Assembly: GCA_941918925.1 (NCBI GenBank)
Contig: OW799233.1
Location: forward strand, 175,987,235-176,051,234
Source of the DNA: Phyto melanocephala
Taxonomy: Eukaryota; Arthropoda; Insecta; Diptera; Rhinophoridae
DNA length: 64,000 nt
Direction of reading: 5' to 3'
The notes under the pieces were generated by a model, which worked only from the letters and a program-made list of their open reading frames with translations, had not been told where the DNA came from and made no database searches. The translations under genes were made by a program, and so were the position numbers. How positions within the stretch are numbered: position 1 is the first letter of the stretch; every line of letters starts with the position of its first letter. This document shows positions 1 to 64,000 of this stretch, piece after piece.

Positions 1-629
1 TGTAACTAAGCGTAAGTGGATCACCTCGTCTAAAAGGGTAACGGAAGCAACTATAAAATCTTTAATGTGAGGATTTGCGGCAAAAGTGGATAAATTTATA
101 AATACGACAATATTTTTATGCCTAATGAATTTTGAATTTGTACAATATTTGAATAAATTTACGTAATTTTGAGAGTTTTTATATTGAACGTTTTAAATTT
201 TTGTTTATTATTATTATTTTAATTGTTTTTAGACGATAATTTTAGTGTCAAACAATCCATTAGATATTTTATGGAGCTAAATAATCTAAAAACTATTTTT
301 AATTTTAATTAAATGTATATTTCTAAATACAAATTTTTCTCAATTGAATTCATATTGATAGTTCTGCTTAAACGGTATATTTGGATTCTCTAGCTTCTTA
401 ATATTTTTTCTAATGTTACGTTTCGTGGTTTATAAACGTTTCGTTAAGTTGTTTTTTAGCATCGTAGAATTTTTCGTAATCCTTTCATGTGTGTGGGCAT
501 CTAATATTTTTATTACACCAAAATAATCTGTAATCAGGAGAGCTTCATAATTAAATTTGCTGAAACGAAAACATCAATAATATCGGCTACGATTCTTGCG
601 ATACAAATAATTGTCTAAAATAAAATATA
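1..629. other. AT-rich non-coding stretch, nothing recognised
   Basis: No supported gene, repeat boundary or RNA was recognised here. The sequence is AT-rich with frequent stops in all frames. Confidence 0.5.
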
Positions 630-1022
630 CAATGGGCCAATTCAAAGTGGTTGCATATCAGTCATATTTGTACTATTTTATATTATTTTATGCACGCATA
701 AAATTTTTGTTAGTAATTTCCATACAAAGAAAATAATAAGACTTTACACATTTGTTTCCTATGTATAAGAAATTGTTTATGTAATACTTTTAACCATACT
801 GTCTCTCAGAGAGAATTTCTTCGCTTCTCACCTCTCAGAGAGAATATTTTCTATTTTCTTCTTTCCTGTATACATACAATTTTTAACAGCGTCATCTCTT
901 TGTCTTCTTTCTTGTATTAAATACATAATTTGTTAACAAAAGGTGTTCAAAGTCACTAGTGATATTAATATGAATTATATGACATAGAACAATATGAGAG
1001 TCTACTTTGAATTGGCCCACTG
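630..1022. mobile_element. Non-autonomous TIR element (mariner-like MITE) with TA target duplication
   Basis: The ends are inverted repeats: CAATGGGCCAATTCAAAGT on the left and ACTTTGAATTGGCCCACTG on the right. Both ends abut a TA dinucleotide, as expected for Tc1/mariner-type insertion. The 393 bp interior has no transposase reading frame and carries a repeated CTCTCAGAGAGAAT motif near 806-845. The superfamily assignment rests on the TA duplication and TIR form only. Confidence 0.75.
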
Positions 1023-1224
1023 TAACACGTGATGTGTAAATATTGCAGCATTTTTTTACTGTAAATGAGAAATTATAAATGAGTATTATATAAAATCATA
1101 AAACTAATTTCTGCTTAAAAAAAGTTAAAAAAATAAAAAATATATACAATGTATGAATGTATAAATAAATTTTATAAATTCGTTGGCTTGTTATAAAAAC
1201 TTTACAGTATAAGAAAAAACTAAA

Positions 1225-2155
1225 TCTATATATATATATAAATCAATGTGTGTTTGTATGGTTTATAGACGATAAAACGGCTGGACCGATTTCCTTGAAA
1301 TTTTCACAGAATCTTTCTGTATGTCTGGAAGGAACTATAGGCTATACTTTGGTTTGAAATTGTAAGTGGGCGGGGTGCCACGCCCTATTAAAGAATACGT
1401 ATTAAATATTGTATATCACGAAAGTTAATGCAGCTAGAGTCTTCAAATTAAGTACGGTAAACTTTGACATCCACACGAACATTCGGGTAAAAAATGGGCG
1501 GACTTTCAATAGTAGGCGTGGCGACATGAATTAAATACTAAATTTCGTATATTTGGAAAACGATATCGATTAGAGCACTAACATTTTTCAAGAGCAACTT
1601 TGACACCCAAATAAACATTTCTGGAAAAAAATGGGTACATTAGAAATAGTGGGCGTGGCAGCTCTCATAGCAATTGAATACTCGTGAAGCGATAACAGTT
1701 AGAGAACCCAAATTTTGCACAAGAAGCTTTGACATCTATATGACTATTTTAATAAGAAATGGATGCTTTAGTAATAGTGGGCGTGGCACCTGTCATATGA
1801 ATTAAATGCAAAAAATCGTTTTTCTGGGAAGCGATAATAGTTAGAGTACCCAAATTTTGCACGAGAAGCTTTGACATCTATATGACTATTTTGATAAGAA
1901 ATGGATGCTTTAGTAATAGTGGTCGTGGCACCTGTCATATTAATTAAATACAAAAATTCGTGTATCTGAGAAGCGATAATAGTTAGAGTACCCAAATTTT
2001 GCAAGAGACACTTTGATGTCTATATGATTATTTGAATAAGAAATGGTTGATTTAGTAATAGTAGGCGTGGCACTTGCAAAATAAATATATTTTTGAACTA
2101 TAAAATTTTTATTTCATTACGATGGGGGTGACGAAGCACACCGGATATTAGCTAG
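1225..2155 (+). mobile_element. Helitron (non-autonomous) with internal tandem repeats
   Basis: The element begins TCTATATATATATATA directly after an A and ends GCTAG directly before a T. This is the Helitron signature: 5' TC, 3' CTAG, insertion between A and T, no target duplication. Inside is a roughly 130 bp tandem motif containing AGTGGGCGTGGCA, repeated about four times between 1500 and 2080. No Rep/helicase frame is present. The other Helitron copies at 52466 and 63489 share the TCTATATATATA start and the repeated GGGCGTGGC-like motif. Confidence 0.8.
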
Positions 2156-3659
2156 TAAAATATAAAAGAATGAAATGAGTTTGAGCTTTTTTTTAATGGA
2201 CATAAATCCATTGTTTTCAACCATGGTTTACGAAACTATTCATGGGTGATGTGTTTGTTAGTGGAATTAAAGAAAACGTTAAAAACGCGATTTCGAAAAA
2301 AGAAATCGAGAAAAACGCCCTTATTATATAAGGCCATCGATATGCATGTTGATAGGAATATTATTTAATATTTTTTATTCTCTTTTTGTTGTGATTTTCT
2401 TAAAGTTCCATTTTACTTAAATTACGTAAATTAAATAATTTTTTTCAACTTTAAAGCTGTAAAAAAAATTAAATTAGTTAAAATATTATTAAGAATTAAT
2501 CTCACTTATGAACTACTAAAAGTAATATACCGAATGTTTGTAGAGATTTCTGTTAACGCGATTATAATTTGTGCTAAGTTTGTTTTGTCAACTTATCGTG
2601 GTTCAGTTCTGAAATAATACTGTGAGCAGTGTTCACAATATTTTGTTTAGAAGTGAGGCTCATTTTTGACCTAATGAACATGTCAGTAACCAAACATTAC
2701 ATATTATTATATCCTTGTTGACAGAAAATGATTTTAAACATGTAGTCAAATTTCCGACCTCGTTTTTCAAACATTTTCAAGTCATCCAACGATGCTAGTT
2801 TACTTGCATTCTACTTTATATAGGCTCAGAGAAAATAATCAAAAACTTTTAAATTACAAAACTTACTAATTAACTGAAGCACTCCGAAAACTGACAAGTT
2901 CGTAAAATGATGACCTTTGTGAGAAAATTTTTCAACGCGGTGTACGGTATGTAGCAATGTGGCAATTTTGTTTCCTAACAAGTCTTATTAACTCCAAAAA
3001 TCACAAGACAGAATACTAGAAATGTTCCGTCAAGTCTAAACTTATACCTAAAACAACCGATAACTCCAAAATAAATTTTAACAGCATTCATTTTTAATTG
3101 ATTATGGTCGCGATTAAATGATTGCAAACATTTTCTTTTTGACAATAGCTTAGCAATTTTGAACGTACTTGTTCTAAATAAATTAGGAATAAAAGTTATT
3201 ATTTGCTTCAAAAATTGTTTATGGTAAAATATGTATGTATTTCGATAGGAGGTTATAGCAGAAAAAAATACATTTGTTGTTGTCATAATAAAGCAAATAA
3301 AATCAGTGCAAAAAAATCGCTCAAAAAATGAATTTTTCACGTTCAAAGTACGAAAAGTAAAGAACACCAAGGATACTAAAAAAATGTGATCAAAAGTTAA
3401 AGAAAGTTTTTTTTGTTGCTGCATTGACAACGGGATAAAAATAGCTGGACATAAATAGAGTCCAAGTTTGAAGTATCATTTTGATTTTTTAATCGCTACA
3501 GAGATAAGATTCGAAGCTTTAAGTTCCAAAAAAAAATTAATTTAGACGAAGAGAGTTTGTGGTTTCAAATGAAGGTGCCAATCTTCTAAGACTAAAGCTA
3601 TTTTTTTTTAATTCTTCTGACGGTATCTCTCAAAGCTTAAGCATTCATATTGGAAATTA
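2156..3659. other. Non-coding stretch, nothing recognised
   Basis: AT-rich DNA without a recognised gene. A 151-codon minus-strand open frame at 2975-3430 has biased, low-complexity composition and no family motif that I recognise. I do not annotate it as a gene. Confidence 0.4.
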
Positions 3660-4497
3660 TAGAATTGAATGAATATGTTTGGGGGTTGTTCTTGATAGTG
3701 ATCTGTCGTTTATTAATCATGTTGATCTTGTATCTGGTAAAGTCTGGGAACATTGAGAACAATTTACTCTACTAATCTGTTTCTGCCTTTTCGTATTAGA
3801 CGTAGATTGGCTCATGCTCTTCTTATGCCACAGGTGCTATACTGCCGTGAAGTTGTTTCTGCCGCATCGGAATTTACATTCAATAAGTTGAGACTTATTG
3901 TAAATATGATTGTTAGATTTGTCTATAATTTTAGGCTTTGGGATCATATTTCGTCTTATGTTCATAATTTTCTTGCCTGTACTTTTATGAATTTTGTTAA
4001 CTTTCGTAATCTGAGTTTGTTTCACAATGTGATGAGTAATGGTTTTCCTTCTCCTTTACGTAATAAATTTGTTTTTTTTTTGCGATTTTCTCGTAATCTT
4101 CAACTTTATATTACTAGGATTTTTAGATTGATTTTTGGAGATCTTTTGTGGTGAGAATTGCACGTTGCTGAAATTATTATTATGTTATTATGTCTAAGCT
4201 AATAACTATATTTGAATTGCTACTAATTTGGACTATTTACATATATTTTCTGCTTAATTTTTATTTCTTTTTATTGTGGCTGGGGAGCTAATTTCGTGCT
4301 TTTGTGATTAGTAATCTGACTTTTTTTTTTAATAAATTATATTTTTATAATCATTTTTGGTATTTTATATTTTTATATGAATTTATGCACAAATTAAATC
4401 TAATAACTTAGGTTCTTTATTATACATAATACATAAAACATATTTTTAATATGGTCTGGAAAGCTTTGTATTGCTGCGTTGAATAAATAAATAAAAA
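3660..4497 (+). mobile_element. Degenerate LINE 3' end (reverse transcriptase thumb region)
   Basis: Conceptual translation on the plus strand gives the characteristic non-LTR RT C-terminal stretch. It contains a GVVLDSDLSFINHVDLVSGKV segment near 3685-3745, a frameshift or stop, then an open frame (3753-4154) with RRRLAHALLMPQVLYCREV. The copy ends in a short AATAAATAAATAAAAAAAT tail near 4480-4497. It is broken by frameshifts and is non-functional. It resembles the minus-strand copy at 5219-6140 and is probably from the same LINE family. Confidence 0.65.
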
Positions 4498-5218
4498 AAT
4501 ATCAAGAAATTAATCTTCTGGAAAAATTAAATTAAAAATCGCATTATTTCTCGTAGAGGACAAGTGAATTAGCCACTAATATCGTTCGATTTGACAACTT
4601 TAGACTATTGTTTGTGCATTTTTTTGATATCGAAAATGTACAGTTCAAGAGTTTAAAACCCACATTATCGAGCAGATGTTAACAATTGAAAACTGTGATT
4701 AAGAATTTTGGTAAAAGATTGCGAGCCTGCCGAGCCAGTAGGGCGGTCACTTAAAAAATTCTTTATTTTTAATAATATTAAAATGATGCATACCTCCAAA
4801 TTTGGGCACTTTTGATATTTTAGCTGACTTCTTTGTTTTCAGGCTAGAAACTATATTTTGTGGAGGAACTTGGACGTCAAATTTAAGACAAAAAGACAGT
4901 CGATATTTCTAAAAAAAATTCCTAGTGTAGCAGGTTATTTGCACCTGTAACAAGAGTATGTCGTTCGTGACGTTAGGAACAATAAACTTAAAAATGAAAA
5001 TCGAAAGGTACTTGGAGAAGAGATTTAAATCTTTAGCAAGAAAGCATGAAGTATTTATTTTTTTGTGCCCGACGTAGCATTCTGCAATTACTGCTTTATT
5101 AAAAACTTTACTTAAATAATGTGTTTTTGATGCTTCTAAAGCAAATTAATAAAATTTTACAAAACTCACGATGCTGGGTTTTGGCCAAATAAAATATTAA
5201 GAAAATAAGTCGCAAATA
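4498..5218. other. Non-coding stretch between two LINE remnants
   Basis: AT-rich sequence without a recognised gene, RNA or clear repeat boundary. Confidence 0.4.
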
Positions 5219-5219
5219 T

Positions 5220-5263
<44 letters not shown>

Positions 5264-6140
5264 TATCAATACAATGAAAGCCTTCTTGGCCAATAAGAAA
5301 TGTATTGTACAAATTAAAACTATGCATAAAGAAATATAAGCAAATACAAAATATATATATAAAAATAAATGTAAATAAACATTATGTAATAAAATAAAGT
5401 ATATTATAAACTAACAAAAAAATAAATTGATTAATTATTAAATCAGCTGATTTGGCTCCCCAGCCATATAAATATTACCACAAACGTAATGAAAATAAAT
5501 TAATATATTATATTATAATATATTATATTATAACCCTATATCCAATGTTAAAAAATTAAGATTGAGTATCATTAAAATAATCCAACAGTTTTTTCTTATA
5601 GGTATTAGTAGAATAAGAAAAAAGTTTAAGATCCCTAGGAAGCAAACTCCAGACACGGTGAACTCTTTTAACAAAAGAGTGATCAAAAATAGCTAGATGT
5701 CCAAGAGGAACGAGAATTTGAACATTACGTGTCGAGTTAATAAAAGAAAATACATTAGCAAGAAAATTAGGTTTTCCAGATTTAATAACCTTATAAAAAT
5801 GAAGCAAAATACGAAGATTTAAATAATCCTTAAATTTACATTTTAAAAATATTGGAATAAGATTAGAGGTTCTATTATGTTCTCCAATTTTGACATTAAA
5901 CACGTAGCGTATTATTTTTTTTATAGTGGCCTCAATAATATTAATATTACAAGCCCAAGTAGCAGAAAAAACTTCAAGGCAATAGTTAATACGAGACATG
6001 ATAAGCGAAATAGCAAGTAGATTTCTTATATATTGTGGCGTATAAGCTTTTAAAGAATAAAGCCTCCTTAAAACTATACAACTCTTATTAGCGATAAAAT
6101 TAATATGATCCTTAAAATTTAGCTTTAAAATATGGCATAG
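5219..6140 (-). mobile_element. 5'-truncated LINE with (TAAA)n tail
   Basis: On the minus strand the RT thumb/C-terminal coding region runs from about 6135 (LKLNFKDHINFIANKSC...) into an open frame at 5999-5556. That frame contains INYCLEVFSATWACNI and the C-terminal WSLLPRDLKLFSYSTNTYKK segment. The 3' end is a perfect TAAA tetranucleotide array read on the minus strand (about 5219-5262 on the plus strand). This is the usual 3' tail of this sort of non-LTR element. The 5' part (endonuclease and RT catalytic region) is missing. Confidence 0.7.
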
Positions 6141-6836
6141 ACCTCCGTGGAAAGTGGTATTTAGCAGCTGGAAATTAATCTTATAATATTGGAAGTGTGT
6201 TATAATAATTCCGTAAATTATCTCCGTTTTTATAATGTGTTAAGAAATAAAGCAAAATTTAAAAGTATATGTTATGCTTCCCATTTTCTAATTTCATTAA
6301 ATTGTAACATAAATAGTAGTCTTAAATCTACATAAACATCTAATCAAAATGAAAGTTTAATATTAAAACAAGGTCCCATTCAGTATCAATACTTTGAGTT
6401 TAACTTACTTAATGAAGAAAAATCTCAATGATGATAGATTTACACTTTACGGATTAGTCTAAACCATTTTATTTAAATCATTTTCCGAAAATGATTTTTT
6501 TTAATTTTCTAAAACAGTTTGTTGGCTTATTTGTCCTATTCGTCATTCCAATCTCAGTTTGTGGTCATCAATGATGAGATGTCTAAAACAACTTAGAATA
6601 TGCTTTTTAAATGTTAAAAATTTTCATTGGTTTTGAATTTATATTTGTCACTAATGGCTTAATAATATAAAAAATAAAACTTTATAAAGTTGTTGCTTTC
6701 GTAATTTGTACCTGTTTAATAAATTTTGAAAAAGTAATTTTACACTGCATAGTTCGTAATAGAAATCTTTATTTTTCCTAGAATTTTTAAATCAAAATTT
6801 TTTTATTTTGTTTTTTTAAGTAAGCTAAGTCCTTAT
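6141..6836. other. Non-coding stretch, nothing recognised
   Basis: AT-rich with no recognised gene or repeat. Confidence 0.4.
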
Positions 6837-7274
6837 CAAGGCGAATTTACATCATGTGAAGTTATTAAAGCAGCTATTTATCAGCTGAGCACTCTTTTTA
6901 ATATTGAAATGTCAAATTTTGTTTGTGTTTTTATGTGTGCTTCTACTTTTTTATTGTTTACATTTGTGGACGCCATTAGTTGAAAAATTTTTAAAATTGT
7001 GAAAAATTGTGTAAATTCTCTTAAAAATTTAAAAAAAAGAGATAAAAAAAATTGTGAATTGTGAAAAATTTAATAAAACGTTAAAAAAATTAAATAATAC
7101 AGACTATTTTTATTTGTGAATATGAATATGTATGTAAACAAACGTGTTTTTTATTTTTGATTTCGTAAACAACTTTTTGACAGCTCAAGTTAGTTTACAC
7201 TAACAAAATACACGTTGTATTTTTTCACTTTGTAGTTGTTTTAGCGACGAGTTCACCTTATTAAATTCACCTTG
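6837..7274. mobile_element. CAAGGC-family MITE, 8-bp target duplication
   Basis: Starts CAAGGCGAATTTACATCATG and ends TTAAATTCACCTTG. The flanks GTCCTTAT (left) and GTCCTCAT (right) form an 8-bp duplication with one mismatch. The interior (AGTTATTAAAGCAGCT..., GTAGTTGTTTTAGC) is shared with the copy at 47982-48412. There is no coding capacity. The 8-bp duplication suggests a hAT-type origin (inference). Confidence 0.75.
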
Positions 7275-7390
7275 GTCCTCATGATAGAATTATTAGATAC
7301 TGGAATAGATTGCCTTTGGAATTAGGCACGTTTACGCATTCTAATAATGATTTCAAATTAAAACTAATGAAGCATTTTGATTCTTTTTAG
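7275..7390 (+). mobile_element. LINE RT C-terminal fragment
   Basis: The plus frame reads HDRIIRYWNRLPLELGTFTH followed by SNNDFKLKLMKHFDSF and a stop. This is the conserved W-N-x-LP C-terminal segment of LINE ORF2 proteins and resembles the end of the ORF in the LINE at 5219-6140. It lies directly beside the MITE at 6837-7274, so the MITE may have inserted into this LINE copy. Confidence 0.5.
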
Positions 7391-7539
7391 TAACTCTTGT
7401 TTTGTAAACTGTGGTGATGAATTTTTCTAACTGGACTATTTTTTGATAACTCCTTATATTTAATCTTAATATGTATATGAACTTACGTTCGGGAAGCAAA
7501 TATTCTTAATAAGAAATTATTTTGTTATTGAGACGTTTT

Positions 7540-7960
7540 TATACCCTTCACACAGTGAAAAAGGGTATAAATAGGTTTGTCATTCCGTTTGAAATTTCTA
7601 CAATTTTCATTTCCGACCCCATAAAGTATATATTTTCTGCATTATTATGAATAGGGGAGTCGATTAAGCTGTATCAGTCTGTCCGTGTGTATGTTGAAAT
7701 CAACTTTTTGAAGCCCCTCGACATCGCTTTGGACCCGGGTGAGGTATTAAAATATCAGAAATATTCGGGAGTAGATCGGTATTGAAAATCAGAAACATCG
7801 GAAACAACTAAGATATGAGCAAAAACCCACGACCACATCGATTTTTTTTTTCACAAAAACAACATTACAACAACAACATACATACATGCAAACGTGTATA
7901 CTGGTTAGAGAAAACGTGGCATCGAATCCCAGCTGAGCCAAAAAAAAATTTTTTTTATAT
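7540..7960. repeat. Dispersed repeat family (ACCCTTCACAC...GAGATATGAGC type)
   Basis: Contains the string GGGTATAAATAGGTTTGTCATTCC, CATTTCCGACCCCATAAAGT and a TGAGCAAAAACCCACGACCAC segment. Clearly related sequence recurs near 48589-49050, 51570-52400 (inverted) and 60215-61475. No coding region. The family's class is not identified. Confidence 0.65.
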
Positions 7961-9107
7961 TTTTTTTTTATTTTTTATTAAATCTATTATTTATATTTTT
8001 ATTATTATATAAAATTAAAATATATATAATAAATATAAAACAAAAAAACAAATAAAAAAAAAATTAATTAAAAAAAAAAATAAAAAATAAATTTAAAAAA
8101 AAATTTTTTTAAAAAATTTAACTGTCAAACGAACTATCGTACTTTACATTTATAATCTGTATTGTAGTCTGGCAAATTATTATTGATAGATTGACGCTTG
8201 TCGTTGAACGCGTTATGGTCAAAGGAGATCGTTACCGACCTTGAGAAATTATAATTTGTTTGAAAATATGGATGGCTTTGATCCGGTGGAGATGTGGTTT
8301 CATCTGGTTGGCGGTTGGTTTGTTTTTTAGCAAAACTATTTTTTGTGGATATTAGCCAATTGATTGCTACATTTTTAATACCAAATAAAACTAGAAAAAG
8401 TTTATTTAAAAAGAGCTGAGCATTTTCATATCACCTTTTTTGGTCATTATTCTGATTTAATGATATTTTTTAAATTTTTTGTATACTCCTTAACAACATA
8501 AATTAAAAAAATATAAAATTTTTTTTTTTTTTTAAAACCTATTTATTCTTATATTGATTTTCTTGCGCTTTTTACCCTTTTTTGAATAGAGATGACAACA
8601 CTGCTGGGCACCATTCTTGCCCACCACCACTTTCTTTAGATTGTTGATGATCGGGTTGAAAACGGGTAATAAAAAACACATATTTTGTGAATTTCATATT
8701 TTTTTATTTATGTTTTTATTGATTTGACTGATTTACATAGATTTAACGTGAAATATAAAATAAACATGAACTTTTGCTTGCAAAAGCGTGTCGTTTGAAT
8801 GTTAGTGATTTATTTTAATATTCTTTAAAAGATCTCGTATATTTAAAGATACTTTCTTTCCTACATACATTTCTTTCCTACATACATATGTGGGTATATA
8901 TTTTAAGAAATATCTTAAACATAATATAAAAATTTTGATATAAAATTAAAAATTTTCTGAAATGCAATAAAAATAAAATTATAGGTAATAGCAATTATTT
9001 TAAACAAAATATTTAATCCTAAAGATGTGCTATATTAAATAATTTAAAAAAATACAGAAAAATAGTAGTAACTCAAAGCATGGGTTTTTTTTTTACAATA
9101 ATTAAAA
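7961..9107. other. AT-rich, low-complexity stretch
   Basis: Contains long A/T runs (7930-8115 and others) and no recognised gene. Confidence 0.4.
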
Positions 9108-9680
9108 AATATATAATAGTTTTTTCAAGCTTAAGGTCCTTTCAATAATAAAAATTTTTTTGGTTTTATTTTATATTATTTGATCAATATTTCGCTACCT
9201 CTTTGTGTAGCATCATCAGGATACGAGTTCTTTATTATCTATATATTTGTTTTTTGTTGGTTTAGTGTCTTGATATTTGTTATTTTATAAATTTATAGTT
9301 TGATTAACAGATTGAAAATAATATAAAAATTTTTTTTTTTTTTTTTTTTTTGAAACATTTTGTCATATATAAAAATTGTACAAAAAATGTAGTATAACAA
9401 AAATCTTTAATTAACAAAAATGTATTATAACAAAAATTGTTGAAAAAGTTTTATAGTATTATAAGAATATGTGTAATAATAGAAAAAATGTATAACAATA
9501 ATTCCATAATTTATAAAAGTATTAACAGTAATTATATAAATTATTGTCTATACTTTAACATAAAAATATGTTGGTTTTGTACAGAATATTACAAATATTA
9601 TATAAAATTGTTAACAGAAAATGTTATGTTACATACATATGAAACAATAATTATATATGTATGAATGTATTGATGAAAAA
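9108..9680 (+). repeat. Left inverted arm (pseudo-LTR) of the Penelope-like element
   Basis: Reverse complement of 12265-12840 with only small length differences in homopolymer runs. It carries the minus-strand hammerhead-like core at 9190-9219 and a 75-codon open frame (9437-9664) whose stop overlaps the main ORF start as ATGA. The identical 75-codon frame is present inverted at 12281-12508 because the arm is duplicated. The composition is very AT-rich, so I do not call that frame a gene. Confidence 0.85.
9190..9219 (-). ncRNA. Hammerhead-like ribozyme core, left arm
   Basis: The minus strand reads CTGATGA, then GCTAC, an 8-nt loop, GTAGC, then GAAA. This is the conserved hammerhead catalytic core around a 5-bp helix II. 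It is the inverted copy of the motif at 12729-12758. Confidence 0.65.
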
Positions 9681-12084
9681 TTTTATTAGGGATAAGGTGA
9701 TTAGAACGAAGTCTTCAATAACTTTTCTAATTAAATGCAGGAATGCAGGGATTATTCCAAAGTTTATTTCAAACTCAACAAAGAATGTTCCCGGAATTTT
9801 TAATATAAAGAGATTTCCAGGAATTCAGCGTAGTATTAACAACTTTACCACATATTTTCACACCAAAATTTTGAAATTAACTTTAAAGGAAAAACATGAG
9901 TTATTGAAACATTTTCAAAGTGAGTTGGTGATCATAGAAGGTAATTTAAGAAAATTTTTAGGAACTGAAGAGATGCAAAGTTTTTTACAATATGAAGATA
10001 GATTATCTTCTTCTTATAATAGAAAGATTAAGAATTTTCATATAAGGAAATTTAGTTGTTTGCGAAATATACAGGGCAAAGAGTTTGGTATTAGGTTTAA
10101 TAGGAAATGGTTTGTTAACAAGACTGACTTAGATATACCAGATGAGGTACAATGGACTCTTTCACTTGGGCATAAACATGCTTTACCTATTAAAAAGGAA
10201 GAATTTCCTATGTTGAATATTATAACTGAAGGAGAGGACTTTATACAGACATTACAAGATAAGGAGGAGCAGGAAATAGCTAGGACGAAGTTGACAACGA
10301 TCATTGATAGTCATTTGAACAGGATGAAATTAAGTAATAAGGATAAATTTATAATGGATAGAGTTAATGTTACCAAAAATTACTTAAGGACTAATAGGGA
10401 TTTACTTATTTTAGAAGCAGATAAAGGTAACACAACTGTAGCTTTAATGAGGGAAGATTATATCATAAGAATGGATAATATTGTAGGAGATATAACGAAA
10501 TATAAATTAGTTAATAAGGATCCTACAAGTAGACTGCAAAAGAGGAATAATGATTTCGTTGAGGAACTTTTTAGACGGAATATCATTACAGTTAATGAGA
10601 AGAATAAACTTAAGACTAATATTGCTACTGCACCTAGATTATATGGATTACCGAAAATCCACAAGGAAGATTTTCCCCTAAGACCCATTTGTTCGTTTGT
10701 GAATTCTCCATCTTACGGACTTTGTAAATATATTTCTACCATTTTAAAGAAGGTAACTGAAAATTCAACATATAATGTTAAGGATTCAATACAATTTAAA
10801 GAAAGGATTAAGGACCAATGTATTATGAATGGGGAAAAATTAATTTCATTGGATGTAGTTTCATTATTTCCGAGTATACCTGTTGCCTTAGCATTAGAGA
10901 TAATAGAAGAAAAATGGAGTATTATTGAAAAATACACGAAAATAAATAAAGATTTATTTAAACATATTCTTAAGTTTTGTATAGAGGACAATAGATATTT
11001 CCAATATAATGGAAAGATATTTATGCAACATGAAGGACTTCCTATGGGATCTCCTGCTTCACCAATTGTTGCAGACATAGTTATGGAAAAATTACTAGAC
11101 TCTTGTATTCAGAAAATGAATATAAAACCGAAATTAATGACTAAATATGTAGATGATTTATTTTGTATTATGCCTGAACAGTTTATTGATCAAATGTTAG
11201 ATATTTTTAATGATTTTACTTCTTCAATTAAATTCACTATAGAAAGGGAATGTGATTTGAGACTACCCTATTTAGATACATTAGTTATAAGAAAGGGTAA
11301 TAAGTTGTTAATGGATTGGTACCAAAAACCCACTGCTTCAGGTAGGATTATAAACTATAATTCTAGCCACAATAGACAAGTGAAAATTAATACGGCTAGA
11401 AATTTTGTGGGAAGAGTATTAAAAATTAGTGATAAAGTTTTTCATAGGAAGAATAAGGTCATTATTAAGGATATACTTATTGATAATGATTTTCCAATTG
11501 GACTAATTTATCAATTTATTAATCATTTTGATGAAAGGAGAGAGGATAACTCAGTGAATATAGTTGAACCAAAAATTTATAAATCGTTAACGTATGTACC
11601 AGGGATGTCAGAAAGGTTAAATAATTCAAAAGTTTTTGATTATAATAAATATGGGATGACTTATAGAATGAACAATACAATAGGTAGATTATTTAGTAAT
11701 ACTAAGGACAAAATACAGAAATGGGATATGTCAAATATAGTATATAAAATACCTTGCGGGGGAAATGATGGGGAAAGTTGTGATAAGGTTTATATAGGAA
11801 CGACAAAAAATAAACTTAGGACAAGAATTGCTGGACATAAATCTGACCAAAAGTATAGAAATATTTCTTCACAAAAAACAGCATTATCTTCTCATTGTTC
11901 CAACTCTGATCACTTTCCGAACTTTGAAAATGTATCAGTTTTAAATATAGAAAATAATTATAAACGTAGATATATGTTAGAAATGTTACAGATAATTAAT
12001 GTACCAACTACACAGAGAATTAATTATAAAGTAGATACAGATAATGTTGCACAGAGTTACAGACATTTAGTACATAAGAAATAA
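9661..12084 (+). CDS. Penelope-like element polyprotein (reverse transcriptase + GIY-YIG endonuclease)
   Basis: An 807-residue intact ORF. The RT has a motif-A-like LDVVSLFPSIP near residue 397, GLPMGSPASPIVAD near residue 460 and the catalytic YVDD near residue 495. Upstream ADKGNTTVAL and LYGLPKIHK segments are typical of Penelope-type RTs, which are related to telomerase RTs. The C-terminus has a GIY-YIG nuclease: NIVYKIPCGG near residue 696, a Cys, then KVYIGTTKNKLRTRIAGH near residue 708. The product copies the element's RNA at a nicked chromosomal target. The ATG at 9661 is used because it opens the longest uninterrupted frame, although it lies inside the left arm. There is no frameshift or stop. 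No intron was seen. Confidence 0.93.
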   Translation: MNVLMKNFIRDKVIRTKSSITFLIKCRNAGIIPKFISNSTKNVPGIFNIKRFPGIQRSINNFTTYFHTKILKLTLKEKHELLKHFQSELVIIEGNLRKFLGTEEMQSFLQYEDRLSSSYNRKIKNFHIRKFSCLRNIQGKEFGIRFNRKWFVNKTDLDIPDEVQWTLSLGHKHALPIKKEEFPMLNIITEGEDFIQTLQDKEEQEIARTKLTTIIDSHLNRMKLSNKDKFIMDRVNVTKNYLRTNRDLLILEADKGNTTVALMREDYIIRMDNIVGDITKYKLVNKDPTSRLQKRNNDFVEELFRRNIITVNEKNKLKTNIATAPRLYGLPKIHKEDFPLRPICSFVNSPSYGLCKYISTILKKVTENSTYNVKDSIQFKERIKDQCIMNGEKLISLDVVSLFPSIPVALALEIIEEKWSIIEKYTKINKDLFKHILKFCIEDNRYFQYNGKIFMQHEGLPMGSPASPIVADIVMEKLLDSCIQKMNIKPKLMTKYVDDLFCIMPEQFIDQMLDIFNDFTSSIKFTIERECDLRLPYLDTLVIRKGNKLLMDWYQKPTASGRIINYNSSHNRQVKINTARNFVGRVLKISDKVFHRKNKVIIKDILIDNDFPIGLIYQFINHFDERREDNSVNIVEPKIYKSLTYVPGMSERLNNSKVFDYNKYGMTYRMNNTIGRLFSNTKDKIQKWDMSNIVYKIPCGGNDGESCDKVYIGTTKNKLRTRIAGHKSDQKYRNISSQKTALSSHCSNSDHFPNFENVSVLNIENNYKRRYMLEMLQIINVPTTQRINYKVDTDNVAQSYRHLVHKK

Positions 12085-12264
12085 CACTTATACCTATTGA
12101 TTTATGTTAATATAATTTCCTTATTAAGTTTTTTTATAATAATTTATTTTAAATTAATCTTAATACATGAAAATTAAACAGTATATATGTATATCTACAT
12201 TTTTATATTAGCTTTTTAGTAATATTAATACACTTATTTATTAACAAAAAAAAAAAAAAAAAAT
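12085..12264. other. 3' untranslated spacer of the Penelope-like element
   Basis: AT-rich spacer between the ORF stop and the right inverted arm, ending in a poly(A) run (about 12246-12263). Confidence 0.5.
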
Positions 12265-12840
12265 TTTTTCATCAATACATTCATACATATATAATTATTG
12301 TTTCATATGTATGTAACATAACATTTTCTGTTAACAATTTTATATAATATTTGTAATATTCTGTACAAAACCAACATATTTTTATGTTAAAGTATAGACA
12401 ATAATTTATATAATTACTGTTAATACTTTTATAAATTATGGAATTATTGTTATACATTTTTTCTATTATTACACATATTCTTATAATACTATAAAACTTT
12501 TTCAACAATTTTTGTTATAATACATTTTTGTTAATTAAAGATTTTTGTTATACTACATTTTTTGTACAATTTTTATATATGACAAAATGTTTCAAAAAAA
12601 AAAAAAAAAAAAAAAAATTTTTTATATTATTTTCAATCTGTTAATCAAACTATAAATTTATAAAATAACAAATATCAAGACACTAAACCAACAAAAAACA
12701 AATATATAGATAATAAAGAACTCGTATCCTGATGATGCTACACAAAGAGGTAGCGAAATATTGATCAAATAATATAAAATAAAACCAAAAAAATTTTTAT
12801 TATTGAAAGGACCTTAAGCTTGAAAAAACTATTATATATT
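12265..12840 (-). repeat. Right inverted arm (pseudo-LTR) of the Penelope-like element
   Basis: Inverted copy of 9108-9680. The match starts with the complement of the first 20 bases of the ORF (ATGAATGTATTGATGAAAAA) and runs out to AATATATAATAG. It contains the hammerhead-like core on the plus strand. Confidence 0.85.
12700..12765 (+). ncRNA. Hammerhead-like ribozyme, right arm
   Basis: Conserved core at 12729-12758: CTGATGA, helix II GCTAC/GTAGC with loop ACAAAGAG, then GAAA. Upstream, GATA (12709-12712) can pair with TATC (12725-12728) as helix I. A TA just before it (12707-12708) could be the U-H cleavage site. ATAT on both sides could form a short helix III of about 4 bp. Hammerhead motifs are known from the terminal repeats of Penelope-like elements. 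The core is seen directly; the helix I/III fold and self-cleavage activity are inferred. Confidence 0.65.
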
Positions 12841-14945
12841 ATTATAAAAAGGTCAAAGAAACTAATAATTATAATTAAAAAATATAATTTACAAATATAA
12901 AAAAATAACGTTGTTATTTTTTAATGGAATTTATTTAGCATGATGCAGGTATCTGGTTTTTTAAATTCATTTAAAATGCAATCAAAAACAGTTACCGGCT
13001 TCTATTGTAAATTTTAGAATTTCGAGTTAATACCCTCTTGTTGATCAAGAGCGTTATGTTCCTATACTCACATAAATTTATTTTTTATTTTTTTTTTAGT
13101 TTTGTATTAAAAGTGTACATAAAATTTTTGGCATTGACATCATATTTTCTTTTGCATTAAATTTATACACGTTTATATCTTATTTGCAAATAAATCATAT
13201 TGAATTAAATTTAAAATTATCTAAATACTGTGTTTTTTAACAAAAGATTACTGTAAACAAATTTCCGATATAAATCTTTCAGCCGGCTAAAAGCTGGATT
13301 TAAGCCGCCGTCGCCGAAAAATGTGCTCGGCGCATGGTCGGGATAAACTGTGTGAAGCATCTTGTAAATTCATGGAATATTTTTAATTTATTTTAAAATT
13401 TCATTAAATTATGACTTTAGAAGGCAGCACTTTTTGTGAATTCACTAATAGTTTATATTTGGTATCTACTCAAAAGGAATGAAATGATTATTCATCCCTA
13501 AAAACGAAATAGTATAAAAAATAGATATAAAAACTTACCACTTTAATTTGGCGCCAAATGTATTCAAAATAAAACTGAATATCTATTTTTACTTGTAATT
13601 AATTTATTATAACAAGAAATTTTTATATGTATATACAAATTGAAATTACATTTGCTACAAATTTTAAACCATTTTTAGATTTTTAATAAAACTTGTTTGT
13701 TATTGTTTACTTCAACGGCGAATGAAAGGCACATTTTTAACTGTACTACGAAGTTAAGCAAAACAAAACAAAAAAGTAGTAATCTCGCTGTGACACAAAA
13801 AAAAAAGACTAACTGTGCTATGCCAATTCATAGCATCATCTCTTGCGAAGACAAAAAAAAATATAAAAAACAATTATGTATTGTCTTCTTTAAGCATACC
13901 TAGAAAATTTGATTATATTTTCACCTCAAAAACATTTTTTTAAATAACATTTCTTTTTGTAATTTATATTTTGCTTTAGTTGCATTTTTTTCATTGCTGG
14001 GCAATTGAGGCCAACCATTTTGAGTAGCATACGTTGCAGTGCACTGCCTTTTTTAAATATTTTTATTTAACACTTTTTAGAAACACAATTTTATTTATAT
14101 TTAAAAATTTACAGATATATTTATTCACTTAAAAACAATTTTTAGCAATTTTTAACAAGCATAATACACAGCACTCAACTTATCACGGCGAATCATTTTA
14201 ACTATTATAAAATTGTAATAGAATTTACAAAATGGCGTAAGTTTTTACTAAAGTACAGAGATGCTCTTGCCTTTAAGAAATGTCAACTACTTGTGTTCCT
14301 ATTTATTTATTTATTAAACATTTATAATAAAATTGTCGTAATAATAATTAAAATATGTATTAAATGCTTATTTCTATAGGTCGCACAATAAAATAGGATA
14401 AGCTAATATTTAATCAAGTAATCGCAAAATTATGAAAATTTTTTTTTTTATATATGTATATTTTCAACTTCATATCAAATAAGCCCAATTTAGTTTAAGT
14501 TCTTTATGGCAGAAATACCGAAATAATAAATTTTTGCATAAAAATAACTTAAAAAACTTAATAAACACACTTTAAAAAATTTTTCATCAAAAAAAAATTT
14601 TTATATATTCCTAATTCTGAGCTTGTGGTTAGTTTTTTATAAAAATTATTTCATTATTTATATTCAAAATTTCACTATCACATTGCATAGCTTCTGCGGA
14701 GAAAAAATAATATTTAAATTATATTAAAGTTGGGAAAAATTCATATTTTTAATATATTAATATTTTGTATTGTTTTTGAAGGTCAGAAACAAGGTTTAGT
14801 CTGTATTGATAAAAATAAATGATAGTTTATGATGTTTTCGAAACGTTTGCAAATTACTTCCATAATGTGTTTTGTATATTTATAACAAATTTGTATGTAA
14901 TATTTCTAATTTGAAAATTTTCTTTTAAAATAAGACAATCTTCAA
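12841..14945. other. Non-coding stretch, nothing recognised
   Basis: AT-rich. A short GC-richer patch at 13282-13345 (GCCGGCTAAAAGCTGG..., GTGCTCGGCGCATGGTCGGG) resembles part of the TIR seen at 38842 and may be a decayed repeat. No gene supported. Confidence 0.4.
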
Positions 14946-15246
14946 CAAGGCGAATTCTTATCAGGTGACAACATCGCTTTAACAAACACAAACCGCAAAA
15001 ACAGACTGTTTTTCAATTTTAATTAAAATTTTTATTTTTAAAAATTTAAATTACAATTTTTAAAATAAATATTACATAAATTTTTCCCCTTTTTTATTTC
15101 TAATTAAAACCACTAGGACAAACAACTGGCATTTTGCATCAAAATATAAAAATTAATATTTATATGTAAACAAACTTTGACATTGTGCTGTTTAAAATAA
15201 AACAATCAGCTGGCTTCGTAATATCACATGATGTGAATTCGCTTTG
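14946..15246. mobile_element. CAAGGC-family MITE
   Basis: Left end CAAGGCGAATTCTTATCAGG and right end TGATGTGAATTCGCTTTG are imperfect inverted repeats of the same family as 6837-7274 and 47982-48412. No clear target duplication. Non-coding. Confidence 0.55.
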
Positions 15247-15513
15247 TAAGAAAAACAACTTTTCTATATATTGTTGACAACAACGCTTATACATAAAAAC
15301 GGAGTAACTAAAGGAAAAAGTATTATCTGATTCAATATCAAGTTTCGTATACGAATGATATATAAAGGCGAATTTATATTTTTAGTGTAGCAAACAGTGT
15401 AGTGTAGTTCAATAAACCTAAAATAATTTTTATGAATATGGCCCTTAATGTATAACACGAAAACTATTAGCTGATCAGTTACCAACACCTTGGTTGCAGT
15501 TTTAAAGTGTTGT

Positions 15514-15546
15514 CAAGGCGAACTTAAATAAACTCGATTCGCCTTG
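15514..15546. repeat. 33-bp TIR-only remnant of the CAAGGC MITE family
   Basis: Reads CAAGGCGAAC at one end and ATTCGCCTTG at the other, with only 13 bases between. It looks like two family termini joined head to head. Flanks are not a convincing duplication. Confidence 0.45.
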
Positions 15547-15758
15547 AAGTGTACCTTTTTTTCTTACTGTGAGTGTCAAAAAAATTTAGTAGTGACGCGT
15601 GTGATATACGGATTTTTTATTTTTCTTTTAATTTTATTTTAATAAAGAATTTATTTTTCACAATTATGCTTGTTTCTTGTTTTATTTTATGCATTAGGTT
15701 TTACATTTATTTAATTTTATTGTTTTAACGATTATATTTTTATTTTTTAATTGGCTAG

Positions 15759-16438
15759 GTACATCGGGATTAAATGAGACAGCAAGCTGTCAACCTCTCA
15801 AAAGAGGAAGGCCCCGCAAGATTCCATTGGCTGAAAAAACACAGAAGATAGTGAACAAAATTAGTCAAGCCATTAAGAATCATCCTGGCCAACCCCTTCT
15901 ATATGGATCTACCACTAAAGGGACTATGAAATTATTGATCGACGGTCACCACTTTCGCTATTCATTCCGCAAGGGTAAATATACTATATTCCAGTGTTGC
16001 TACAAGGAAAACAAACAGGAATGCTTAGTTCGTGTGGTTACTGACCAAAAACTGGTTTATCCTTTGGATGGCGAACATATACATTACATGCAGGCTACAG
16101 ATAAAAGTGTTACGTCTATTAAATTTTCTCCCGGCGAGATGGAACCAGAAAATATAAATATTGTAACGGATATGCAAGATATACTAACGCTAAACAGACA
16201 AGAACATGTAACATTGAATGTTGACGACTTAAAAGCGCAACAAATTCAATCGAATTTAAATCTAGATAACAAGCCATTGCAGCACACGTTAGAATTTAAT
16301 GCAGAATCGTCAAGCGAACAACCTTTTACGGTGGATACTAAGCAAAGCGAGGAAACATCGACAGAAGATGCTAATGAGTTTCGTGAAAAAATTAAAAAAC
16401 GTTTGCAAAAGGCCCTGTTAGGCAAAAAGAAGCAATAA
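15759..16438 (+). CDS. mod(mdg4): mod(mdg4) alternative C-terminal exon, plus strand: AT-hook + divergent FLYWCH
   Basis: Alternative 3' exon of mod(mdg4), opposite in strand to the common exons, so it must be joined by trans-splicing. It follows a TTTTTAATTGGCTAG acceptor. The exon starts with two bases that complete a Gly codon from the common exon, then stays open for 225 residues to TAA. Residues about 11-20 contain KRGRPRKIP, an AT-hook-like minor-groove-binding motif. Residues about 50-112 form a divergent FLYWCH-like finger (FRYSFRKGKYTIFQCCYKENKQEC, then HIH). The usual Trp before the first Cys is Gln here. The tail is lysine-rich (KKRLQKALLGKKKQ). An AATAAA lies 4 bases after the stop. 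There is no true in-frame initiator. This is the longest variable exon in the window. Confidence 0.88.
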
Positions 16439-18404
16439 GAAAAATAAATGCCCACATTGTCATCAAATCAACCCAACTGGCTGTCTAAAAGTCAACCTAA
16501 CACAAATAAAATGTTTTTTTTACAAGATAGAAGAAAATTTGTAAAATTAAAGAAACAGGTTATAAAAAAGGTGTGTTGGGAATGACAATGCAGATTTATC
16601 AAACGTCGGCCAAGTGTGAACCACGGGCAGGATAAACTTTTCTTTCAAAAAGGCACCTTAAAAAATAAATATAACTTAATTTTTACTAAAATTTAAACAC
16701 CTTTCAAATAGGAAACGACGTTATAAGCGTTAATAGGATATCGCGATTATTATACATTTTATATAGAACTTAAATTTGGTACTACAAAAATTTTAAATAT
16801 CTGTATTTTGCATGCAATATTTCTTGAAAAATTTTTATGGTTCAGAATTTCAATACCACGTATTAAAAGTTTTGTCTTTCTGTATTTCTTAATTGGCAAA
16901 AGGTACCTTAACAAATAAGGTACGAACGGGATAAAAAAATAGTATTTAAAAAGTGCTAGAAGGTGAGTAAGAAAAAACACGGTCACTAGAAGGAGGATAA
17001 TGTTGCTCTAACAACGATATAGAAATGTTTCCTTAAATTAATACAATATTGTTTGCTTCGGCAATACGGATCGGTTTTAAATAGTTTTGAATAATTTTCT
17101 ATAAAATAAAAAAAAAAAACACTTATTAACTTTTGCTATAGAATTCTCTGTTTTTTGGTTTGAAATGGTTTCGTAAATTTACCTCAAGTTATAATAGCTA
17201 TCTATATTCCGGTACGTCATGTAAACAGATAAATACAATTTTTTGTGGGCAGTAGAATCTTTTCTCTAATTCTAACTACTTTTATTTGTAAAATTTTACT
17301 TATAAGAAAATTAAAAATTAGTTTTATACTTTAACGTTTTCAAAGTAAACTAAAAGACCATGCTACGAGTGAAATTAAATCGTTCGAAATTGTCCAAACA
17401 AAGTCGGAATGTTTTATTTCACTGTGAATGCATAACATGGGCGAATATATTAAGGAGCATTTATGTTTCTACTAATTTAAAAGAAAATTATTTTTAAAAC
17501 CAATATAAAGTTTTTTAACTCTTATAATATACTTTTTCAACACTTGCACTCTTAATGTAATGAATTCATTAAGCGTGCTATTATATCATAATTTCCTACA
17601 ATTTTAAAATTAATAAAAATTATTTGATTGAAAAATTTTATTTGTTCATTGTTAAACCATTTGAAACTTTAAAAAAAAATTGTGACAATACGACAGTTAG
17701 AACACCTTTTAAATTTATTAGCTTTTTTTTTTTTGTCGATACATTTGTGAGCAGACTCAATCTGTTTGGACTGCAATCGCTGTATACATGATTACATAAT
17801 TGGTATATTCTCAAGAAAAATAATTAAAGTAGTAAAGTTTTTAAGCATCTTTTGAATTCATTAAATGTTTATTATGTTACGGAATATCCAACATCTATAT
17901 AAAAAATGTTCTTTAATAATAATATAATACTTTCATTATTACTAATACTTTGTAATAAATCTGTTTAATTTTTTAGTTATACTTTAAAACGTTTACATAT
18001 TTGGGATATTATAAATCCATCAAATATTTACCGATACTGTACTATAATGAATTGTTATAACATTATTTAAATGAATTTTATTTTTGTTTTTTTGAACAGT
18101 AATTAATTACCTACATATAAAAATTAAAAAAAAAAAAAGAAATATTAAAAACTTTTTATTTCAGTTTATTCAAACCGCATGCCTATATGGTGCCTTATAA
18201 TACATTTCTATTCAATTTAATCATTAAAGTTTTTAAGAATACTTTTTTTATTCACTTGAATATTATTACACATATTAAATAATAAATATAATATTCACTC
18301 TTTAAAAACTGTAATGTTCATGTCTTTTTAATAAAAACATTATGAATGTTTAGCAAATAAATATGTTTCTCTTACATTTTCTTTAAAATTATTCTTTTTT
18401 ACAG
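16439..18404. other. Spacer between two plus-strand variable exons
   Basis: AT-rich. Nothing coding recognised beyond the downstream acceptor at 18401-18404. It may include the poly(A) region of the 15759 unit and the outron of the 18405 unit. Confidence 0.4.
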
Positions 18405-18617
18405 TTATGCAACATGTCCGTAATTGTGGTCCCCAATTGTTTATCATCAGCCGTAAGGGGGGCACATTATTGGCCATTAATGATTTTATTTATAGATCAA
18501 ATTTAAAAAGATTTGGTCCATTGTGTGATAAAGTCTATTGGGAATGTATACACAATCGTTCGAAAAAATGTCGCAGTCGTTTAAAAACTGTTGGTGATGA
18601 TCTGTATGTAACGAATG
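18405..18617 (+). CDS. mod(mdg4): mod(mdg4) alternative C-terminal unit, plus strand, exon a (FLYWCH N-half)
   Basis: The acceptor CTTTTTTACAG is followed by TT, which completes a Val codon from the common exon. The frame then runs VMQHVRNCGPQLFIISRKGG... with the start of a FLYWCH finger: TLLAINDFIYRS, then KVYWECIHNRSKKCRSR. The exon ends AATG|GTATGATT. Skipping a 66-base intron (18618-18683) joins it in frame to exon b, which supplies the H-x-H of the finger. The unspliced reading frame would stop soon after, without the histidines, so the intron is needed to complete the domain. The whole unit is on the opposite strand to the common exons, so it would need trans-splicing. Confidence 0.85.
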
Positions 18618-18683
18618 GTATGATTATGTTTAGTTGTTTATTAAAATTTTTAGAAGAGTTTTAAATTTGGAAAGTTTTTCTAG

Positions 18684-18802
18684 ATATTCACAATCATTCC
18701 GGTGATGGCCAACGTATAGAGTTGGCACGAAGATCGGGTATGTTGATCTACAAAAAATTTAGTGCTATTGGTCTATTGCCCAATAAACCACCATTTCAAT
18801 GA
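18684..18802 (+). CDS. mod(mdg4): mod(mdg4) alternative C-terminal unit, plus strand, exon b (FLYWCH C-half)
   Basis: Begins after TTTTTCTAG and joins exon a in phase 1 (AATG + AT gives Asn-Asp). It encodes DIHNHSGDGQRIELARRSG and a short tail ending LLPNKPPFQ, then TGA. The H-N-H is the zinc-binding end of the FLYWCH finger begun in exon a. Unit length is 109 residues plus the junction residue. An AATAAA follows at 18844. Confidence 0.85.
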
Positions 18803-19928
18803 GTATTATTTATGTACATATTTCATGTAAATATTAAGGATCTAATAAATATGTATATTTAAGTGTGAATGAAAACATTTTTATCTTTAAAAAAAAAACA
18901 AATATGAATATTCAAAGCGCTACTAATTTATATTTATTTACTAAACATTTTAGCTTTAATTTTGGTACTTATTGCAACTGATCAACCAAAGGGTATTAAT
19001 TCGAAATTTTAAAATTTTTAGTATACGCCTAAAAATGTCGTTATATTGTAATCTTACTAATGTAATAATTGTGAATGTATGGATTTTTGTTACTCAATCA
19101 CATAAAAACGGCTGAACGGAACTAAATGAAATTTAATACACAGATATGTATATCACAACCTTGAGAGAACACTTAGGCTACCTTTTATTCTGATAACTAC
19201 GCGGGCACATGCTAGTAGAATATATAAATTCAAATTAGATCATGGTGAACAAAATCCATTAAAAAATATTTTTAATTTCTTTTTATATTTTTTAATTATA
19301 AAAAAAACTTCTTGCTGATCAAGTACTACATATGCATGTGTATATTCAAAAGCAACAAAATGCATATTTCAATTTCTGTAATGTTTTTAAAATGCCTTAG
19401 TGACAGAAATAAAGTACTTTTTTAACTTGATGTTGATTTGAACTCTTATCAACGATTTATAATCGGCGACGATTACATAGACGACGTAACAATCCTCTTA
19501 CATGCACAAACTAAAGTTTTCAAACTGTTGCACTTGTCAGTTTCTGGTAGAAAGAATATGAGGAGAGTACAGACAGAATATTGTGCTCGCAAAATCCCTT
19601 TTGTTTTTCTGCTCTTTACGATAATGTAAAGTGAAATTAACGCTTCCCGCAATAATGCTAATAATCATTTGTGTTTGTGTAAATATACATAAATGTATGG
19701 AATAGAAAAACAACCGAAATTCGCGAGTACAACAAGAGGTATGTTAAAATTTTTTGTAAAAGCTAAGTAACTTTATTTCGAAATAAATAATATAGGACTA
19801 TATAGTGCTTATACATATTTGTCAATAAATATCCATGAAATAAATAATAAGAAAAGAAAGAAATATTTTTTTATTATACTCTTGTCATCTGTGGACCTAA
19901 TTCTTAAGTTCAGAAATATATTTACATA
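18803..19928. other. Spacer with a Helitron remnant, between convergent exon blocks
   Basis: At about 19060-19215 is a decayed Helitron fragment: an ACGGCTGAACGGA stretch resembling ACGGCTGGACCGAT in the copy at 1225, ending ATGCTAG before T. The rest is AT-rich with no gene. This stretch separates the plus-strand exons (15.8-18.8 kb) from minus-strand exons (20.6-26.4 kb). Confidence 0.5.
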
Positions 19929-20329
19929 CCCAGCAAAAAAATCTATGACAAAAAAGTGATTTTGCAGGGGTTCAACTGGTGACGAAGTGATTAAATTTAG
20001 GTGAAAACACTAATGATTTTAACATTAGCGTGTCATTGGAGATCATGTGTTTACATGAATATTTTAATGAACTGCACTCCATTCTAATAAGTGCATGGAA
20101 CTCATGCATATTTGGTGACAAGTATCGGATATTTCATGTGTTAAAATTGTTTGTTTACATGAATTCTTTAAGATATTTTGCATGATGTTGCACTCATTTT
20201 TAAGCACTTCATTTATGACAAACTATTTTGCAGTTAAGAAGTCATTTAGAATTAATGCTTTTACACAATTGATTTAGAAGTCTTGTAAATGTAATTCGCT
20301 TTGCACTACTTCCAATTTATTTTGCTGGG
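19929..20329. mobile_element. CCCAGCA-family MITE with TA target duplication
   Basis: Left end CCCAGCAAAAAAAT and right end ATTTATTTTGCTGGG are inverted repeats flanked by TA on both sides. 401 bp, non-coding. A lone CCCAGCAAGAA end is also visible near 53614. Confidence 0.75.
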
Positions 20330-20576
20330 TACATTTAACGTTTTACGTTTTGAATGTGATACTTTTTAATTTTCTCGTTTGACAAAATCTTTTCAAGAAC
20401 AGCTTATTTCAAAACAATTAAAAAATTGAATTTGTTTTAAATATATTAAAAAGAAATTGTTGTTCGTGTTTAAAGAAAAAGACAGTTAATATTTAAAAAA
20501 ATTTTAAAAATATTAATATAATTAAGATTAAAGAAAGTTTTAATTTATTTTTTTTTAATACTTTTGCAATTATTAT

Positions 20577-20857
20577 TTAATGTGTATGAAAAGGATGTGT
20601 TATTCTATAGCGAATATCACTTCCGATTTGTTTAGTACACGCTCGTGCTTTACACAAATACTTAACATACATGGAACAACGCCAACTAGACACGTAAGCA
20701 GATTTGTTTTTCGGTTTAGTATCGCAGACAAATGAATAATTATCAATTAATAATATTGGACGAGATTTTTTTGATAAACCAAAATTAGCGCATAATTGGA
20801 AATTTTCTGACATCTTATCGGGAGAGTGGCAGTTGAATGTGTTATGCCCCAGTTTAC
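20577..20857 (-). CDS. mod(mdg4): mod(mdg4) alternative C-terminal exon, minus strand: FLYWCH (tandem copy 1)
   Basis: The minus-strand acceptor TTTTTATTTATAG is followed by GT, completing a Gly codon from the common exon. The frame GKLGHNTFNCHSPDKMSENF... stays open for 92 residues. A FLYWCH finger covers most of it: SRPILLIDNYSFVC, W-R-C-S near residue 64, L-C-K-A-R, and C-terminal H-P-F-H-T-H at the very end. It lies on the same strand as, and about 36 kb downstream of, the common exons, so cis- or trans-splicing is possible. It is a close paralogue of the exon at 21098-21375 and of the pseudoexon at 21633-21900. Confidence 0.87.
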
Positions 20858-21097
20858 CTATAAATAAAAAAAAAATTAATAATTTGTTAAAATTAGTATT
20901 TATTTATTTCATATTATAAATCTATTAATGCAAAGAAATACATACATAAGGATAGTTTATATTTTAAGAAATATAAATAAATAAAAACATTATTAAATTT
21001 CGTCTTTTTAATACTTTTTTTAAGAACATACAAAATATCAATACACACTATAATAATATGTTGACTTTCGTCTTTTTTATCCTTTCTTAACTAGTAA
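20858..21097. other. Spacer between tandem FLYWCH exons
   Basis: AT-rich. The acceptor region of the 20577 exon is at its left edge. Confidence 0.4.
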
Positions 21098-21375
21098 TTA
21101 ATGTGTGTGAAAAGGATGTGTTATTTTGTAACGAATATTACCGCCGATTTGTTTAGTACAGGCTCGTGCTTTACACAAATATCTAACGTACATGGAACAA
21201 CGCCATCTAGACCCATAAGTTGATTTAGTTTTCGGTTTAGTATGACAGATAAATGAATAATTTTCAATTAATAATATGGGACGAGATTTTTTTGATAAAC
21301 CAAAATTTGCAATTAATTCAAAATTTTCTGATAGCACATCTGATGAGTGGCATTTAATTTTATGCTGCAATTTAC
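21098..21375 (-). CDS. mod(mdg4): mod(mdg4) alternative C-terminal exon, minus strand: FLYWCH (tandem copy 2)
   Basis: The acceptor TTTTATTTTTAG is followed by GT, completing Gly, then KLQHKIKCHSSDVLSENFEL. 91 residues. The FLYWCH finger runs from SRPILLIENYSFIC to W-R-C-S, YLCKAR and the terminal HPFHTH. It is near-identical in layout to the 20577 exon, with the same SKKSRPILLI and ACTKQIG strings and the same terminus, so it is a tandem exon duplication. The acceptor has also been duplicated. Confidence 0.87.
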
Positions 21376-21632
21376 CTAAAAATAAAAGAAGAAAATCTTA
21401 AAAAAATTGTTAAAATTAAAATTTAATATTATTTCATTTTTTCCATATAAATTTACTAATGAAACTACATATTTACATATTTGTATATATAATTTTTATT
21501 TAATTTTAATATACATATATATGTATATATTTTACGACGTTCACAAACAGTATTAATATATTCATACGTATGTACATACATATGCACGCTACATTTCGTT
21601 TTTTAATACTTTTTTTAAATTAATATTTAACG

Positions 21633-21900
21633 TTAATTGAAAGGATGTGTTCTTTCTTGACGAATATCACAATCGATTTGTTTAGTAACTGTTCGTGCTG
21701 TACACAAATACCTAACAAGCATGAAATAACACCAACATAACCAGACATATTTTTCGGTTTCATATCGCAGATAAATGAATAATTTTCAATTGGCAAAATA
21801 GGTTAAGAATTCTTTGATAGACCAAAATTAGCACATAATTGAAAATATTCTGACATCGTAGCGTAAATGTGGCAGCTACATGCTTTATGCTTCAATTTAC
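21633..21900 (-). pseudogene. mod(mdg4): Decayed third tandem copy of the FLYWCH exon
   Basis: The minus-strand acceptor TTATTTTTAG followed by GTAAATTG still looks usable. The frame starts GKLKHKACSCHIYATMSEYF, clearly the same exon family. An in-frame TAA (21805-21803) stops it after LSKNS, where the copies read LSKKSRP. Downstream an indel shifts the frame, so the W-R-C and K-A-R parts of the finger are lost. It would encode only about 31 residues without zinc ligands. It is a pseudoexon of the tandem group. Confidence 0.85.
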
Positions 21901-23228
21901 CTAAAAATAAAAGAAAAACATTTTTTAAATTTTGTTAAAATTTTAAATTAAATTACAGTGTTTGATGTAATCAATAACCACTTGAAATTCTACGTCACAT
22001 TTTCTTTTATAACTTTACGAAACACTTTTTTTTATTAATTTTGTATATACAGTACAAAAAAAAATAAATAAATTTATTTATGCATATTTAGTACTTATAC
22101 AGATTATAAAAATGGGAATATATAAGGTAAAAAAAAGTATGTATAGTGTAAGTATATTTTAATTATTTACCAAAAACTATATTTCTTAAATTTAAATACT
22201 ACTTTTCACATAATGGCCAAAATATTTATACAGCTTTTTGTACTAAAAATCATTTGTATTTACATATAAAAAAAACGAACAAAAAATTAAACACAAAAAT
22301 CTCTAGTCATACATAATTAAATTAAATTTTAAAAATTTCTTAGCTTAAGTCCGCTAAAACACTACCAGCATTAATAATAACAAGAAATTGCTTAACAAGT
22401 TATAAGCTGCTATGTACCTTTTTCTAGTCGGTAAGCACACATTTTATTTTGAAAAATAACGCTGTACAAAAACAAATATTTAACTCAAAACATAATCAAT
22501 TTTAATATTAAAAATAGGTTTAAAAACAAAATTTTATATGAAATTCGTTAAGATCTGTTTTTTTAAATTCATTATGAATCCCCCCTATATATGCTAAAAA
22601 TAATACAAAGTACACTTATTAATTGGTATAGTACATTTTGACTACATATATGACTCCTTGAGGAGATAATACAAAAATACATGTACGTACATACAAAGAG
22701 TATATCTTTTTTTTTACTTATATCAATGTTTGCAATTTTTGCAACAATTTCCTTAAAAAAAAAATTTTTTTTATTAAGTATTATTATAATTATCATATGT
22801 TACATACATGCATATGTATGTAATTGATATAAGGATTACAGAAAACTTGTTTATTAAAAACAAATCATTGAAGCTAGATGATTGCTTTCAATGGTAAGAC
22901 AATAAAAAGATGCATAGTAAATTTTATGTATTTTCCTTCATAATCTCTAATTTTCAAAAAAGGGATAATGAAGAAATTATATACATACTGAACAACTAAA
23001 GTCCGCTACGTGATTGGGTGAGTATTTTTTCTTTTGTTATATTTTACTGTAGCAGTGCAACTGGCAAGTTTTTTTATACCATTATACTATTTTTTACTTT
23101 CCTAATAATTACATACTTAACCTTTCACTTGTTACTAAATGATTAAGGTAATTAAAGAGTCTTAAAAAGTAATTTATAAATTGTCATTGACTTGATAATC
23201 TCTAATACACTTGACCCTTTTAAATATG
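21901..23228. other. Non-coding spacer within the minus-strand exon block
   Basis: AT-rich. Contains several TACATA/CATATG-rich short repeats (22780-22830). No further exon seen on either strand. Confidence 0.4.
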
Positions 23229-23782
23229 TTACTGCGGGGATCGTTTAAAACCACCATTAGCAGCTGGATTATTTCTATTGCTTGATGATAATGAATCACT
23301 ACGCAAAAATGCTGGTATGTTAGATATTAAATTCGAGTTTGTTGTTGTCGATGTGCCAGCCATAAGTGATGCAGACGTGGTTACACATGGCATTGATTGT
23401 ACATGAGGTTTTGTTTCCTTACCGCTGCCTGCAGTTGGTGTGTATGTCATTATTAGAGGAGAACTTGTTAAAGTCATGGGAAAATTTGCGGGAAACTTTA
23501 GGTCGCTTTGATTAAAGCAACTTAAATTTTTGGCAGAACAATATAATTGGCACGTAGGTAAAATTTCTTTATGACGGCGTTTTATGTGACTTAAGAAATT
23601 GCCAGTTGATTTCGTTGTGCCCGAAATAGTACCATAACAAGAAGTACAGGTGGCTTGTATACCTCCTGGCGTTTTGGGATGAGGTTGTATATTACTATAA
23701 AATCTACCATCCAATATTTTGGGCAGATTTAATGGACGACGGAATTCATCACCAGTAGAAGAGAAAGCCTTTGATTTATTAG
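23229..23782 (-). CDS. mod(mdg4): mod(mdg4) alternative C-terminal exon, minus strand: BED-type zinc finger, no FLYWCH
   Basis: The acceptor TTCTATTTTAG is followed by CT, completing Ala; the frame reads ANKSKAFSSTGDEF... for 183 residues to TAA. Residues about 27-80 look like a BED finger: aromatic-rich RFYSNIQPHPKTPGG, C-T-S-C, ISGTTKSTGNFLSH, then H-I-K-R-R-H. A second Cys pair (CQLYC) follows. The C-terminal half is Ser/Thr/Asn-rich and probably disordered. BED fingers bind DNA and occur in chromatin-boundary proteins (BEAF, DREF) and hAT transposases. The phase-1 acceptor and location make it a mod(mdg4) terminus rather than a separate gene. No FLYWCH residues are present. Confidence 0.82.
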
Positions 23783-24023
23783 CTAAAATAGAAGTACAAT
23801 AAAACATGAGAGTAAAAAATTAGTATTTAGAAAAAACAACAATATTCAAGACAAAAAAAAAAACTTTGTAATTAGCATGAATATAATGTAAACGTATTGA
23901 AAATTTTATTTGTTATTAATTAAATAAATTATATTATTTGTACATTATTTTTATTAATTGTTAAACTAAATTAAGGTAATATTTTAACAAATTCAAAACA
24001 TAGGTTCGTTGAGCATCGTAATA
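23783..24023. other. Short spacer between minus-strand exons
   Basis: AT-rich, no gene. Confidence 0.4.
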
Positions 24024-24370
24024 TTAATCACTCAACAAACCCACCATAGAACGCATTAAACCCATTTTTGTATCTTCTATGCTAAAATCTGGTGTCATTT
24101 CCACTAATTCATCAGTTTTCATTTCGGGATCGTGTGTATGCGGTGAACCTGCTACACGTATCGAAACATCATCGTTAACCTTAGAAGTGACGACAGTGGC
24201 TCGACATCCATACTTAACGTAGCGCGAACAACGCCAAAAAATATTTTTATGACTTTGGCGATTTTCAACATAACGATAGCCATTATATATTAACATCACA
24301 CGACCTCTTTGTGTAGTTGAATATTGAATATAAGTGGTGGCATTTTTATCATCGAATATATATTTGATAT
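24024..24370 (-). CDS. mod(mdg4): mod(mdg4) alternative C-terminal exon, minus strand: FLYWCH
   Basis: The acceptor TTTAATTGCAG is followed by AT, completing Asp. DIKYIFDDKNATTYIQYSTT precedes a FLYWCH finger: QRGRVMLIYNGYRYV, F-W-R-C-S near residue 60, YGCRATVVT, then PHTHDPE. An acidic/Met-rich tail (MKTDELVEMTPDFSIEDTKM) ends 114 residues. It lies on the same strand as the common exons. Zinc-ligand spacing is normal for the family. Confidence 0.87.
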
Positions 24371-24645
24371 CTGCAATTAAATGTAATAGTTGACATTTAG
24401 TAAAAAAAAAAATCGTTACTAAAAAATATTAATCATAAAAATGTACTAGATAGAATATAAAGAAAACTTGAATGCTTTTTTGTATTTTTTTTTCGCAATT
24501 TGTATATTTATAGACATGATATACAATGTATGTATGTATATGTGTATATATGATGGTCATAATACAAAAAATAGTTTTTTACAAGATCAACAAAATTTAA
24601 AAATAAAAATCATTTTAAAAGCTGTTTAATATTCTTCAACCTAAG

Positions 24646-24758
24646 CTATGCAGATGCTGTTCCTTTGGACATGTTGAGAATTTTTTGTTCAATGAAACGC
24701 TTTACTACATTGTTGTCAATCGTTTCGCCACGCAAGGTGAACACTTGTACAACATGAT
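24646..24758 (-). CDS. mod(mdg4): mod(mdg4) BEN-domain terminus, exon b (minus strand)
   Basis: The acceptor TATATTTTTAG is followed by AT, then HVVQVFTLRGETIDNNVVKR and FIEQKILNMSKGTASA, TAG. It joins in phase 1 to the exon at 26206-26439 (GTTG + AT gives Val-Asp) and completes the helical BEN domain. Because its acceptor phase equals that of every other variable exon, it could in principle also be joined directly to the common donor. Confidence 0.8.
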
Positions 24759-25249
24759 CTAAAAATATAGAAAATATATAAAAAAAAGAGTGTAATTAAT
24801 TTAAGATATATTAAAAAAGTTGATGGACGTATTCCTAAAAGTATGTTGCTTTGCAGTTACTAATAACAACTTCTTTGAAAACGGAACCCTTTATTTTGCC
24901 AACGACAAGAAAATATATATAAAATAAATGGTTAATTCAATTTTGTATTCATTATTGTAAAATTTTTAAAAATAATGACACCTTGTAAACTAGTCAAATA
25001 TGTACATGTATATTTATTTTTAAAGATTTCGTTTTGAAAAAAATAAATTAATTTATTATTGCAAGGCAACATGGTTAGGTATACATACACACACACAAAA
25101 TATATTTAATAATTTAATAATTTACCACATATTTATAATCAATTTTTTAATTAACTTAAAGTTTATAATACAAATTTTGTTATTCAATAAACGTCTAAAA
25201 AAATATAAATATTTTTTTTTTTATAATAAGTAGCTTTTATTAACCGTAT
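24759..25249. other. Intron of the BEN unit (part 1)
   Basis: AT-rich intronic sequence between BEN exon b and the MITE at 25250. Nothing else recognised. Confidence 0.5.
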
Positions 25250-25457
25250 CAAGGCATATTTATTCATCAGGTAATTGCAGTTCGGAGAGAATTTTTTGTT
25301 TATATTTTTTATATATGAAGTTTGGCATTTGAAACAAATTAGAAAAGAGAGAAAATTGTTTTTTATTTATGCATTTTGACAGCTGAAATTTAAAATAAGT
25401 GTTGAAAAAAATAATCAGCTGGCGAATCAAGAGTACCTGATGAATAAATATGCCTTG
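25250..25457. mobile_element. CAAGGC-family MITE inserted in the BEN-unit intron
   Basis: The inverted ends CAAGGCATATTTATTCATCAGG and CCTGATGAATAAATATGCCTTG are perfect over 22 bp. Both sides carry TAACCGTAT (25241-25249 and 25458-25466), a 9-bp (or 8-bp plus chance) target duplication. 208 bp, non-coding. Confidence 0.85.
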
Positions 25458-25466
25458 TAACCGTAT

Positions 25467-26205
25467 ATGGCCTTATAGGCTCGGTTATGTAAATGAAGAA
25501 TTAATAAAAAAAAAAAAAATATGGAAAAGAGCGCAAACAACTTTGTGCTATCGTCTTTAGTGATAATCAATTTGCAAAAAGACCGCTGGGGACTGTATGG
25601 ATATTTCCATATATTTATTTATGAGCCCATAAAAAGTTTCAATCTATATTTTTTGAATTTAAAATTTATATACATACGAGTTCAATCCATTCCGCACTTC
25701 TGACCCTAACAATATTTCAATATAAATTCTGATATCGTTGTTAGTGCAATCAAAATTTTATTGGTTTTGTCTATATAAAACGTAAACAATAAAGTAATGT
25801 CTTTAATTGAACAAACGAACCCATTATCTCGCAAAAAAATAACTTTTTATGTTAACCCACGTAAGAATGTTCTTCTATACCAAACCTATCCAGCAGTTTT
25901 TATGCAATTCAGCTTAGAACAACAAAAGTTGTAAAAATTAGAGTTTTGAATTTAGATTGTTGGAAATACTCGAAATATTCAATGCACAGACAGTATTTTA
26001 CTATTTTATTATAAGTAAAGATTATGCAAAGAACAGTACATATTTATTTATTTATTTATTTACATATTTATTCAAAAATATGCATAGATACATATAATAG
26101 GTATAGGGCTTTTCGATAAATTTTAAATTTTTGGAAAACAAACTTAATTACTGCTTTTTAATTAATTAACTAAGCTTTTAAGATTTAATGGAAAAATGTA
26201 CTTAC
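25467..26205. other. Intron of the BEN unit (part 2)
   Basis: Intronic, AT-rich. A 60-codon plus-strand open frame (25521-25703) has no family features and is not called. A TTTA-rich short repeat is at 26042-26070. Confidence 0.45.
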
Positions 26206-26439
26206 CAACAACCGACTTTAACAAATCCTCATTTAAAAGTTTTAAGCAATCCATTTTGTCGGACTTGGCTACCTTTTCCAGAGTTTCCAAGCCAAATACT
26301 AAATCGCTTAAACGCGAAGTATATATACAAGAATTTGGTATAAAAATTTTCATTAAATCATTCTTGGCGACATAAACTCTACTTCCAGCACACAAGGGAA
26401 TTTTGCCAGGAGCAACTGCAGGAGGCTTTTTGAACAGAG
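26206..26439 (-). CDS. mod(mdg4): mod(mdg4) BEN-domain terminus, exon a (minus strand; isoform C-like)
   Basis: The acceptor TTTTATTTTTTCAG is followed by CT, completing Ala; the frame reads ALFKKPPAVAPGKIPLCAGS then RVYVAKNDLMKIF, TSRLSDLVFGLETLEKVAKS and LLNEDLLKSVV. It ends GTTG|GTAAGT, a strong donor. The alpha-helical pattern with L-V-F-G-L-E-T-L fits a BEN domain. The BEN domain was originally described from, among others, Drosophila Mod(mdg4) isoform C, so this is probably the isoform C equivalent. It is completed by the exon at 24646-24758 across a 1.45 kb intron that has received a MITE. No FLYWCH. BEN domains mediate DNA binding and repressor contacts. Confidence 0.83.
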
Positions 26440-28606
26440 CTGAAAAAATAAAACAATAAAAAGTTTAATATACAGAATGAATATGTCAATGTAAAGAAGA
26501 TATAGGAGAAAAAATAAAACACGTGATATTATTAATAAAATATACATAGGTCTTTATTAACGAAAAATTTATTTAGTTGGAAAATGCTGCCTTTTTTAAG
26601 GTTTGTTTATATTGGGCACACAACAATCTATTAGTTCACAACTTATATAAAAGCAGGTTCTTAATTATAAACTATAAAATAAAATGTAATTAGTATAAAT
26701 ATATTGTTCCTTTGAAACTTTTAATTTGGATTTATTTAAGTTTTATATATTTACACAGTATTTCCAAATTTTTACACAAATCCAAACATTTTTTCCACTC
26801 TCACTTTTTTATCTTCTTCTTTCTAAATGTCACAACATATAATCAGACGCAGCAGACAATTTAATGACAAGTTTAAAACAAACATTTTTTGTAGAGTTGT
26901 ATTAAAATGTAGTAAACATTTTTAAAATATATTATTATTAAAAAATATTAATAAATAGGAGACAAAATTATAAAAAAAAATAGATAAAACAACATTTTTT
27001 CTTGAGTCACAAACTTTGAAACCAAATTTTCTAAAAAGTTTATTAAAATTGAAACGTTTTACAACACTTATTTTGTGATTTCGACGCCTTGTTGGAGTCT
27101 GTCAATTTATATATCTTGTGGTTTGTGTTTTCCGGAGCTTGTGATAATTTTCTTGAAACTTGTGTTGTTTATTAAAATAAGTTTGTTTTAAATAGTATTT
27201 TTAAATATCTTTTATAGAATGTTTGTGAATTTAAAAGAAAATAAGTCTGCCCATAAAGTGCGTAAAGAGTGAACTAAAAATGTCATAGTGTTTGAAAAAA
27301 TTGTATGCAATTATATGCAAACTCCATGGAAAAATATTTGGACTTAATATACATATATCTAAATGTATATTTAAAAAGATATGAACAAGTAAGGTGGTTA
27401 TTTTGATGAAAATTTTATTGTTTGTATAAAGTTATTGTCTTTTGTTCCTTATATTTCGAATTAAACAAATGTCTATACTAATAAAAATTGTTGTAAATAA
27501 AAATGATTCAAATAAATTTACGAAGAAAAAAATGTATAGTATGAGTTTTACTTAAAGCCTTTTGTATCTATAATCTCCATAATTTTATTTTTTTACATAT
27601 ACATAATCGGTTAATATAAACTTGTAATAATCACAAATCACTGTTGATGCTTCCGACAAAATTTTGTCTTTATCAAACGCCAATTTGTAGTTATGGTCGC
27701 TAATTCTATAAATGTAAAATCTTTAATATGCACGCGAATACTGAAAAGTTTGTGACAGATTCACATACAGCATACATTTATCAATAAGTAAGATAGAAAA
27801 CATTTTTCTAGAATTCACAGCATAGCGAGATTCCTAAAGGGTTTTAAACTTGTCGCAGAATTCGTAAATACATAATTCACATCTTAAGTTATTTTTCCTT
27901 TTTTAAGTAATCGACAACCATACTTTTTAAAGAAGTTAAAAATATGCGAAATTTGCTTTACGCGTATGCTGCAACATAGCTCAGATGCTATAATTTTAAC
28001 GTAAGATTTTTATGACGTTAAGGTTGTTGCCACTGGATTTATAACTGTAGCACGTAATACACAACTTTAAGATGAGAATCAAAGCTAATGGAAGATATAA
28101 TTGTGTTGGAGCATTTTAGAGGTATTTTTTATAAAATTGAATACTGCGTACAAAGATCATGTGTCATTAGAGTAAAACGTTGTCTATATTAACAGGTTTG
28201 GGAAGGATTAACGCTACAATCAAAGATAACGACACATTAAAATAATAAAACAATACAAAATTATTTATTTTTGTTATTTCGATAAACTAAAGCTCAGAAA
28301 CGAAATACGATATAGTAAATTATAACTTCATATGTGAACATAAGCACGTGAATGTTTATATTCATAGTGCCTTTAACGTTTGTAATTTAATAAAAATTAT
28401 AAAGTGTATACTGTCTTATTACTATATTGATTTTAAATTTATACTACAATTTGATAAATCCTGGACATATGTCATTCAAATATTATAATTATTAAGTTTA
28501 TGTTGTTAGTTATGCTAAATTGGTCTGATGATCTTTTAATCAACAATGATAAAATGTTTTCAAAAAATAACTATCAACTTATTTAAATTTCTTTTCTCCA
28601 TTACAG
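26440..28606. other. Divergent spacer between minus and plus exon blocks (candidate acceptor-RNA promoters)
   Basis: This is the only stretch where a minus-strand block (starting at 26439) and a plus-strand block (starting at 28607) point away from each other. Trans-spliced exons need their own transcripts, so promoters for one or both blocks are expected here. A slightly GC-richer patch around 27070-27150 is a possible core. No promoter element was recognised with confidence. No gene or mobile element was found. Confidence 0.4.
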
Positions 28607-28869
28607 TGACGTATGGATTATTACAACCCCTGAAATTGGAACGAAAAAAATCAAATTTTGAACATCTTAATGTAAGTTTTACGCGAAGTATACGTGGTAA
28701 TAATTTGCTTACAATAAACGGTAAAAATTACACACTAAATCGTCGTATAAAGGATGCCTGCTATTGGGAATGTGTAAAAGTGCGTTGCAAATATACAAAA
28801 TGTTCAGCAAGAGTTGTAACAAAATACAATCGTATCGCCTCTCTAAGAGGACAACACAATCACAATTAA
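28607..28869 (+). CDS. mod(mdg4): mod(mdg4) alternative C-terminal exon, plus strand: FLYWCH
   Basis: The acceptor CTTTTCTCCATTACAG is followed by TG, completing Val; the frame reads VTYGLLQPLKLERKKSNFEH. The FLYWCH finger spans about residues 25-85: SIRGNNLLTINGKNYTL, Y-W-E-C-V near residue 56, KCSARVVT, then GQHNHN at the stop. 86 residues. First of seven closely packed plus-strand exons (28.6-33.8 kb), all antisense to the common exons. AATAAA follows within about 40 bases. Confidence 0.88.
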
Positions 28870-29101
28870 ATGAAAAAAATATAGTTTTTAAGTAATTGCA
28901 ATAAATAAAGTACAATTTAGCCGATTGATTTTTGTATTTCTTTAATACACAAACACGCATACATGCATATGTGTGTTTATGATATTTGTAATTTTTTTTT
29001 AAAGTTAATTTTAGCTCTTTGTATATATAAGTTTGCATATACTATTATAAGTTGTTAAATATTTTTCATATTATGTGTTTTATGTTAAAATGTTCTTTTA
29101 G
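28870..29101. other. Spacer between plus-strand exons
   Basis: Contains a poly(A) signal for the upstream exon and the TGTTCTTTTAG acceptor of the next exon. Confidence 0.45.
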
Positions 29102-29382
29102 AAATTCGTAAAGAATTTAAACCACGTTCCGGAGTTTGGCTTAACGATAAATATACGTTTGTTAGAAATAGACGAGGAGGTATGAGCTTAATATACAAAG
29201 GTTTTCTATACACTGCTGAACGTAAATATAGTACTACCATCAATTGGATCTGCAATAAAAATAGCAATACTTCCTTAAGATGTCCAGCTAGATGTATTAC
29301 TGCTGGCGAAAATGCAATAAAATTTGGACGCAAAAGGCATAATCATGAAGCGGTCGCAAAGCTAAAATTCATAAACAGTTAA
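29102..29382 (+). CDS. mod(mdg4): mod(mdg4) alternative C-terminal exon, plus strand: FLYWCH
   Basis: The acceptor TGTTCTTTTAG is followed by AA, completing Glu; the frame reads EIRKEFKPRSGVWLNDKYTF. FLYWCH follows: RNRRGGMSLIYKGFLYTAER, I-N-W-I-C, RCPARCITA, then RKRHNHEA. The spacing between the first and second Cys is longer than usual (CNKNSNTSLRC). 92 residues. AATAAA starts 7 bases after the stop. Needs trans-splicing. Confidence 0.88.
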
Positions 29383-29589
29383 TGCTTAAATAAAAAATAT
29401 TATCAAAATTAAAATTAAGTTTATTAAAAAAAAAAAATTATCCCTTTTCGAAGAAAAAACCTACATATTTTGGTTGTTATTAAAAATAATTAGTCTTTGT
29501 TAATTTCTCTTTTTTGTAAGTTAAGTTAAATTGTTTTAACACCTACATACTAAATGCATTTATTCTAATTTATTAATTTCATTTTCCAG
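29383..29589. other. Spacer between plus-strand exons
   Basis: AT-rich, ends in the acceptor ATTTCATTTTCCAG. Confidence 0.45.
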
Positions 29590-29837
29590 CTGTTAAAACT
29601 AGACGTGAAAAAAATTATACTGTGATAAACAATTATCGTTTTGTTATAAGCTCTCAATCGGACAGGACTTGCTATTTGAAATGTGCAAATTTTCGTAAGT
29701 CGTGTCGTGCACGTGCTATTATGCGTAAGGATACAATGAAAGTTCATGTCAGAGATGGCAACCATAATCATCCTAAACATTTACCATATAAAACTCTAAA
29801 AATCCGGCGAGACCTGCAGACTGCTGAACACTTTTAA
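29590..29837 (+). CDS. mod(mdg4): mod(mdg4) alternative C-terminal exon, plus strand: FLYWCH with Trp replaced by Leu
   Basis: The acceptor TTTCATTTTCCAG is followed by CT, completing Ala; the frame reads AVKTRREKNYTVINNYRFVI. The finger continues C-Y-L-K-C, where the family has Trp two before the Cys, then KSCRARAIM and GNHNHPKHL. The Cys and His ligands are all present. A basic tail (KTLKIRRDLQTAEHF) ends 81 residues. Needs trans-splicing. Confidence 0.86.
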
Positions 29838-30105
29838 AAAGATGTAAATTAACAAACAAAATATCAGTATAAAATCAGTGAAACATTTTTATTGTTAAAC
29901 TATTCGAGTGAATTAGATTAAATATCCAACGAAATTTTTAAACTTAATAAAAAAAAAACTAAATTAATCTTTAACTGTTGATTCAGATTATATTGTAATA
30001 GAAAAATATTTGTATGTCTTTTTATGTATGTATGTATGAGTAGACATTTATATATAATTTGTAGTAAAATGTAAATGTTAACCATATTTTCATATCTTTT
30101 TCTAG
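29838..30105. other. Spacer between plus-strand exons
   Basis: AT-rich, ends in the acceptor CATATCTTTTTCTAG. Confidence 0.45.
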
Positions 30106-30356
30106 CAAACCTTAATCCTAATGCTGCCCGTTACATTACCTCAAAACGTGGCACTCAATTGGTACTATATAAACACAATACTTATACGCCCAACTCAAAA
30201 TTAAAACCCGAATCTCGCAGCCGTGACTGGAAGTGTTCAATGTATCATAAGGCTAAATGTAAAGCTAGATTAGTTACAAAATATACCTCAGCCGGTGATA
30301 TTATACATGTAACTTCATTTATACACAACCATAAGCCAATGTTTCCTTCCATGTAA
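30106..30356 (+). CDS. mod(mdg4): mod(mdg4) alternative C-terminal exon, plus strand: FLYWCH
   Basis: The acceptor TATCTTTTTCTAG is followed by CA, completing Ala; the frame reads ANLNPNAARYITSKRGTQLV. FLYWCH follows: LYKHNTYT, D-W-K-C-S near residue 45, AKCKARLVT, then FIHNHKPMFPSM and stop. 82 residues. Needs trans-splicing. Confidence 0.87.
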
Positions 30357-31933
30357 TTCCTAATGATTTAAGAAGCATTTATGCTCTCCTCGCTCCACAT
30401 TTATTTGTAAAAACAGTGAGTTTTTTTTTTTTTTTATATAGATTAAAATAAGTTTCACATACTAAATATGTGAAATATTTAGGTATTTGTCTTTTGTTTA
30501 ATTTAGCTAGTATTAAGTTTCTGATAAGCTATAGTAATTGTATTATATTTTTAATCCTTCAATTACCTACATAGTATTATTTTTATGTACATTATTTTCG
30601 TTATATATCTACATTCTAATATACGATGGTATTAAAGATATGTACATATGTATGTACAAATATATTTTTCACTAAAAGAAAAACTTAATAGTAAAAAAAA
30701 AACTTATTTACAAAAATACTTTTTGTATAAAACTCGTGACACCAACCATATAATATAGAAGTTCCAAATAAGAATTATTATTTTTTTTTTTTTTTCTTAA
30801 AATAAAACGTGTTTTATATTGTGTATTAATGTTGTTACTATAACCTGTGTACATGGCTTAGATTATAACATGCGCGTAAATGTTTTTTGTTATTGCTTCC
30901 GGCGTTATGCATAAAAACAAACCTTGTGCTAACTAACAAGCTGCATACGATTTTTATGGCAAAATTTCCATAAGGGCATGATAGCAGCTTGTTAGTTAGC
31001 GCATAGTTTGTTACTATGCATATTACCGTTAGTTTATATAGAGCAAGTTTTTGATTTAACAATTTAAACAATGGCTGTTGTTTTAAAGTTGCATTGGCGG
31101 ATCAAGATTGTATTACAATTTTGTTTTTATTTCCTTTGCTAACTGTTTAAGATTCTTGCGCTTTACTCATAAAATTATTTAAATTTCTTTTGTGTTTAAC
31201 CATTTTATTTTTAATTTAGTAGTTACCCTGTTATTTTGGTTTATTAAATTAATTTTACATCATTAAATACGTGATATTTAATTTGTCATACTAATGCCCT
31301 TATGACGTAATGTAAAGTCAAAGTGTTTAAACTGGAACTTACAATCACTAAGGTTAAAATAAGATTAAATTTCAAATTAACTAGTTCTTAATATTAATTG
31401 ACAAATAGTTAAGCCCATAACTGGCTTGATATATTGCCTCCAAAGTATCGCTTTTTATCTCACATCAAATATATTGGATGCAATTGAAACTAATCGTTTA
31501 GACGAACTTAAACTAATCGATGTAATTCATAAAAATTAATACGGCTTTATAAGAGGTTTGTAAATCAAATTTCTATAGAAAATCTGTTTAAGATTTGTTT
31601 TTAAATAAGACAGTTTTTATTTATCAGAGTATTAAATTATTTTTAAATTTTTTCATTGATGTAATAATTTTAAAGTACAAACGTTATAAAAAGAAAGAAA
31701 CTTTTACAATAAACTGCAATTTAGATTTGAAAGTTTTTATTGTAACAAATGATGAAAAATATTTATGATAAATTGCAATAAAAAAAATATATTTTTTTTA
31801 AATTCAATCTACGGCCTCGTAGTATTTTTCTTATCATAATTTTTGTATAAATTCCTTAAAATGCACAAAAGAGATCTCAACAAAAAACATTAAGACATAC
31901 TTTTAATAATGCCTCTAATATTCTCTTTTGCAG
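30357..31933. other. Spacer with a foldback repeat
   Basis: Non-coding apart from an inverted repeat at about 30895-31030. The right end is the TTCTCTTTTGCAG acceptor of the next exon. No additional exon recognised. Confidence 0.45.
30895..31030. repeat. Foldback MITE-like inverted repeat
   Basis: Arms TGTGCTAACTAACAAGCTGC (from 30925) and GCAGCTTGTTAGTTAGCGCA (ending near 31006) pair with one mismatch. Outer ATGCATAA/TATGCAT extends the pairing. Boundaries are approximate and no target duplication is clear. Confidence 0.6.
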
Positions 31934-32301
31934 ATCTAAAGTGTAATGTTAGATACGAACAGCGTAGAGTGAAAAAGGAAATAATGCCGGTTGTGAAAAT
32001 TGACACCAAGCCTTCTCTTGCGGCTGCCATGCATACAAATCGTGAGCTGGTATTTATACCGGGACAACGTGGCAGAAATCTGTTGTTCTATCAAAACTAT
32101 ACATATTCTAAAAATAATGGCACTAACAATACCATCTATTGGAAATGTCGAATTGTAAAAAATGGCAAACCATGCAATGCTCGCATAACGACATTTTTAA
32201 GACCCAATGGGTTGTATAATGTTTTTCTAACCAAACCAGAACACAGTCATCCGCCGTCAAAAAAACTCTTTAATAAAACCAAAACAAAAGCAAATGAATA
32301 A
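31934..32301 (+). CDS. mod(mdg4): mod(mdg4) alternative C-terminal exon, plus strand: FLYWCH
   Basis: The acceptor TTCTCTTTTGCAG is followed by AT, completing Asp; the frame reads DLKCNVRYEQRRVKKEIMPV. A basic N-terminal linker of about 45 residues leads to FLYWCH: PGQRGRNLLFYQNYTYSKNN, I-Y-W-K-C near residue 76, KPCNARITTF, then PEHSHPPSKK. The lysine-rich tail (KTKTKANE) ends 121 residues. AATAAA follows the stop. Needs trans-splicing. Confidence 0.88.
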
Positions 32302-32458
32302 TAATAAAAATAAAAAAAAAAAAATTGTAAAAATTCGATTTAAATATTGTTTTATTATATTTAGTATGTATAACTTTTATATTTCTTTATTATTATTATT
32401 ATTTATGTTCATCTAACTGATGCATTACTTTTTTTCTCTCTAATTCTATTCTCCACAG
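32302..32458. other. Spacer between plus-strand exons
   Basis: Ends in the pyrimidine-rich acceptor TCTATTCTCCACAG. Confidence 0.45.
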
Positions 32459-32883
32459 ATCAAGAAACAACCGCGGCTGTTTATTCGGCCACTTCTAGAG
32501 GACGCATACAATTGATTTATGGCGGTCAGCCGTTTATATTTGAAAAGAAAATAAAACTGGCCACTAATGAAGAAAAGAAATATTGGCGCTGTAATCAATG
32601 GTGGAATCAAAAATGCCGCTCTCGTGTTTGTACTATTAATGATATGGTCATACCCTTAAATCGTTATCACACTCACGAAGAAATTGTTAGACGTAAGAAG
32701 CGTGTACGTAAAAATATGCCAGACAAAATAATCATAAAAGATGCTAATACGGCCTCGACAACGACTGGCAGTGGTGGTGGCATAGATGTCAGTTCACTGA
32801 GCATGCATTTAAAATATGAAGAAATTGTGGCGGATGTAACAGAAATTGTCGATTCCTCTCCTATTGTCATAACTAAAAAATAG
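32459..32883 (+). CDS. mod(mdg4): mod(mdg4) alternative C-terminal exon, plus strand: FLYWCH + basic and acidic tail
   Basis: The acceptor TTCTCCACAG is followed by AT, completing Asp; the frame reads DQETTAAVYSATSRGRIQLI. FLYWCH: YGGQPFIFEKK, Y-W-R-C-N, QKCRSRVCT, then RYHTHEEI. A basic patch (RRKKRVRKNMP) and a Ser/Thr/Gly linker follow. The end is acidic and hydrophobic (KYEEIVADVTEIVDSSPIVI). 140 residues, the longest in this block. An acidic C-terminal segment is known to be important for partner binding in the Drosophila 67.2 isoform, but I cannot tell whether this is its equivalent. A long poly(A) tract at 32908-32933 follows. Confidence 0.87.
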
Positions 32884-33457
32884 ACGCAAATTAATGACTG
32901 CTTTATTAAAAAAAAAAAAAAAAAAAAAAAAAACTTGTAAAAATTCTTTGAAGTTGGGCAAAAATGACTTAAGTCAGAAACTGCAGTTTTTGTTTAATGC
33001 CAAACAAAATATGAATTTTTTGAACTATTGCCTAAAGAGCAAATGACTACAATTGAAAGCATTTGTACTAAGTTGACACCAAACGAAATGGAGGAAAATT
33101 TTAGCAAGATCCAACAAAAAATCAATTTTGCAATTTTGTTTACCTTTTTGCCGAACGTCAAAGAATTATAAAAAGAAAAAGGTTTTTAAGGTTCGCATCG
33201 ATTATAATAATAATTATTTTACAACCTACATAATAACATTCAAATTATGCAATTACAAACTTCTTTTTTTTTTTTTTTTTTTCATGGTTTTAAATAAATA
33301 AAGGAAAGTCTTAATAAATTATATGAACATTTTTATTTTTAATCTTGCATTATACAAAAATTAATTCAATATACATACATACATACATAAGTGTGCATGC
33401 TAAAACTAATGACGTTTCGCTTTTTTATTTTTTTCAACGTTTTTAATTTATTTTTAG
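32884..33457. other. Spacer between plus-strand exons
   Basis: Homopolymer A and T tracts (32908-32933, 33265-33282). No gene recognised. Ends in the acceptor TTTAATTTATTTTTAG. Confidence 0.45.
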
Positions 33458-33804
33458 CTTTTACGTTTAATAATTTTTACTTCACCACTGGCCAACGTTC
33501 CTCCATAAAACTTGTCTATGCAGGTTATCATTTTGTTAAATATATGCAAAATACTCGAGGCACCAAATGGATTTGTGCAACGCGCTCCTCTACAAAATGT
33601 CGTGCTCGTGTTCGTACAACAAAAGAATCGAAATTAGAAGTATTACGTGCTGATCATAATCATATGAAATCGGATAATCTAATTAAACAACGAAAAAGAA
33701 AACCAAAACTTAAAATAGATGACACTATTGCTGCTACTACCGATGACAATGTCAATGATATGCAACAGGTGTGGGTACGTAAATGGTTAGAAGAGCCAAA
33801 ATAA
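33458..33804 (+). CDS. mod(mdg4): mod(mdg4) alternative C-terminal exon, plus strand: FLYWCH (last of the plus block)
   Basis: The acceptor AATTTATTTTTAG is followed by CT, completing Ala; the frame reads AFTFNNFYFTTGQRSSIKLV. FLYWCH: YAGYHFVKYM, T-K-W-I-C near residue 42, TKCRARVRT, then RADHNHMKS. A basic patch (KQRKRKPKLK) and an acidic stretch precede the terminal WVRKWLEEPK. 114 residues. The stop codon overlaps an AATAAA. Needs trans-splicing. Confidence 0.88.
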
Positions 33805-34091
33805 ACAATTCCTAGATGTTCCAGTAAAAGAACTGAATATAAAATTTTAGTTTTAATTAAACAAAAACACACACATTTTTTCATTTGGAACGTCGAAAAA
33901 TAACGACGAGTTTTTTATTTTTTTGCTGTCATCTTACATTTCGATAACTAGTCTAGTTAAAATTTGGCCAGCAATGAAAATTTCTATTCGCCTTAATTGC
34001 AATGTTAAAGTTAATACAACAGGTTACAAAATTATTTTTTATTAATACTTTCTCTTATTTTCTCATTATTTTAAGTGCAAAAAAAAATAAA
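33805..34091. other. Spacer downstream of the plus-strand block
   Basis: Non-coding up to the Harbinger element. Confidence 0.4.
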
Positions 34092-35892
34092 CACCCCAAT
34101 TCTAAATAACAATTCCCTGGGAATTTTTTCCCTATTCCCTGTTCCCCTATTCTAAATAATTTCTCCCGGGGAAATTTGTTCCCTTTCCCTTTTCCCTTAT
34201 TCTAAATGAACTTCGAAATTGGGAAATTGTTCCCTGGGAAAAAAGTAGGTATTATGAAAGGTAATTAAAGGGAGAATGTAATAACAATTTTTGGGAAAAA
34301 ATCCGCCAACAAATTCAAAGGGAGTTGTGACAAAAATGTAAGTATTTAATATTTTTTTATAAAAATTGCGATAAATATTGTAATTTATTGTTACTTTTAG
34401 GATAAAAACAACAAACAGGAAGCAGAATAATGAATTGTTTTTTAGTTTTAAAATAATTTTTATTTATCTTTTTTTTAATTTTTGAAGTTTTAAAATTTTT
34501 TTTAATAAAATGTTATATTTATTTAAAAAAATGTTATACTACATACATACATGGTATATAAGAAATGGCTTTATTACAGAAATTTATTAAAGATTATTCG
34601 CAATAATATTCCTAATATTTTTCTATTATATTTTCTAATATTTTGGGCAATGGATAAATATTGTGGCGAGTCTATGGATACCACACATTATTCTGAGCGC
34701 TCAAATAATCTAAATTTTCTACATCGCTTACTTCAGCATTGCATTTAAAATGGATGCAGATATTATGCAACGCACAGCAAAATTTTGTTATTTTAGCAGC
34801 CTTTTTTGGAGCGTAGTGCAGCTGTCTAGCACCAAGAATGCACCTCCATCCATTTCTTAAAACACCATTAATGCGTTCAACCACATTTCAACACTGAATT
34901 TTATTTCAACAGGCTCATCCTGTAGGCATCTATAAGCCTCCTAGAAAAAATGCATGTGTAATTTATGAATTGTCTGTTATCATTCAAAACTTTACCAAGA
35001 AGCCAATAATTGCTGCCACCTCTAAGATAGTCTTGCTCAAGGTGAGCACGCAATTCGCCAGAATTCCAAGTAAACAAATCGTGACACGCTCCGGGATGTG
35101 AGGCATCAACGTACTGAATCCTCAGCTCATGATCACAGACATTTATTTTTTTGAGTTCCGTCAACACATCCAATAACGTTTGGAATGCCATACTTCACAT
35201 AAAGAGCTAACGCAACTTTCCGTTTTTGCACTTCAGTTCTGCAGAAAGTTATCTACATTGGGCGTAAATGTTCCTTATATATTAATAGCTTCTGCCAGAA
35301 CTTTGCTAACACTACACTGAGCCACAGACACACCGTAATCTTTACCAATACCCGTTTGGTGCAAACCTTCAGCAAAGAAGCGGAAAGTCGCACTTAATTT
35401 CACGATTGGAGAAATTGCAAAGGACTTACGTTTGGGCTGAATACCTTAACACGTCCAACAGATATTTGAACACCGGTTTATTTACTTTGTAATATTTTTC
35501 TAACCTTCCAAAAGTAAAATTTACAAAGTGTGCGGCAACTCAAGTGGGTTGCTGGCGTCACTTAGCATTTTCCTTTCTACCTTTTGCTTATTCTTGTGCT
35601 TCAGAGTTTTCTGCTTCAGCTATTATTATTATCAACGCTACACTAACATTTTTGTTCACTTTCAACAATATTTTTTTTTATTATTTACGAATATTCACTT
35701 TTTACGCTAAAAATTATTAGCAAATATTTTGTCAAAACAAAACAGCAAAAGCAAACAGCTGACTTCGAAAATGTAAAATTCTCTCTCCCTTGTTATTCCC
35801 TTCCCCGACTGTTTAGAATAGGGGAATTTTATTCGCGGGAAAAATGAATTCCCGGGGAATTCAATTCCCTGGGAATATTTAGAATTGGGGTG
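34092..35892 (-). mobile_element. PIF/Harbinger DNA transposon, decayed
   Basis: The ends CACCCCAATTCTAAATA and TATTTAGAATTGGGGTG are inverted repeats. Each is followed inward by CCCTGGGAATT-type sequence. AAA flanks both ends, compatible with the 3-bp duplication of Harbinger elements but too simple to be sure. The minus strand encodes pieces of a HARBI1-like nuclease. About 1.8 kb in total. Confidence 0.85.
34672..35420 (-). pseudogene. Harbinger (HARBI1-like) transposase remnant
   Basis: Reading down the minus strand: a broken N-terminal helix-turn-helix region near 35420-35260 (FFAEGLHQTG, GVSVAQCSVSKVLAE); then an open piece 35191-34901 with ITERN-free INVCDHELRIQYVDASHPGA and CHDLFTWNSGELRAHL, including the first catalytic Asp region; then 34884-34672 with VERINGVLRNGWRCILGARQ and AAKITKFCCALHNICIHF, the C-terminal glutamate region. 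The middle is missing or frameshifted, so no functional enzyme is encoded. Confidence 0.8.
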
Positions 35893-36033
35893 AAAAACTA
35901 ATTGCTAAAGAAAAATGAAATTTGGCAAAGTTTTAAATAAATAAAAAAGTTTTGTTACCGGAAATAGAGTAAATACCAAACAAAAATTATGAAATTATGA
36001 AAATATCAGGGGCCAAATTACACCATTCGAACG

Positions 36034-36123
36034 TGATCGAAATTTGAAAATTCTTATTAAAATCTTTATACCTAAAGCACAGCGAACTCGATCGTTCGAG
36101 TAAAATTTCGATCGTGATCGAAT
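36034..36123. repeat. Small GATCGAA inverted repeat
   Basis: CATTCGAACGTGATCGAAATTT on the left and AAATTTCGATCGTGATCGAATG on the right form an imperfect inverted repeat enclosing about 45 bases. Probably a MITE remnant. Confidence 0.5.
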
Positions 36124-36310
36124 GCCGTAAGTAAGAAAAGTACTCTTTTAGAGTTGGTAACATAAAAAAACTTGCTTATCGAGATACATATATAGAAAAT
36201 TTAGGCATGTTATCCATAATCAAAAAAAAAAAAACTAAAAAGCAAGGATGATAATCACGATATTGGTTTTTGGTCGAAATCTCAATTTTAACTATTAAGA
36301 TTTCAATTAA

Positions 36311-37451
36311 CCCTTTATCGGACAACATGACATTTTAAGTGCAAATAGTTATTTTTCGATTTCTATTACTAAAATAAAAACACATATTTAGTCAAAAATT
36401 TTTTTAAAAAATTTTTTACTTGTGAATTTAAAAAAAACTGGTTTGTTACAGAAATGTTACACTGCCTGAAAAGTATATAATATTTTATGATAGATGAAAT
36501 GCACGGAAGCAGTTATTATTTTTGTTATAGCACAATGCAACACCACAGTTTTCGCACAAAGTTTGTGACACGCCTTGGCAATTTGGCATTTTGCACCGTA
36601 TTCTCTTTTCGGCCCATACTGGTCAATGACCAACCTGGTCTTGACGCACAGCTGGTGGTGGAGCATGTTGAGCCAGTCCTTTGAATTTTTTTGCTTGTAA
36701 ATCAGATTCAATTGAATTTGAATTGTAGGTATTGCTCGTTCAGAACTAGGTTTTTATTTTTCCAAAGAATATTCTCATAACGCTTTTTTTGGTATTGCCT
36801 ACTTTCTGCTGCTTGTTTTGGTAAAGCAACTGAAGTTGGAGATTCTGAATATGGAGTCAACGGAGCCTTGTACGTCTACTAAATAATCAGGATCATGAGC
36901 AACGTCTTCGAAAATTGAGTCTTCTACATCTACACAATATTCAGGATCAGCCACACTATCATCGTCAAAATCAAGTCCATCCTCACTTTCCTCAAGAATT
37001 TCTAAAATTTTTGCATTCGTCAATGACATATTTGCATCTAGGCAACAAAAAAAGGCATATTACTGGGCAATGTGACATAAATGTTACAAACAGATATTAA
37101 CCAAATACAAGTTGAATATGGTTTGCTTTCAGTTGTATTTTATAAAAATCACTTTATTATATACTTACGCACTTATTATTAACCAAGAAAATAATATGTA
37201 TATCGCAAATCTGATTTTTGCACTAAAAACTTAAACGCTTGTTAGAGTTTAAAATTTTTTTCAGCAACAAAATTTTGGTACAGAAAAATATGTGATAATA
37301 ATGTTGTCCCGTTATATTTTACTTGTTTTTTATTGTGCACGGTTTGCACTAGTTATGTCACAACGCCTAAAGTACTAAAATGTATAAAACACAGCAATAT
37401 ACAGCAAATTTTAGGGTATGTGACATTACTGTTACATGGCCAGATAAAGGG
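36311..37451 (-). mobile_element. Internally deleted piggyBac-type transposon in TTAA site
   Basis: TTAA stands at both sides (36307-36310 and 37452-37455). The ends are CCCTTTATCGG and, inverted, CCCTTTATCTGG. This is the piggyBac insertion signature. The minus strand keeps the two ends of a transposase: an acidic N-terminal frame (37029-36799: SLTNAKILEILEESEDGLDF) and a C-terminal Cys/His-rich frame (36711-36457: RLVIDQYGPKREYGAKCQIA and following Cys residues). The DDE core is absent. 1141 bp, non-autonomous. Confidence 0.85.
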
Positions 37452-37608
37452 TTAAAAATAAATACCGTATTTGCTCCCAGAATAAAAAACACTGTTAATT
37501 TATCAACTTTTTTGTTATAACACATCCATGTGTTCCGTGTCCAAATTTTCGTATCGGAATTTTAAACGAATATTTTGTCCATACTAATACCATACTTCTT
37601 TATATGTA

Positions 37609-38564
37609 CCGGGTGTTTTTTTCAGTGGTATAGAATTTCGAATTGAAATAAAACACAAGAAAATCGTTTTAATGACCATCAATTTGGATTTATAGGAAGG
37701 ATAAAATGGTGTCAAATCACACGATCTTGGTGGCCAATTGACAGGTCCATTCCGCGAAATTATGCGCTCATCGAATGTTTCCTTCAATAAATCGATTGTG
37801 GCGTGCGCTGTGTGGCATGTAGCGCCGTCTTGTTGGAACCACAACTCATCCACATTCATGCCATCCAATTCGGGAACAAAATAGTCGGTTGTCATGGCTC
37901 TATACCGGTCTCCATTAACGGTAACTGCCTATCCAGCATTATTTCGGAAGAAGTATGGCGCAATGACTCCACCAGCCCATAGAGCACACCAAACAGTCAG
38001 TTTTTGTGGATGTAATGGCGTCTCAAGGGTCGCATGTGGATTCTCTTCACTCCAAATGAGGCAATTTTGCTTGTTGACGTAGCCATTCAACCAAAAATGA
38101 GCCTCAACACTGAACAAAATTTTGCAATGAAAATCAGCATCGAGATCAATCTCATTTTCGGCCCATACACCAAAATCACGACGCATTGCATGGTCTCGCG
38201 GCTTTAATTCTTGCACAAGCTGGATCTTGTAAGGTCGCAAGCCAAGATCTTTGCGCAAAATCTTCCATAAAGTTGATGGACAAAGCTCCGTAGTGCGAAA
38301 ACGATCCATGGTTAACCGAATTAATTGCTGTGATGGACGATTATGTCGACCATGAAATGGATGGAGCTTGCGGTAAACTTCGCGAACTGAACCGTTATTT
38401 TCGAAATAAATTTGCACGATTTGCAAGCGTTGTTCTTTTGTCAACCTGTTCATGATGAAATGGCAAACCAAACTGAACATAAATGACATTAGAGTTGCCA
38501 GATTTGACCACAAAATGCCAGTTTTATCTCTATTCGAAAAACAAACCTGTAAAAAAACACCCGT
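37609..38564 (-). mobile_element. Tc1/mariner-superfamily transposon, truncated transposase
   Basis: The ends CCGGGTGTTTTTTT and AAAAAAACACCCGT are inverted repeats, each abutting a TA. The minus-strand frame from about 38451 begins MNRLTKEQRLQIVQIYFENN (DUF4817-like helix-turn-helix). It continues with LTVWCALWAGGVIAPYFF near 37990, a stop or indel near 37930, then FVPELDGMNVDELWFQQDGA and NWPPRSCDLTP (the downstream catalytic region). The coding end after DLTP is replaced by unrelated sequence, so the transposase is incomplete. Confidence 0.85.
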
Positions 38565-39252
38565 TATGTATATCTTTTGTGACTACAGAAAAACCTCTTA
38601 TTTTCGACAAATTCGTTCACCAGCATATGTTTGTACATATGCATTTGTACACACTGGTAATGAAAATTCCCTAAATTCCAATATTAGTTATACATTTTTT
38701 GCCGATGCCAAAATAATATACACGTATATGCTACGTCACAGACATACATACATACATATGTACATAGACACATACATACATACACTGAAGAGTGAAGTCA
38801 ATCGGTTACTTTAGTTTATTTATTTTGCACAAGCCACAATGTAATGCTCGGCGCACAATTGGGACGAACGACGAATTTCGCCCAACACGACGAACTCTTC
38901 GGTAAAAATTCGTCGTGTGAAGCACAACAACGACGAAAAAGTTACATCTTTTATAATTGATAAAATTGTTTAGTGTTTGTGCAAAGCAAAAACAAAAATA
39001 ATTGAAGAATTTTTTTTTATTATTATTATTATTATCCTTTATTAAAAACTTATTCATTTTATCAATATCATTAACAGAGTTATGAGAATTTACTTATAGT
39101 ATTACAACAATTAACATCTTATTAATAAAATAAAGAAACTACTAATATCACAGATTTAAGGAAAAGTTGTTCATAAAAAACCTCGCATCAACTTAGAAGT
39201 TATAAGAGATTTTAGAACAATCACTGAAATGTGTCTTTTAAACAAAAGACCC

Positions 39253-41931
39253 TCAGTGGTTGATCAGCAAATTTCTTATTATTTCAAAATTTGACCTTCT
39301 GCATTTTTCATTAAATGACAGCGTCAGTTCCCTTGTCAATGAATTAAACATTTTAAAGTTAAAGTTTCTATGTAGAAGATAAGTTGGATATCTAAAAGGT
39401 AGATTGTGTATTATTTTCAAGTTTTTATTTTGAATGATTTGCAATTTTTTCGTATGCGTTTTAGCAGCCTTTTGGGACCAGATTTGACAACCATAGGTCA
39501 TAATCGGTCGAATACACATTTTGTAAATAAGAACTTTGTTCTTTATATTAAGATTTGATCTTCGGCCAATTAAGGGGTATAAGGCACGACTACACTTAAT
39601 TGCCTTCTCGCAAATGTAATTAACATGCTGTTTGAATAAGAGTTTTCTGTCAAGGATTACTCCTAGATATTTAATTTCGTCCTTCAATGGGATAATTGTT
39701 CCCCTAGACGATAAATATCTAGTAGGAAAGCGTTTACGCGATTTGTTGAATGGAAATATAATTGCCTGAGTTTTATCGTCATTGACTTTTATTTTCCATT
39801 TGTCATAGTATTTACGAATTAATTTAAGATTATTTTCCATTCTTCTAATAATCGCATTCGAGACTTTACCGCAACAAATAAAGGCGCTGTCATCCGCGTA
39901 AAAAGCTGCATCATGGTCTCTTCTTAGAGTAACATCAGATGTATATATCGAGTATAGTGTAGGGGATAATACTGATCCTTGTGGCAAGCCCGCAGGTATT
40001 TGCCTTTCACTAGAAAATTTGTTATTGACAGATACAACAAACGTACGATTATCTAAAAAGCTTTTGATAAGTTTTTGTAGATAATTTGGAAAATGCAACG
40101 TATTTAATTTATACACTAGTCCATCATGCCAGATTGAGTCAAAAGCTTTTTCGATATCAAGAAAAACGACTCCAGTACTTTTCCGATTACTTTTATTACA
40201 TTCAATAAAGTTAACAACTCTCTTAAGTTGATGTACAGTGGAGTGCTCTTTTCGAAAACCAAATTGTTCTTTATTTATGATATTATTGCAATTTGAAAAA
40301 TCTAAAATTCTGGAGTGAATAATTTTCTCGAACACTTTATCCAATAGGCTTAGAATACTTATTGGCCTATAGCTGGAGGGCAATTTAGGATCCTTTCCAT
40401 ATTTGTGGATTGGAATTACCTTAGCCATTTTAAAAACGTGTGGGAAGTATCCATTGCTCAGGCAGAAGTTAAATAATTTACTTAAAATTTCAAAAAAGGA
40501 GTCTGGCATATTTTTAAGTATTATACTGTTAATCCCATCTAAGCCAGGAGCTTTATTATTTTTCAGCAAATGGACAAATGATTTGACTTCAGACAAATTT
40601 GTAAGTTTAATACTTGTATTGTCGGTAAGAGTTTGATTAAGGTCATTAATGTATCTTGATACAACCGAGTCTATGGGTGATGGATTGTTAATAGTAATAG
40701 TATGTGAACTAGCAAATACGTCAGCTATTGCATTTGACTTTTCGACGTCAGAATTCAGAATTGATCCATCTACATGAAGTTTAGAATATGTAGGATTATT
40801 GCCTTTTAAAGTTTTAGTTAATTTCCAAAACTTTTTGGAACCGGTAGGCAGATTTGAAATGAATTTCGACCAAGACTCATTCCTGTCTTTATTCAGGTGA
40901 AAGTCAATAAGCCTATTTAGCTGTTTCAATATACAATATAAATGCATTTTAAAATTAAAATCCCTACATCTTTGGAATTTACGTCTATATTTGTTTCTCT
41001 GAGCAATTAGCATTTTGCTAATTTCTGAAATTTGCCGTTGGAAGGGGTTTCTATGACCAACTGGTATTCTATTGGTAGCTTCTTTTACAATATATATTAG
41101 TTTACTTAATGATACATCTAGATTACCTGTGTTTGTAATATTTTGATTTATATCTTGTACTATAATTTCATTCTCCACCCAGTTTTTTATTGATAACCAA
41201 TCGGCTCGATTATATAGGGGTACCAACAAAATGCTATTATGTACCTCTCCATAAATGACGCAAGATATTGGTACATGGTCCGACTGCAGAATATTTGGAT
41301 GTGTTTCCAAGGTTGAAAAAGGAAGACAAGAGTTAGTTAAAAGGATGTCTACTGTAGACGGCTGTACTGGATTAATATTTTGTCCAAAACGAGTAAAAGC
41401 ATTTGGATAATAAATATAGTAGCTTGATTGAAGGCAGTGGCTATAAAGCTCATTACCAGCATTATTATTTGAAAAGCAATTCCAGTGAGTATGTTGAGCG
41501 TTTAAATCACCGAATAAGAAGAAGTCATTTGAACGTTTAGTTAAGGCATCCATATCAGTTTTAAAATTTATAGTGTGAGCCGGATTGTACGCAGATGTAA
41601 AAATCACAGGGCGCCTATTTATTACTACTCGTACCGAAATATTTTCAGCCACACGCGTATTTATAGTTGGTAATATTTCGTGTTCAACATCATATTTTAT
41701 CGCGATGAGTACACCTCCGCCATGTGTTGGTCTATCCTCTCTATAAATTTTGTAGCCCCCAAGTTTAAATTTATGGTGGGGTTTCAAAAATGTCTCATTG
41801 ACAAGGAGAATATCAACTTCCTTGTCGTATAAAAATTTTTTCAGCTGTGAAGCTGCTGACTCAGTCGTTATGCCTTGAGCATTCCAGTGCATAACATGAA
41901 CATTGTGACTTACTGTTGATTTATATGGCAT
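39253..41931 (-). CDS. Jockey-type ORF2: AP endonuclease + reverse transcriptase
   Basis: 892 residues without interruption. The N-terminal AP-type endonuclease has HVMHWNAQGI near residue 12, DILLVNETFL near 40 and GDLNAQHTHWN near 142. The RT has the domain-opening NKAPGLDGINSIILKNM, YRPISILSLLDKVFEKIIHS, the LPQGSVLSPTLYSIYTSDV motif and the catalytic YADD (AFYADDSAFICC). The C-terminus has YLGVILDRKLLFKQHV. The protein nicks target DNA and primes reverse transcription from the nick. The start overlaps the ORF1 end (CAACATGCCATATAA), which suggests coupled termination and reinitiation. Confidence 0.93.
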   Translation of the reverse strand: MPYKSTVSHNVHVMHWNAQGITTESAASQLKKFLYDKEVDILLVNETFLKPHHKFKLGGYKIYREDRPTHGGGVLIAIKYDVEHEILPTINTRVAENISVRVVINRRPVIFTSAYNPAHTINFKTDMDALTKRSNDFFLFGDLNAQHTHWNCFSNNNAGNELYSHCLQSSYYIYYPNAFTRFGQNINPVQPSTVDILLTNSCLPFSTLETHPNILQSDHVPISCVIYGEVHNSILLVPLYNRADWLSIKNWVENEIIVQDINQNITNTGNLDVSLSKLIYIVKEATNRIPVGHRNPFQRQISEISKMLIAQRNKYRRKFQRCRDFNFKMHLYCILKQLNRLIDFHLNKDRNESWSKFISNLPTGSKKFWKLTKTLKGNNPTYSKLHVDGSILNSDVEKSNAIADVFASSHTITINNPSPIDSVVSRYINDLNQTLTDNTSIKLTNLSEVKSFVHLLKNNKAPGLDGINSIILKNMPDSFFEILSKLFNFCLSNGYFPHVFKMAKVIPIHKYGKDPKLPSSYRPISILSLLDKVFEKIIHSRILDFSNCNNIINKEQFGFRKEHSTVHQLKRVVNFIECNKSNRKSTGVVFLDIEKAFDSIWHDGLVYKLNTLHFPNYLQKLIKSFLDNRTFVVSVNNKFSSERQIPAGLPQGSVLSPTLYSIYTSDVTLRRDHDAAFYADDSAFICCGKVSNAIIRRMENNLKLIRKYYDKWKIKVNDDKTQAIIFPFNKSRKRFPTRYLSSRGTIIPLKDEIKYLGVILDRKLLFKQHVNYICEKAIKCSRALYPLIGRRSNLNIKNKVLIYKMCIRPIMTYGCQIWSQKAAKTHTKKLQIIQNKNLKIIHNLPFRYPTYLLHRNFNFKMFNSLTRELTLSFNEKCRRSNFEIIRNLLINH

Positions 41932-43054
41932 GTTGAAGCATCATTCCCAGCACTCGCAGCTTGTCGTACTTATTTTGGCATCTTTGAAGTGCATCGACAG
42001 CATCAAAAAATATTTCCATTAATTTCTCATTGGAAATATCATCTTCATTTCTGTTCACAAGATTTTTACTTCTTGTTACATCTGAGTACAGTATATTTTT
42101 GGCACCAGAGTCACGTGGATAATTTTGATGCTCCTTACCGGGTAGTTGTGGAAAATTAACTTCATTGACGTTGAAGTTCATCATATAATTCTTTTGTGGC
42201 ACCTTCATTCTGGCTGTGGTACGTTGTCGAATCTCAAGATATTCCTGACGACATGGGCATTTAGGGTCGTCAGCTCTGTGCTTCACATTTCTAAAATTCT
42301 TTTTTGTGCAGTTGTGACATTTATAAACGATGTTATCACTATTTGCAGCTTTGTTCAAAGGGCAATCTGCAAATTCATGATTACCAGCACAGGCTGCACA
42401 CACTACTACTCTGTTACAGTTTCTAGCACCATGACCATACATAGAGCATTTGGTGCATTGTGTAGGACCTTTATTGCCCTTGAGTGGTCTTCTCCAGTAA
42501 ACGGCAATATTACTAAAATACCTAATTTTTAATATATCCCTCTTCGACACTTGCTGGCGGTCAAACTCAATTAGATATAGTGTATCATCGGCGGTAGACC
42601 TTTTGGTAGTGATTTCTTTAACACTTACCGGATTTATGTTATGTGATTTGTTAAATTCATCACTGATTATCTTAGTGTCCATTTGAATAAGACCAAACAA
42701 CACTAATTTAAAGGTTTTCGCATCTTTTATTTCATGCGTGTAAAACTGGTACTTTTTGGTTCTTAGTAGATTTAAGGCCTCTTCATAAAGAGTTCTTGAA
42801 CTAGATAATATTTTTGTTCCAATTGACATTCTTTTAAACTTATACCTTTCTCCAATTAGCCCAAAAACTGACGAAAAATTATGAACTGAGTCCACTACAA
42901 TAGGTGGTATTTTCTCCTTGTGAGTACTGTCTTCTTCTTCTTCATTTGCAAGTAGATGAAATCTATTTGCACTGCTGCTAGGTACGTCGGATATTTTTGG
43001 CACTTTAAATTTTGGGTTATTACCCCAGAGTTTTTTTCTTTTCTGCGACAACAT
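41921..43054 (-). CDS. Jockey-type ORF1: Gag-like nucleic-acid-binding protein
   Basis: 377 residues, starting MLSQKRKKLWGNNPKFKVPK. The middle resembles the PRE_C2HC/Gag region of Jockey-type elements. It is followed by zinc knuckles CTKCSMYGHGARNC and CAACAGNHEFADCP near residues 200-235. The product binds element RNA to form the retrotransposition particle. Upstream (43055-43177) is the short 5' UTR/internal promoter. Confidence 0.88.
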   Translation of the reverse strand: MLSQKRKKLWGNNPKFKVPKISDVPSSSANRFHLLANEEEEDSTHKEKIPPIVVDSVHNFSSVFGLIGERYKFKRMSIGTKILSSSRTLYEEALNLLRTKKYQFYTHEIKDAKTFKLVLFGLIQMDTKIISDEFNKSHNINPVSVKEITTKRSTADDTLYLIEFDRQQVSKRDILKIRYFSNIAVYWRRPLKGNKGPTQCTKCSMYGHGARNCNRVVVCAACAGNHEFADCPLNKAANSDNIVYKCHNCTKKNFRNVKHRADDPKCPCRQEYLEIRQRTTARMKVPQKNYMMNFNVNEVNFPQLPGKEHQNYPRDSGAKNILYSDVTRSKNLVNRNEDDISNEKLMEIFFDAVDALQRCQNKYDKLRVLGMMLQHAI

Positions 43055-43190
43055 TGTCAGAAATACACAATCACTTAAAGTTTTATTTTTATTGACTTTT
43101 TAATATATAAAATTGGTTTAACAATTTAGAGTAAAAAATAACACGATGTTCACGGTTTGAGGCAGAGATGCCAGATGAATTGAAGAATTT

Positions 43191-43941
43191 AATTTTTCGT
43201 GAAACTCAACAAAACAATAAATATAATTTCTGTAATAATAAAAACTTGTTTACGTATAAGCAAACGTTTGCAAAAAACGTCGTGGGTATGTACATTAAAC
43301 AATAATAAAAATTTTGTTTGTGTATAGCAGCTAATAGTGTGACCATATGAAAAAAAATCACTTAATAAACTTAAACATTTGCAAAAACACAAATAAAAAC
43401 AAATTTTCGTACTTAACTTTTTTATACATATTTGAAATGTTTTTAAAGTAAAAACTAACTTTATTTTCTTAAAAAGTTAGAAGTAAACCCAAATTTAATA
43501 AAAAATGGTCACCTTGTATCAATTTGTTCGTCGTTCGCCGGCGTAAGAAATAGAAATAAATCTAATGCAGAGTTCGCCGCGTATAGCGAACTTCGACTGA
43601 CGCCACAATTGTATGCATTCTCATATACACAAATGTTTTATTTTTGATGACGAATATTCGCAACGCAGAATTTCGAATTCGTCGTTCGTCTTATTGTGCG
43701 CTTAGCATAATTTATTTTATTTATTAACCTTAAGTTTTGGTAACTTTATAAATTTGATTATTTAATAGGGGTTCGTGAATAAAATGAACTAGGTTGCTGA
43801 AAAAAAAAAATGAACTAAAATTAAGAAGTCGGGCACAAGTTTAATTTTATAAATCATTAAACACATTTTTAACTTTTTCGATACAATATATTGATGAAGC
43901 ATTATGCTTATCATAAAATTAGAACGGGTAATATAAAATGT
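43191..43941. other. Remainder of the split TIR element and spacer
   Basis: Up to 43710 this is the right part of the TIR element. After that, AT-rich sequence leads to the stop of the 43942 exon. No gene. Confidence 0.45.
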
Positions 43942-44291
43942 TTAATTGATTTTGTGTATTTTATCGAAACACATTTCACACATCCACAAACCTCCAGGGC
44001 ACTTAGGACAATACGATGTTATTTTGTACAACTTTTTCTTATCAACATTTGGATTTTTTAAGCAATATACGCATTGACCCATTAAACGTTTACGATTCAC
44101 CTCTTCCAGTGAGTGACCATTTGGTGCTTTTTTTATTTTTCGTCTGGTCACTTGATTCTGCACAGATGTCTTGTCCACAGGTTCTATTGAAGTTATAATG
44201 AATTTAGCTTTACTATTTCTGTCTAAGATAGTGGTTTTCCCCCTATTGATTCGTTTATTAATCAGAAATGGTTTACTTTTGCGAGTAGGAT
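43942..44291 (-). CDS. mod(mdg4): mod(mdg4) alternative C-terminal exon, minus strand: piggyBac-transposase-like zinc finger
   Basis: The acceptor TATTCACTTTTTAG is followed by AT, completing Asp; the frame reads DPTRKSKPFLINKRINRGKT. 115 residues to TAA. There is no FLYWCH. The C-terminal 45 residues form a Cys/His cluster: C-V-Y-C, then SYCPKCPGGLWMCEMCFDKI with a final H. The order C-x2-C ... C-x2-C ... C-x2-C-F ... H resembles the zinc finger that ends piggyBac-family transposases. The first half is basic with an RRKIKKAPNGHSLEE segment. Phase, acceptor and position place it as a mod(mdg4) terminus. The origin from a transposase is an inference. Confidence 0.8.
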
Positions 44292-44435
44292 CTAAAAAGT
44301 GAATAAAATAATTAGTAAATGGGTAATTATGTGTGTTTTTTATACAATGTATTATTAAAAAAAGTAATTAAAAACAACAAAATATTAATTTGAATAAATA
44401 AATAAATACATATATATTTACAAATTATTTTTTTT
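44292..44435. other. Spacer between minus-strand exons
   Basis: AT-rich, no gene. Confidence 0.4.
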
Positions 44436-44674
44436 TTATTGATACACTTGTGGTATAAAAGTAATTTGTCTTTTTGGCAGATGATTATGTTGATTTTTAA
44501 TGGCAAGCAAACTTTTCTCTTTTGTACTTAACACTGCAGGACATTTTGTTTTGTTGTAGCTAGTGCAACGCCAATGGACCACACAAGAGGATGAGGTTTT
44601 GTTGTGAAAGTAATAGGTGTAATCATTGTAAACCAAATGTCCTCGAAAGTTATACGTAAATATGGTAGGTGGCG
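44436..44674 (-). CDS. mod(mdg4): mod(mdg4) alternative C-terminal exon, minus strand: FLYWCH
   Basis: The acceptor TTTCTGACATATAG is weak in pyrimidines. It is followed by CG, completing Ala; the frame reads APPTIFTYNFRGHLVYNDYT. FLYWCH: YTYYFHNK, V-H-W-R-C-T near residue 42, TKCPAVLST, then KNQHNHLPKR. 78 residues, the shortest unit. The Arg after the second Cys is replaced (CPAV instead of CxAR). Confidence 0.85.
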
Positions 44675-44822
44675 CTATATGTCAGAAAGTAAAATCATTT
44701 ATTATAAAAGTCAAATTTTTTTTTTTGTAAATAGGGTTGTGGTTTCGTTTTGAATTAAGCATACAATGTTTCTCTAATAGTTTACAAATTTACTTTATTT
44801 ATACAATCTATAATGTTTTTTT

Positions 44823-44976
44823 CTATAATTTTTTTTCCTTGGCTAGTTTACGTTGCTCGTAAACAACTTTAAGAGAACCTTTCTTGCGTCTCTCTTTTAG
44901 AATGCCATGATTGTGATCTTCATCCACAATAGATACCCGATCGCCGGAGGGATTTGTTCTAACACGGGCCTTACAG
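44823..44976 (-). CDS. mod(mdg4): mod(mdg4) alternative C-terminal unit, minus strand, exon b (FLYWCH C-half)
   Basis: Follows TTTCTTAATTTCAG and joins exon a (45133-45295) in phase 2 (AA + C gives Asn). It encodes NCKARVRTNPSGDRVSIVDE, then DHNHG. A strongly basic tail (ILKERRKKGSLK, KLAKEKKL) ends in TAG. The second Cys and the two His of the finger lie here. Confidence 0.85.
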
Positions 44977-45132
44977 CTGAAATTAAGAAAGAAAAAGTTA
45001 AAAAAATATTATTGGGCAAAAAAAAAATTCTTTTTAAATAAAAATTATATATGTATGTACATATATGTATGTATATTTGTAAACAAAATTTTAATATTTG
45101 ATATTCTATTAGTTCTATACATATTCACTCAC

Positions 45133-45295
45133 TTTAATGGTCGAAATTGTACACAACGCCAATAAATTGTTCCACCTCTAATTCGGTGTCTAGTATAAGG
45201 AAAACCATCCAAAACTAATTGATAGGAACCTTTTAGACTACTGCGATATTTAACACGATTTTGATCTGTAACCGAAATTTCTGCTACGTCATTGC
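45133..45295 (-). CDS. mod(mdg4): mod(mdg4) alternative C-terminal unit, minus strand, exon a (FLYWCH N-half)
   Basis: The acceptor TATTCTTTGTAG is followed by GC, completing Gly; the frame reads GNDVAEISVTDQNRVKYRSS. It then enters the finger (LKGSYQLVLDGFPYTRHRIR, I-Y-W-R-C-V) and ends TTAAA|GTGAGT. Without the 156-base intron (44977-45132) the frame stops at once and the finger lacks its second Cys and both His. With it, the finger is complete: W-R-C ... N-C-K-A-R ... D-H-N-H. The internal phase (2) differs from the phase-1 entry. Confidence 0.85.
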
Positions 45296-45653
45296 CTACA
45301 AAGAATAATTGTTTAATTAATATTGTCCTAATAGAATGAGTGATTGATATACAATAATGATTATACATAATTACCACCAAATTTTAAAAAAATATATAAA
45401 TTTTCTTTTCTTTTGAACACACTTCAAATTAAAATACATACATATATCCATAAATACTATGTAGTTTATTTCATTTTATCCTTACGCAAATAACAGAAAA
45501 ACCATTGAAGAATTTACTTATGTGTGTGTGTATGTATGTATGTATGTACATACGTAGTAGAAATAGTAAAAATTTAAATTATATCTTACGATTAAAATGT
45601 AGCAAAAAAAATGTGTTTTACAATACAAGTTAAAAAAAGACAAATATTTACAA
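45296..45653. other. Spacer between minus-strand exons
   Basis: AT-rich with TATG/TACA microsatellite-like runs near 45525-45555. No gene. Confidence 0.4.
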
Positions 45654-46126
45654 TTAAGTTGATTTTTGTATTAACATTATAGTTGAATGATCTACTAAGA
45701 ATTCATCGTTTTCCTGTTTTTCCTGCTCATCACAAGTATCAACTCCTGTTTTTACTTGTAATCTTTTATAATGCTGTACTTCATGGTTTTGTGTGGGTAT
45801 TTCCGTTGTATTTAAATTAGTTCTATTAGCTTTAACGCGTTGTAACAAAGATCCAGTATTTTCACCCGTCATTCGATTTCTAACAATCATTTTAGTAATT
45901 TTATCTGTATGTGGCGGATGATTGTGAGGACCGCCAGAGAGTGCTTTGAGCTTGCCGTTTTCTAAGACACATCGTGAACGACATCGTTCTTCCTGCAATC
46001 TTTTTGAATAGTTATGACAACGCCAGTATTCCTTATTATTCTTCCGACTATGACAATTGTACATATAATTGTTCAGTATTAAGCATGGGGTAGCCCAAGG
46101 ACTTTCAATAAAGAATAGCTTAGGAC
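45654..46126 (-). CDS. mod(mdg4): mod(mdg4) alternative C-terminal exon, minus strand: FLYWCH + long hydrophilic tail
   Basis: The acceptor TTTTGTCTATCCCTAG is followed by GT, completing Gly; the frame reads [43 protein letters not shown] near residue 37, ERCRSRCVL with a longer Cys-Cys gap, then GPHNHPPH. An 85-residue hydrophilic tail with Lys/Asn/Gln-rich and acidic segments ([15 protein letters not shown]) follows. 156 residues. Confidence 0.87.
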
Positions 46127-46450
46127 CTAGGGATAGACAAAATAAGGTAAAGGAATTAATTAGTATCAATTCTAGCAAACAGAAAGCATTATACTCTATA
46201 CAATTTATATAAGGCTCAATAATTTAATAATCTGACATCAGACTTTTCACGATATACTGTAGTATATGCTATTTGATAAATTCATAATTTTATTATACTT
46301 ATATTGAAGTTGTATTGTTTAACTATAAACTAAAACTACACCAATAAATTGTTTTTATCCGAATTCTAATGATCATATTAGCGTATTAAAGCTTACAAAC
46401 TTAAATTTTTCATATAGAATTAAAATTAAAAGGAAAGCAATTTTTAAAGT
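46127..46450. other. Spacer between minus-strand exons
   Basis: AT-rich, no gene. Confidence 0.4.
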
Positions 46451-46881
46451 TTATGTTGTGTCCGGCTTCAATATGGATTGAGTTTTAATGCCTAAACCAA
46501 AACTAGCACAAGCTGTTGGCACATACAGCTTATATTCCTTGCCACTTTTTTGCGTCAAAATATCAATGTTTGTCATTGATATGAATTCATTGAGGGATGT
46601 ACTATCAGGTTTCAATTCCATGTAATCGCCTAAATCTTCCTCCTCATTGTAAAGTGGTCTTTGGTTTATTTTCTGCAAATGATCCTCATGATTGTGTTCC
46701 CTTCTAGCGGCAACCAATCCATTTTTCTTTGTTATAACTACAGCCTTACAACGCATTTTCAGTACGTCTACGCACCGCCATGTGGTATGACCATTTGCTT
46801 GTGTAAGTTTCTTATTGTAAATGTAGCCATTAAATACAAGCTGAGCATTTTTCTTCTGGCTGCGTATGAATTTGACTTGCC
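46451..46881 (-). CDS. mod(mdg4): mod(mdg4) alternative C-terminal exon, minus strand: FLYWCH (first minus exon after the common part)
   Basis: The acceptor TTTTATATTTTAG is followed by GG, completing Gly; the frame reads GQVKFIRSQKKNAQLVFNGY. FLYWCH: YIYNKKLTQAN, T-T-W-R-C-V near residue 37, KMRCKAVVIT, then RREHNHED. The tail is acidic (YNEEEDLGDYMELKPDS), then SFGLGIKTQSILKPDTT. 142 residues. It is the nearest same-strand variable exon to the common donor (10.1 kb downstream), so cis-splicing is easiest here. Confidence 0.88.
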
Positions 46882-47981
46882 CTAAAATATAAAATTTTTT
46901 ACAATTTTTTTTAGTTTCAGTAGAATATCAAAAACACTTAAATAGGTACTAAAGAAATAAAACAACAGACAACCATGTTCTTAAAATACTTTTATTATGT
47001 GTACAAACATATTTATTTATTCCTTCCTAGATAGTAAATATTTTAACTTAAATAGTAAAACAAATAATAATCTAAGATTTTGATTCATAAAACTTTTTGA
47101 ACATAGTTTATTTAGATGTTTCTTTGCAGGATATTGAATGCGTGGAGTTTTTTGAAGTACAATTTTCAACATTTAAAGAACTGATGTATTTAAAACATTA
47201 TATTTAATATACATACTTACCTAAAACACTTCAAAATGAATTTTATGCCATCAGGTGTTCATTTATTTAACTTAATGGTAGAAATATACATAAAACGACC
47301 ACCCAACGAAGTGATATATGTATTAACATTTTAACTTTACTTACTGCCTTTTATTAATTTTTTCTTAACTAAATCACTTTTTTCACTATAAATTTTTTTT
47401 ATTTTATTTATTTATTTATTGAACTTTTTGTTGTAAACTTTTCTTTTAATAATAAGCAAAACACTTTTCTATTTTGGTATAAATATTTTCAGTTCTTTTT
47501 CTGTATTGTCAAATATTGCTAGTGCTGGTAAAGGCAATAAATAAGACGCATGGTTGTAAAAAATAGTACCAAATTAAAAATTGTATATATGTATAGTAAC
47601 AATTACTCTATGCACAAAAATAAATTCGAATGATCTAATACTACATTAAAACCTTTTTTTTTTGAGCGAAATCTACCAGATTTTCCATACAAAATGAAAT
47701 CTACTTCGCCACTAGATTTTGGCCAAATCTACTTAAAATCTAGTAATACTTCGTGATGCAACTGTGGTTTTTATTAAACTTAAATTTAAATACCCGATTT
47801 TGCTAAATTTTTAATAGATATTTTTACCGGACACTGGGCTGGCGAATAACAATTATTAGACGGCTCTGCCTAGAAGATTCTTCTTTCGATCGCCGGAGGT
47901 ATCTGAATAGTTATAACAGCACCATAATCATACCATACACAGTAGTATTATTTAAAGACAGTTGTGGTAATAGGGCTGTAG
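46882..47981. other. Last common intron, left part
   Basis: Non-coding, AT-rich, no extra exon recognised on either strand. Confidence 0.45.
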
Positions 47982-48412
47982 CCAGGCGAATTCATTATCA
48001 GGTGAAGTTATTAAAGCAGCTGTTTATCAGCTGAGCACTCTTTTTATTATTGAAATGTCAAATTTTGTTTGTTTTTATGAGTACTTCTACTTTTTTATTG
48101 TTTACATTTGTGGGCGCCATTAGTTGAAAAATTTTTAAAATTGTGCAAATCAAGGCATATTCATTCGCCTTGGTGCAAATTCTCTTAAAAATTGTAAAAA
48201 AGAGATAAAAAACATTGTGAATGTAAAAAATTTAATAAAACGTTAAAAACTAAAATTAATAAAACAGTATTTTTATTTGTGAATAATGCGTGTGTGCTCT
48301 TTGTGCAAAAAGAAATATTTAAAGGGCAATGGAACTTTGTTCAAGTTAGTTTACACTAACAAAATACACGTTGTATTTTTTCACTTTGTAGTTGTTTATT
48401 GAATTCGCCTTG
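47982..48412. mobile_element. CAAGGC-family MITE with 8-bp target duplication
   Basis: Left CCAGGCGAATTCATTATCAGG and right TTGAATTCGCCTTG. GGCTGTAG duplicates on both sides (47974-47981, 48413-48420). The interior matches the copy at 6837-7274. A second, 22-bp family insertion sits inside at 48151-48172. Confidence 0.85.
48151..48172. mobile_element. 22-bp minimal TIR-only insertion with 8-bp duplication
   Basis: CAAGGCATATTCATTCGCCTTG consists only of the two family termini. It is flanked on both sides by GTGCAAAT (48143-48150 and 48173-48180). It lies inside a larger member of the same family; the copy at 6837-7274 lacks it. Confidence 0.75.
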
Positions 48413-50020
48413 GGCTGTAGTAACTAATTATTTCTCTACTTTACAAAAGTAAGACCCTTTTCTGACTAGGCAAGTCTCTTGCGCAAGTAAGTTTTTTAAT
48501 TTCTTTAATTTTCCTTTGAACTTGCTTTCATGTTCAGACTCAGCAATTAACTTGCCCAAGTTTCGTTCTCTTTTACTTATTATACTCTTCACACTGTGAA
48601 AAAGGGTATATATAGGTTTGTCATTCTGTTTGAAATTTCTACAATTATCAATTTGTTGAAATCAACTTTCTGAAGCCCCATGACATCGCCTGAACCCGGT
48701 ATTAAAATACCAGAAATATTCGGGAATAGATCATACATAAACAACTGAGATATGAGCAAAAAACCACTACCACCTCGTTTTTTTCACAACAACAGCATAC
48801 AACACATACATACAAACGTGGTGTACTGGTTAGATTGGGCCAAACTTTTTATTTTATATATTATTTATATTTTTACACATAAGTATACTTAATTTATAAT
48901 ATTACAATGGGATGTTTTTATGTGATTTTTATATGTATGTACGTATTTCATATGAGATAAATGGTGATATAAACAATTGTTGTTGCATGACTACACCTTG
49001 TGAAGGGTAATAAAGATTCGGCATGGCCGAATATAGCACTCTTAATTTAATTTTGTGACATTTCTTTTTTGTTTCTCAATGAAAACTTGCTTGTACTTGC
49101 CGAGTACAGGCAAGTGTGTACTCAAATATGAGCAAGTTTTTTACACCCAATTTACATGATGAATTTTATGACGTCCAATTTTCTTAATTCCCTTTTGAAG
49201 TTGTTACCAAAAACTTCTCAAATTTATACGATGGTTTTTTTTGGACGTCTAATTTCTAATTTTAATATTCTTACTTATAACTGTTATAACTTATAACTGT
49301 TTAATATTTTTTTATCAGTCAAAAAGCACAATCCAGTTGATGAGAATATAAAATATAACAGAAAAAAGTGTAAAACGAAGTGTCAAAAAAAAACCATGTC
49401 TACGGCAACAAAAAACGATTAAAATACATTTAGTTTTATATATGTATGTGTGCATGTCAGACAATTTTTTTCTTTAATTTAAATTATCCAAGGCGAATTC
49501 ATTATTTGACAACGCAGCTGATCTACTTTTTTATTTGCAAAAATGATGATTGTATTGTCAAATATTATTTATGTTTAAGCAAAAACGTCGGCAGAATAAC
49601 GGCACTTTATTGCTAAGGTATGTTTATTTTCACTGGGTGGAGAACACGACACAAATAATTTATTTTTATAATTTAATATTTTTGTTTTAACTTTTATGAG
49701 TTTTTTTGGAATACCTCACTCTTAATTATTATCAGGTAAAATTATTTTAATTTTCCTTTGTTTGTGCAAAGAAAAACATAAAATTCAAAGAAAATTAAAC
49801 GATTTTGACAGCTAATTGCGGCAATAATTGCTCAAGCAATCAGCAGAGCAATGATTGCGCAATAAATTGCTACATATGGCAATTTGCGGTCTACACCTTG
49901 CAATTTCTATGGACGCAATCAAATTTGACAATTGCGGTAAGAAATATAGGCGGACTTCCAAAACGTCAATTGCTTTGTGTTTGAATAAAGCATCATATAT
50001 CATAACGCCGCAGTACAATA
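48413..50020. other. Last common intron: dispersed repeat and unclassified DNA
   Basis: 48589-49050 is a member of the dispersed family (GTGAAAAAGGGTATATATAGG..., ending GATTCGGCATGGCCGAATAT). A CAAGGCGAATTC family terminus is at 49491 without a clear partner. The rest is unclassified. No gene. Confidence 0.5.
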
Positions 50021-50165
50021 ATTCAGCCTTATTGTCATTGGCGTTGTCGTATTTTTTGGTACCGTGTAATATTTACGACAATGTAAAATGAATGAACCCT
50101 TGTCGTATTTCTGTCGTTTTCGACACAAAAACGACACGACAACGCCAATGACAACAAGGCCGATT
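50021..50165. mobile_element. Foldback MITE (GCCTTATTGTCATTGGCGTT family), copy 1
   Basis: GCCTTATTGTCATTGGCGTTGTCGT on the left and ACGACAACGCCAATGACAAC with AAGGC on the right are inverted. An internal GGTACCGTGTAATATTTACG is shared with copy 2 at 51413. Confidence 0.7.
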
Positions 50166-51412
50166 ATACAATGTATACCATTTTAAAACGACGCCGCCAA
50201 GTATTTTTAAGGCAATAAGAAAGCAAACAATGCATCGCTTTTATAGTTGATGCAGTGTTTCGGAACTTTGCATATGGATGTGATTTAAATACAGTAGCAA
50301 TACTGTATACGAACGCTTTGTAAGTCACCCATTGCTACGTGGAGACCCCTAGTATTAATCACAAGTTCGGTCGTTACCCATAATCAGGGTACACTTACAT
50401 ATAGAAATGGCGGTGCCAACCTAGCTTATTTTTTTTTTTTGAGCCAACGTTTCTCAAATTATGAGGATTGTCACTCCATATTAAAAAAAAGCCAAAATTT
50501 GCTCTCCTTTACGATATCACCTTATGTAATTATACCATGCCCATAATGGACAATTTTCGTTTTGGACCCGGCATTAAATGCCGTTGCTCTATTAGAGCAA
50601 CATCCCCAACCTATCACTAAAATCATAGTTTCACTTTGCAAAAATTTCCGTTAAGTTGAAATGTTAATGCAATTTATTAAAGTCTATCAAATTGTTACAG
50701 AATTTATGAGTTGTAATAGGGGCAATGATTTTTACGTATGAATAAATATGGTTGTCCAAAAACGCATAATTTAAAACAATGCGTTTGCAATGCTAAACAT
50801 GTGTTAAGTGAAACCTTTAGCATACATTGTCTCTGCAACAGTGTTTAATCATTAGTCTGTGATTTAAATAAACTCTATCAATTATAAATAATTTATCCAA
50901 GATAAACAAGAAAATACTTAGCCATTGCAGCTCAAATGTTTGCATACAAAATAAAAATGTTGCGCGATTTTGGCAGCAGGTACTTATTAAAATGAGTTGC
51001 CAAGCGATTAGGAACATTGGACGTTGCCAGAAAGTTTACATTTGCGTTTACGCAGTGTATGCATTGCAACTTGCGTTTAGGAAGCCGGCCATAATATCCT
51101 TATGAAGCCGGGTTTTAAGATACACGTTACTACAAATCGAACCAATTCATAAGGCAATATAATCACGAAAAGATAAATTATCTGGCGCGCAATTTTCCAT
51201 CTGTGAAATTAAGTTTTTGTGCGTCATATCATATGTTGCCACTGTACATTTTCGGCGCTGTTCTGACGTAAACGGTTGTGACAGCTTAAAAAAATTATCG
51301 CATTTTGAACCTGTTTAGTCGTACTTCTAACCACCAAGCCGTATATCTTAATTGGTTCAAAATTAAACAAGTCGATATGTGTAAGTTTAACACTATGAAG
51401 CATCAGAATAAA
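50166..51412. other. Last common intron, unclassified DNA between two MITE copies
   Basis: No gene recognised. Several TTGC/GCAA-rich short inverted motifs are present (49815-49890 and around 51060). Confidence 0.4.
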
Positions 51413-51534
51413 ATCGGCCTTATTCTCATTGGCGTTTTTGTGTCGAAAACGACAAGGTCTCATTCATTTTACATTGTCGTAAATATTACACGGTACCAAA
51501 AAATACGACAACGCCACTGACAATAAGGCTGAAT
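51413..51534. mobile_element. Foldback MITE (GCCTTATTGTCATTGGCGTT family), copy 2, inverted
   Basis: Carries CGGCCTTATTCTCATTGGCG at one end and CGCCACTGACAATAAGG at the other, and CGTAAATATTACACGGTACC, the inverse of the copy-1 interior. Confidence 0.7.
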
Positions 51535-51569
51535 GTTTTTTGCTCTCCTGAAAACTTGGTAAAAAAAAA

Positions 51570-52400
51570 AAAAAACAACAGTGCTATATTCGGCCGTACC
51601 GAATCTTATATACCATTCACAACGTGTAGTCATGCAATTACAATTGTTTGTATCACCATTCATCTCATATAAAATACGTACATACATGTAAAAACATGCC
51701 ATTGTAAAATTATAATAGAGTTTACGTGTTTCTAAAAAAAAAAAATTTTTTTTTGGCACAGCTGGGATTCGATGCCACGTATACTTTAACCAGTAAATAT
51801 GTATGTTGTTGTTGTAATTGTGAAAAAAAAGAGGTGGTCGTGGTTTTTTACTCATCTCAGAAAGTTATAGGGCGATTGTGCTGAATTTCAATAGCGATTC
51901 ATTCCTGGATATTTCCAAGAGGTTGACACCATTTACAGATCTGAGGAACATATAGTTGCTTCTAAAAGTTGATTTCAATCAACACACGGACAGGGTTTAA
52001 TCGACTCTTCTATTCATAAGCTTTCAGAAAATATTACCCCTATTATGGTTCTCCACTCAACATAGTTTGGTTGTGTGAGAGTCAACCCAACTTATGCACA
52101 ACCAAACTCATTTTAGGTATTGTGATACTCAACTGTTTTTAGTTGAGTTTCACAACGTTTCAACGTTTTTGTCGACCAAATTTTTTAAAAGTTGAAAACG
52201 GTAATGCCACGAAAAAATAGATACACAACTGAATAGTCAACTGGAAGTTGAGAATGGCAATGTCAATTTGCCAAAGACAACCAAACTGTTACAAAAGTGG
52301 AGAACCGCAATAGGGGCATATATACTTTATGGGGTCGGAAATGAAAATTGTAGAAATTACACCTTGTGCACCACAGGTGAAGGGCATAAAAACATAACTG
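51570..52400 (-). repeat. Dispersed repeat family member, inverted, with nested MITE
   Basis: On the minus strand it matches the family at 7540 and 60215, including ATATTCGGCCGTACCGAAT at its left end. It is interrupted at about 52035-52318 by a foldback element. Confidence 0.65.
52035..52318. mobile_element. Foldback MITE nested in the dispersed repeat
   Basis: TACCCCTATTATGGTTCTCC on the left pairs with GGAGAACCGCAATAGGGGCA on the right. The host repeat sequence (GAAAATAT / ATATACTTTATGGGGTCGG) resumes on each side, so this is an insertion. Confidence 0.65.
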
Positions 52401-52465
52401 AATTTGCTAGAACAGCGACTTTTCATATCACAGAACAAGAATTGAGCCCCTTGTGGCTTTATTAA

Positions 52466-53218
52466 TCTATATATATAAAAGTGAAACTCTGTGTGTGTTA
52501 GCTATAGACTCCGAAACTACAAAACCGATCGGGCTCAAACTTTGGTAAGTTGTTGTACACATACCAGGGAGTGTTTATGGGTGAAAAAAGTGGGCGGAGC
52601 CACGCCCATAAAAAATTAAATATCAGTTTTAAAAAAGTTTTAATTTTGAGGTACTTGCACTGGACCGATTTTTCTGAAACTTTGCACACATAATAGGCTG
52701 TCATGATTTTATAATTTCGTGATTAAAAAAATGGGCGGGGCCACGCCTATAAAAAAAGTTTATAATTTTGAGGTACTTGCACCAGACCGATTTTTCTGAA
52801 ACTTTGCACACATATCGAGCTATCATGACTAAATAATTTCATGATTAGAAAAGTGGGCAGTGCCACGCCCATAAAAAATAGGTATAATTTTGAGGTACTT
52901 GCACTGCACCGATTATTCTGAAACTTTTCACACATATTGAGCTGTTATGACTTTACAATTTTATGATTAGAAAAGTGGGCAGGGCCACGCCCATAAAAAC
53001 AATTATAATTTTGAGGTACGTGCACTGGTCCGATTCTTTTGAAACTTTGACACATATTGAGCTGTTATGACTTTATAATTTCGTGATTAGAAAAGTGGGC
53101 AATGCCACGCCCATAAAAAAATTATAATTTTTAGGTTTTCGCACTTGATATTAAATTAAAATTCAGAATGCATTTCGATTCATTAAGGGGCGAAGCAACG
53201 CGCGCCGGGTTTGGCTAG
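52466..53218 (+). mobile_element. Helitron (non-autonomous)
   Basis: Starts TCTATATATATAAAAGTGAA after A and ends CGGGTTTGGCTAG before T. Inside is a roughly 110-120 bp tandem unit (AAAGTGGGC...CACGCCCATAAAAA, GAGGTACTTGCACTGGACCG, CTGAAACTTTGCACACAT) repeated about five times. Same family as the copy at 63489. Confidence 0.85.
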
Positions 53219-54747
53219 TACCATATAAGTTCAAGTTTTGCAGTTTAACAGCATGGCACATACTTATCTACTAATTTCATACTAAGTTATCGTAACGTCT
53301 ATATCGATTTATTTCAGTTGTTGGCGTCGTTTTTGTTACTACCGTTAGAGATATTAGTGTTTTCGGCAACGTCCCACAACTGGAGTAAAGGGTATTTTTA
53401 AATTTTAGTTATTAAAAATTTAACGCGGGGCTACTCTACAATACCGATAACTAAAAGAAACTAAAGTATAATATAGTTAATCATGAAAAAGGACATTGAC
53501 TAAACAGAAACATACATGTATTACAACACAACGAGCTGCTGTTTTAATTCCTAATTTTACGCTTGCGTACTTTTTGCTCAAAATGTTTTCCCGAGTGTGA
53601 TTCTTTTTAATTACCCAGCAAGAAACTACCGCAACTTCAATTGTAAACATTTTTAATGACTTCTAATTCAAAGTGCACAAGTAGGCATGGAAAATGCCTT
53701 CGCGAAATCCAAAATAGTTATCCTTTAATTATGTTTAACTCATTAAACACGATTTTTTTTTATCTACTCGGTATAAATGTCTGCTTTGAATGACACGTTA
53801 ATGTTAAAAAAAAATCATGCACGTTTTTGGTGATAGTGTGTACAGAATTTTACAAAATCTTTTTATAATGGGCACCCCAAAATTTAAAGTTGTCAGGATT
53901 TTTCAATTACGAGATCCCTTGCCCTATAGATGGCCATTATCGGTTTGGAACACAGTAATCAGACAGCCTATAAGACCTCTTGTTGTTCTCCCCTATGTTA
54001 TACATAAGGCTGTATTAATCTGAAAAAAACTGCTCAACCCTTATACGACCGTTGATCACATCTGACAATCCCTCAGGGATAATAAACATATGAAAACACA
54101 TATAAACGTACAGTGGCGACTTACAAATCTCACTAGCTTTGGTGATGATTTCATAACTAGTGATAGGAATTTAGCTACAAAAATTACTTTTTATCTATTA
54201 GGAACAAATATAGCAACATTTGATAACCCAACATCATTGTACCATTTTATATGAAGCTTGACGTTTCTTACGATATCATTTTCGCAATTCTATTAGCACT
54301 GAACGGTATAATATAAACTGTATGTACGTATTAAAAAAATTTACATATTTTTTAATACTCTTAAAAAACAATCTTATTTATTTACAAGTTAATTAACAAT
54401 GTTAAACTTTTTCTGAAGCACAGAATATTTTTTTTTTTAGACAAAAAAAAAAAAATTTCATATTTACCATAAATGGCAAAAAGGAAAAACTGCTCAAGTT
54501 GGCAAAAGCTTAAATTGAAATAATCAAACACATCGAGATCCTGGATAAAAACTACCTTCAGGCAAACTATTTTGGACAACTATACAGGAATTTATAGTAT
54601 AAAACTGGAATAACTTTGTTAAATATGCGAAAATCAATATGCACTAAAATTTATATAGCGCAGAATTCAGTCTTGTATTTTAAAAATCTACTCAAATATT
54701 TAAAGTGCTTTCCTGAAAAACTATAGAAGCAGGCACAGGTTTGCTTA
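53219..54747. other. Last common intron, unclassified DNA
   Basis: No gene supported. A lone MITE terminus (ACCCAGCAAGAAAC) lies near 53613. A 68-codon plus-strand open frame at 53817-54023 shows no family features and no exon-like acceptor. Confidence 0.4.
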
Positions 54748-55395
54748 AGGCTATAATACACGGAATGTTTTTTTACATCTGACTGTAAAATTTGTGAGAC
54801 ATATGTAAATCTACATGTCTGTCAAAATTGTACTTTTACGCTGACTGCTTTGCAGTAGCAGATATTTCTGCCAACGACTGATGTCACTTGTTGTTACAGA
54901 AGAAAATAAAGCGCACTCTAATTAAAATTTTGTCAGATGTCTCAACACATGTTTTTTACAGAAGTAATGTTTTAAAGGTAACACACGACATGTTTGTATT
55001 AGCAGTGGAGAATTTGACAAGTCAGACGTAAAAAACATGCCGTGTATTAGCTCCTTTAAGGCTACTTATACACGGCATGTTTTTTACATCTGACTTTAAA
55101 TTTGTGAGACATATGTAAATCTACATGTTTGCCAAAATTGACTGTTGACTGATGCCACAAGTTTTGACAGAAGAAAATAGAGCGCACTCTTATAAATTTT
55201 TTTTTACAAAAGTAATGTTTTTAAGGTAACACGACATGTTTGTATTAGCAGTGGAGAATTTGACAAGTCAGATGTAAAAAAAAATGCCGTGTATTAGCTC
55301 CTTTAAGCAGCTAATACAAGACATGTTTTTACATCTGACTATACAAATTCCACACTGATGGATGCGAACATGTCGTGTTACCTTTAAAACATTAT
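54748..55395. mobile_element. Three head-to-tail foldback MITE copies
   Basis: Copy A (about 54748-55060) and copy B (about 55062-55308) each begin with a TACACGGcATGTTTTTTACA-type end. Each closes with its inverse, GACGTAAAAAACATGCCGTG or similar, followed by TATTAGCTCCTTTAAG. Copy C (about 55308-55395) is truncated. They share GTGAGACATATGTAAATCTA and GGTAACACGACATGTTTG inside. Non-coding. Confidence 0.7.
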
Positions 55396-55572
55396 TCTGT
55401 AAAAAAAGAACCATTTTAAAATTTAATACAATTCAAAATGTTTTTACTGGGAAGCTTCATTACATTAAAAATATTTTTTCCAAGATTTAATTTTAAAAAA
55501 TCAACCTTTTCAAAACATAAATTTTTCACAATAATTGCAACAAACGTGTTTCGTTTACAATTTTTAAAAGCC

Positions 55573-55620
55573 TAAGGCTTATTTGACAAATTTCTCTACA
55601 ACATCTGTCAAATAAGCCTT
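55573..55620. repeat. Perfect 15-bp hairpin in the last common intron
   Basis: AAGGCTTATTTGACA and TGTCAAATAAGCCTT are perfectly complementary and enclose an 18-base loop. In mod(mdg4) pre-mRNA this would fold about 320 bases downstream of the U1-complementary motif. A related AAGGCTTATTTGACAGATGT occurs at 63180, so it may simply be a piece of a dispersed repeat. Confidence 0.6.
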
Positions 55621-55940
55621 TAATAAACCTAAAAATGTTTTTTATGAATACGGCCCTTAGTATATATAAAAATATGTATTAAACGTCTAACAACCACAAG
55701 GGCCAACTTACGCAATTTCTGTAACTTCTGATACTTGATGAAAATTTTTGTTTGCCCTTTTGTTTATATATATATTTAATTTTTATTTATTTAAAACAAT
55801 CGGATGTTAATTGCTGTAATATTATTTTTAAATTCTTGATACTTTTTTTTTTCAATTACTGTTAAATAAAATTTGAAGCGACAAAATCATAAATGTAATT
55901 AATTTGACTTTTCACTTTTTAAAACAAATTTAACAAATTT

Positions 55941-55958
55941 TGTACTTACCCGTTGTTG
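55941..55958 (-). promoter_or_regulatory. U1-complementary intronic motif, candidate trans-splicing activator (TSA-like)
   Basis: The minus strand reads CAACAACGGGTAAGTACA. The GGGTAAGTA part pairs with the 5' end of U1 snRNA over nine or ten consecutive positions (ideal CAGGTAAGTA, one A-to-G). It lies in the middle of the intron after the last common exon, 1.07 kb past the weak donor CAAG|GTTGGT. In Drosophila a conserved 13-nt U1-binding core (TSA) in this same intron is essential for mod(mdg4) trans-splicing. Identity with that motif is inferred from position and U1 complementarity. The alternative is a true donor of an alternative first exon: an ATG lies just upstream and gives a phase-1 end (ATG ACA ACA ACG G|GTAAGT). 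Confidence 0.6.
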
Positions 55959-57028
55959 TCATATCTCTTTTATTATTCAATATATTTTTTTTTTAGGTTT
56001 AGCCATTTTCCACATATTATAGATGCACTTTGTTTTTTAACTTGCCACTATTTGACATTTTAGAACGGAATATGTCACTTGTGGTTTTTTTTTTTTTTTT
56101 TATAAAAAAACGAGTTCTTTAATTTAACAACAACTCCACATTTATATAAAAGCTCATTTGTGTTCTGCCCATCGTGTATAAAATTTTATTTTAAAAACAA
56201 ATATTTACAAAAAGGACCATTTTGCAATACTGTTTCCAAAATTTTTACTTATTACTCATATAAAAATCTTTTTATATGATGTCACGAAGAAAACAACAGA
56301 GCTTTTAGATTTTAAGGATTGAAGTTGTTAAATAAACAATAAAATCTTAGCTGTAATAAAAAATTTTGTGCTTGCATGCCACAACATGCAAAAAAATTTC
56401 ATATTCAAATACAATTTTTTCTTTTATGTAAGCTTATGCGATTAAAAGAAAAAATTGATAATTTTGTAACGTACACAAATTCTTTCATTTTTAAAACAAA
56501 ACTTTGAAGTTAACTTTTAAACATTTTTTTTCTTATATATTGCTAAGATTTTATGTGCAAGAAAAGTACTATTAATTACGCGCGCGTATACTTTTGTTGA
56601 TCTTAAATTAATTAAAATCTAGTTTTTGTTTTAAGCTTTAAACCTGTGTAAATTAAGGTGATAATGTACATCCAGAAAGGATTACCTTTATTGATACAGG
56701 TTTTTAAAGCGAACATGGAAGAGGAGTAAGAAATCAAAGCGATAGTTAGATAATTATACATCTTTTCAGCTCATTTAAGTTTCTAATAATACGGAACTGT
56801 TACAAAATTATTATTTAAACATGTGCATTTGCATTTTTATGAGCAATTGTTGGTGTTGATCGCTTGGATTTATTACAAAACTCCACCAGAATTTTTTAAA
56901 TCTAAAAATATTTTATATGCAGTCACAAAACAATTTTACAGTTCACAAGAAGAGACACTGGCGTCTAGCGCCTAGAGTTTTTCAGTGACATGCAGTTGTT
57001 TTGTGAGAATAATAAAATGTCAACCAAC
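55959..57028 (-). other. Last common intron, 5' part
   Basis: Minus-strand intron sequence between the common donor and the U1-complementary motif. AT-rich with no further exon recognised. If the donor is not used, the frame runs 14 codons into the intron before a stop. Confidence 0.6.
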
Positions 57029-57887
57029 CTTGTGCATCATTAATTGTGGGATCTGCAGATGTATCCATGTATGAAGAATCAGAAAGTAGTTGCTGCTTTA
57101 CAATGGCCTTTGAAGTGGTAGCTGTTGTTGCAGTTGTAGCTTGGACAGTAGTCGTCGTGGCATTACCACCCCCTGCAGCAGCTTCCTCATTTTCGGTAAA
57201 GTAACTTTCATCGTAACGCATATCTCCATAGGATTCGTCTTCAACATAGGTAGCATCCTGTTCAGCCTGATCAACATCGCCAGCATCTTCGGCATAGTCT
57301 GGTTCAGATTTCGTGGGCAAATCGATCGGCAAGTCAATGTATTCAGGTTCATTAGATTGTTGCGTCTGTTGCTGATGTGTTTGATGCTGTTGTTGACCTT
57401 GTGTTTTATCTGCGACAACAGTTTGTACGTTTATTTGATGCGTGGCAGATGTCGCATCTGAACCCTCTAGGGGATCAATTGTACTCTTTGAACGTTTAAT
57501 ATGCGGTACACTACCTATACTAGTGCGTTGGGCGGGTCGTTTCTGAGTTACCACTGTTGTGGTTGTGGCCGCTGGCAAACTAACACTGGTAAGCTGATGG
57601 GTTTGAGCGTGTAGTGTTTGTTGCGTTATATGTTGAGGCTGATGATGTTGCTGCTGGTGAGGTTGGGTGGTAATTGTTGCTTGGGGTGGATGTGATGGCG
57701 CCGTTGTTTGTATGACTATTTGCGTAGTTTGTTTTGCATCATCGCCGGAATCATCGACAGTTTCAATTTTATATGAGCGGGCAGTTGAAGTACGTTGCCG
57801 TACACGAGGCGATGTTTGTATTTGTTGTTGTATTTGTGGCGTAGGTGTTGAAGGTTCAGGAGGAGTTTGAGATTGTGGTGGATCACT
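57029..57887 (-). CDS. mod(mdg4): mod(mdg4) common exon 4: Q/T-rich linker, last shared exon
   Basis: Begins after TTTCTGTTTACAG with SDPPQSQTPPEPSTPT and continues without a stop for 286 codons plus one base. Recognisable conserved strings are SYKIETVDDSGDDAKQTTQI, EYIDLPIDLPTKSEPDYAED and YVEDESYGDMRYDESYFTEN. Together they identify mod(mdg4). The exon is Gln/Thr/Pro-rich with an acidic second half and is probably disordered. It connects the BTB dimerisation domain to the variable C-terminus. It ends ATT AAT GAT GCA CAA G|GTTGGT. That is a weak donor (GTTGGT instead of GTAAGT), and its one-base overhang is matched by every variable exon in the window. Confidence 0.95.
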
Positions 57888-58533
57888 CTGTAAACAGAAA
57901 TAAAAAATTTTAATTTAAGCTACCGACGCAGAGAAGGCGGCATCAAACGTAATAAAGCAAAAGTAATCATTATTATTTAAACTACGTAAACATTTGGAAA
58001 ATATTTGCGCAAAACATTTTGCTTTAATCATATTTGTCTTACATTAAATAGAACTAAAACTATATACCTAAAATTGGATTGATATTATCCCCATGTTCTC
58101 ACAATCGCATTACTTTAACAATTACAATTTGAAATTACGAAAACGATAGCTTAAACCCAACAAATATCATTGAAAAATAAATAAAAATTAAATTCATTAA
58201 CTTTGATTATAAACTTCAACTTGCATATTTAAAAACAAAAATTTTCAAGCTTATTTGACTCAAAATATTTTTATAAATACGGCAGTAAAATTTTAACATG
58301 CACATAGCGAAACAAAAACTCGAACGTATTTTAGATATTTTAAGTAATCAATGATTATTTTGAAATTATATATTTCCATGTTTTGGTGATGGTAATGCCG
58401 CCTTCAGTACAGTTTGTACAATATGACAAGATTAATATAAAAATCGACATTACGAAATTAGAAAACATTTTTATTAAAAAAAAAGTTTTCAGAAGATCGT
58501 GAATATATATTTTTACAAACATTTAATACTTAC
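57888..58533 (-). other. mod(mdg4) intron 3
   Basis: Minus-strand intron bounded by GTAAGT (58533) and TTTACAG (57888). Nothing else recognised. Confidence 0.85.
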
Positions 58534-58673
58534 ATCAGTTAAACCTTTTATTTGCAAAGCCTCCGCAGTACTTATAAACGCTGGAAGGGCCTCTTGTTTT
58601 ACATTCACCTCTCCACAATACATGAATTGGATCAGGTCTTTTAAAGCCGTATGGCTAACATCTTTGAGAAACA
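58534..58673 (-). CDS. mod(mdg4): mod(mdg4) common exon 3: BTB domain C-terminal half
   Basis: Begins after AAATTACAG and completes a Val codon. It encodes [20 protein letters not shown] then [20 protein letters not shown] and QIKGLTD, the end of the BTB/POZ fold (the MYCGEV and ST-A-E-LQIKGL motifs). It ends GAT|GTAAGT in phase 0. Together with exon 2 it makes the BTB domain used for dimerisation and for contact with other insulator proteins. Confidence 0.95.
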
Positions 58674-58738
58674 CTGTAATTTAAAGCATAATTTAACATT
58701 TTAATAAATTTTTAATAGAAAAATTATATAAATCTTAC
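58674..58738 (-). other. mod(mdg4) intron 2 (65 bases)
   Basis: Minus-strand intron from GTAAGATT to TAAATTACAG. It interrupts the BTB domain in phase 1 between HAF and VFL. Confidence 0.9.
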
Positions 58739-58952
58739 CAAAGGCATGTTGATTGGCTGGCATTTGAGTGAACATTTTACGAAAATAGGGCGAACAGACA
58801 GACAGCACAAGACGATGAGCCTTGACAAATTGTCCCTCTGCCGCCAGCGTCACATCTACTAGATCGCCGCGACATAGCGATTCATGGAAACCGGCAGATA
58901 AATTACTATTAAAATTATTCCAGCACAACGAGAATTGCTCGTCGTCCGCCAT
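58739..58952 (-). CDS. mod(mdg4): mod(mdg4) common exon 2: start codon and BTB domain N-terminal half
   Basis: The ATG at 58952 opens [20 protein letters not shown], then [40 protein letters not shown] and [11 protein letters not shown]. This is an almost unchanged mod(mdg4) N-terminus and a classic ttk-type BTB domain. I chose this ATG over an in-frame one five codons upstream because the family always starts MADDEQF. The exon ends TTTG|GTAAGA. Mod(mdg4) is a nuclear BTB protein that acts in gypsy-insulator function, position-effect variegation and, through single isoforms, meiotic chromosome pairing (known from Drosophila). Confidence 0.97.
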
Positions 58953-59430
58953 ATTGAATGGTAACACTATTCACAGCGGCGTACCCTAGGCGTATGATAT
59001 TATACACACACAACGAAAAAAGTCAATATCTATGTATTCAAGCCGTGCACTGCAAATGTAAAGAAAATTTAAGTTTTACTTTAAAATTAAAAACATTTTT
59101 GATGTTTATCGGCTTTAATAAATTTAAATGATTAGACTGACAACATGAATGTAGAAACAAACAAAAGTTGAAAACGAAAATACACAAGTACCGCAAAACA
59201 AAAAGTGGTAATTTTAAACTAATTTAAGTCATTAATAATTCAGATTAGCTTGCCAGCAGAGTTAAAAACTTACCTTTCTTGATTATAATTATAAAATTTT
59301 TTTTTTAATTGTGATAATTAGATTTTTATCCGCACTATATTTTTCCCAATCTTTATTTTTGCACAATGAAACACAAAACATAAGACCCGCACAACCTCAC
59401 GAATTCGTAAACTGTTCACAAATGAGACGA
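58953..59430 (-). promoter_or_regulatory. mod(mdg4): mod(mdg4) 5' UTR, 5' intron and probable promoter side
   Basis: On the minus strand a good donor AAGAAAG|GTAAGT stands at 59274/59273 and a possible acceptor CGCCTAG ends at 58986. This suggests a UTR intron of about 290 bases and a 5' UTR exon upstream of 59274. Further upstream, CCAATCAG (about 59501) and GAATATCGAAAAT (about 59443, resembling a DRE element) are candidate promoter elements. The transcription start cannot be fixed from sequence alone. Confidence 0.45.
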
Positions 59431-60214
59431 TGCCTAAAATTTTCGATATTCGTAGAAAATGTGTGTATCCGTAAGCAAAAATTTTAGAAGCGTCTTTCTG
59501 ATTGGCTGTTTTGATTAGAGTTGTATTAAGAACAGGGCTGTATTTATCTATAAAAAATATCCCCTTTTTGACTATTAGTGATGGATAATGAGCGATTTTT
59601 AATTAATATATTTTTATATGATTTTATTTTAAATGATATTAATAGAAAATCTAAGTAATTAGTGATTATATAGTGGTTATGTCTTTCATTCGAAGAATCG
59701 ATAAATCATATTCTATAACTATATACTTGATTTTGTATTGTTTTTAATGTTTTTTTTTTTACTAAATTCATCCAATCCCACTCAATATGGATATCAATTG
59801 ATATAGTTAAATTTATTATTCTATAAAAAAATTCAAAAATAAAATCTCTTGAGTTGTTAATTAATAACAAGAGTAGCTAGGTAATAATACAGAGTTGAAA
59901 TCTTATAGTTAGTCGATGTCACACACGACGATTATAGTTGGGCAATTCTTGAGTTTATAGATGTTTTTACCGTTTTAGGTGAGGAGAAAACGAAGGGAAA
60001 AATAATCGCCGGTACTCGGCTATTTGAAGCAAGTTCTTTCTTTAATATTTGACATATCTTTTCATTCGGTGTTTCGCTTCTTGGTGTGTAAGTAATTTAA
60101 AATTTGAATTAAAAACGTCACAAATTAAACATTTAAAAATGAAAAAACACAAAGAAAATATTTTAGTAAAAATATTTTAATTAAAAGCGTTAATAAAAAT
60201 CAATTATATTATAT
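59431..60214. other. Upstream region of mod(mdg4), no gene recognised
   Basis: AT-rich DNA without a supported gene or repeat boundary. Confidence 0.4.
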
Positions 60215-61475
60215 ATAGATTTGTCATACCGTGTGCAATTTCTACAATTTTCATTTCCGACCCCATAAAGTATATATTTTCTGAAAGCTTATGAATAGGG
60301 GAGTCGATTAAGCTCTGTCAGTCTGTCCGTGTGTATGTTGAAAACAAGTTTTTGAAGCCCCCCACGACCACCTCGAAATTTTTTTTTTTATTTTTTTATA
60401 TTTTTTTTTAATTTTTTTATATTTTTTTTTTATTTTTAATTTAAAAATTTATTTATATTTTTATTATTTTTTTTTAATTTTTTTTTTTATTTATTATTTA
60501 TATTTTAATTATTTTATTTTTATTTTTTTTTAACATACATACGTTAATTTTTATACCCTTCACCTGTGGTGCACAAGGGTATATATAGCTTTGTCATTCC
60601 GTTTGTAATTTCTACAATTTTCATTTCCGACCCCATAAAGTATATATTTTCTGAAAGCTTATGAATAGAGGAGTCGATTAAGCCCTGACCGTCTGTCCGT
60701 CTATCCGTCTGCCTGTCTGTCCGTGTGTTGGTTGAAATCAACTTTTAGAAGCAACTATATGTTCCTCAGATCTGTATATGGTATCAATCTCTTGGAAATA
60801 TCCAGGAATGAATCGCTATTGAAATTCAGCACAATCGCCCCATAACTTTCTGAGATATGAGCAAAAAACCACGACCACCTCGTTTTTTTTCACAATTACA
60901 ACAACAACATACATACATACATGTAAAAAACATACCAAACAAAAAAATTACAAAAAAAAAATATTAAAAATAAGAAAAAAATAATAAAAAAAACTAAAAA
61001 AAAAAATTTTTTAAAAAAATTTATAAAAAAATTTAAAAAAAATTTTTTAAAATTTTTCTAAAAAAATTTTTTAAAAAAATTAAAAAAAAATATAAAAAAA
61101 AATAATAAAATATAAATAATATATTAAATAAAATAAAATAAAATTTTTTTGGCTCTGCTGGGATTCGATGCCACATTTATTCTAACGTGTACGTATGCAC
61201 GTATTTTATATGGGATGAATGGTGATACAAACAATTGTTATTGCATGACTACACGTAGTGAAGGGTATATAAGATTCGGCACGGCCGAATATAGCACTGT
61301 TACTTGTTAATTTTACAATGGGATGTTTTTATATATGTATGTTTTTTATATGTATGTACGTATTTCATATGAGATGAATGGTGATACAAACTTGTGTTAT
61401 TGCATGACTACACGTTGTGAAGGGTATATAAGATTCGGCATGGCCGAATATAGCACTCGTACTTGTTATTTTTCT
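60215..61475. repeat. Dispersed repeat family, several joined members
   Basis: Contains two 5'-type segments (GTCATACCGTGTGCAATTTC at 60224 and TATACCCTTCACCTGTGGTG at 60552) and long A/T runs. Two 3'-type ends follow (GATTCGGCACGGCCGAATAT at 61273, GATTCGGCATGGCCGAATAT at 61433). The ATTCGGC/GCCGAAT ends are short palindromes. Same family as 7540, 48589 and 51570. No coding region. Confidence 0.65.
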
Positions 61476-61496
61476 TATTGCTATTTACGGCAAAAG

Positions 61497-62876
61497 CAGC
61501 GTTGCCAGAAGCTTTGGAGAGAAAATCATCACTTAGGGCAAAAAAATCATATTTTGAAGAAGGAAATCATCAAATTATTTTAGTTCAAACATTTTATTAC
61601 AATCGCAAAAAAAACAATAAAAATTTATTTAGAAAACGGTTTTCTTATTAGACAAGTTATTTAAAACAAAAAATATATTAAATTGATATTAAAATAAATA
61701 TACATATTCATATAGCAACTTGTGAATAAAATCAAATTGACAGATACTCGGTAGTATATTAATATATTCAAATTGCACATCTATCATTCGAAATGTAGAA
61801 ACATAAAAAACTTGAATGTTTTAATATAAAAAAACAATCATACATTTAACAATACATATGAATTAAAGTATTTTAGGAATCATCATTATTATTATACAGA
61901 AAAGGTTTCCTAACTTTAAGTATTCTTTTGAATATAATATACCCTTAAGAGTGTTATCTAATCTATTTCTATTTAAAACTTAAAAAATTCGTTCAACATT
62001 TGCAGAAGAAATAGGACAAATTTTGACAGGGTCGGAAAAGCTAAGATTTTGTCATCTCGAGTTATTTTTGAGACTTCTGACCAAAATTCTTCACAACTTA
62101 GATCATCTAAAGTTGTAAAGTGTTCGTCAAAGTGGAAAAGACATAGTTCTCCAAACTCGTCTTCTAAGTTTTAAACATCATTCTTATCAATTGAATAAAT
62201 TTGAAAAGTTTTGTATTAAAACTGTTAAAGAAGCTACTTTTCTATTAATTATCTTTAAAGGGTCAAGACAAAATAATGAAAAAAAATTCTTTAAAATAAT
62301 TATGGTTGAAATCAAATCGTTTCCGTATTTGCTTACACAACTCAATGTAAAATGAAGTTCAATTTTCAAGAAATTTTTTTTTTCATTTTCTCTAAGTTTA
62401 AGATTGGAAATTTTTTTGTTTTATAAACACGCCCAAATAAATATCTTCGTTTTGTAAACGAAACAATTCAAAAATCAAGTTCATTAATTAAATTGATGTT
62501 AACGTAATTTGGTTTAATAAAATTATCTAAAATTTTAAGATAAAGACATTGCATTTCATCATAAATTCCTTGTATTTGAGAGGATGTGGTTTCAAGAATT
62601 ATGTTAACTTTGTTTATTATGTTGAGAATATACTTTAAAAACACAGATAGAGTTCGACCTGTTTTTAATAGACCTGTGACAAGCTGATATAAAATTTTAT
62701 TGGTTTAAAAATTGACTGTTGATAAGAATTGTAGAAAAATTATGTTTCGTATCTACAAAACAAAAAAATATAGTTTCTAAAAATAAAAATCATTAATTGG
62801 GGAAAAAAAATCATAAATCATGTTTTAGCAAAAAAATCCTTAAAAATATGACAAAATCATGATTATGGCAACGCTG
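61497..62876 (-). mobile_element. hAT-type transposon remnant
   Basis: The ends CAGCGTTGCCA and TGGCAACGCTG are inverted repeats of hAT type. The flanking 8 bases (GGCAAAAG, GGCACAAA) are similar but not identical. The minus strand near 62030-61970 reads PVKICPISSANVERIFKF, the C-terminal dimerisation motif of hAT transposases. The remaining coding region is broken (for example an open piece at 62369-62187). Confidence 0.75.
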
Positions 62877-63488
62877 GGCACAAATGACAAATTGTAAAAA
62901 AATAAAAGCTAAGCAAAACAGAAAAATCGCCAAAGAAATCGTCGTGTGTGAACATAAAAGCAAGTTCAAAAGAATATATGGAAAAAGTTGGGCAATTAAA
63001 ATCGTCGTGTGTGACCTTCGACTTAGAGTGCCAGACTCAATATAAAATGTGATAAAGTGTGTGAAAAATGGCCGTTTGGCAATGATGGGAACATTTTTTT
63101 TACAAATTCCGCTAAACGTAGCCTCAAATGCTTGCAAAAGGCTAGCTGCTCTATTCATAAAATATATTTAAGGTTTATCAAAGGCTTATTTGACAGATGT
63201 TGCACAAAACTTTGTCAATTTCTGAATTTTTGTAAAATAGACGCAGCTTTTCTGATTTCAGAAGTAGTTTAAGTATAGGAAAATGATCTTCAAAGTATGA
63301 GGTATATTGAAGGAAAAATTTTTATGAACTTTGAATACGGGAGAGTTTTCAAAATTTGATCGATTTCAATTTCACGTGATTTCGATTTCCCTGACTTGGC
63401 CGATATTTTTGTTATATTTTGACTTATTCCTAAAAAAATGTTTTTACATAATATGTGTACATACACATGTTACTTATAATACGAATAA
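62877..63488. other. Non-coding stretch with a dispersed-repeat fragment
   Basis: AAGGCTTATTTGACAGATGT at 63180 relates to the hairpin at 55573. No gene recognised. Confidence 0.4.
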
Positions 63489-63508
63489 TCTATATATATA
63501 AAAGTGAA

Positions 63509-63543
<35 letters not shown>

Positions 63544-64000
63544 GCTATAGACTCCGAAACTGTAAAACCGATCGGACTCAAACTTTGGCAAGTTGTTGTA
63601 CACATACCAGGGAGTGTTTATAGATGGAAAAAAGTGGGCGGGGCCACGCCCATAAAAATTAGTTATCAGTTTTAGCTACTTGCACTTGACCGATTTTTCT
63701 GAAACTTTGCACACATATCGAGCTGTCATGACTAAATAATTTTGTGATAAGAAAAGTGGGCGGGGCCACGCCCCTAAAAAAGTTTTAATTTTGAGGTAAT
63801 TGCACTGGACAGATTTTTCTGAAACTTTGCACACATACTAAGCTGTCATAACCATATAATTTCGTGATTAGAAAAGTGGGCAGGGCCACGCCCATAAAAA
63901 AAGGTTATAGTTTTGAGGTACTTGCACCAGACCGATTTTTCTGAAACTTTGCACACATATCGAGCTGTCATGATTAAATAATTTCGTGGTTAGAAAAGTG
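63489..64000 (+). mobile_element. Helitron (non-autonomous), cut by the window end
   Basis: Starts TCTATATATATAAAAGTGAA after A, followed by a (GT)n run (63514-63541). It has the same 110-120 bp tandem unit as the Helitron at 52466 (AAAGTGGGCGGGGCCACGCCC...). The 3' CTAG end lies beyond the window. Confidence 0.8.

What the first reader, a model, noticed from the sequence alone, without database searches (positions are those of the whole stretch)
15759..58985. A 43-kb mod(mdg4) locus with alternative C-terminal exons on both strands: trans-splicing is obligatory for nine of them
Seen: common BTB exons on the minus strand; 19 intact terminal units, nine on the opposite strand and ten on the same strand, plus a pseudoexon. 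Known: Drosophila mod(mdg4) joins common exons to opposite-strand 3' exons by trans-splicing. Inferred: the same mechanism operates here across a locus expanded by transposons. The number of opposite-strand exons and their clustering in blocks make this a strong comparative case.
Basis: partly seen in the sequence, partly recalled or inferred. Interest (0 to 1): 0.95.

Follow-up and report, generated by a model that had tools for sequence, protein, structure and literature searches.

The report
Fly mod(mdg4) trans-splicing locus
This is a blowfly-like fly's copy of a well-known Drosophila gene that builds dozens of chromatin proteins by joining one shared front half to many alternative back halves, nine of which are written on the opposite DNA strand and so could only be attached by splicing two separate RNAs together.

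Summary
The window carries the mod(mdg4) locus of a calyptrate fly (common region 93% identical to Calliphora vicina). Two corrections: the window cuts the locus (17 more minus-strand FLYWCH units lie to its left: 36 units, about 103 kb, no gap), and trans-splicing probably serves all isoforms, as in Drosophila, not nine only. Support: D. melanogaster isoforms T/67.2, 59.0, AD and 62.3 best match plus units 15759, 18405, 30106 and 32459; an apparently RNA-derived contig from an unnamed insect joins the common part to the 32459 homologue; NCBI gene models of calyptrates contain 19 of 27 minus tails but 1 of 9 plus tails. Known mechanism, new member; the added value is that the opposite-strand arrangement appears older than the drosophilid-calyptrate split, with Stomoxys T a possible re-flip. 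No RNA of this species was examined, and five of nine plus units have no full-length counterpart.

The parts
58739..59049 (-). common exon 2 (ATG at 58952; first part of BTB)
   Evidence: splice sites and frame; BTB family match C1:176045980-176046123
58534..58673 (-). common exon 3 (second part of BTB)
57029..57887 (-). common exon 4 (Q-rich region, ends in ...NDAQ + G; trans-splice donor at 57029, phase 1)
   Evidence: homologous to the end of the Drosophila common region
46882..57028 (-). intron 4 up to the nearest same-strand acceptor (10,147 nt); two U1-complementary sites at 55951 (+1078) and 47223 (+9806), -13.3 kcal/mol each
15759..16438 (+). opposite-strand terminal exon, FLYWCH, counterpart of D. 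melanogaster isoform T (67.2)
18405..18802 (+). opposite-strand unit in two exons (18405-18617, 18684-18802), counterpart of isoform 59.0 (71% over 100 aa)
28607..28869 (+). opposite-strand FLYWCH terminal exon
   Evidence: no full-length counterpart found
29102..29382 (+). opposite-strand FLYWCH terminal exon; groups with the minus unit at -2881 (support 91/99)
29590..29837 (+). opposite-strand FLYWCH terminal exon
30106..30356 (+). opposite-strand FLYWCH terminal exon, counterpart of D. melanogaster isoform AD (61% over 79 aa)
31934..32301 (+). opposite-strand FLYWCH terminal exon
32459..32883 (+). opposite-strand FLYWCH terminal exon, counterpart of isoform 62.3 (57%); its homologue is joined to the common part in P0121 (69%)
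33458..33804 (+). opposite-strand FLYWCH terminal exon
20577..20857 (-). same-strand FLYWCH terminal exon (91% to a Cochliomyia isoform)
21098..21375 (-). same-strand FLYWCH terminal exon, near copy of 20857
21636..21900 (-). degenerate third copy of the 20857/21375 exon (interrupted frame)
23229..23782 (-). same-strand terminal exon without FLYWCH (BED-like zinc finger, below Pfam cut-off)
24024..24370 (-). same-strand FLYWCH terminal exon (best match of D. melanogaster AB)
24646..26439 (-). same-strand two-exon unit without a Pfam domain (26439-26206 and from 24758); about 85% to Lucilia isoforms
43942..44291 (-). same-strand terminal exon with a weak zinc finger, best match of D. melanogaster isoform S (34% over 89 aa)
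44436..44674 (-). same-strand FLYWCH terminal exon
44823..45295 (-). same-strand FLYWCH unit in two exons (45295-45133, from 44976); 96% to a Lucilia isoform
45654..46126 (-). same-strand FLYWCH terminal exon (best match of D. melanogaster 60.1)
46451..46881 (-). nearest same-strand FLYWCH terminal exon (best match of D. melanogaster isoform N, 56%)

Best explanation
This is the mod(mdg4) orthologue of a calyptrate fly. A donor transcript from the minus strand carries the common exons (BTB, Q-rich) and ends in intron 4. Separately started transcripts from both strands carry the terminal exons. The spliceosome joins donor 57029 to an acceptor on one of these transcripts in trans, giving at least 36 isoforms that share 404 residues and differ in their (mostly FLYWCH) tails. 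For the nine plus-strand units no cis route exists. For the 27 minus-strand units cis-splicing is geometrically possible, but by analogy with Drosophila trans-splicing is the likely route there too. Shown here: exon anatomy, strands, phase, homology of tails. Inferred: separate promoters, termination in intron 4, the trans joining itself.
For: Exon anatomy and phase. D. melanogaster T covers 100% of the spliced common + 15759 protein, and T, 59.0, AD and 62.3 have plus units 15759, 18405, 30106 and 32459 as best match; in 59.0 the alignment starts at the first residue of the exon, and in 62.3 and AD within a few residues of it. T, 59.0 and 62.3 have no counterpart among the 100 other-Drosophila proteins compared, whereas 10 of the 11 D. 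melanogaster tails that best match minus units have at least four (p = 0.011, or 0.004 if AD is counted with them). This is expected if they lie on the opposite strand, where an ordinary collinear gene model cannot join them (general knowledge). P0121, a 473-residue protein from a 1764-nt contig, runs from the BTB part through the end of the common part into the 32459 homologue without introns, so it is presumably RNA-derived. NCBI gene models of calyptrates hold 19 of 27 minus tails and 1 of 9 plus tails (p = 0.003). In the 69 BTB matches listed for this genome none but this gene's own two lies within 7 Mb, so no separate plus-strand BTB donor was found. In D. melanogaster nine isoforms use opposite-strand exons (PMC4667647 and PMC4528330, passages) and all isoforms are reported to be trans-spliced (PMC12692577).
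Against: No RNA of this species was seen. Five of nine plus units (28607, 29102, 29590, 31934, 33458) have no full-length counterpart in the 241 proteins collected. The direct search with eight plus tails is insensitive: it missed P0138 (59.0) and P0130 (AD), which came only, so its silence on the other tails means little. AD is ambiguous: its record is labelled n=5, melanogaster subgroup, so AD proteins seem to exist in other Drosophila species; counted as present the contrast is 3 of 4 against 1 of 11, p = 0.033. AA, which best matches a minus unit, also has no counterpart. Five of nine plus units have an in-frame ATG in the open frame before the FLYWCH core, so separate translation is not excluded by sequence. 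The Drosophila terminator (NTT) was not recognised: no primary sequence was at hand, the strongest hairpins in the first 3 kb of intron 4 look like repeated DNA, and Rfam gave nothing at 46000-58000. A Stomoxys gene model (P0001) contains the T tail, which suggests that T is on the donor strand there, so the layout is not uniform in calyptrates. The strand of each D. melanogaster isoform was not read from a genome or from a paper that names them.
Confidence: 0.93

Rival explanations
1. The plus-strand units are independent FLYWCH genes with their own starts, not parts of mod(mdg4).
For: 5 of 9 plus units have an in-frame ATG before the FLYWCH core; each of the nine has a poly(A) signal within 250 nt of its stop, against a random expectation of 0.67; five have no full-length BTB counterpart in the proteins collected.
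Against: 4 of 9 have no ATG at all before the core; all nine have an in-phase acceptor; counterparts of four are C-termini of full-length BTB proteins.
Confidence: 0.04
2. Assembly artefact: one or two blocks are inverted in the contig, and all units are really on the minus strand and could be cis-spliced.
For: Gall midge and mosquito gene models (P0124, P0125) and the Stomoxys T model (P0001) join some of these tails to the common part. The window has 19 inverted-repeat pairs of 60 nt or more.
Against: 184 kb without N. None of the 19 pairs brackets a single plus block: the longest two flank the element at 9.1-12.9 kb, and those that span the array (arms at 5-8 and 44-61 kb, 66-111 nt, 71-88% complementary) would turn plus and minus units alike. 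Gene models of other calyptrates and of Drosophila mostly lack the same tails, which an error private to this assembly would not explain.
Confidence: 0.02
3. Mixed mode: plus units are trans-spliced, but most minus units are ordinarily cis-spliced from a long donor transcript.
For: Minus units are collinear with the donor; gene models in relatives join them.
Against: In D. melanogaster same-strand isoforms are also reported to be made in trans because transcription stops in intron 4 (PMC12692577, PMC11727487). A gene model says nothing about cis or trans. The array here spans about 100 kb with mobile elements inside.
Confidence: 0.2

Closest known systems
mod(mdg4) of Drosophila melanogaster (31 isoforms, nine with opposite-strand exons; PMC4667647, PMC4528330, PMC9723646, passages)
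   Same: Common BTB exons plus alternative, mostly FLYWCH terminal exons on both strands; nine opposite-strand units in two groups; counterparts of T, 59.0, AD and 62.3 among the plus units; the N counterpart nearest to the donor.
   Different: 36 units instead of 31; extra tandem copies on the minus strand, four units with split FLYWCH; terminator in intron 4 not identified; which D. melanogaster isoforms are the nine was not read.
mod(mdg4) of mosquitoes (Anopheles, Aedes; PMC4667647 and PMC4528330 passages)
   Same: Common donor with alternative FLYWCH acceptors.
   Different: Acceptors are reported on the donor strand there.
mod(mdg4)-like loci of Lepidoptera (Bombyx, Danaus; PMC4667647 passages)
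   Same: Acceptors on both strands, trans-splicing documented.
   Different: Danaus uses mostly opposite-strand acceptors over 550 kb; homology of single exons to the fly units was not tested here.
lola of Drosophila (named in PMC12692577 and PMC4528330; otherwise recalled)
   Same: BTB common part, alternative zinc-finger tails, some trans-splicing.
   Different: The tails here are mostly FLYWCH, and the common region matches mod(mdg4) proteins.

Membership tests
mod(mdg4) gene | Common N-terminal part with BTB domain, homologous over its whole length | tested here: met
   65.5% identity over 380 aligned residues to D. melanogaster, 93.1% over 404 to Calliphora vicina; BTB match
mod(mdg4) gene | Many alternative C-terminal exons, most with a FLYWCH domain | tested here: met
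   36 units, 33 with FLYWCH; D. melanogaster 27 of 31 (PMC9723646 passage)
mod(mdg4) gene | Acceptor exons in one common phase with the last donor | tested here: met
   an in-phase acceptor adopted in 36 of 36 units; the best-scoring AG is in phase in 31 of 36; random-draw control 23.2 +/- 2.1 of 33
mod(mdg4) gene | Some acceptor exons on the opposite strand (Drosophila, Lepidoptera) | tested here: met
   9 of 36
mod(mdg4) gene | Chimeric mRNAs made by trans-splicing | not testable with these tools
   no reads from this species; full-length homologous proteins from relatives are indirect support
mod(mdg4) trans-splicing control elements of Drosophila | U1-binding sequence in the last common intron | tested here: inconclusive
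   two strong U1-complementary sites at intron +1078 and +9806; the Drosophila motif (Gao 2015, not held) could not be compared; sites with 9 or 10 of 11 matches occur 28 times on the minus strand and 31 times on the plus strand of the 184 kb
mod(mdg4) trans-splicing control elements of Drosophila | NTT terminator (79-nt structured element) in intron 4 | tested here: inconclusive
   hairpins found in the first 3 kb, the strongest within repeated sequence; no primary sequence at hand to compare

The most novel reading that the evidence does not exclude
The two opposite-strand blocks are not a Drosophila peculiarity but date from before the split of drosophilids and calyptrates, and were kept since, while single exons can still flip: T is on the opposite strand here but apparently on the donor strand in Stomoxys. 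Exon orientation in this locus would then be nearly neutral because joining is always in trans, and standard annotation silently loses the opposite-strand isoforms (including the insulator isoform T) from most calyptrate genomes.
Probability: 0.57. Interest if true: 0.5.

Novelty: new member of a known kind. Interest (0 to 1): 0.42.

Why it matters
If the mapping holds, it moves the origin of strand-discordant mod(mdg4) exons back beyond Drosophila: PMC4528330 (passage) thought it likely that the small inversions happened since Drosophilidae diverged from other dipterans, whereas four exons whose counterparts are D. melanogaster isoforms are on the opposite strand here. It gives a clean prediction set (nine junctions) for RNA data in blowflies, offers a reason why calyptrate gene models lack these isoforms, and makes Stomoxys T a natural test of whether orientation matters for isoform output.

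Tried and rejected
A tree of the 33 FLYWCH cores was built to see whether the plus units descend from one inverted block: 20 of 30 inner branches are open and strand is not clustered (8 changes, shuffled mean 8.0), so it says nothing about the number of inversions; p29102 and m-2881 pair (91/99). Search for the Drosophila intron-4 elements: no sequence of them in the parts of papers seen; folding gave hairpins in repeated DNA; Rfam gave nothing over 46000-58000. PDB search with the T tail: four matches at E 0.29-0.32, to a fatty acid-binding protein, taken as chance. BEN domain in unit 26439 (suspected because PMC5094011 mentions a BEN isoform): not detected by Pfam. The binomial phase test printed (chance 1/3) overstates significance, because 60% of candidate AGs are in phase. 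One search also printed a Fisher test with a hand count of 15 of 16 minus tails; the scripted count is (14 of 15), from a hand-listed set of 103 calyptrate rows with source label 'ncbi' (size checked). In one search I compared 15 D. melanogaster tails; rows left out as variants of the same tails were P0116 and P0127 (T) and P0140 (59.0); its 100 'other Drosophila' rows include a few records from nr only. Searches list 120 of 2243 and 120 of 1674 hits; the lists reach bit scores (560 and 785) below those of the species used for the counts, so I treat them as covering the cluster representatives of those species, which is an inference.

Print status of calyptrate mod(mdg4): searches for 'mdg4' with Musca domestica, Lucilia and Glossina, and a wider mixed search (too broad to be useful), listed no paper whose title or abstract start concerns its trans-splicing; Calliphora was not searched alone. 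Key subscription papers were not read: Labrador and Corces 2003, Gabler 2005, Gao 2015 and Tikhonov 2018 are not held, and Krauss and Dorn 2004 was seen only as a citation. A prior description is therefore possible.
Full report
WHAT IS THERE. The window is C1:175987235-176051234 of a 740-Mb genome in 9 contigs. The minus strand holds the common exons of mod(mdg4): coding pieces 58952-58739, 58673-58534 and 57887-57029 join to an open frame of 404 codons plus one base.

TERMINAL UNITS. A FLYWCH profile built from the window and run over 184 kb (window, 100 kb to its left, 20 kb to its right, no N) found 33 intact FLYWCH units. Three further minus units (23782, 26439+24758, 44291) lack a FLYWCH match but match isoforms of other calyptrates. 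Total 36: 27 minus and 9 plus. Four of the outside units have a FLYWCH split by an intron of about 1.5-3.0 kb. Degenerate copies: about 21900-21636 in the window, and fragments near -41857 and -41496. Non-FLYWCH units outside the window were not sought, so 36 is a lower bound.

PHASE AND STARTS. An acceptor in phase with the donor (G|NN) could be adopted for each of the 36 units. The best-scoring AG is in phase in 31 of 36 (28 of 33 FLYWCH units, 8 of 9 plus units). Because 60% of candidate AGs are in phase, random choice would give 23.2 +/- 2.1 of 33, so this alone is modest. No in-frame ATG exists between the preceding stop and the FLYWCH core in 4 of 9 plus and 17 of 24 minus FLYWCH open frames. 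Poly(A) signals lie within 250 nt of the stop in 9 of 9 plus and 24 of 27 minus units, against random expectations of 0.67 and 0.65.

RELATIVES. A search with the spliced common + 15759 protein (the best 120 of 2243 proteins were listed) found D. melanogaster MMD4 (610 aa, isoform T/67.2) over 100% of the query, and many calyptrate isoforms. A search with the other eight plus tails concatenated, limited by length to full-size proteins, found five: P0121 from a 1764-nt contig, D. melanogaster 62.3, D. pseudoobscura h62.3, and isoforms of Sitodiplosis and Armigeres. That search is insensitive: it missed D. melanogaster 59.0 and AD, which (query D. melanogaster T; 120 of 1674 listed) brought in. 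By best match, D. melanogaster T, 59.0, AD and 62.3 correspond to plus units 15759 (39% over 215 aa), 18405 (71% over 100), 30106 (61% over 79) and 32459 (57%); the other 11 D. melanogaster tails compared have minus units as best match. N, the acceptor drawn next to intron 4 in D. melanogaster (PMC11727487 figure legend), corresponds to 46881, the first here. The 59.0 protein also supports the internal intron of unit 18405 (both read ...LYVTND-[VI]HNH). Five plus units (28607, 29102, 29590, 31934, 33458) are the best match of none of the 241 proteins collected.

STRAND SIGNATURE. An ordinary collinear gene model cannot join exons on opposite strands (general knowledge). T, 59.0, 62.3 and AD have 0 counterparts at 60% identity or more over 60% of the tail among 100 other-Drosophila proteins; 10 of 11 tails that match minus units have at least four, and AA has none (Fisher p = 0.0037). 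Against this, the AD record is labelled as five members from the melanogaster subgroup; without AD p = 0.011, with AD counted as present p = 0.033. Calyptrate rows with source 'ncbi' (103 rows, set by hand) include, at 40% identity or more over half the tail and as reciprocal best, 19 of 27 minus tails and 1 of 9 plus tails (p = 0.0029; for tails of 110 aa or more 14 of 15 versus 1 of 5, p = 0.0049). The sets are cluster representatives at 90% identity, so absences may be hidden members on either strand. The exception is T in Stomoxys (P0001, isoform X1), best read as T lying on the donor strand there.

HOW IT WORKS. In D. melanogaster all mod(mdg4) mRNAs are reported to be made by trans-splicing from separately promoted acceptor transcripts (PMC12692577, sections seen), transcription of the donor stops in intron 4 at a structured element (PMC11727487, sections seen), and a U1-binding sequence in that intron matters (stated in a passage of PMC10645366; the original was not read). 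Nine isoforms use opposite-strand exons (PMC4667647 passage), and two of five acceptor clusters are on the opposite strand (PMC4528330 passage). The layout here also has nine, in two groups (15.7-18.8 kb and 28.6-33.8 kb). Intron 4 here has two sites that pair with U1 at -13.3 kcal/mol, at +1078 and +9806; the next best is -8.0. These are candidates only. P0121 runs from the BTB part through the join into the 62.3-like tail in one frame; as the common exons are separated by introns in this genome, the contig is presumably RNA and then shows the chimeric mRNA in some insect whose name and exon strand are unknown.

ASSEMBLY. 184 kb without N. The window has 19 inverted-repeat pairs of 60 nt or more; none brackets one plus block, the two longest flank an element at 9.1-12.9 kb, and several weaker ones span the whole array. 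Other species' gene models lack mostly the same tails. Raw reads were not available, and DNA uniqueness searches did not complete.

VERDICT. A well-understood system in a new species: new member of a known kind. The gain is comparative: the opposite-strand arrangement seems to have been shared by the ancestor of drosophilids and calyptrates, contrary to the suggestion that the inversions arose after Drosophilidae diverged (PMC4528330). In this revision the odds of the best explanation and of the novel case were lowered slightly, because the plus-tail search proved insensitive and AD proved ambiguous.

Noticed in passing
left of window, C1:175942638-175984392 (window coordinates about -44597 to -2853): 17 further minus-strand FLYWCH terminal units, including four whose FLYWCH is split by 1.5-3.0 kb introns, three of them close relatives of each other and interleaved with their neighbours.
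   Followed up: yes
window 47213-47240 (-): TTTTAG immediately followed by GTAAGTATG, about 340 nt before the 46881 acceptor: it looks like a zero-length (recursive) splice site or the donor of an acceptor-transcript leader exon.
   Followed up: no
window 43942-44291 (-): Terminal unit whose best D. melanogaster match is isoform S; both show only a weak DDE_Tnp_1-like zinc finger (Pfam, below cut-off), which hints at a tail of transposase origin.
   Followed up: partly
window 39256-43099 (-), 9643-12081 (+), 37587-38582 (-): A non-LTR retroelement with endonuclease and reverse transcriptase, a second reverse-transcriptase frame flanked by inverted copies of 265 and 371 nt (9087-9687 and 12258-12861, 96-98%), and a frame with a DUF4817 helix-turn-helix, inside or beside the array.
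   Followed up: partly
protein P0001 (Stomoxys calcitrans isoform X1): The T tail is present in a gene model of Stomoxys although it is on the opposite strand here: a possible flip of a single exon.
   Followed up: partly
window 54740-55390 (-): Repeated palindromic units in intron 4 (hairpins to -35 kcal/mol in 80 nt), probably a small inverted-repeat mobile element.
   Followed up: partly
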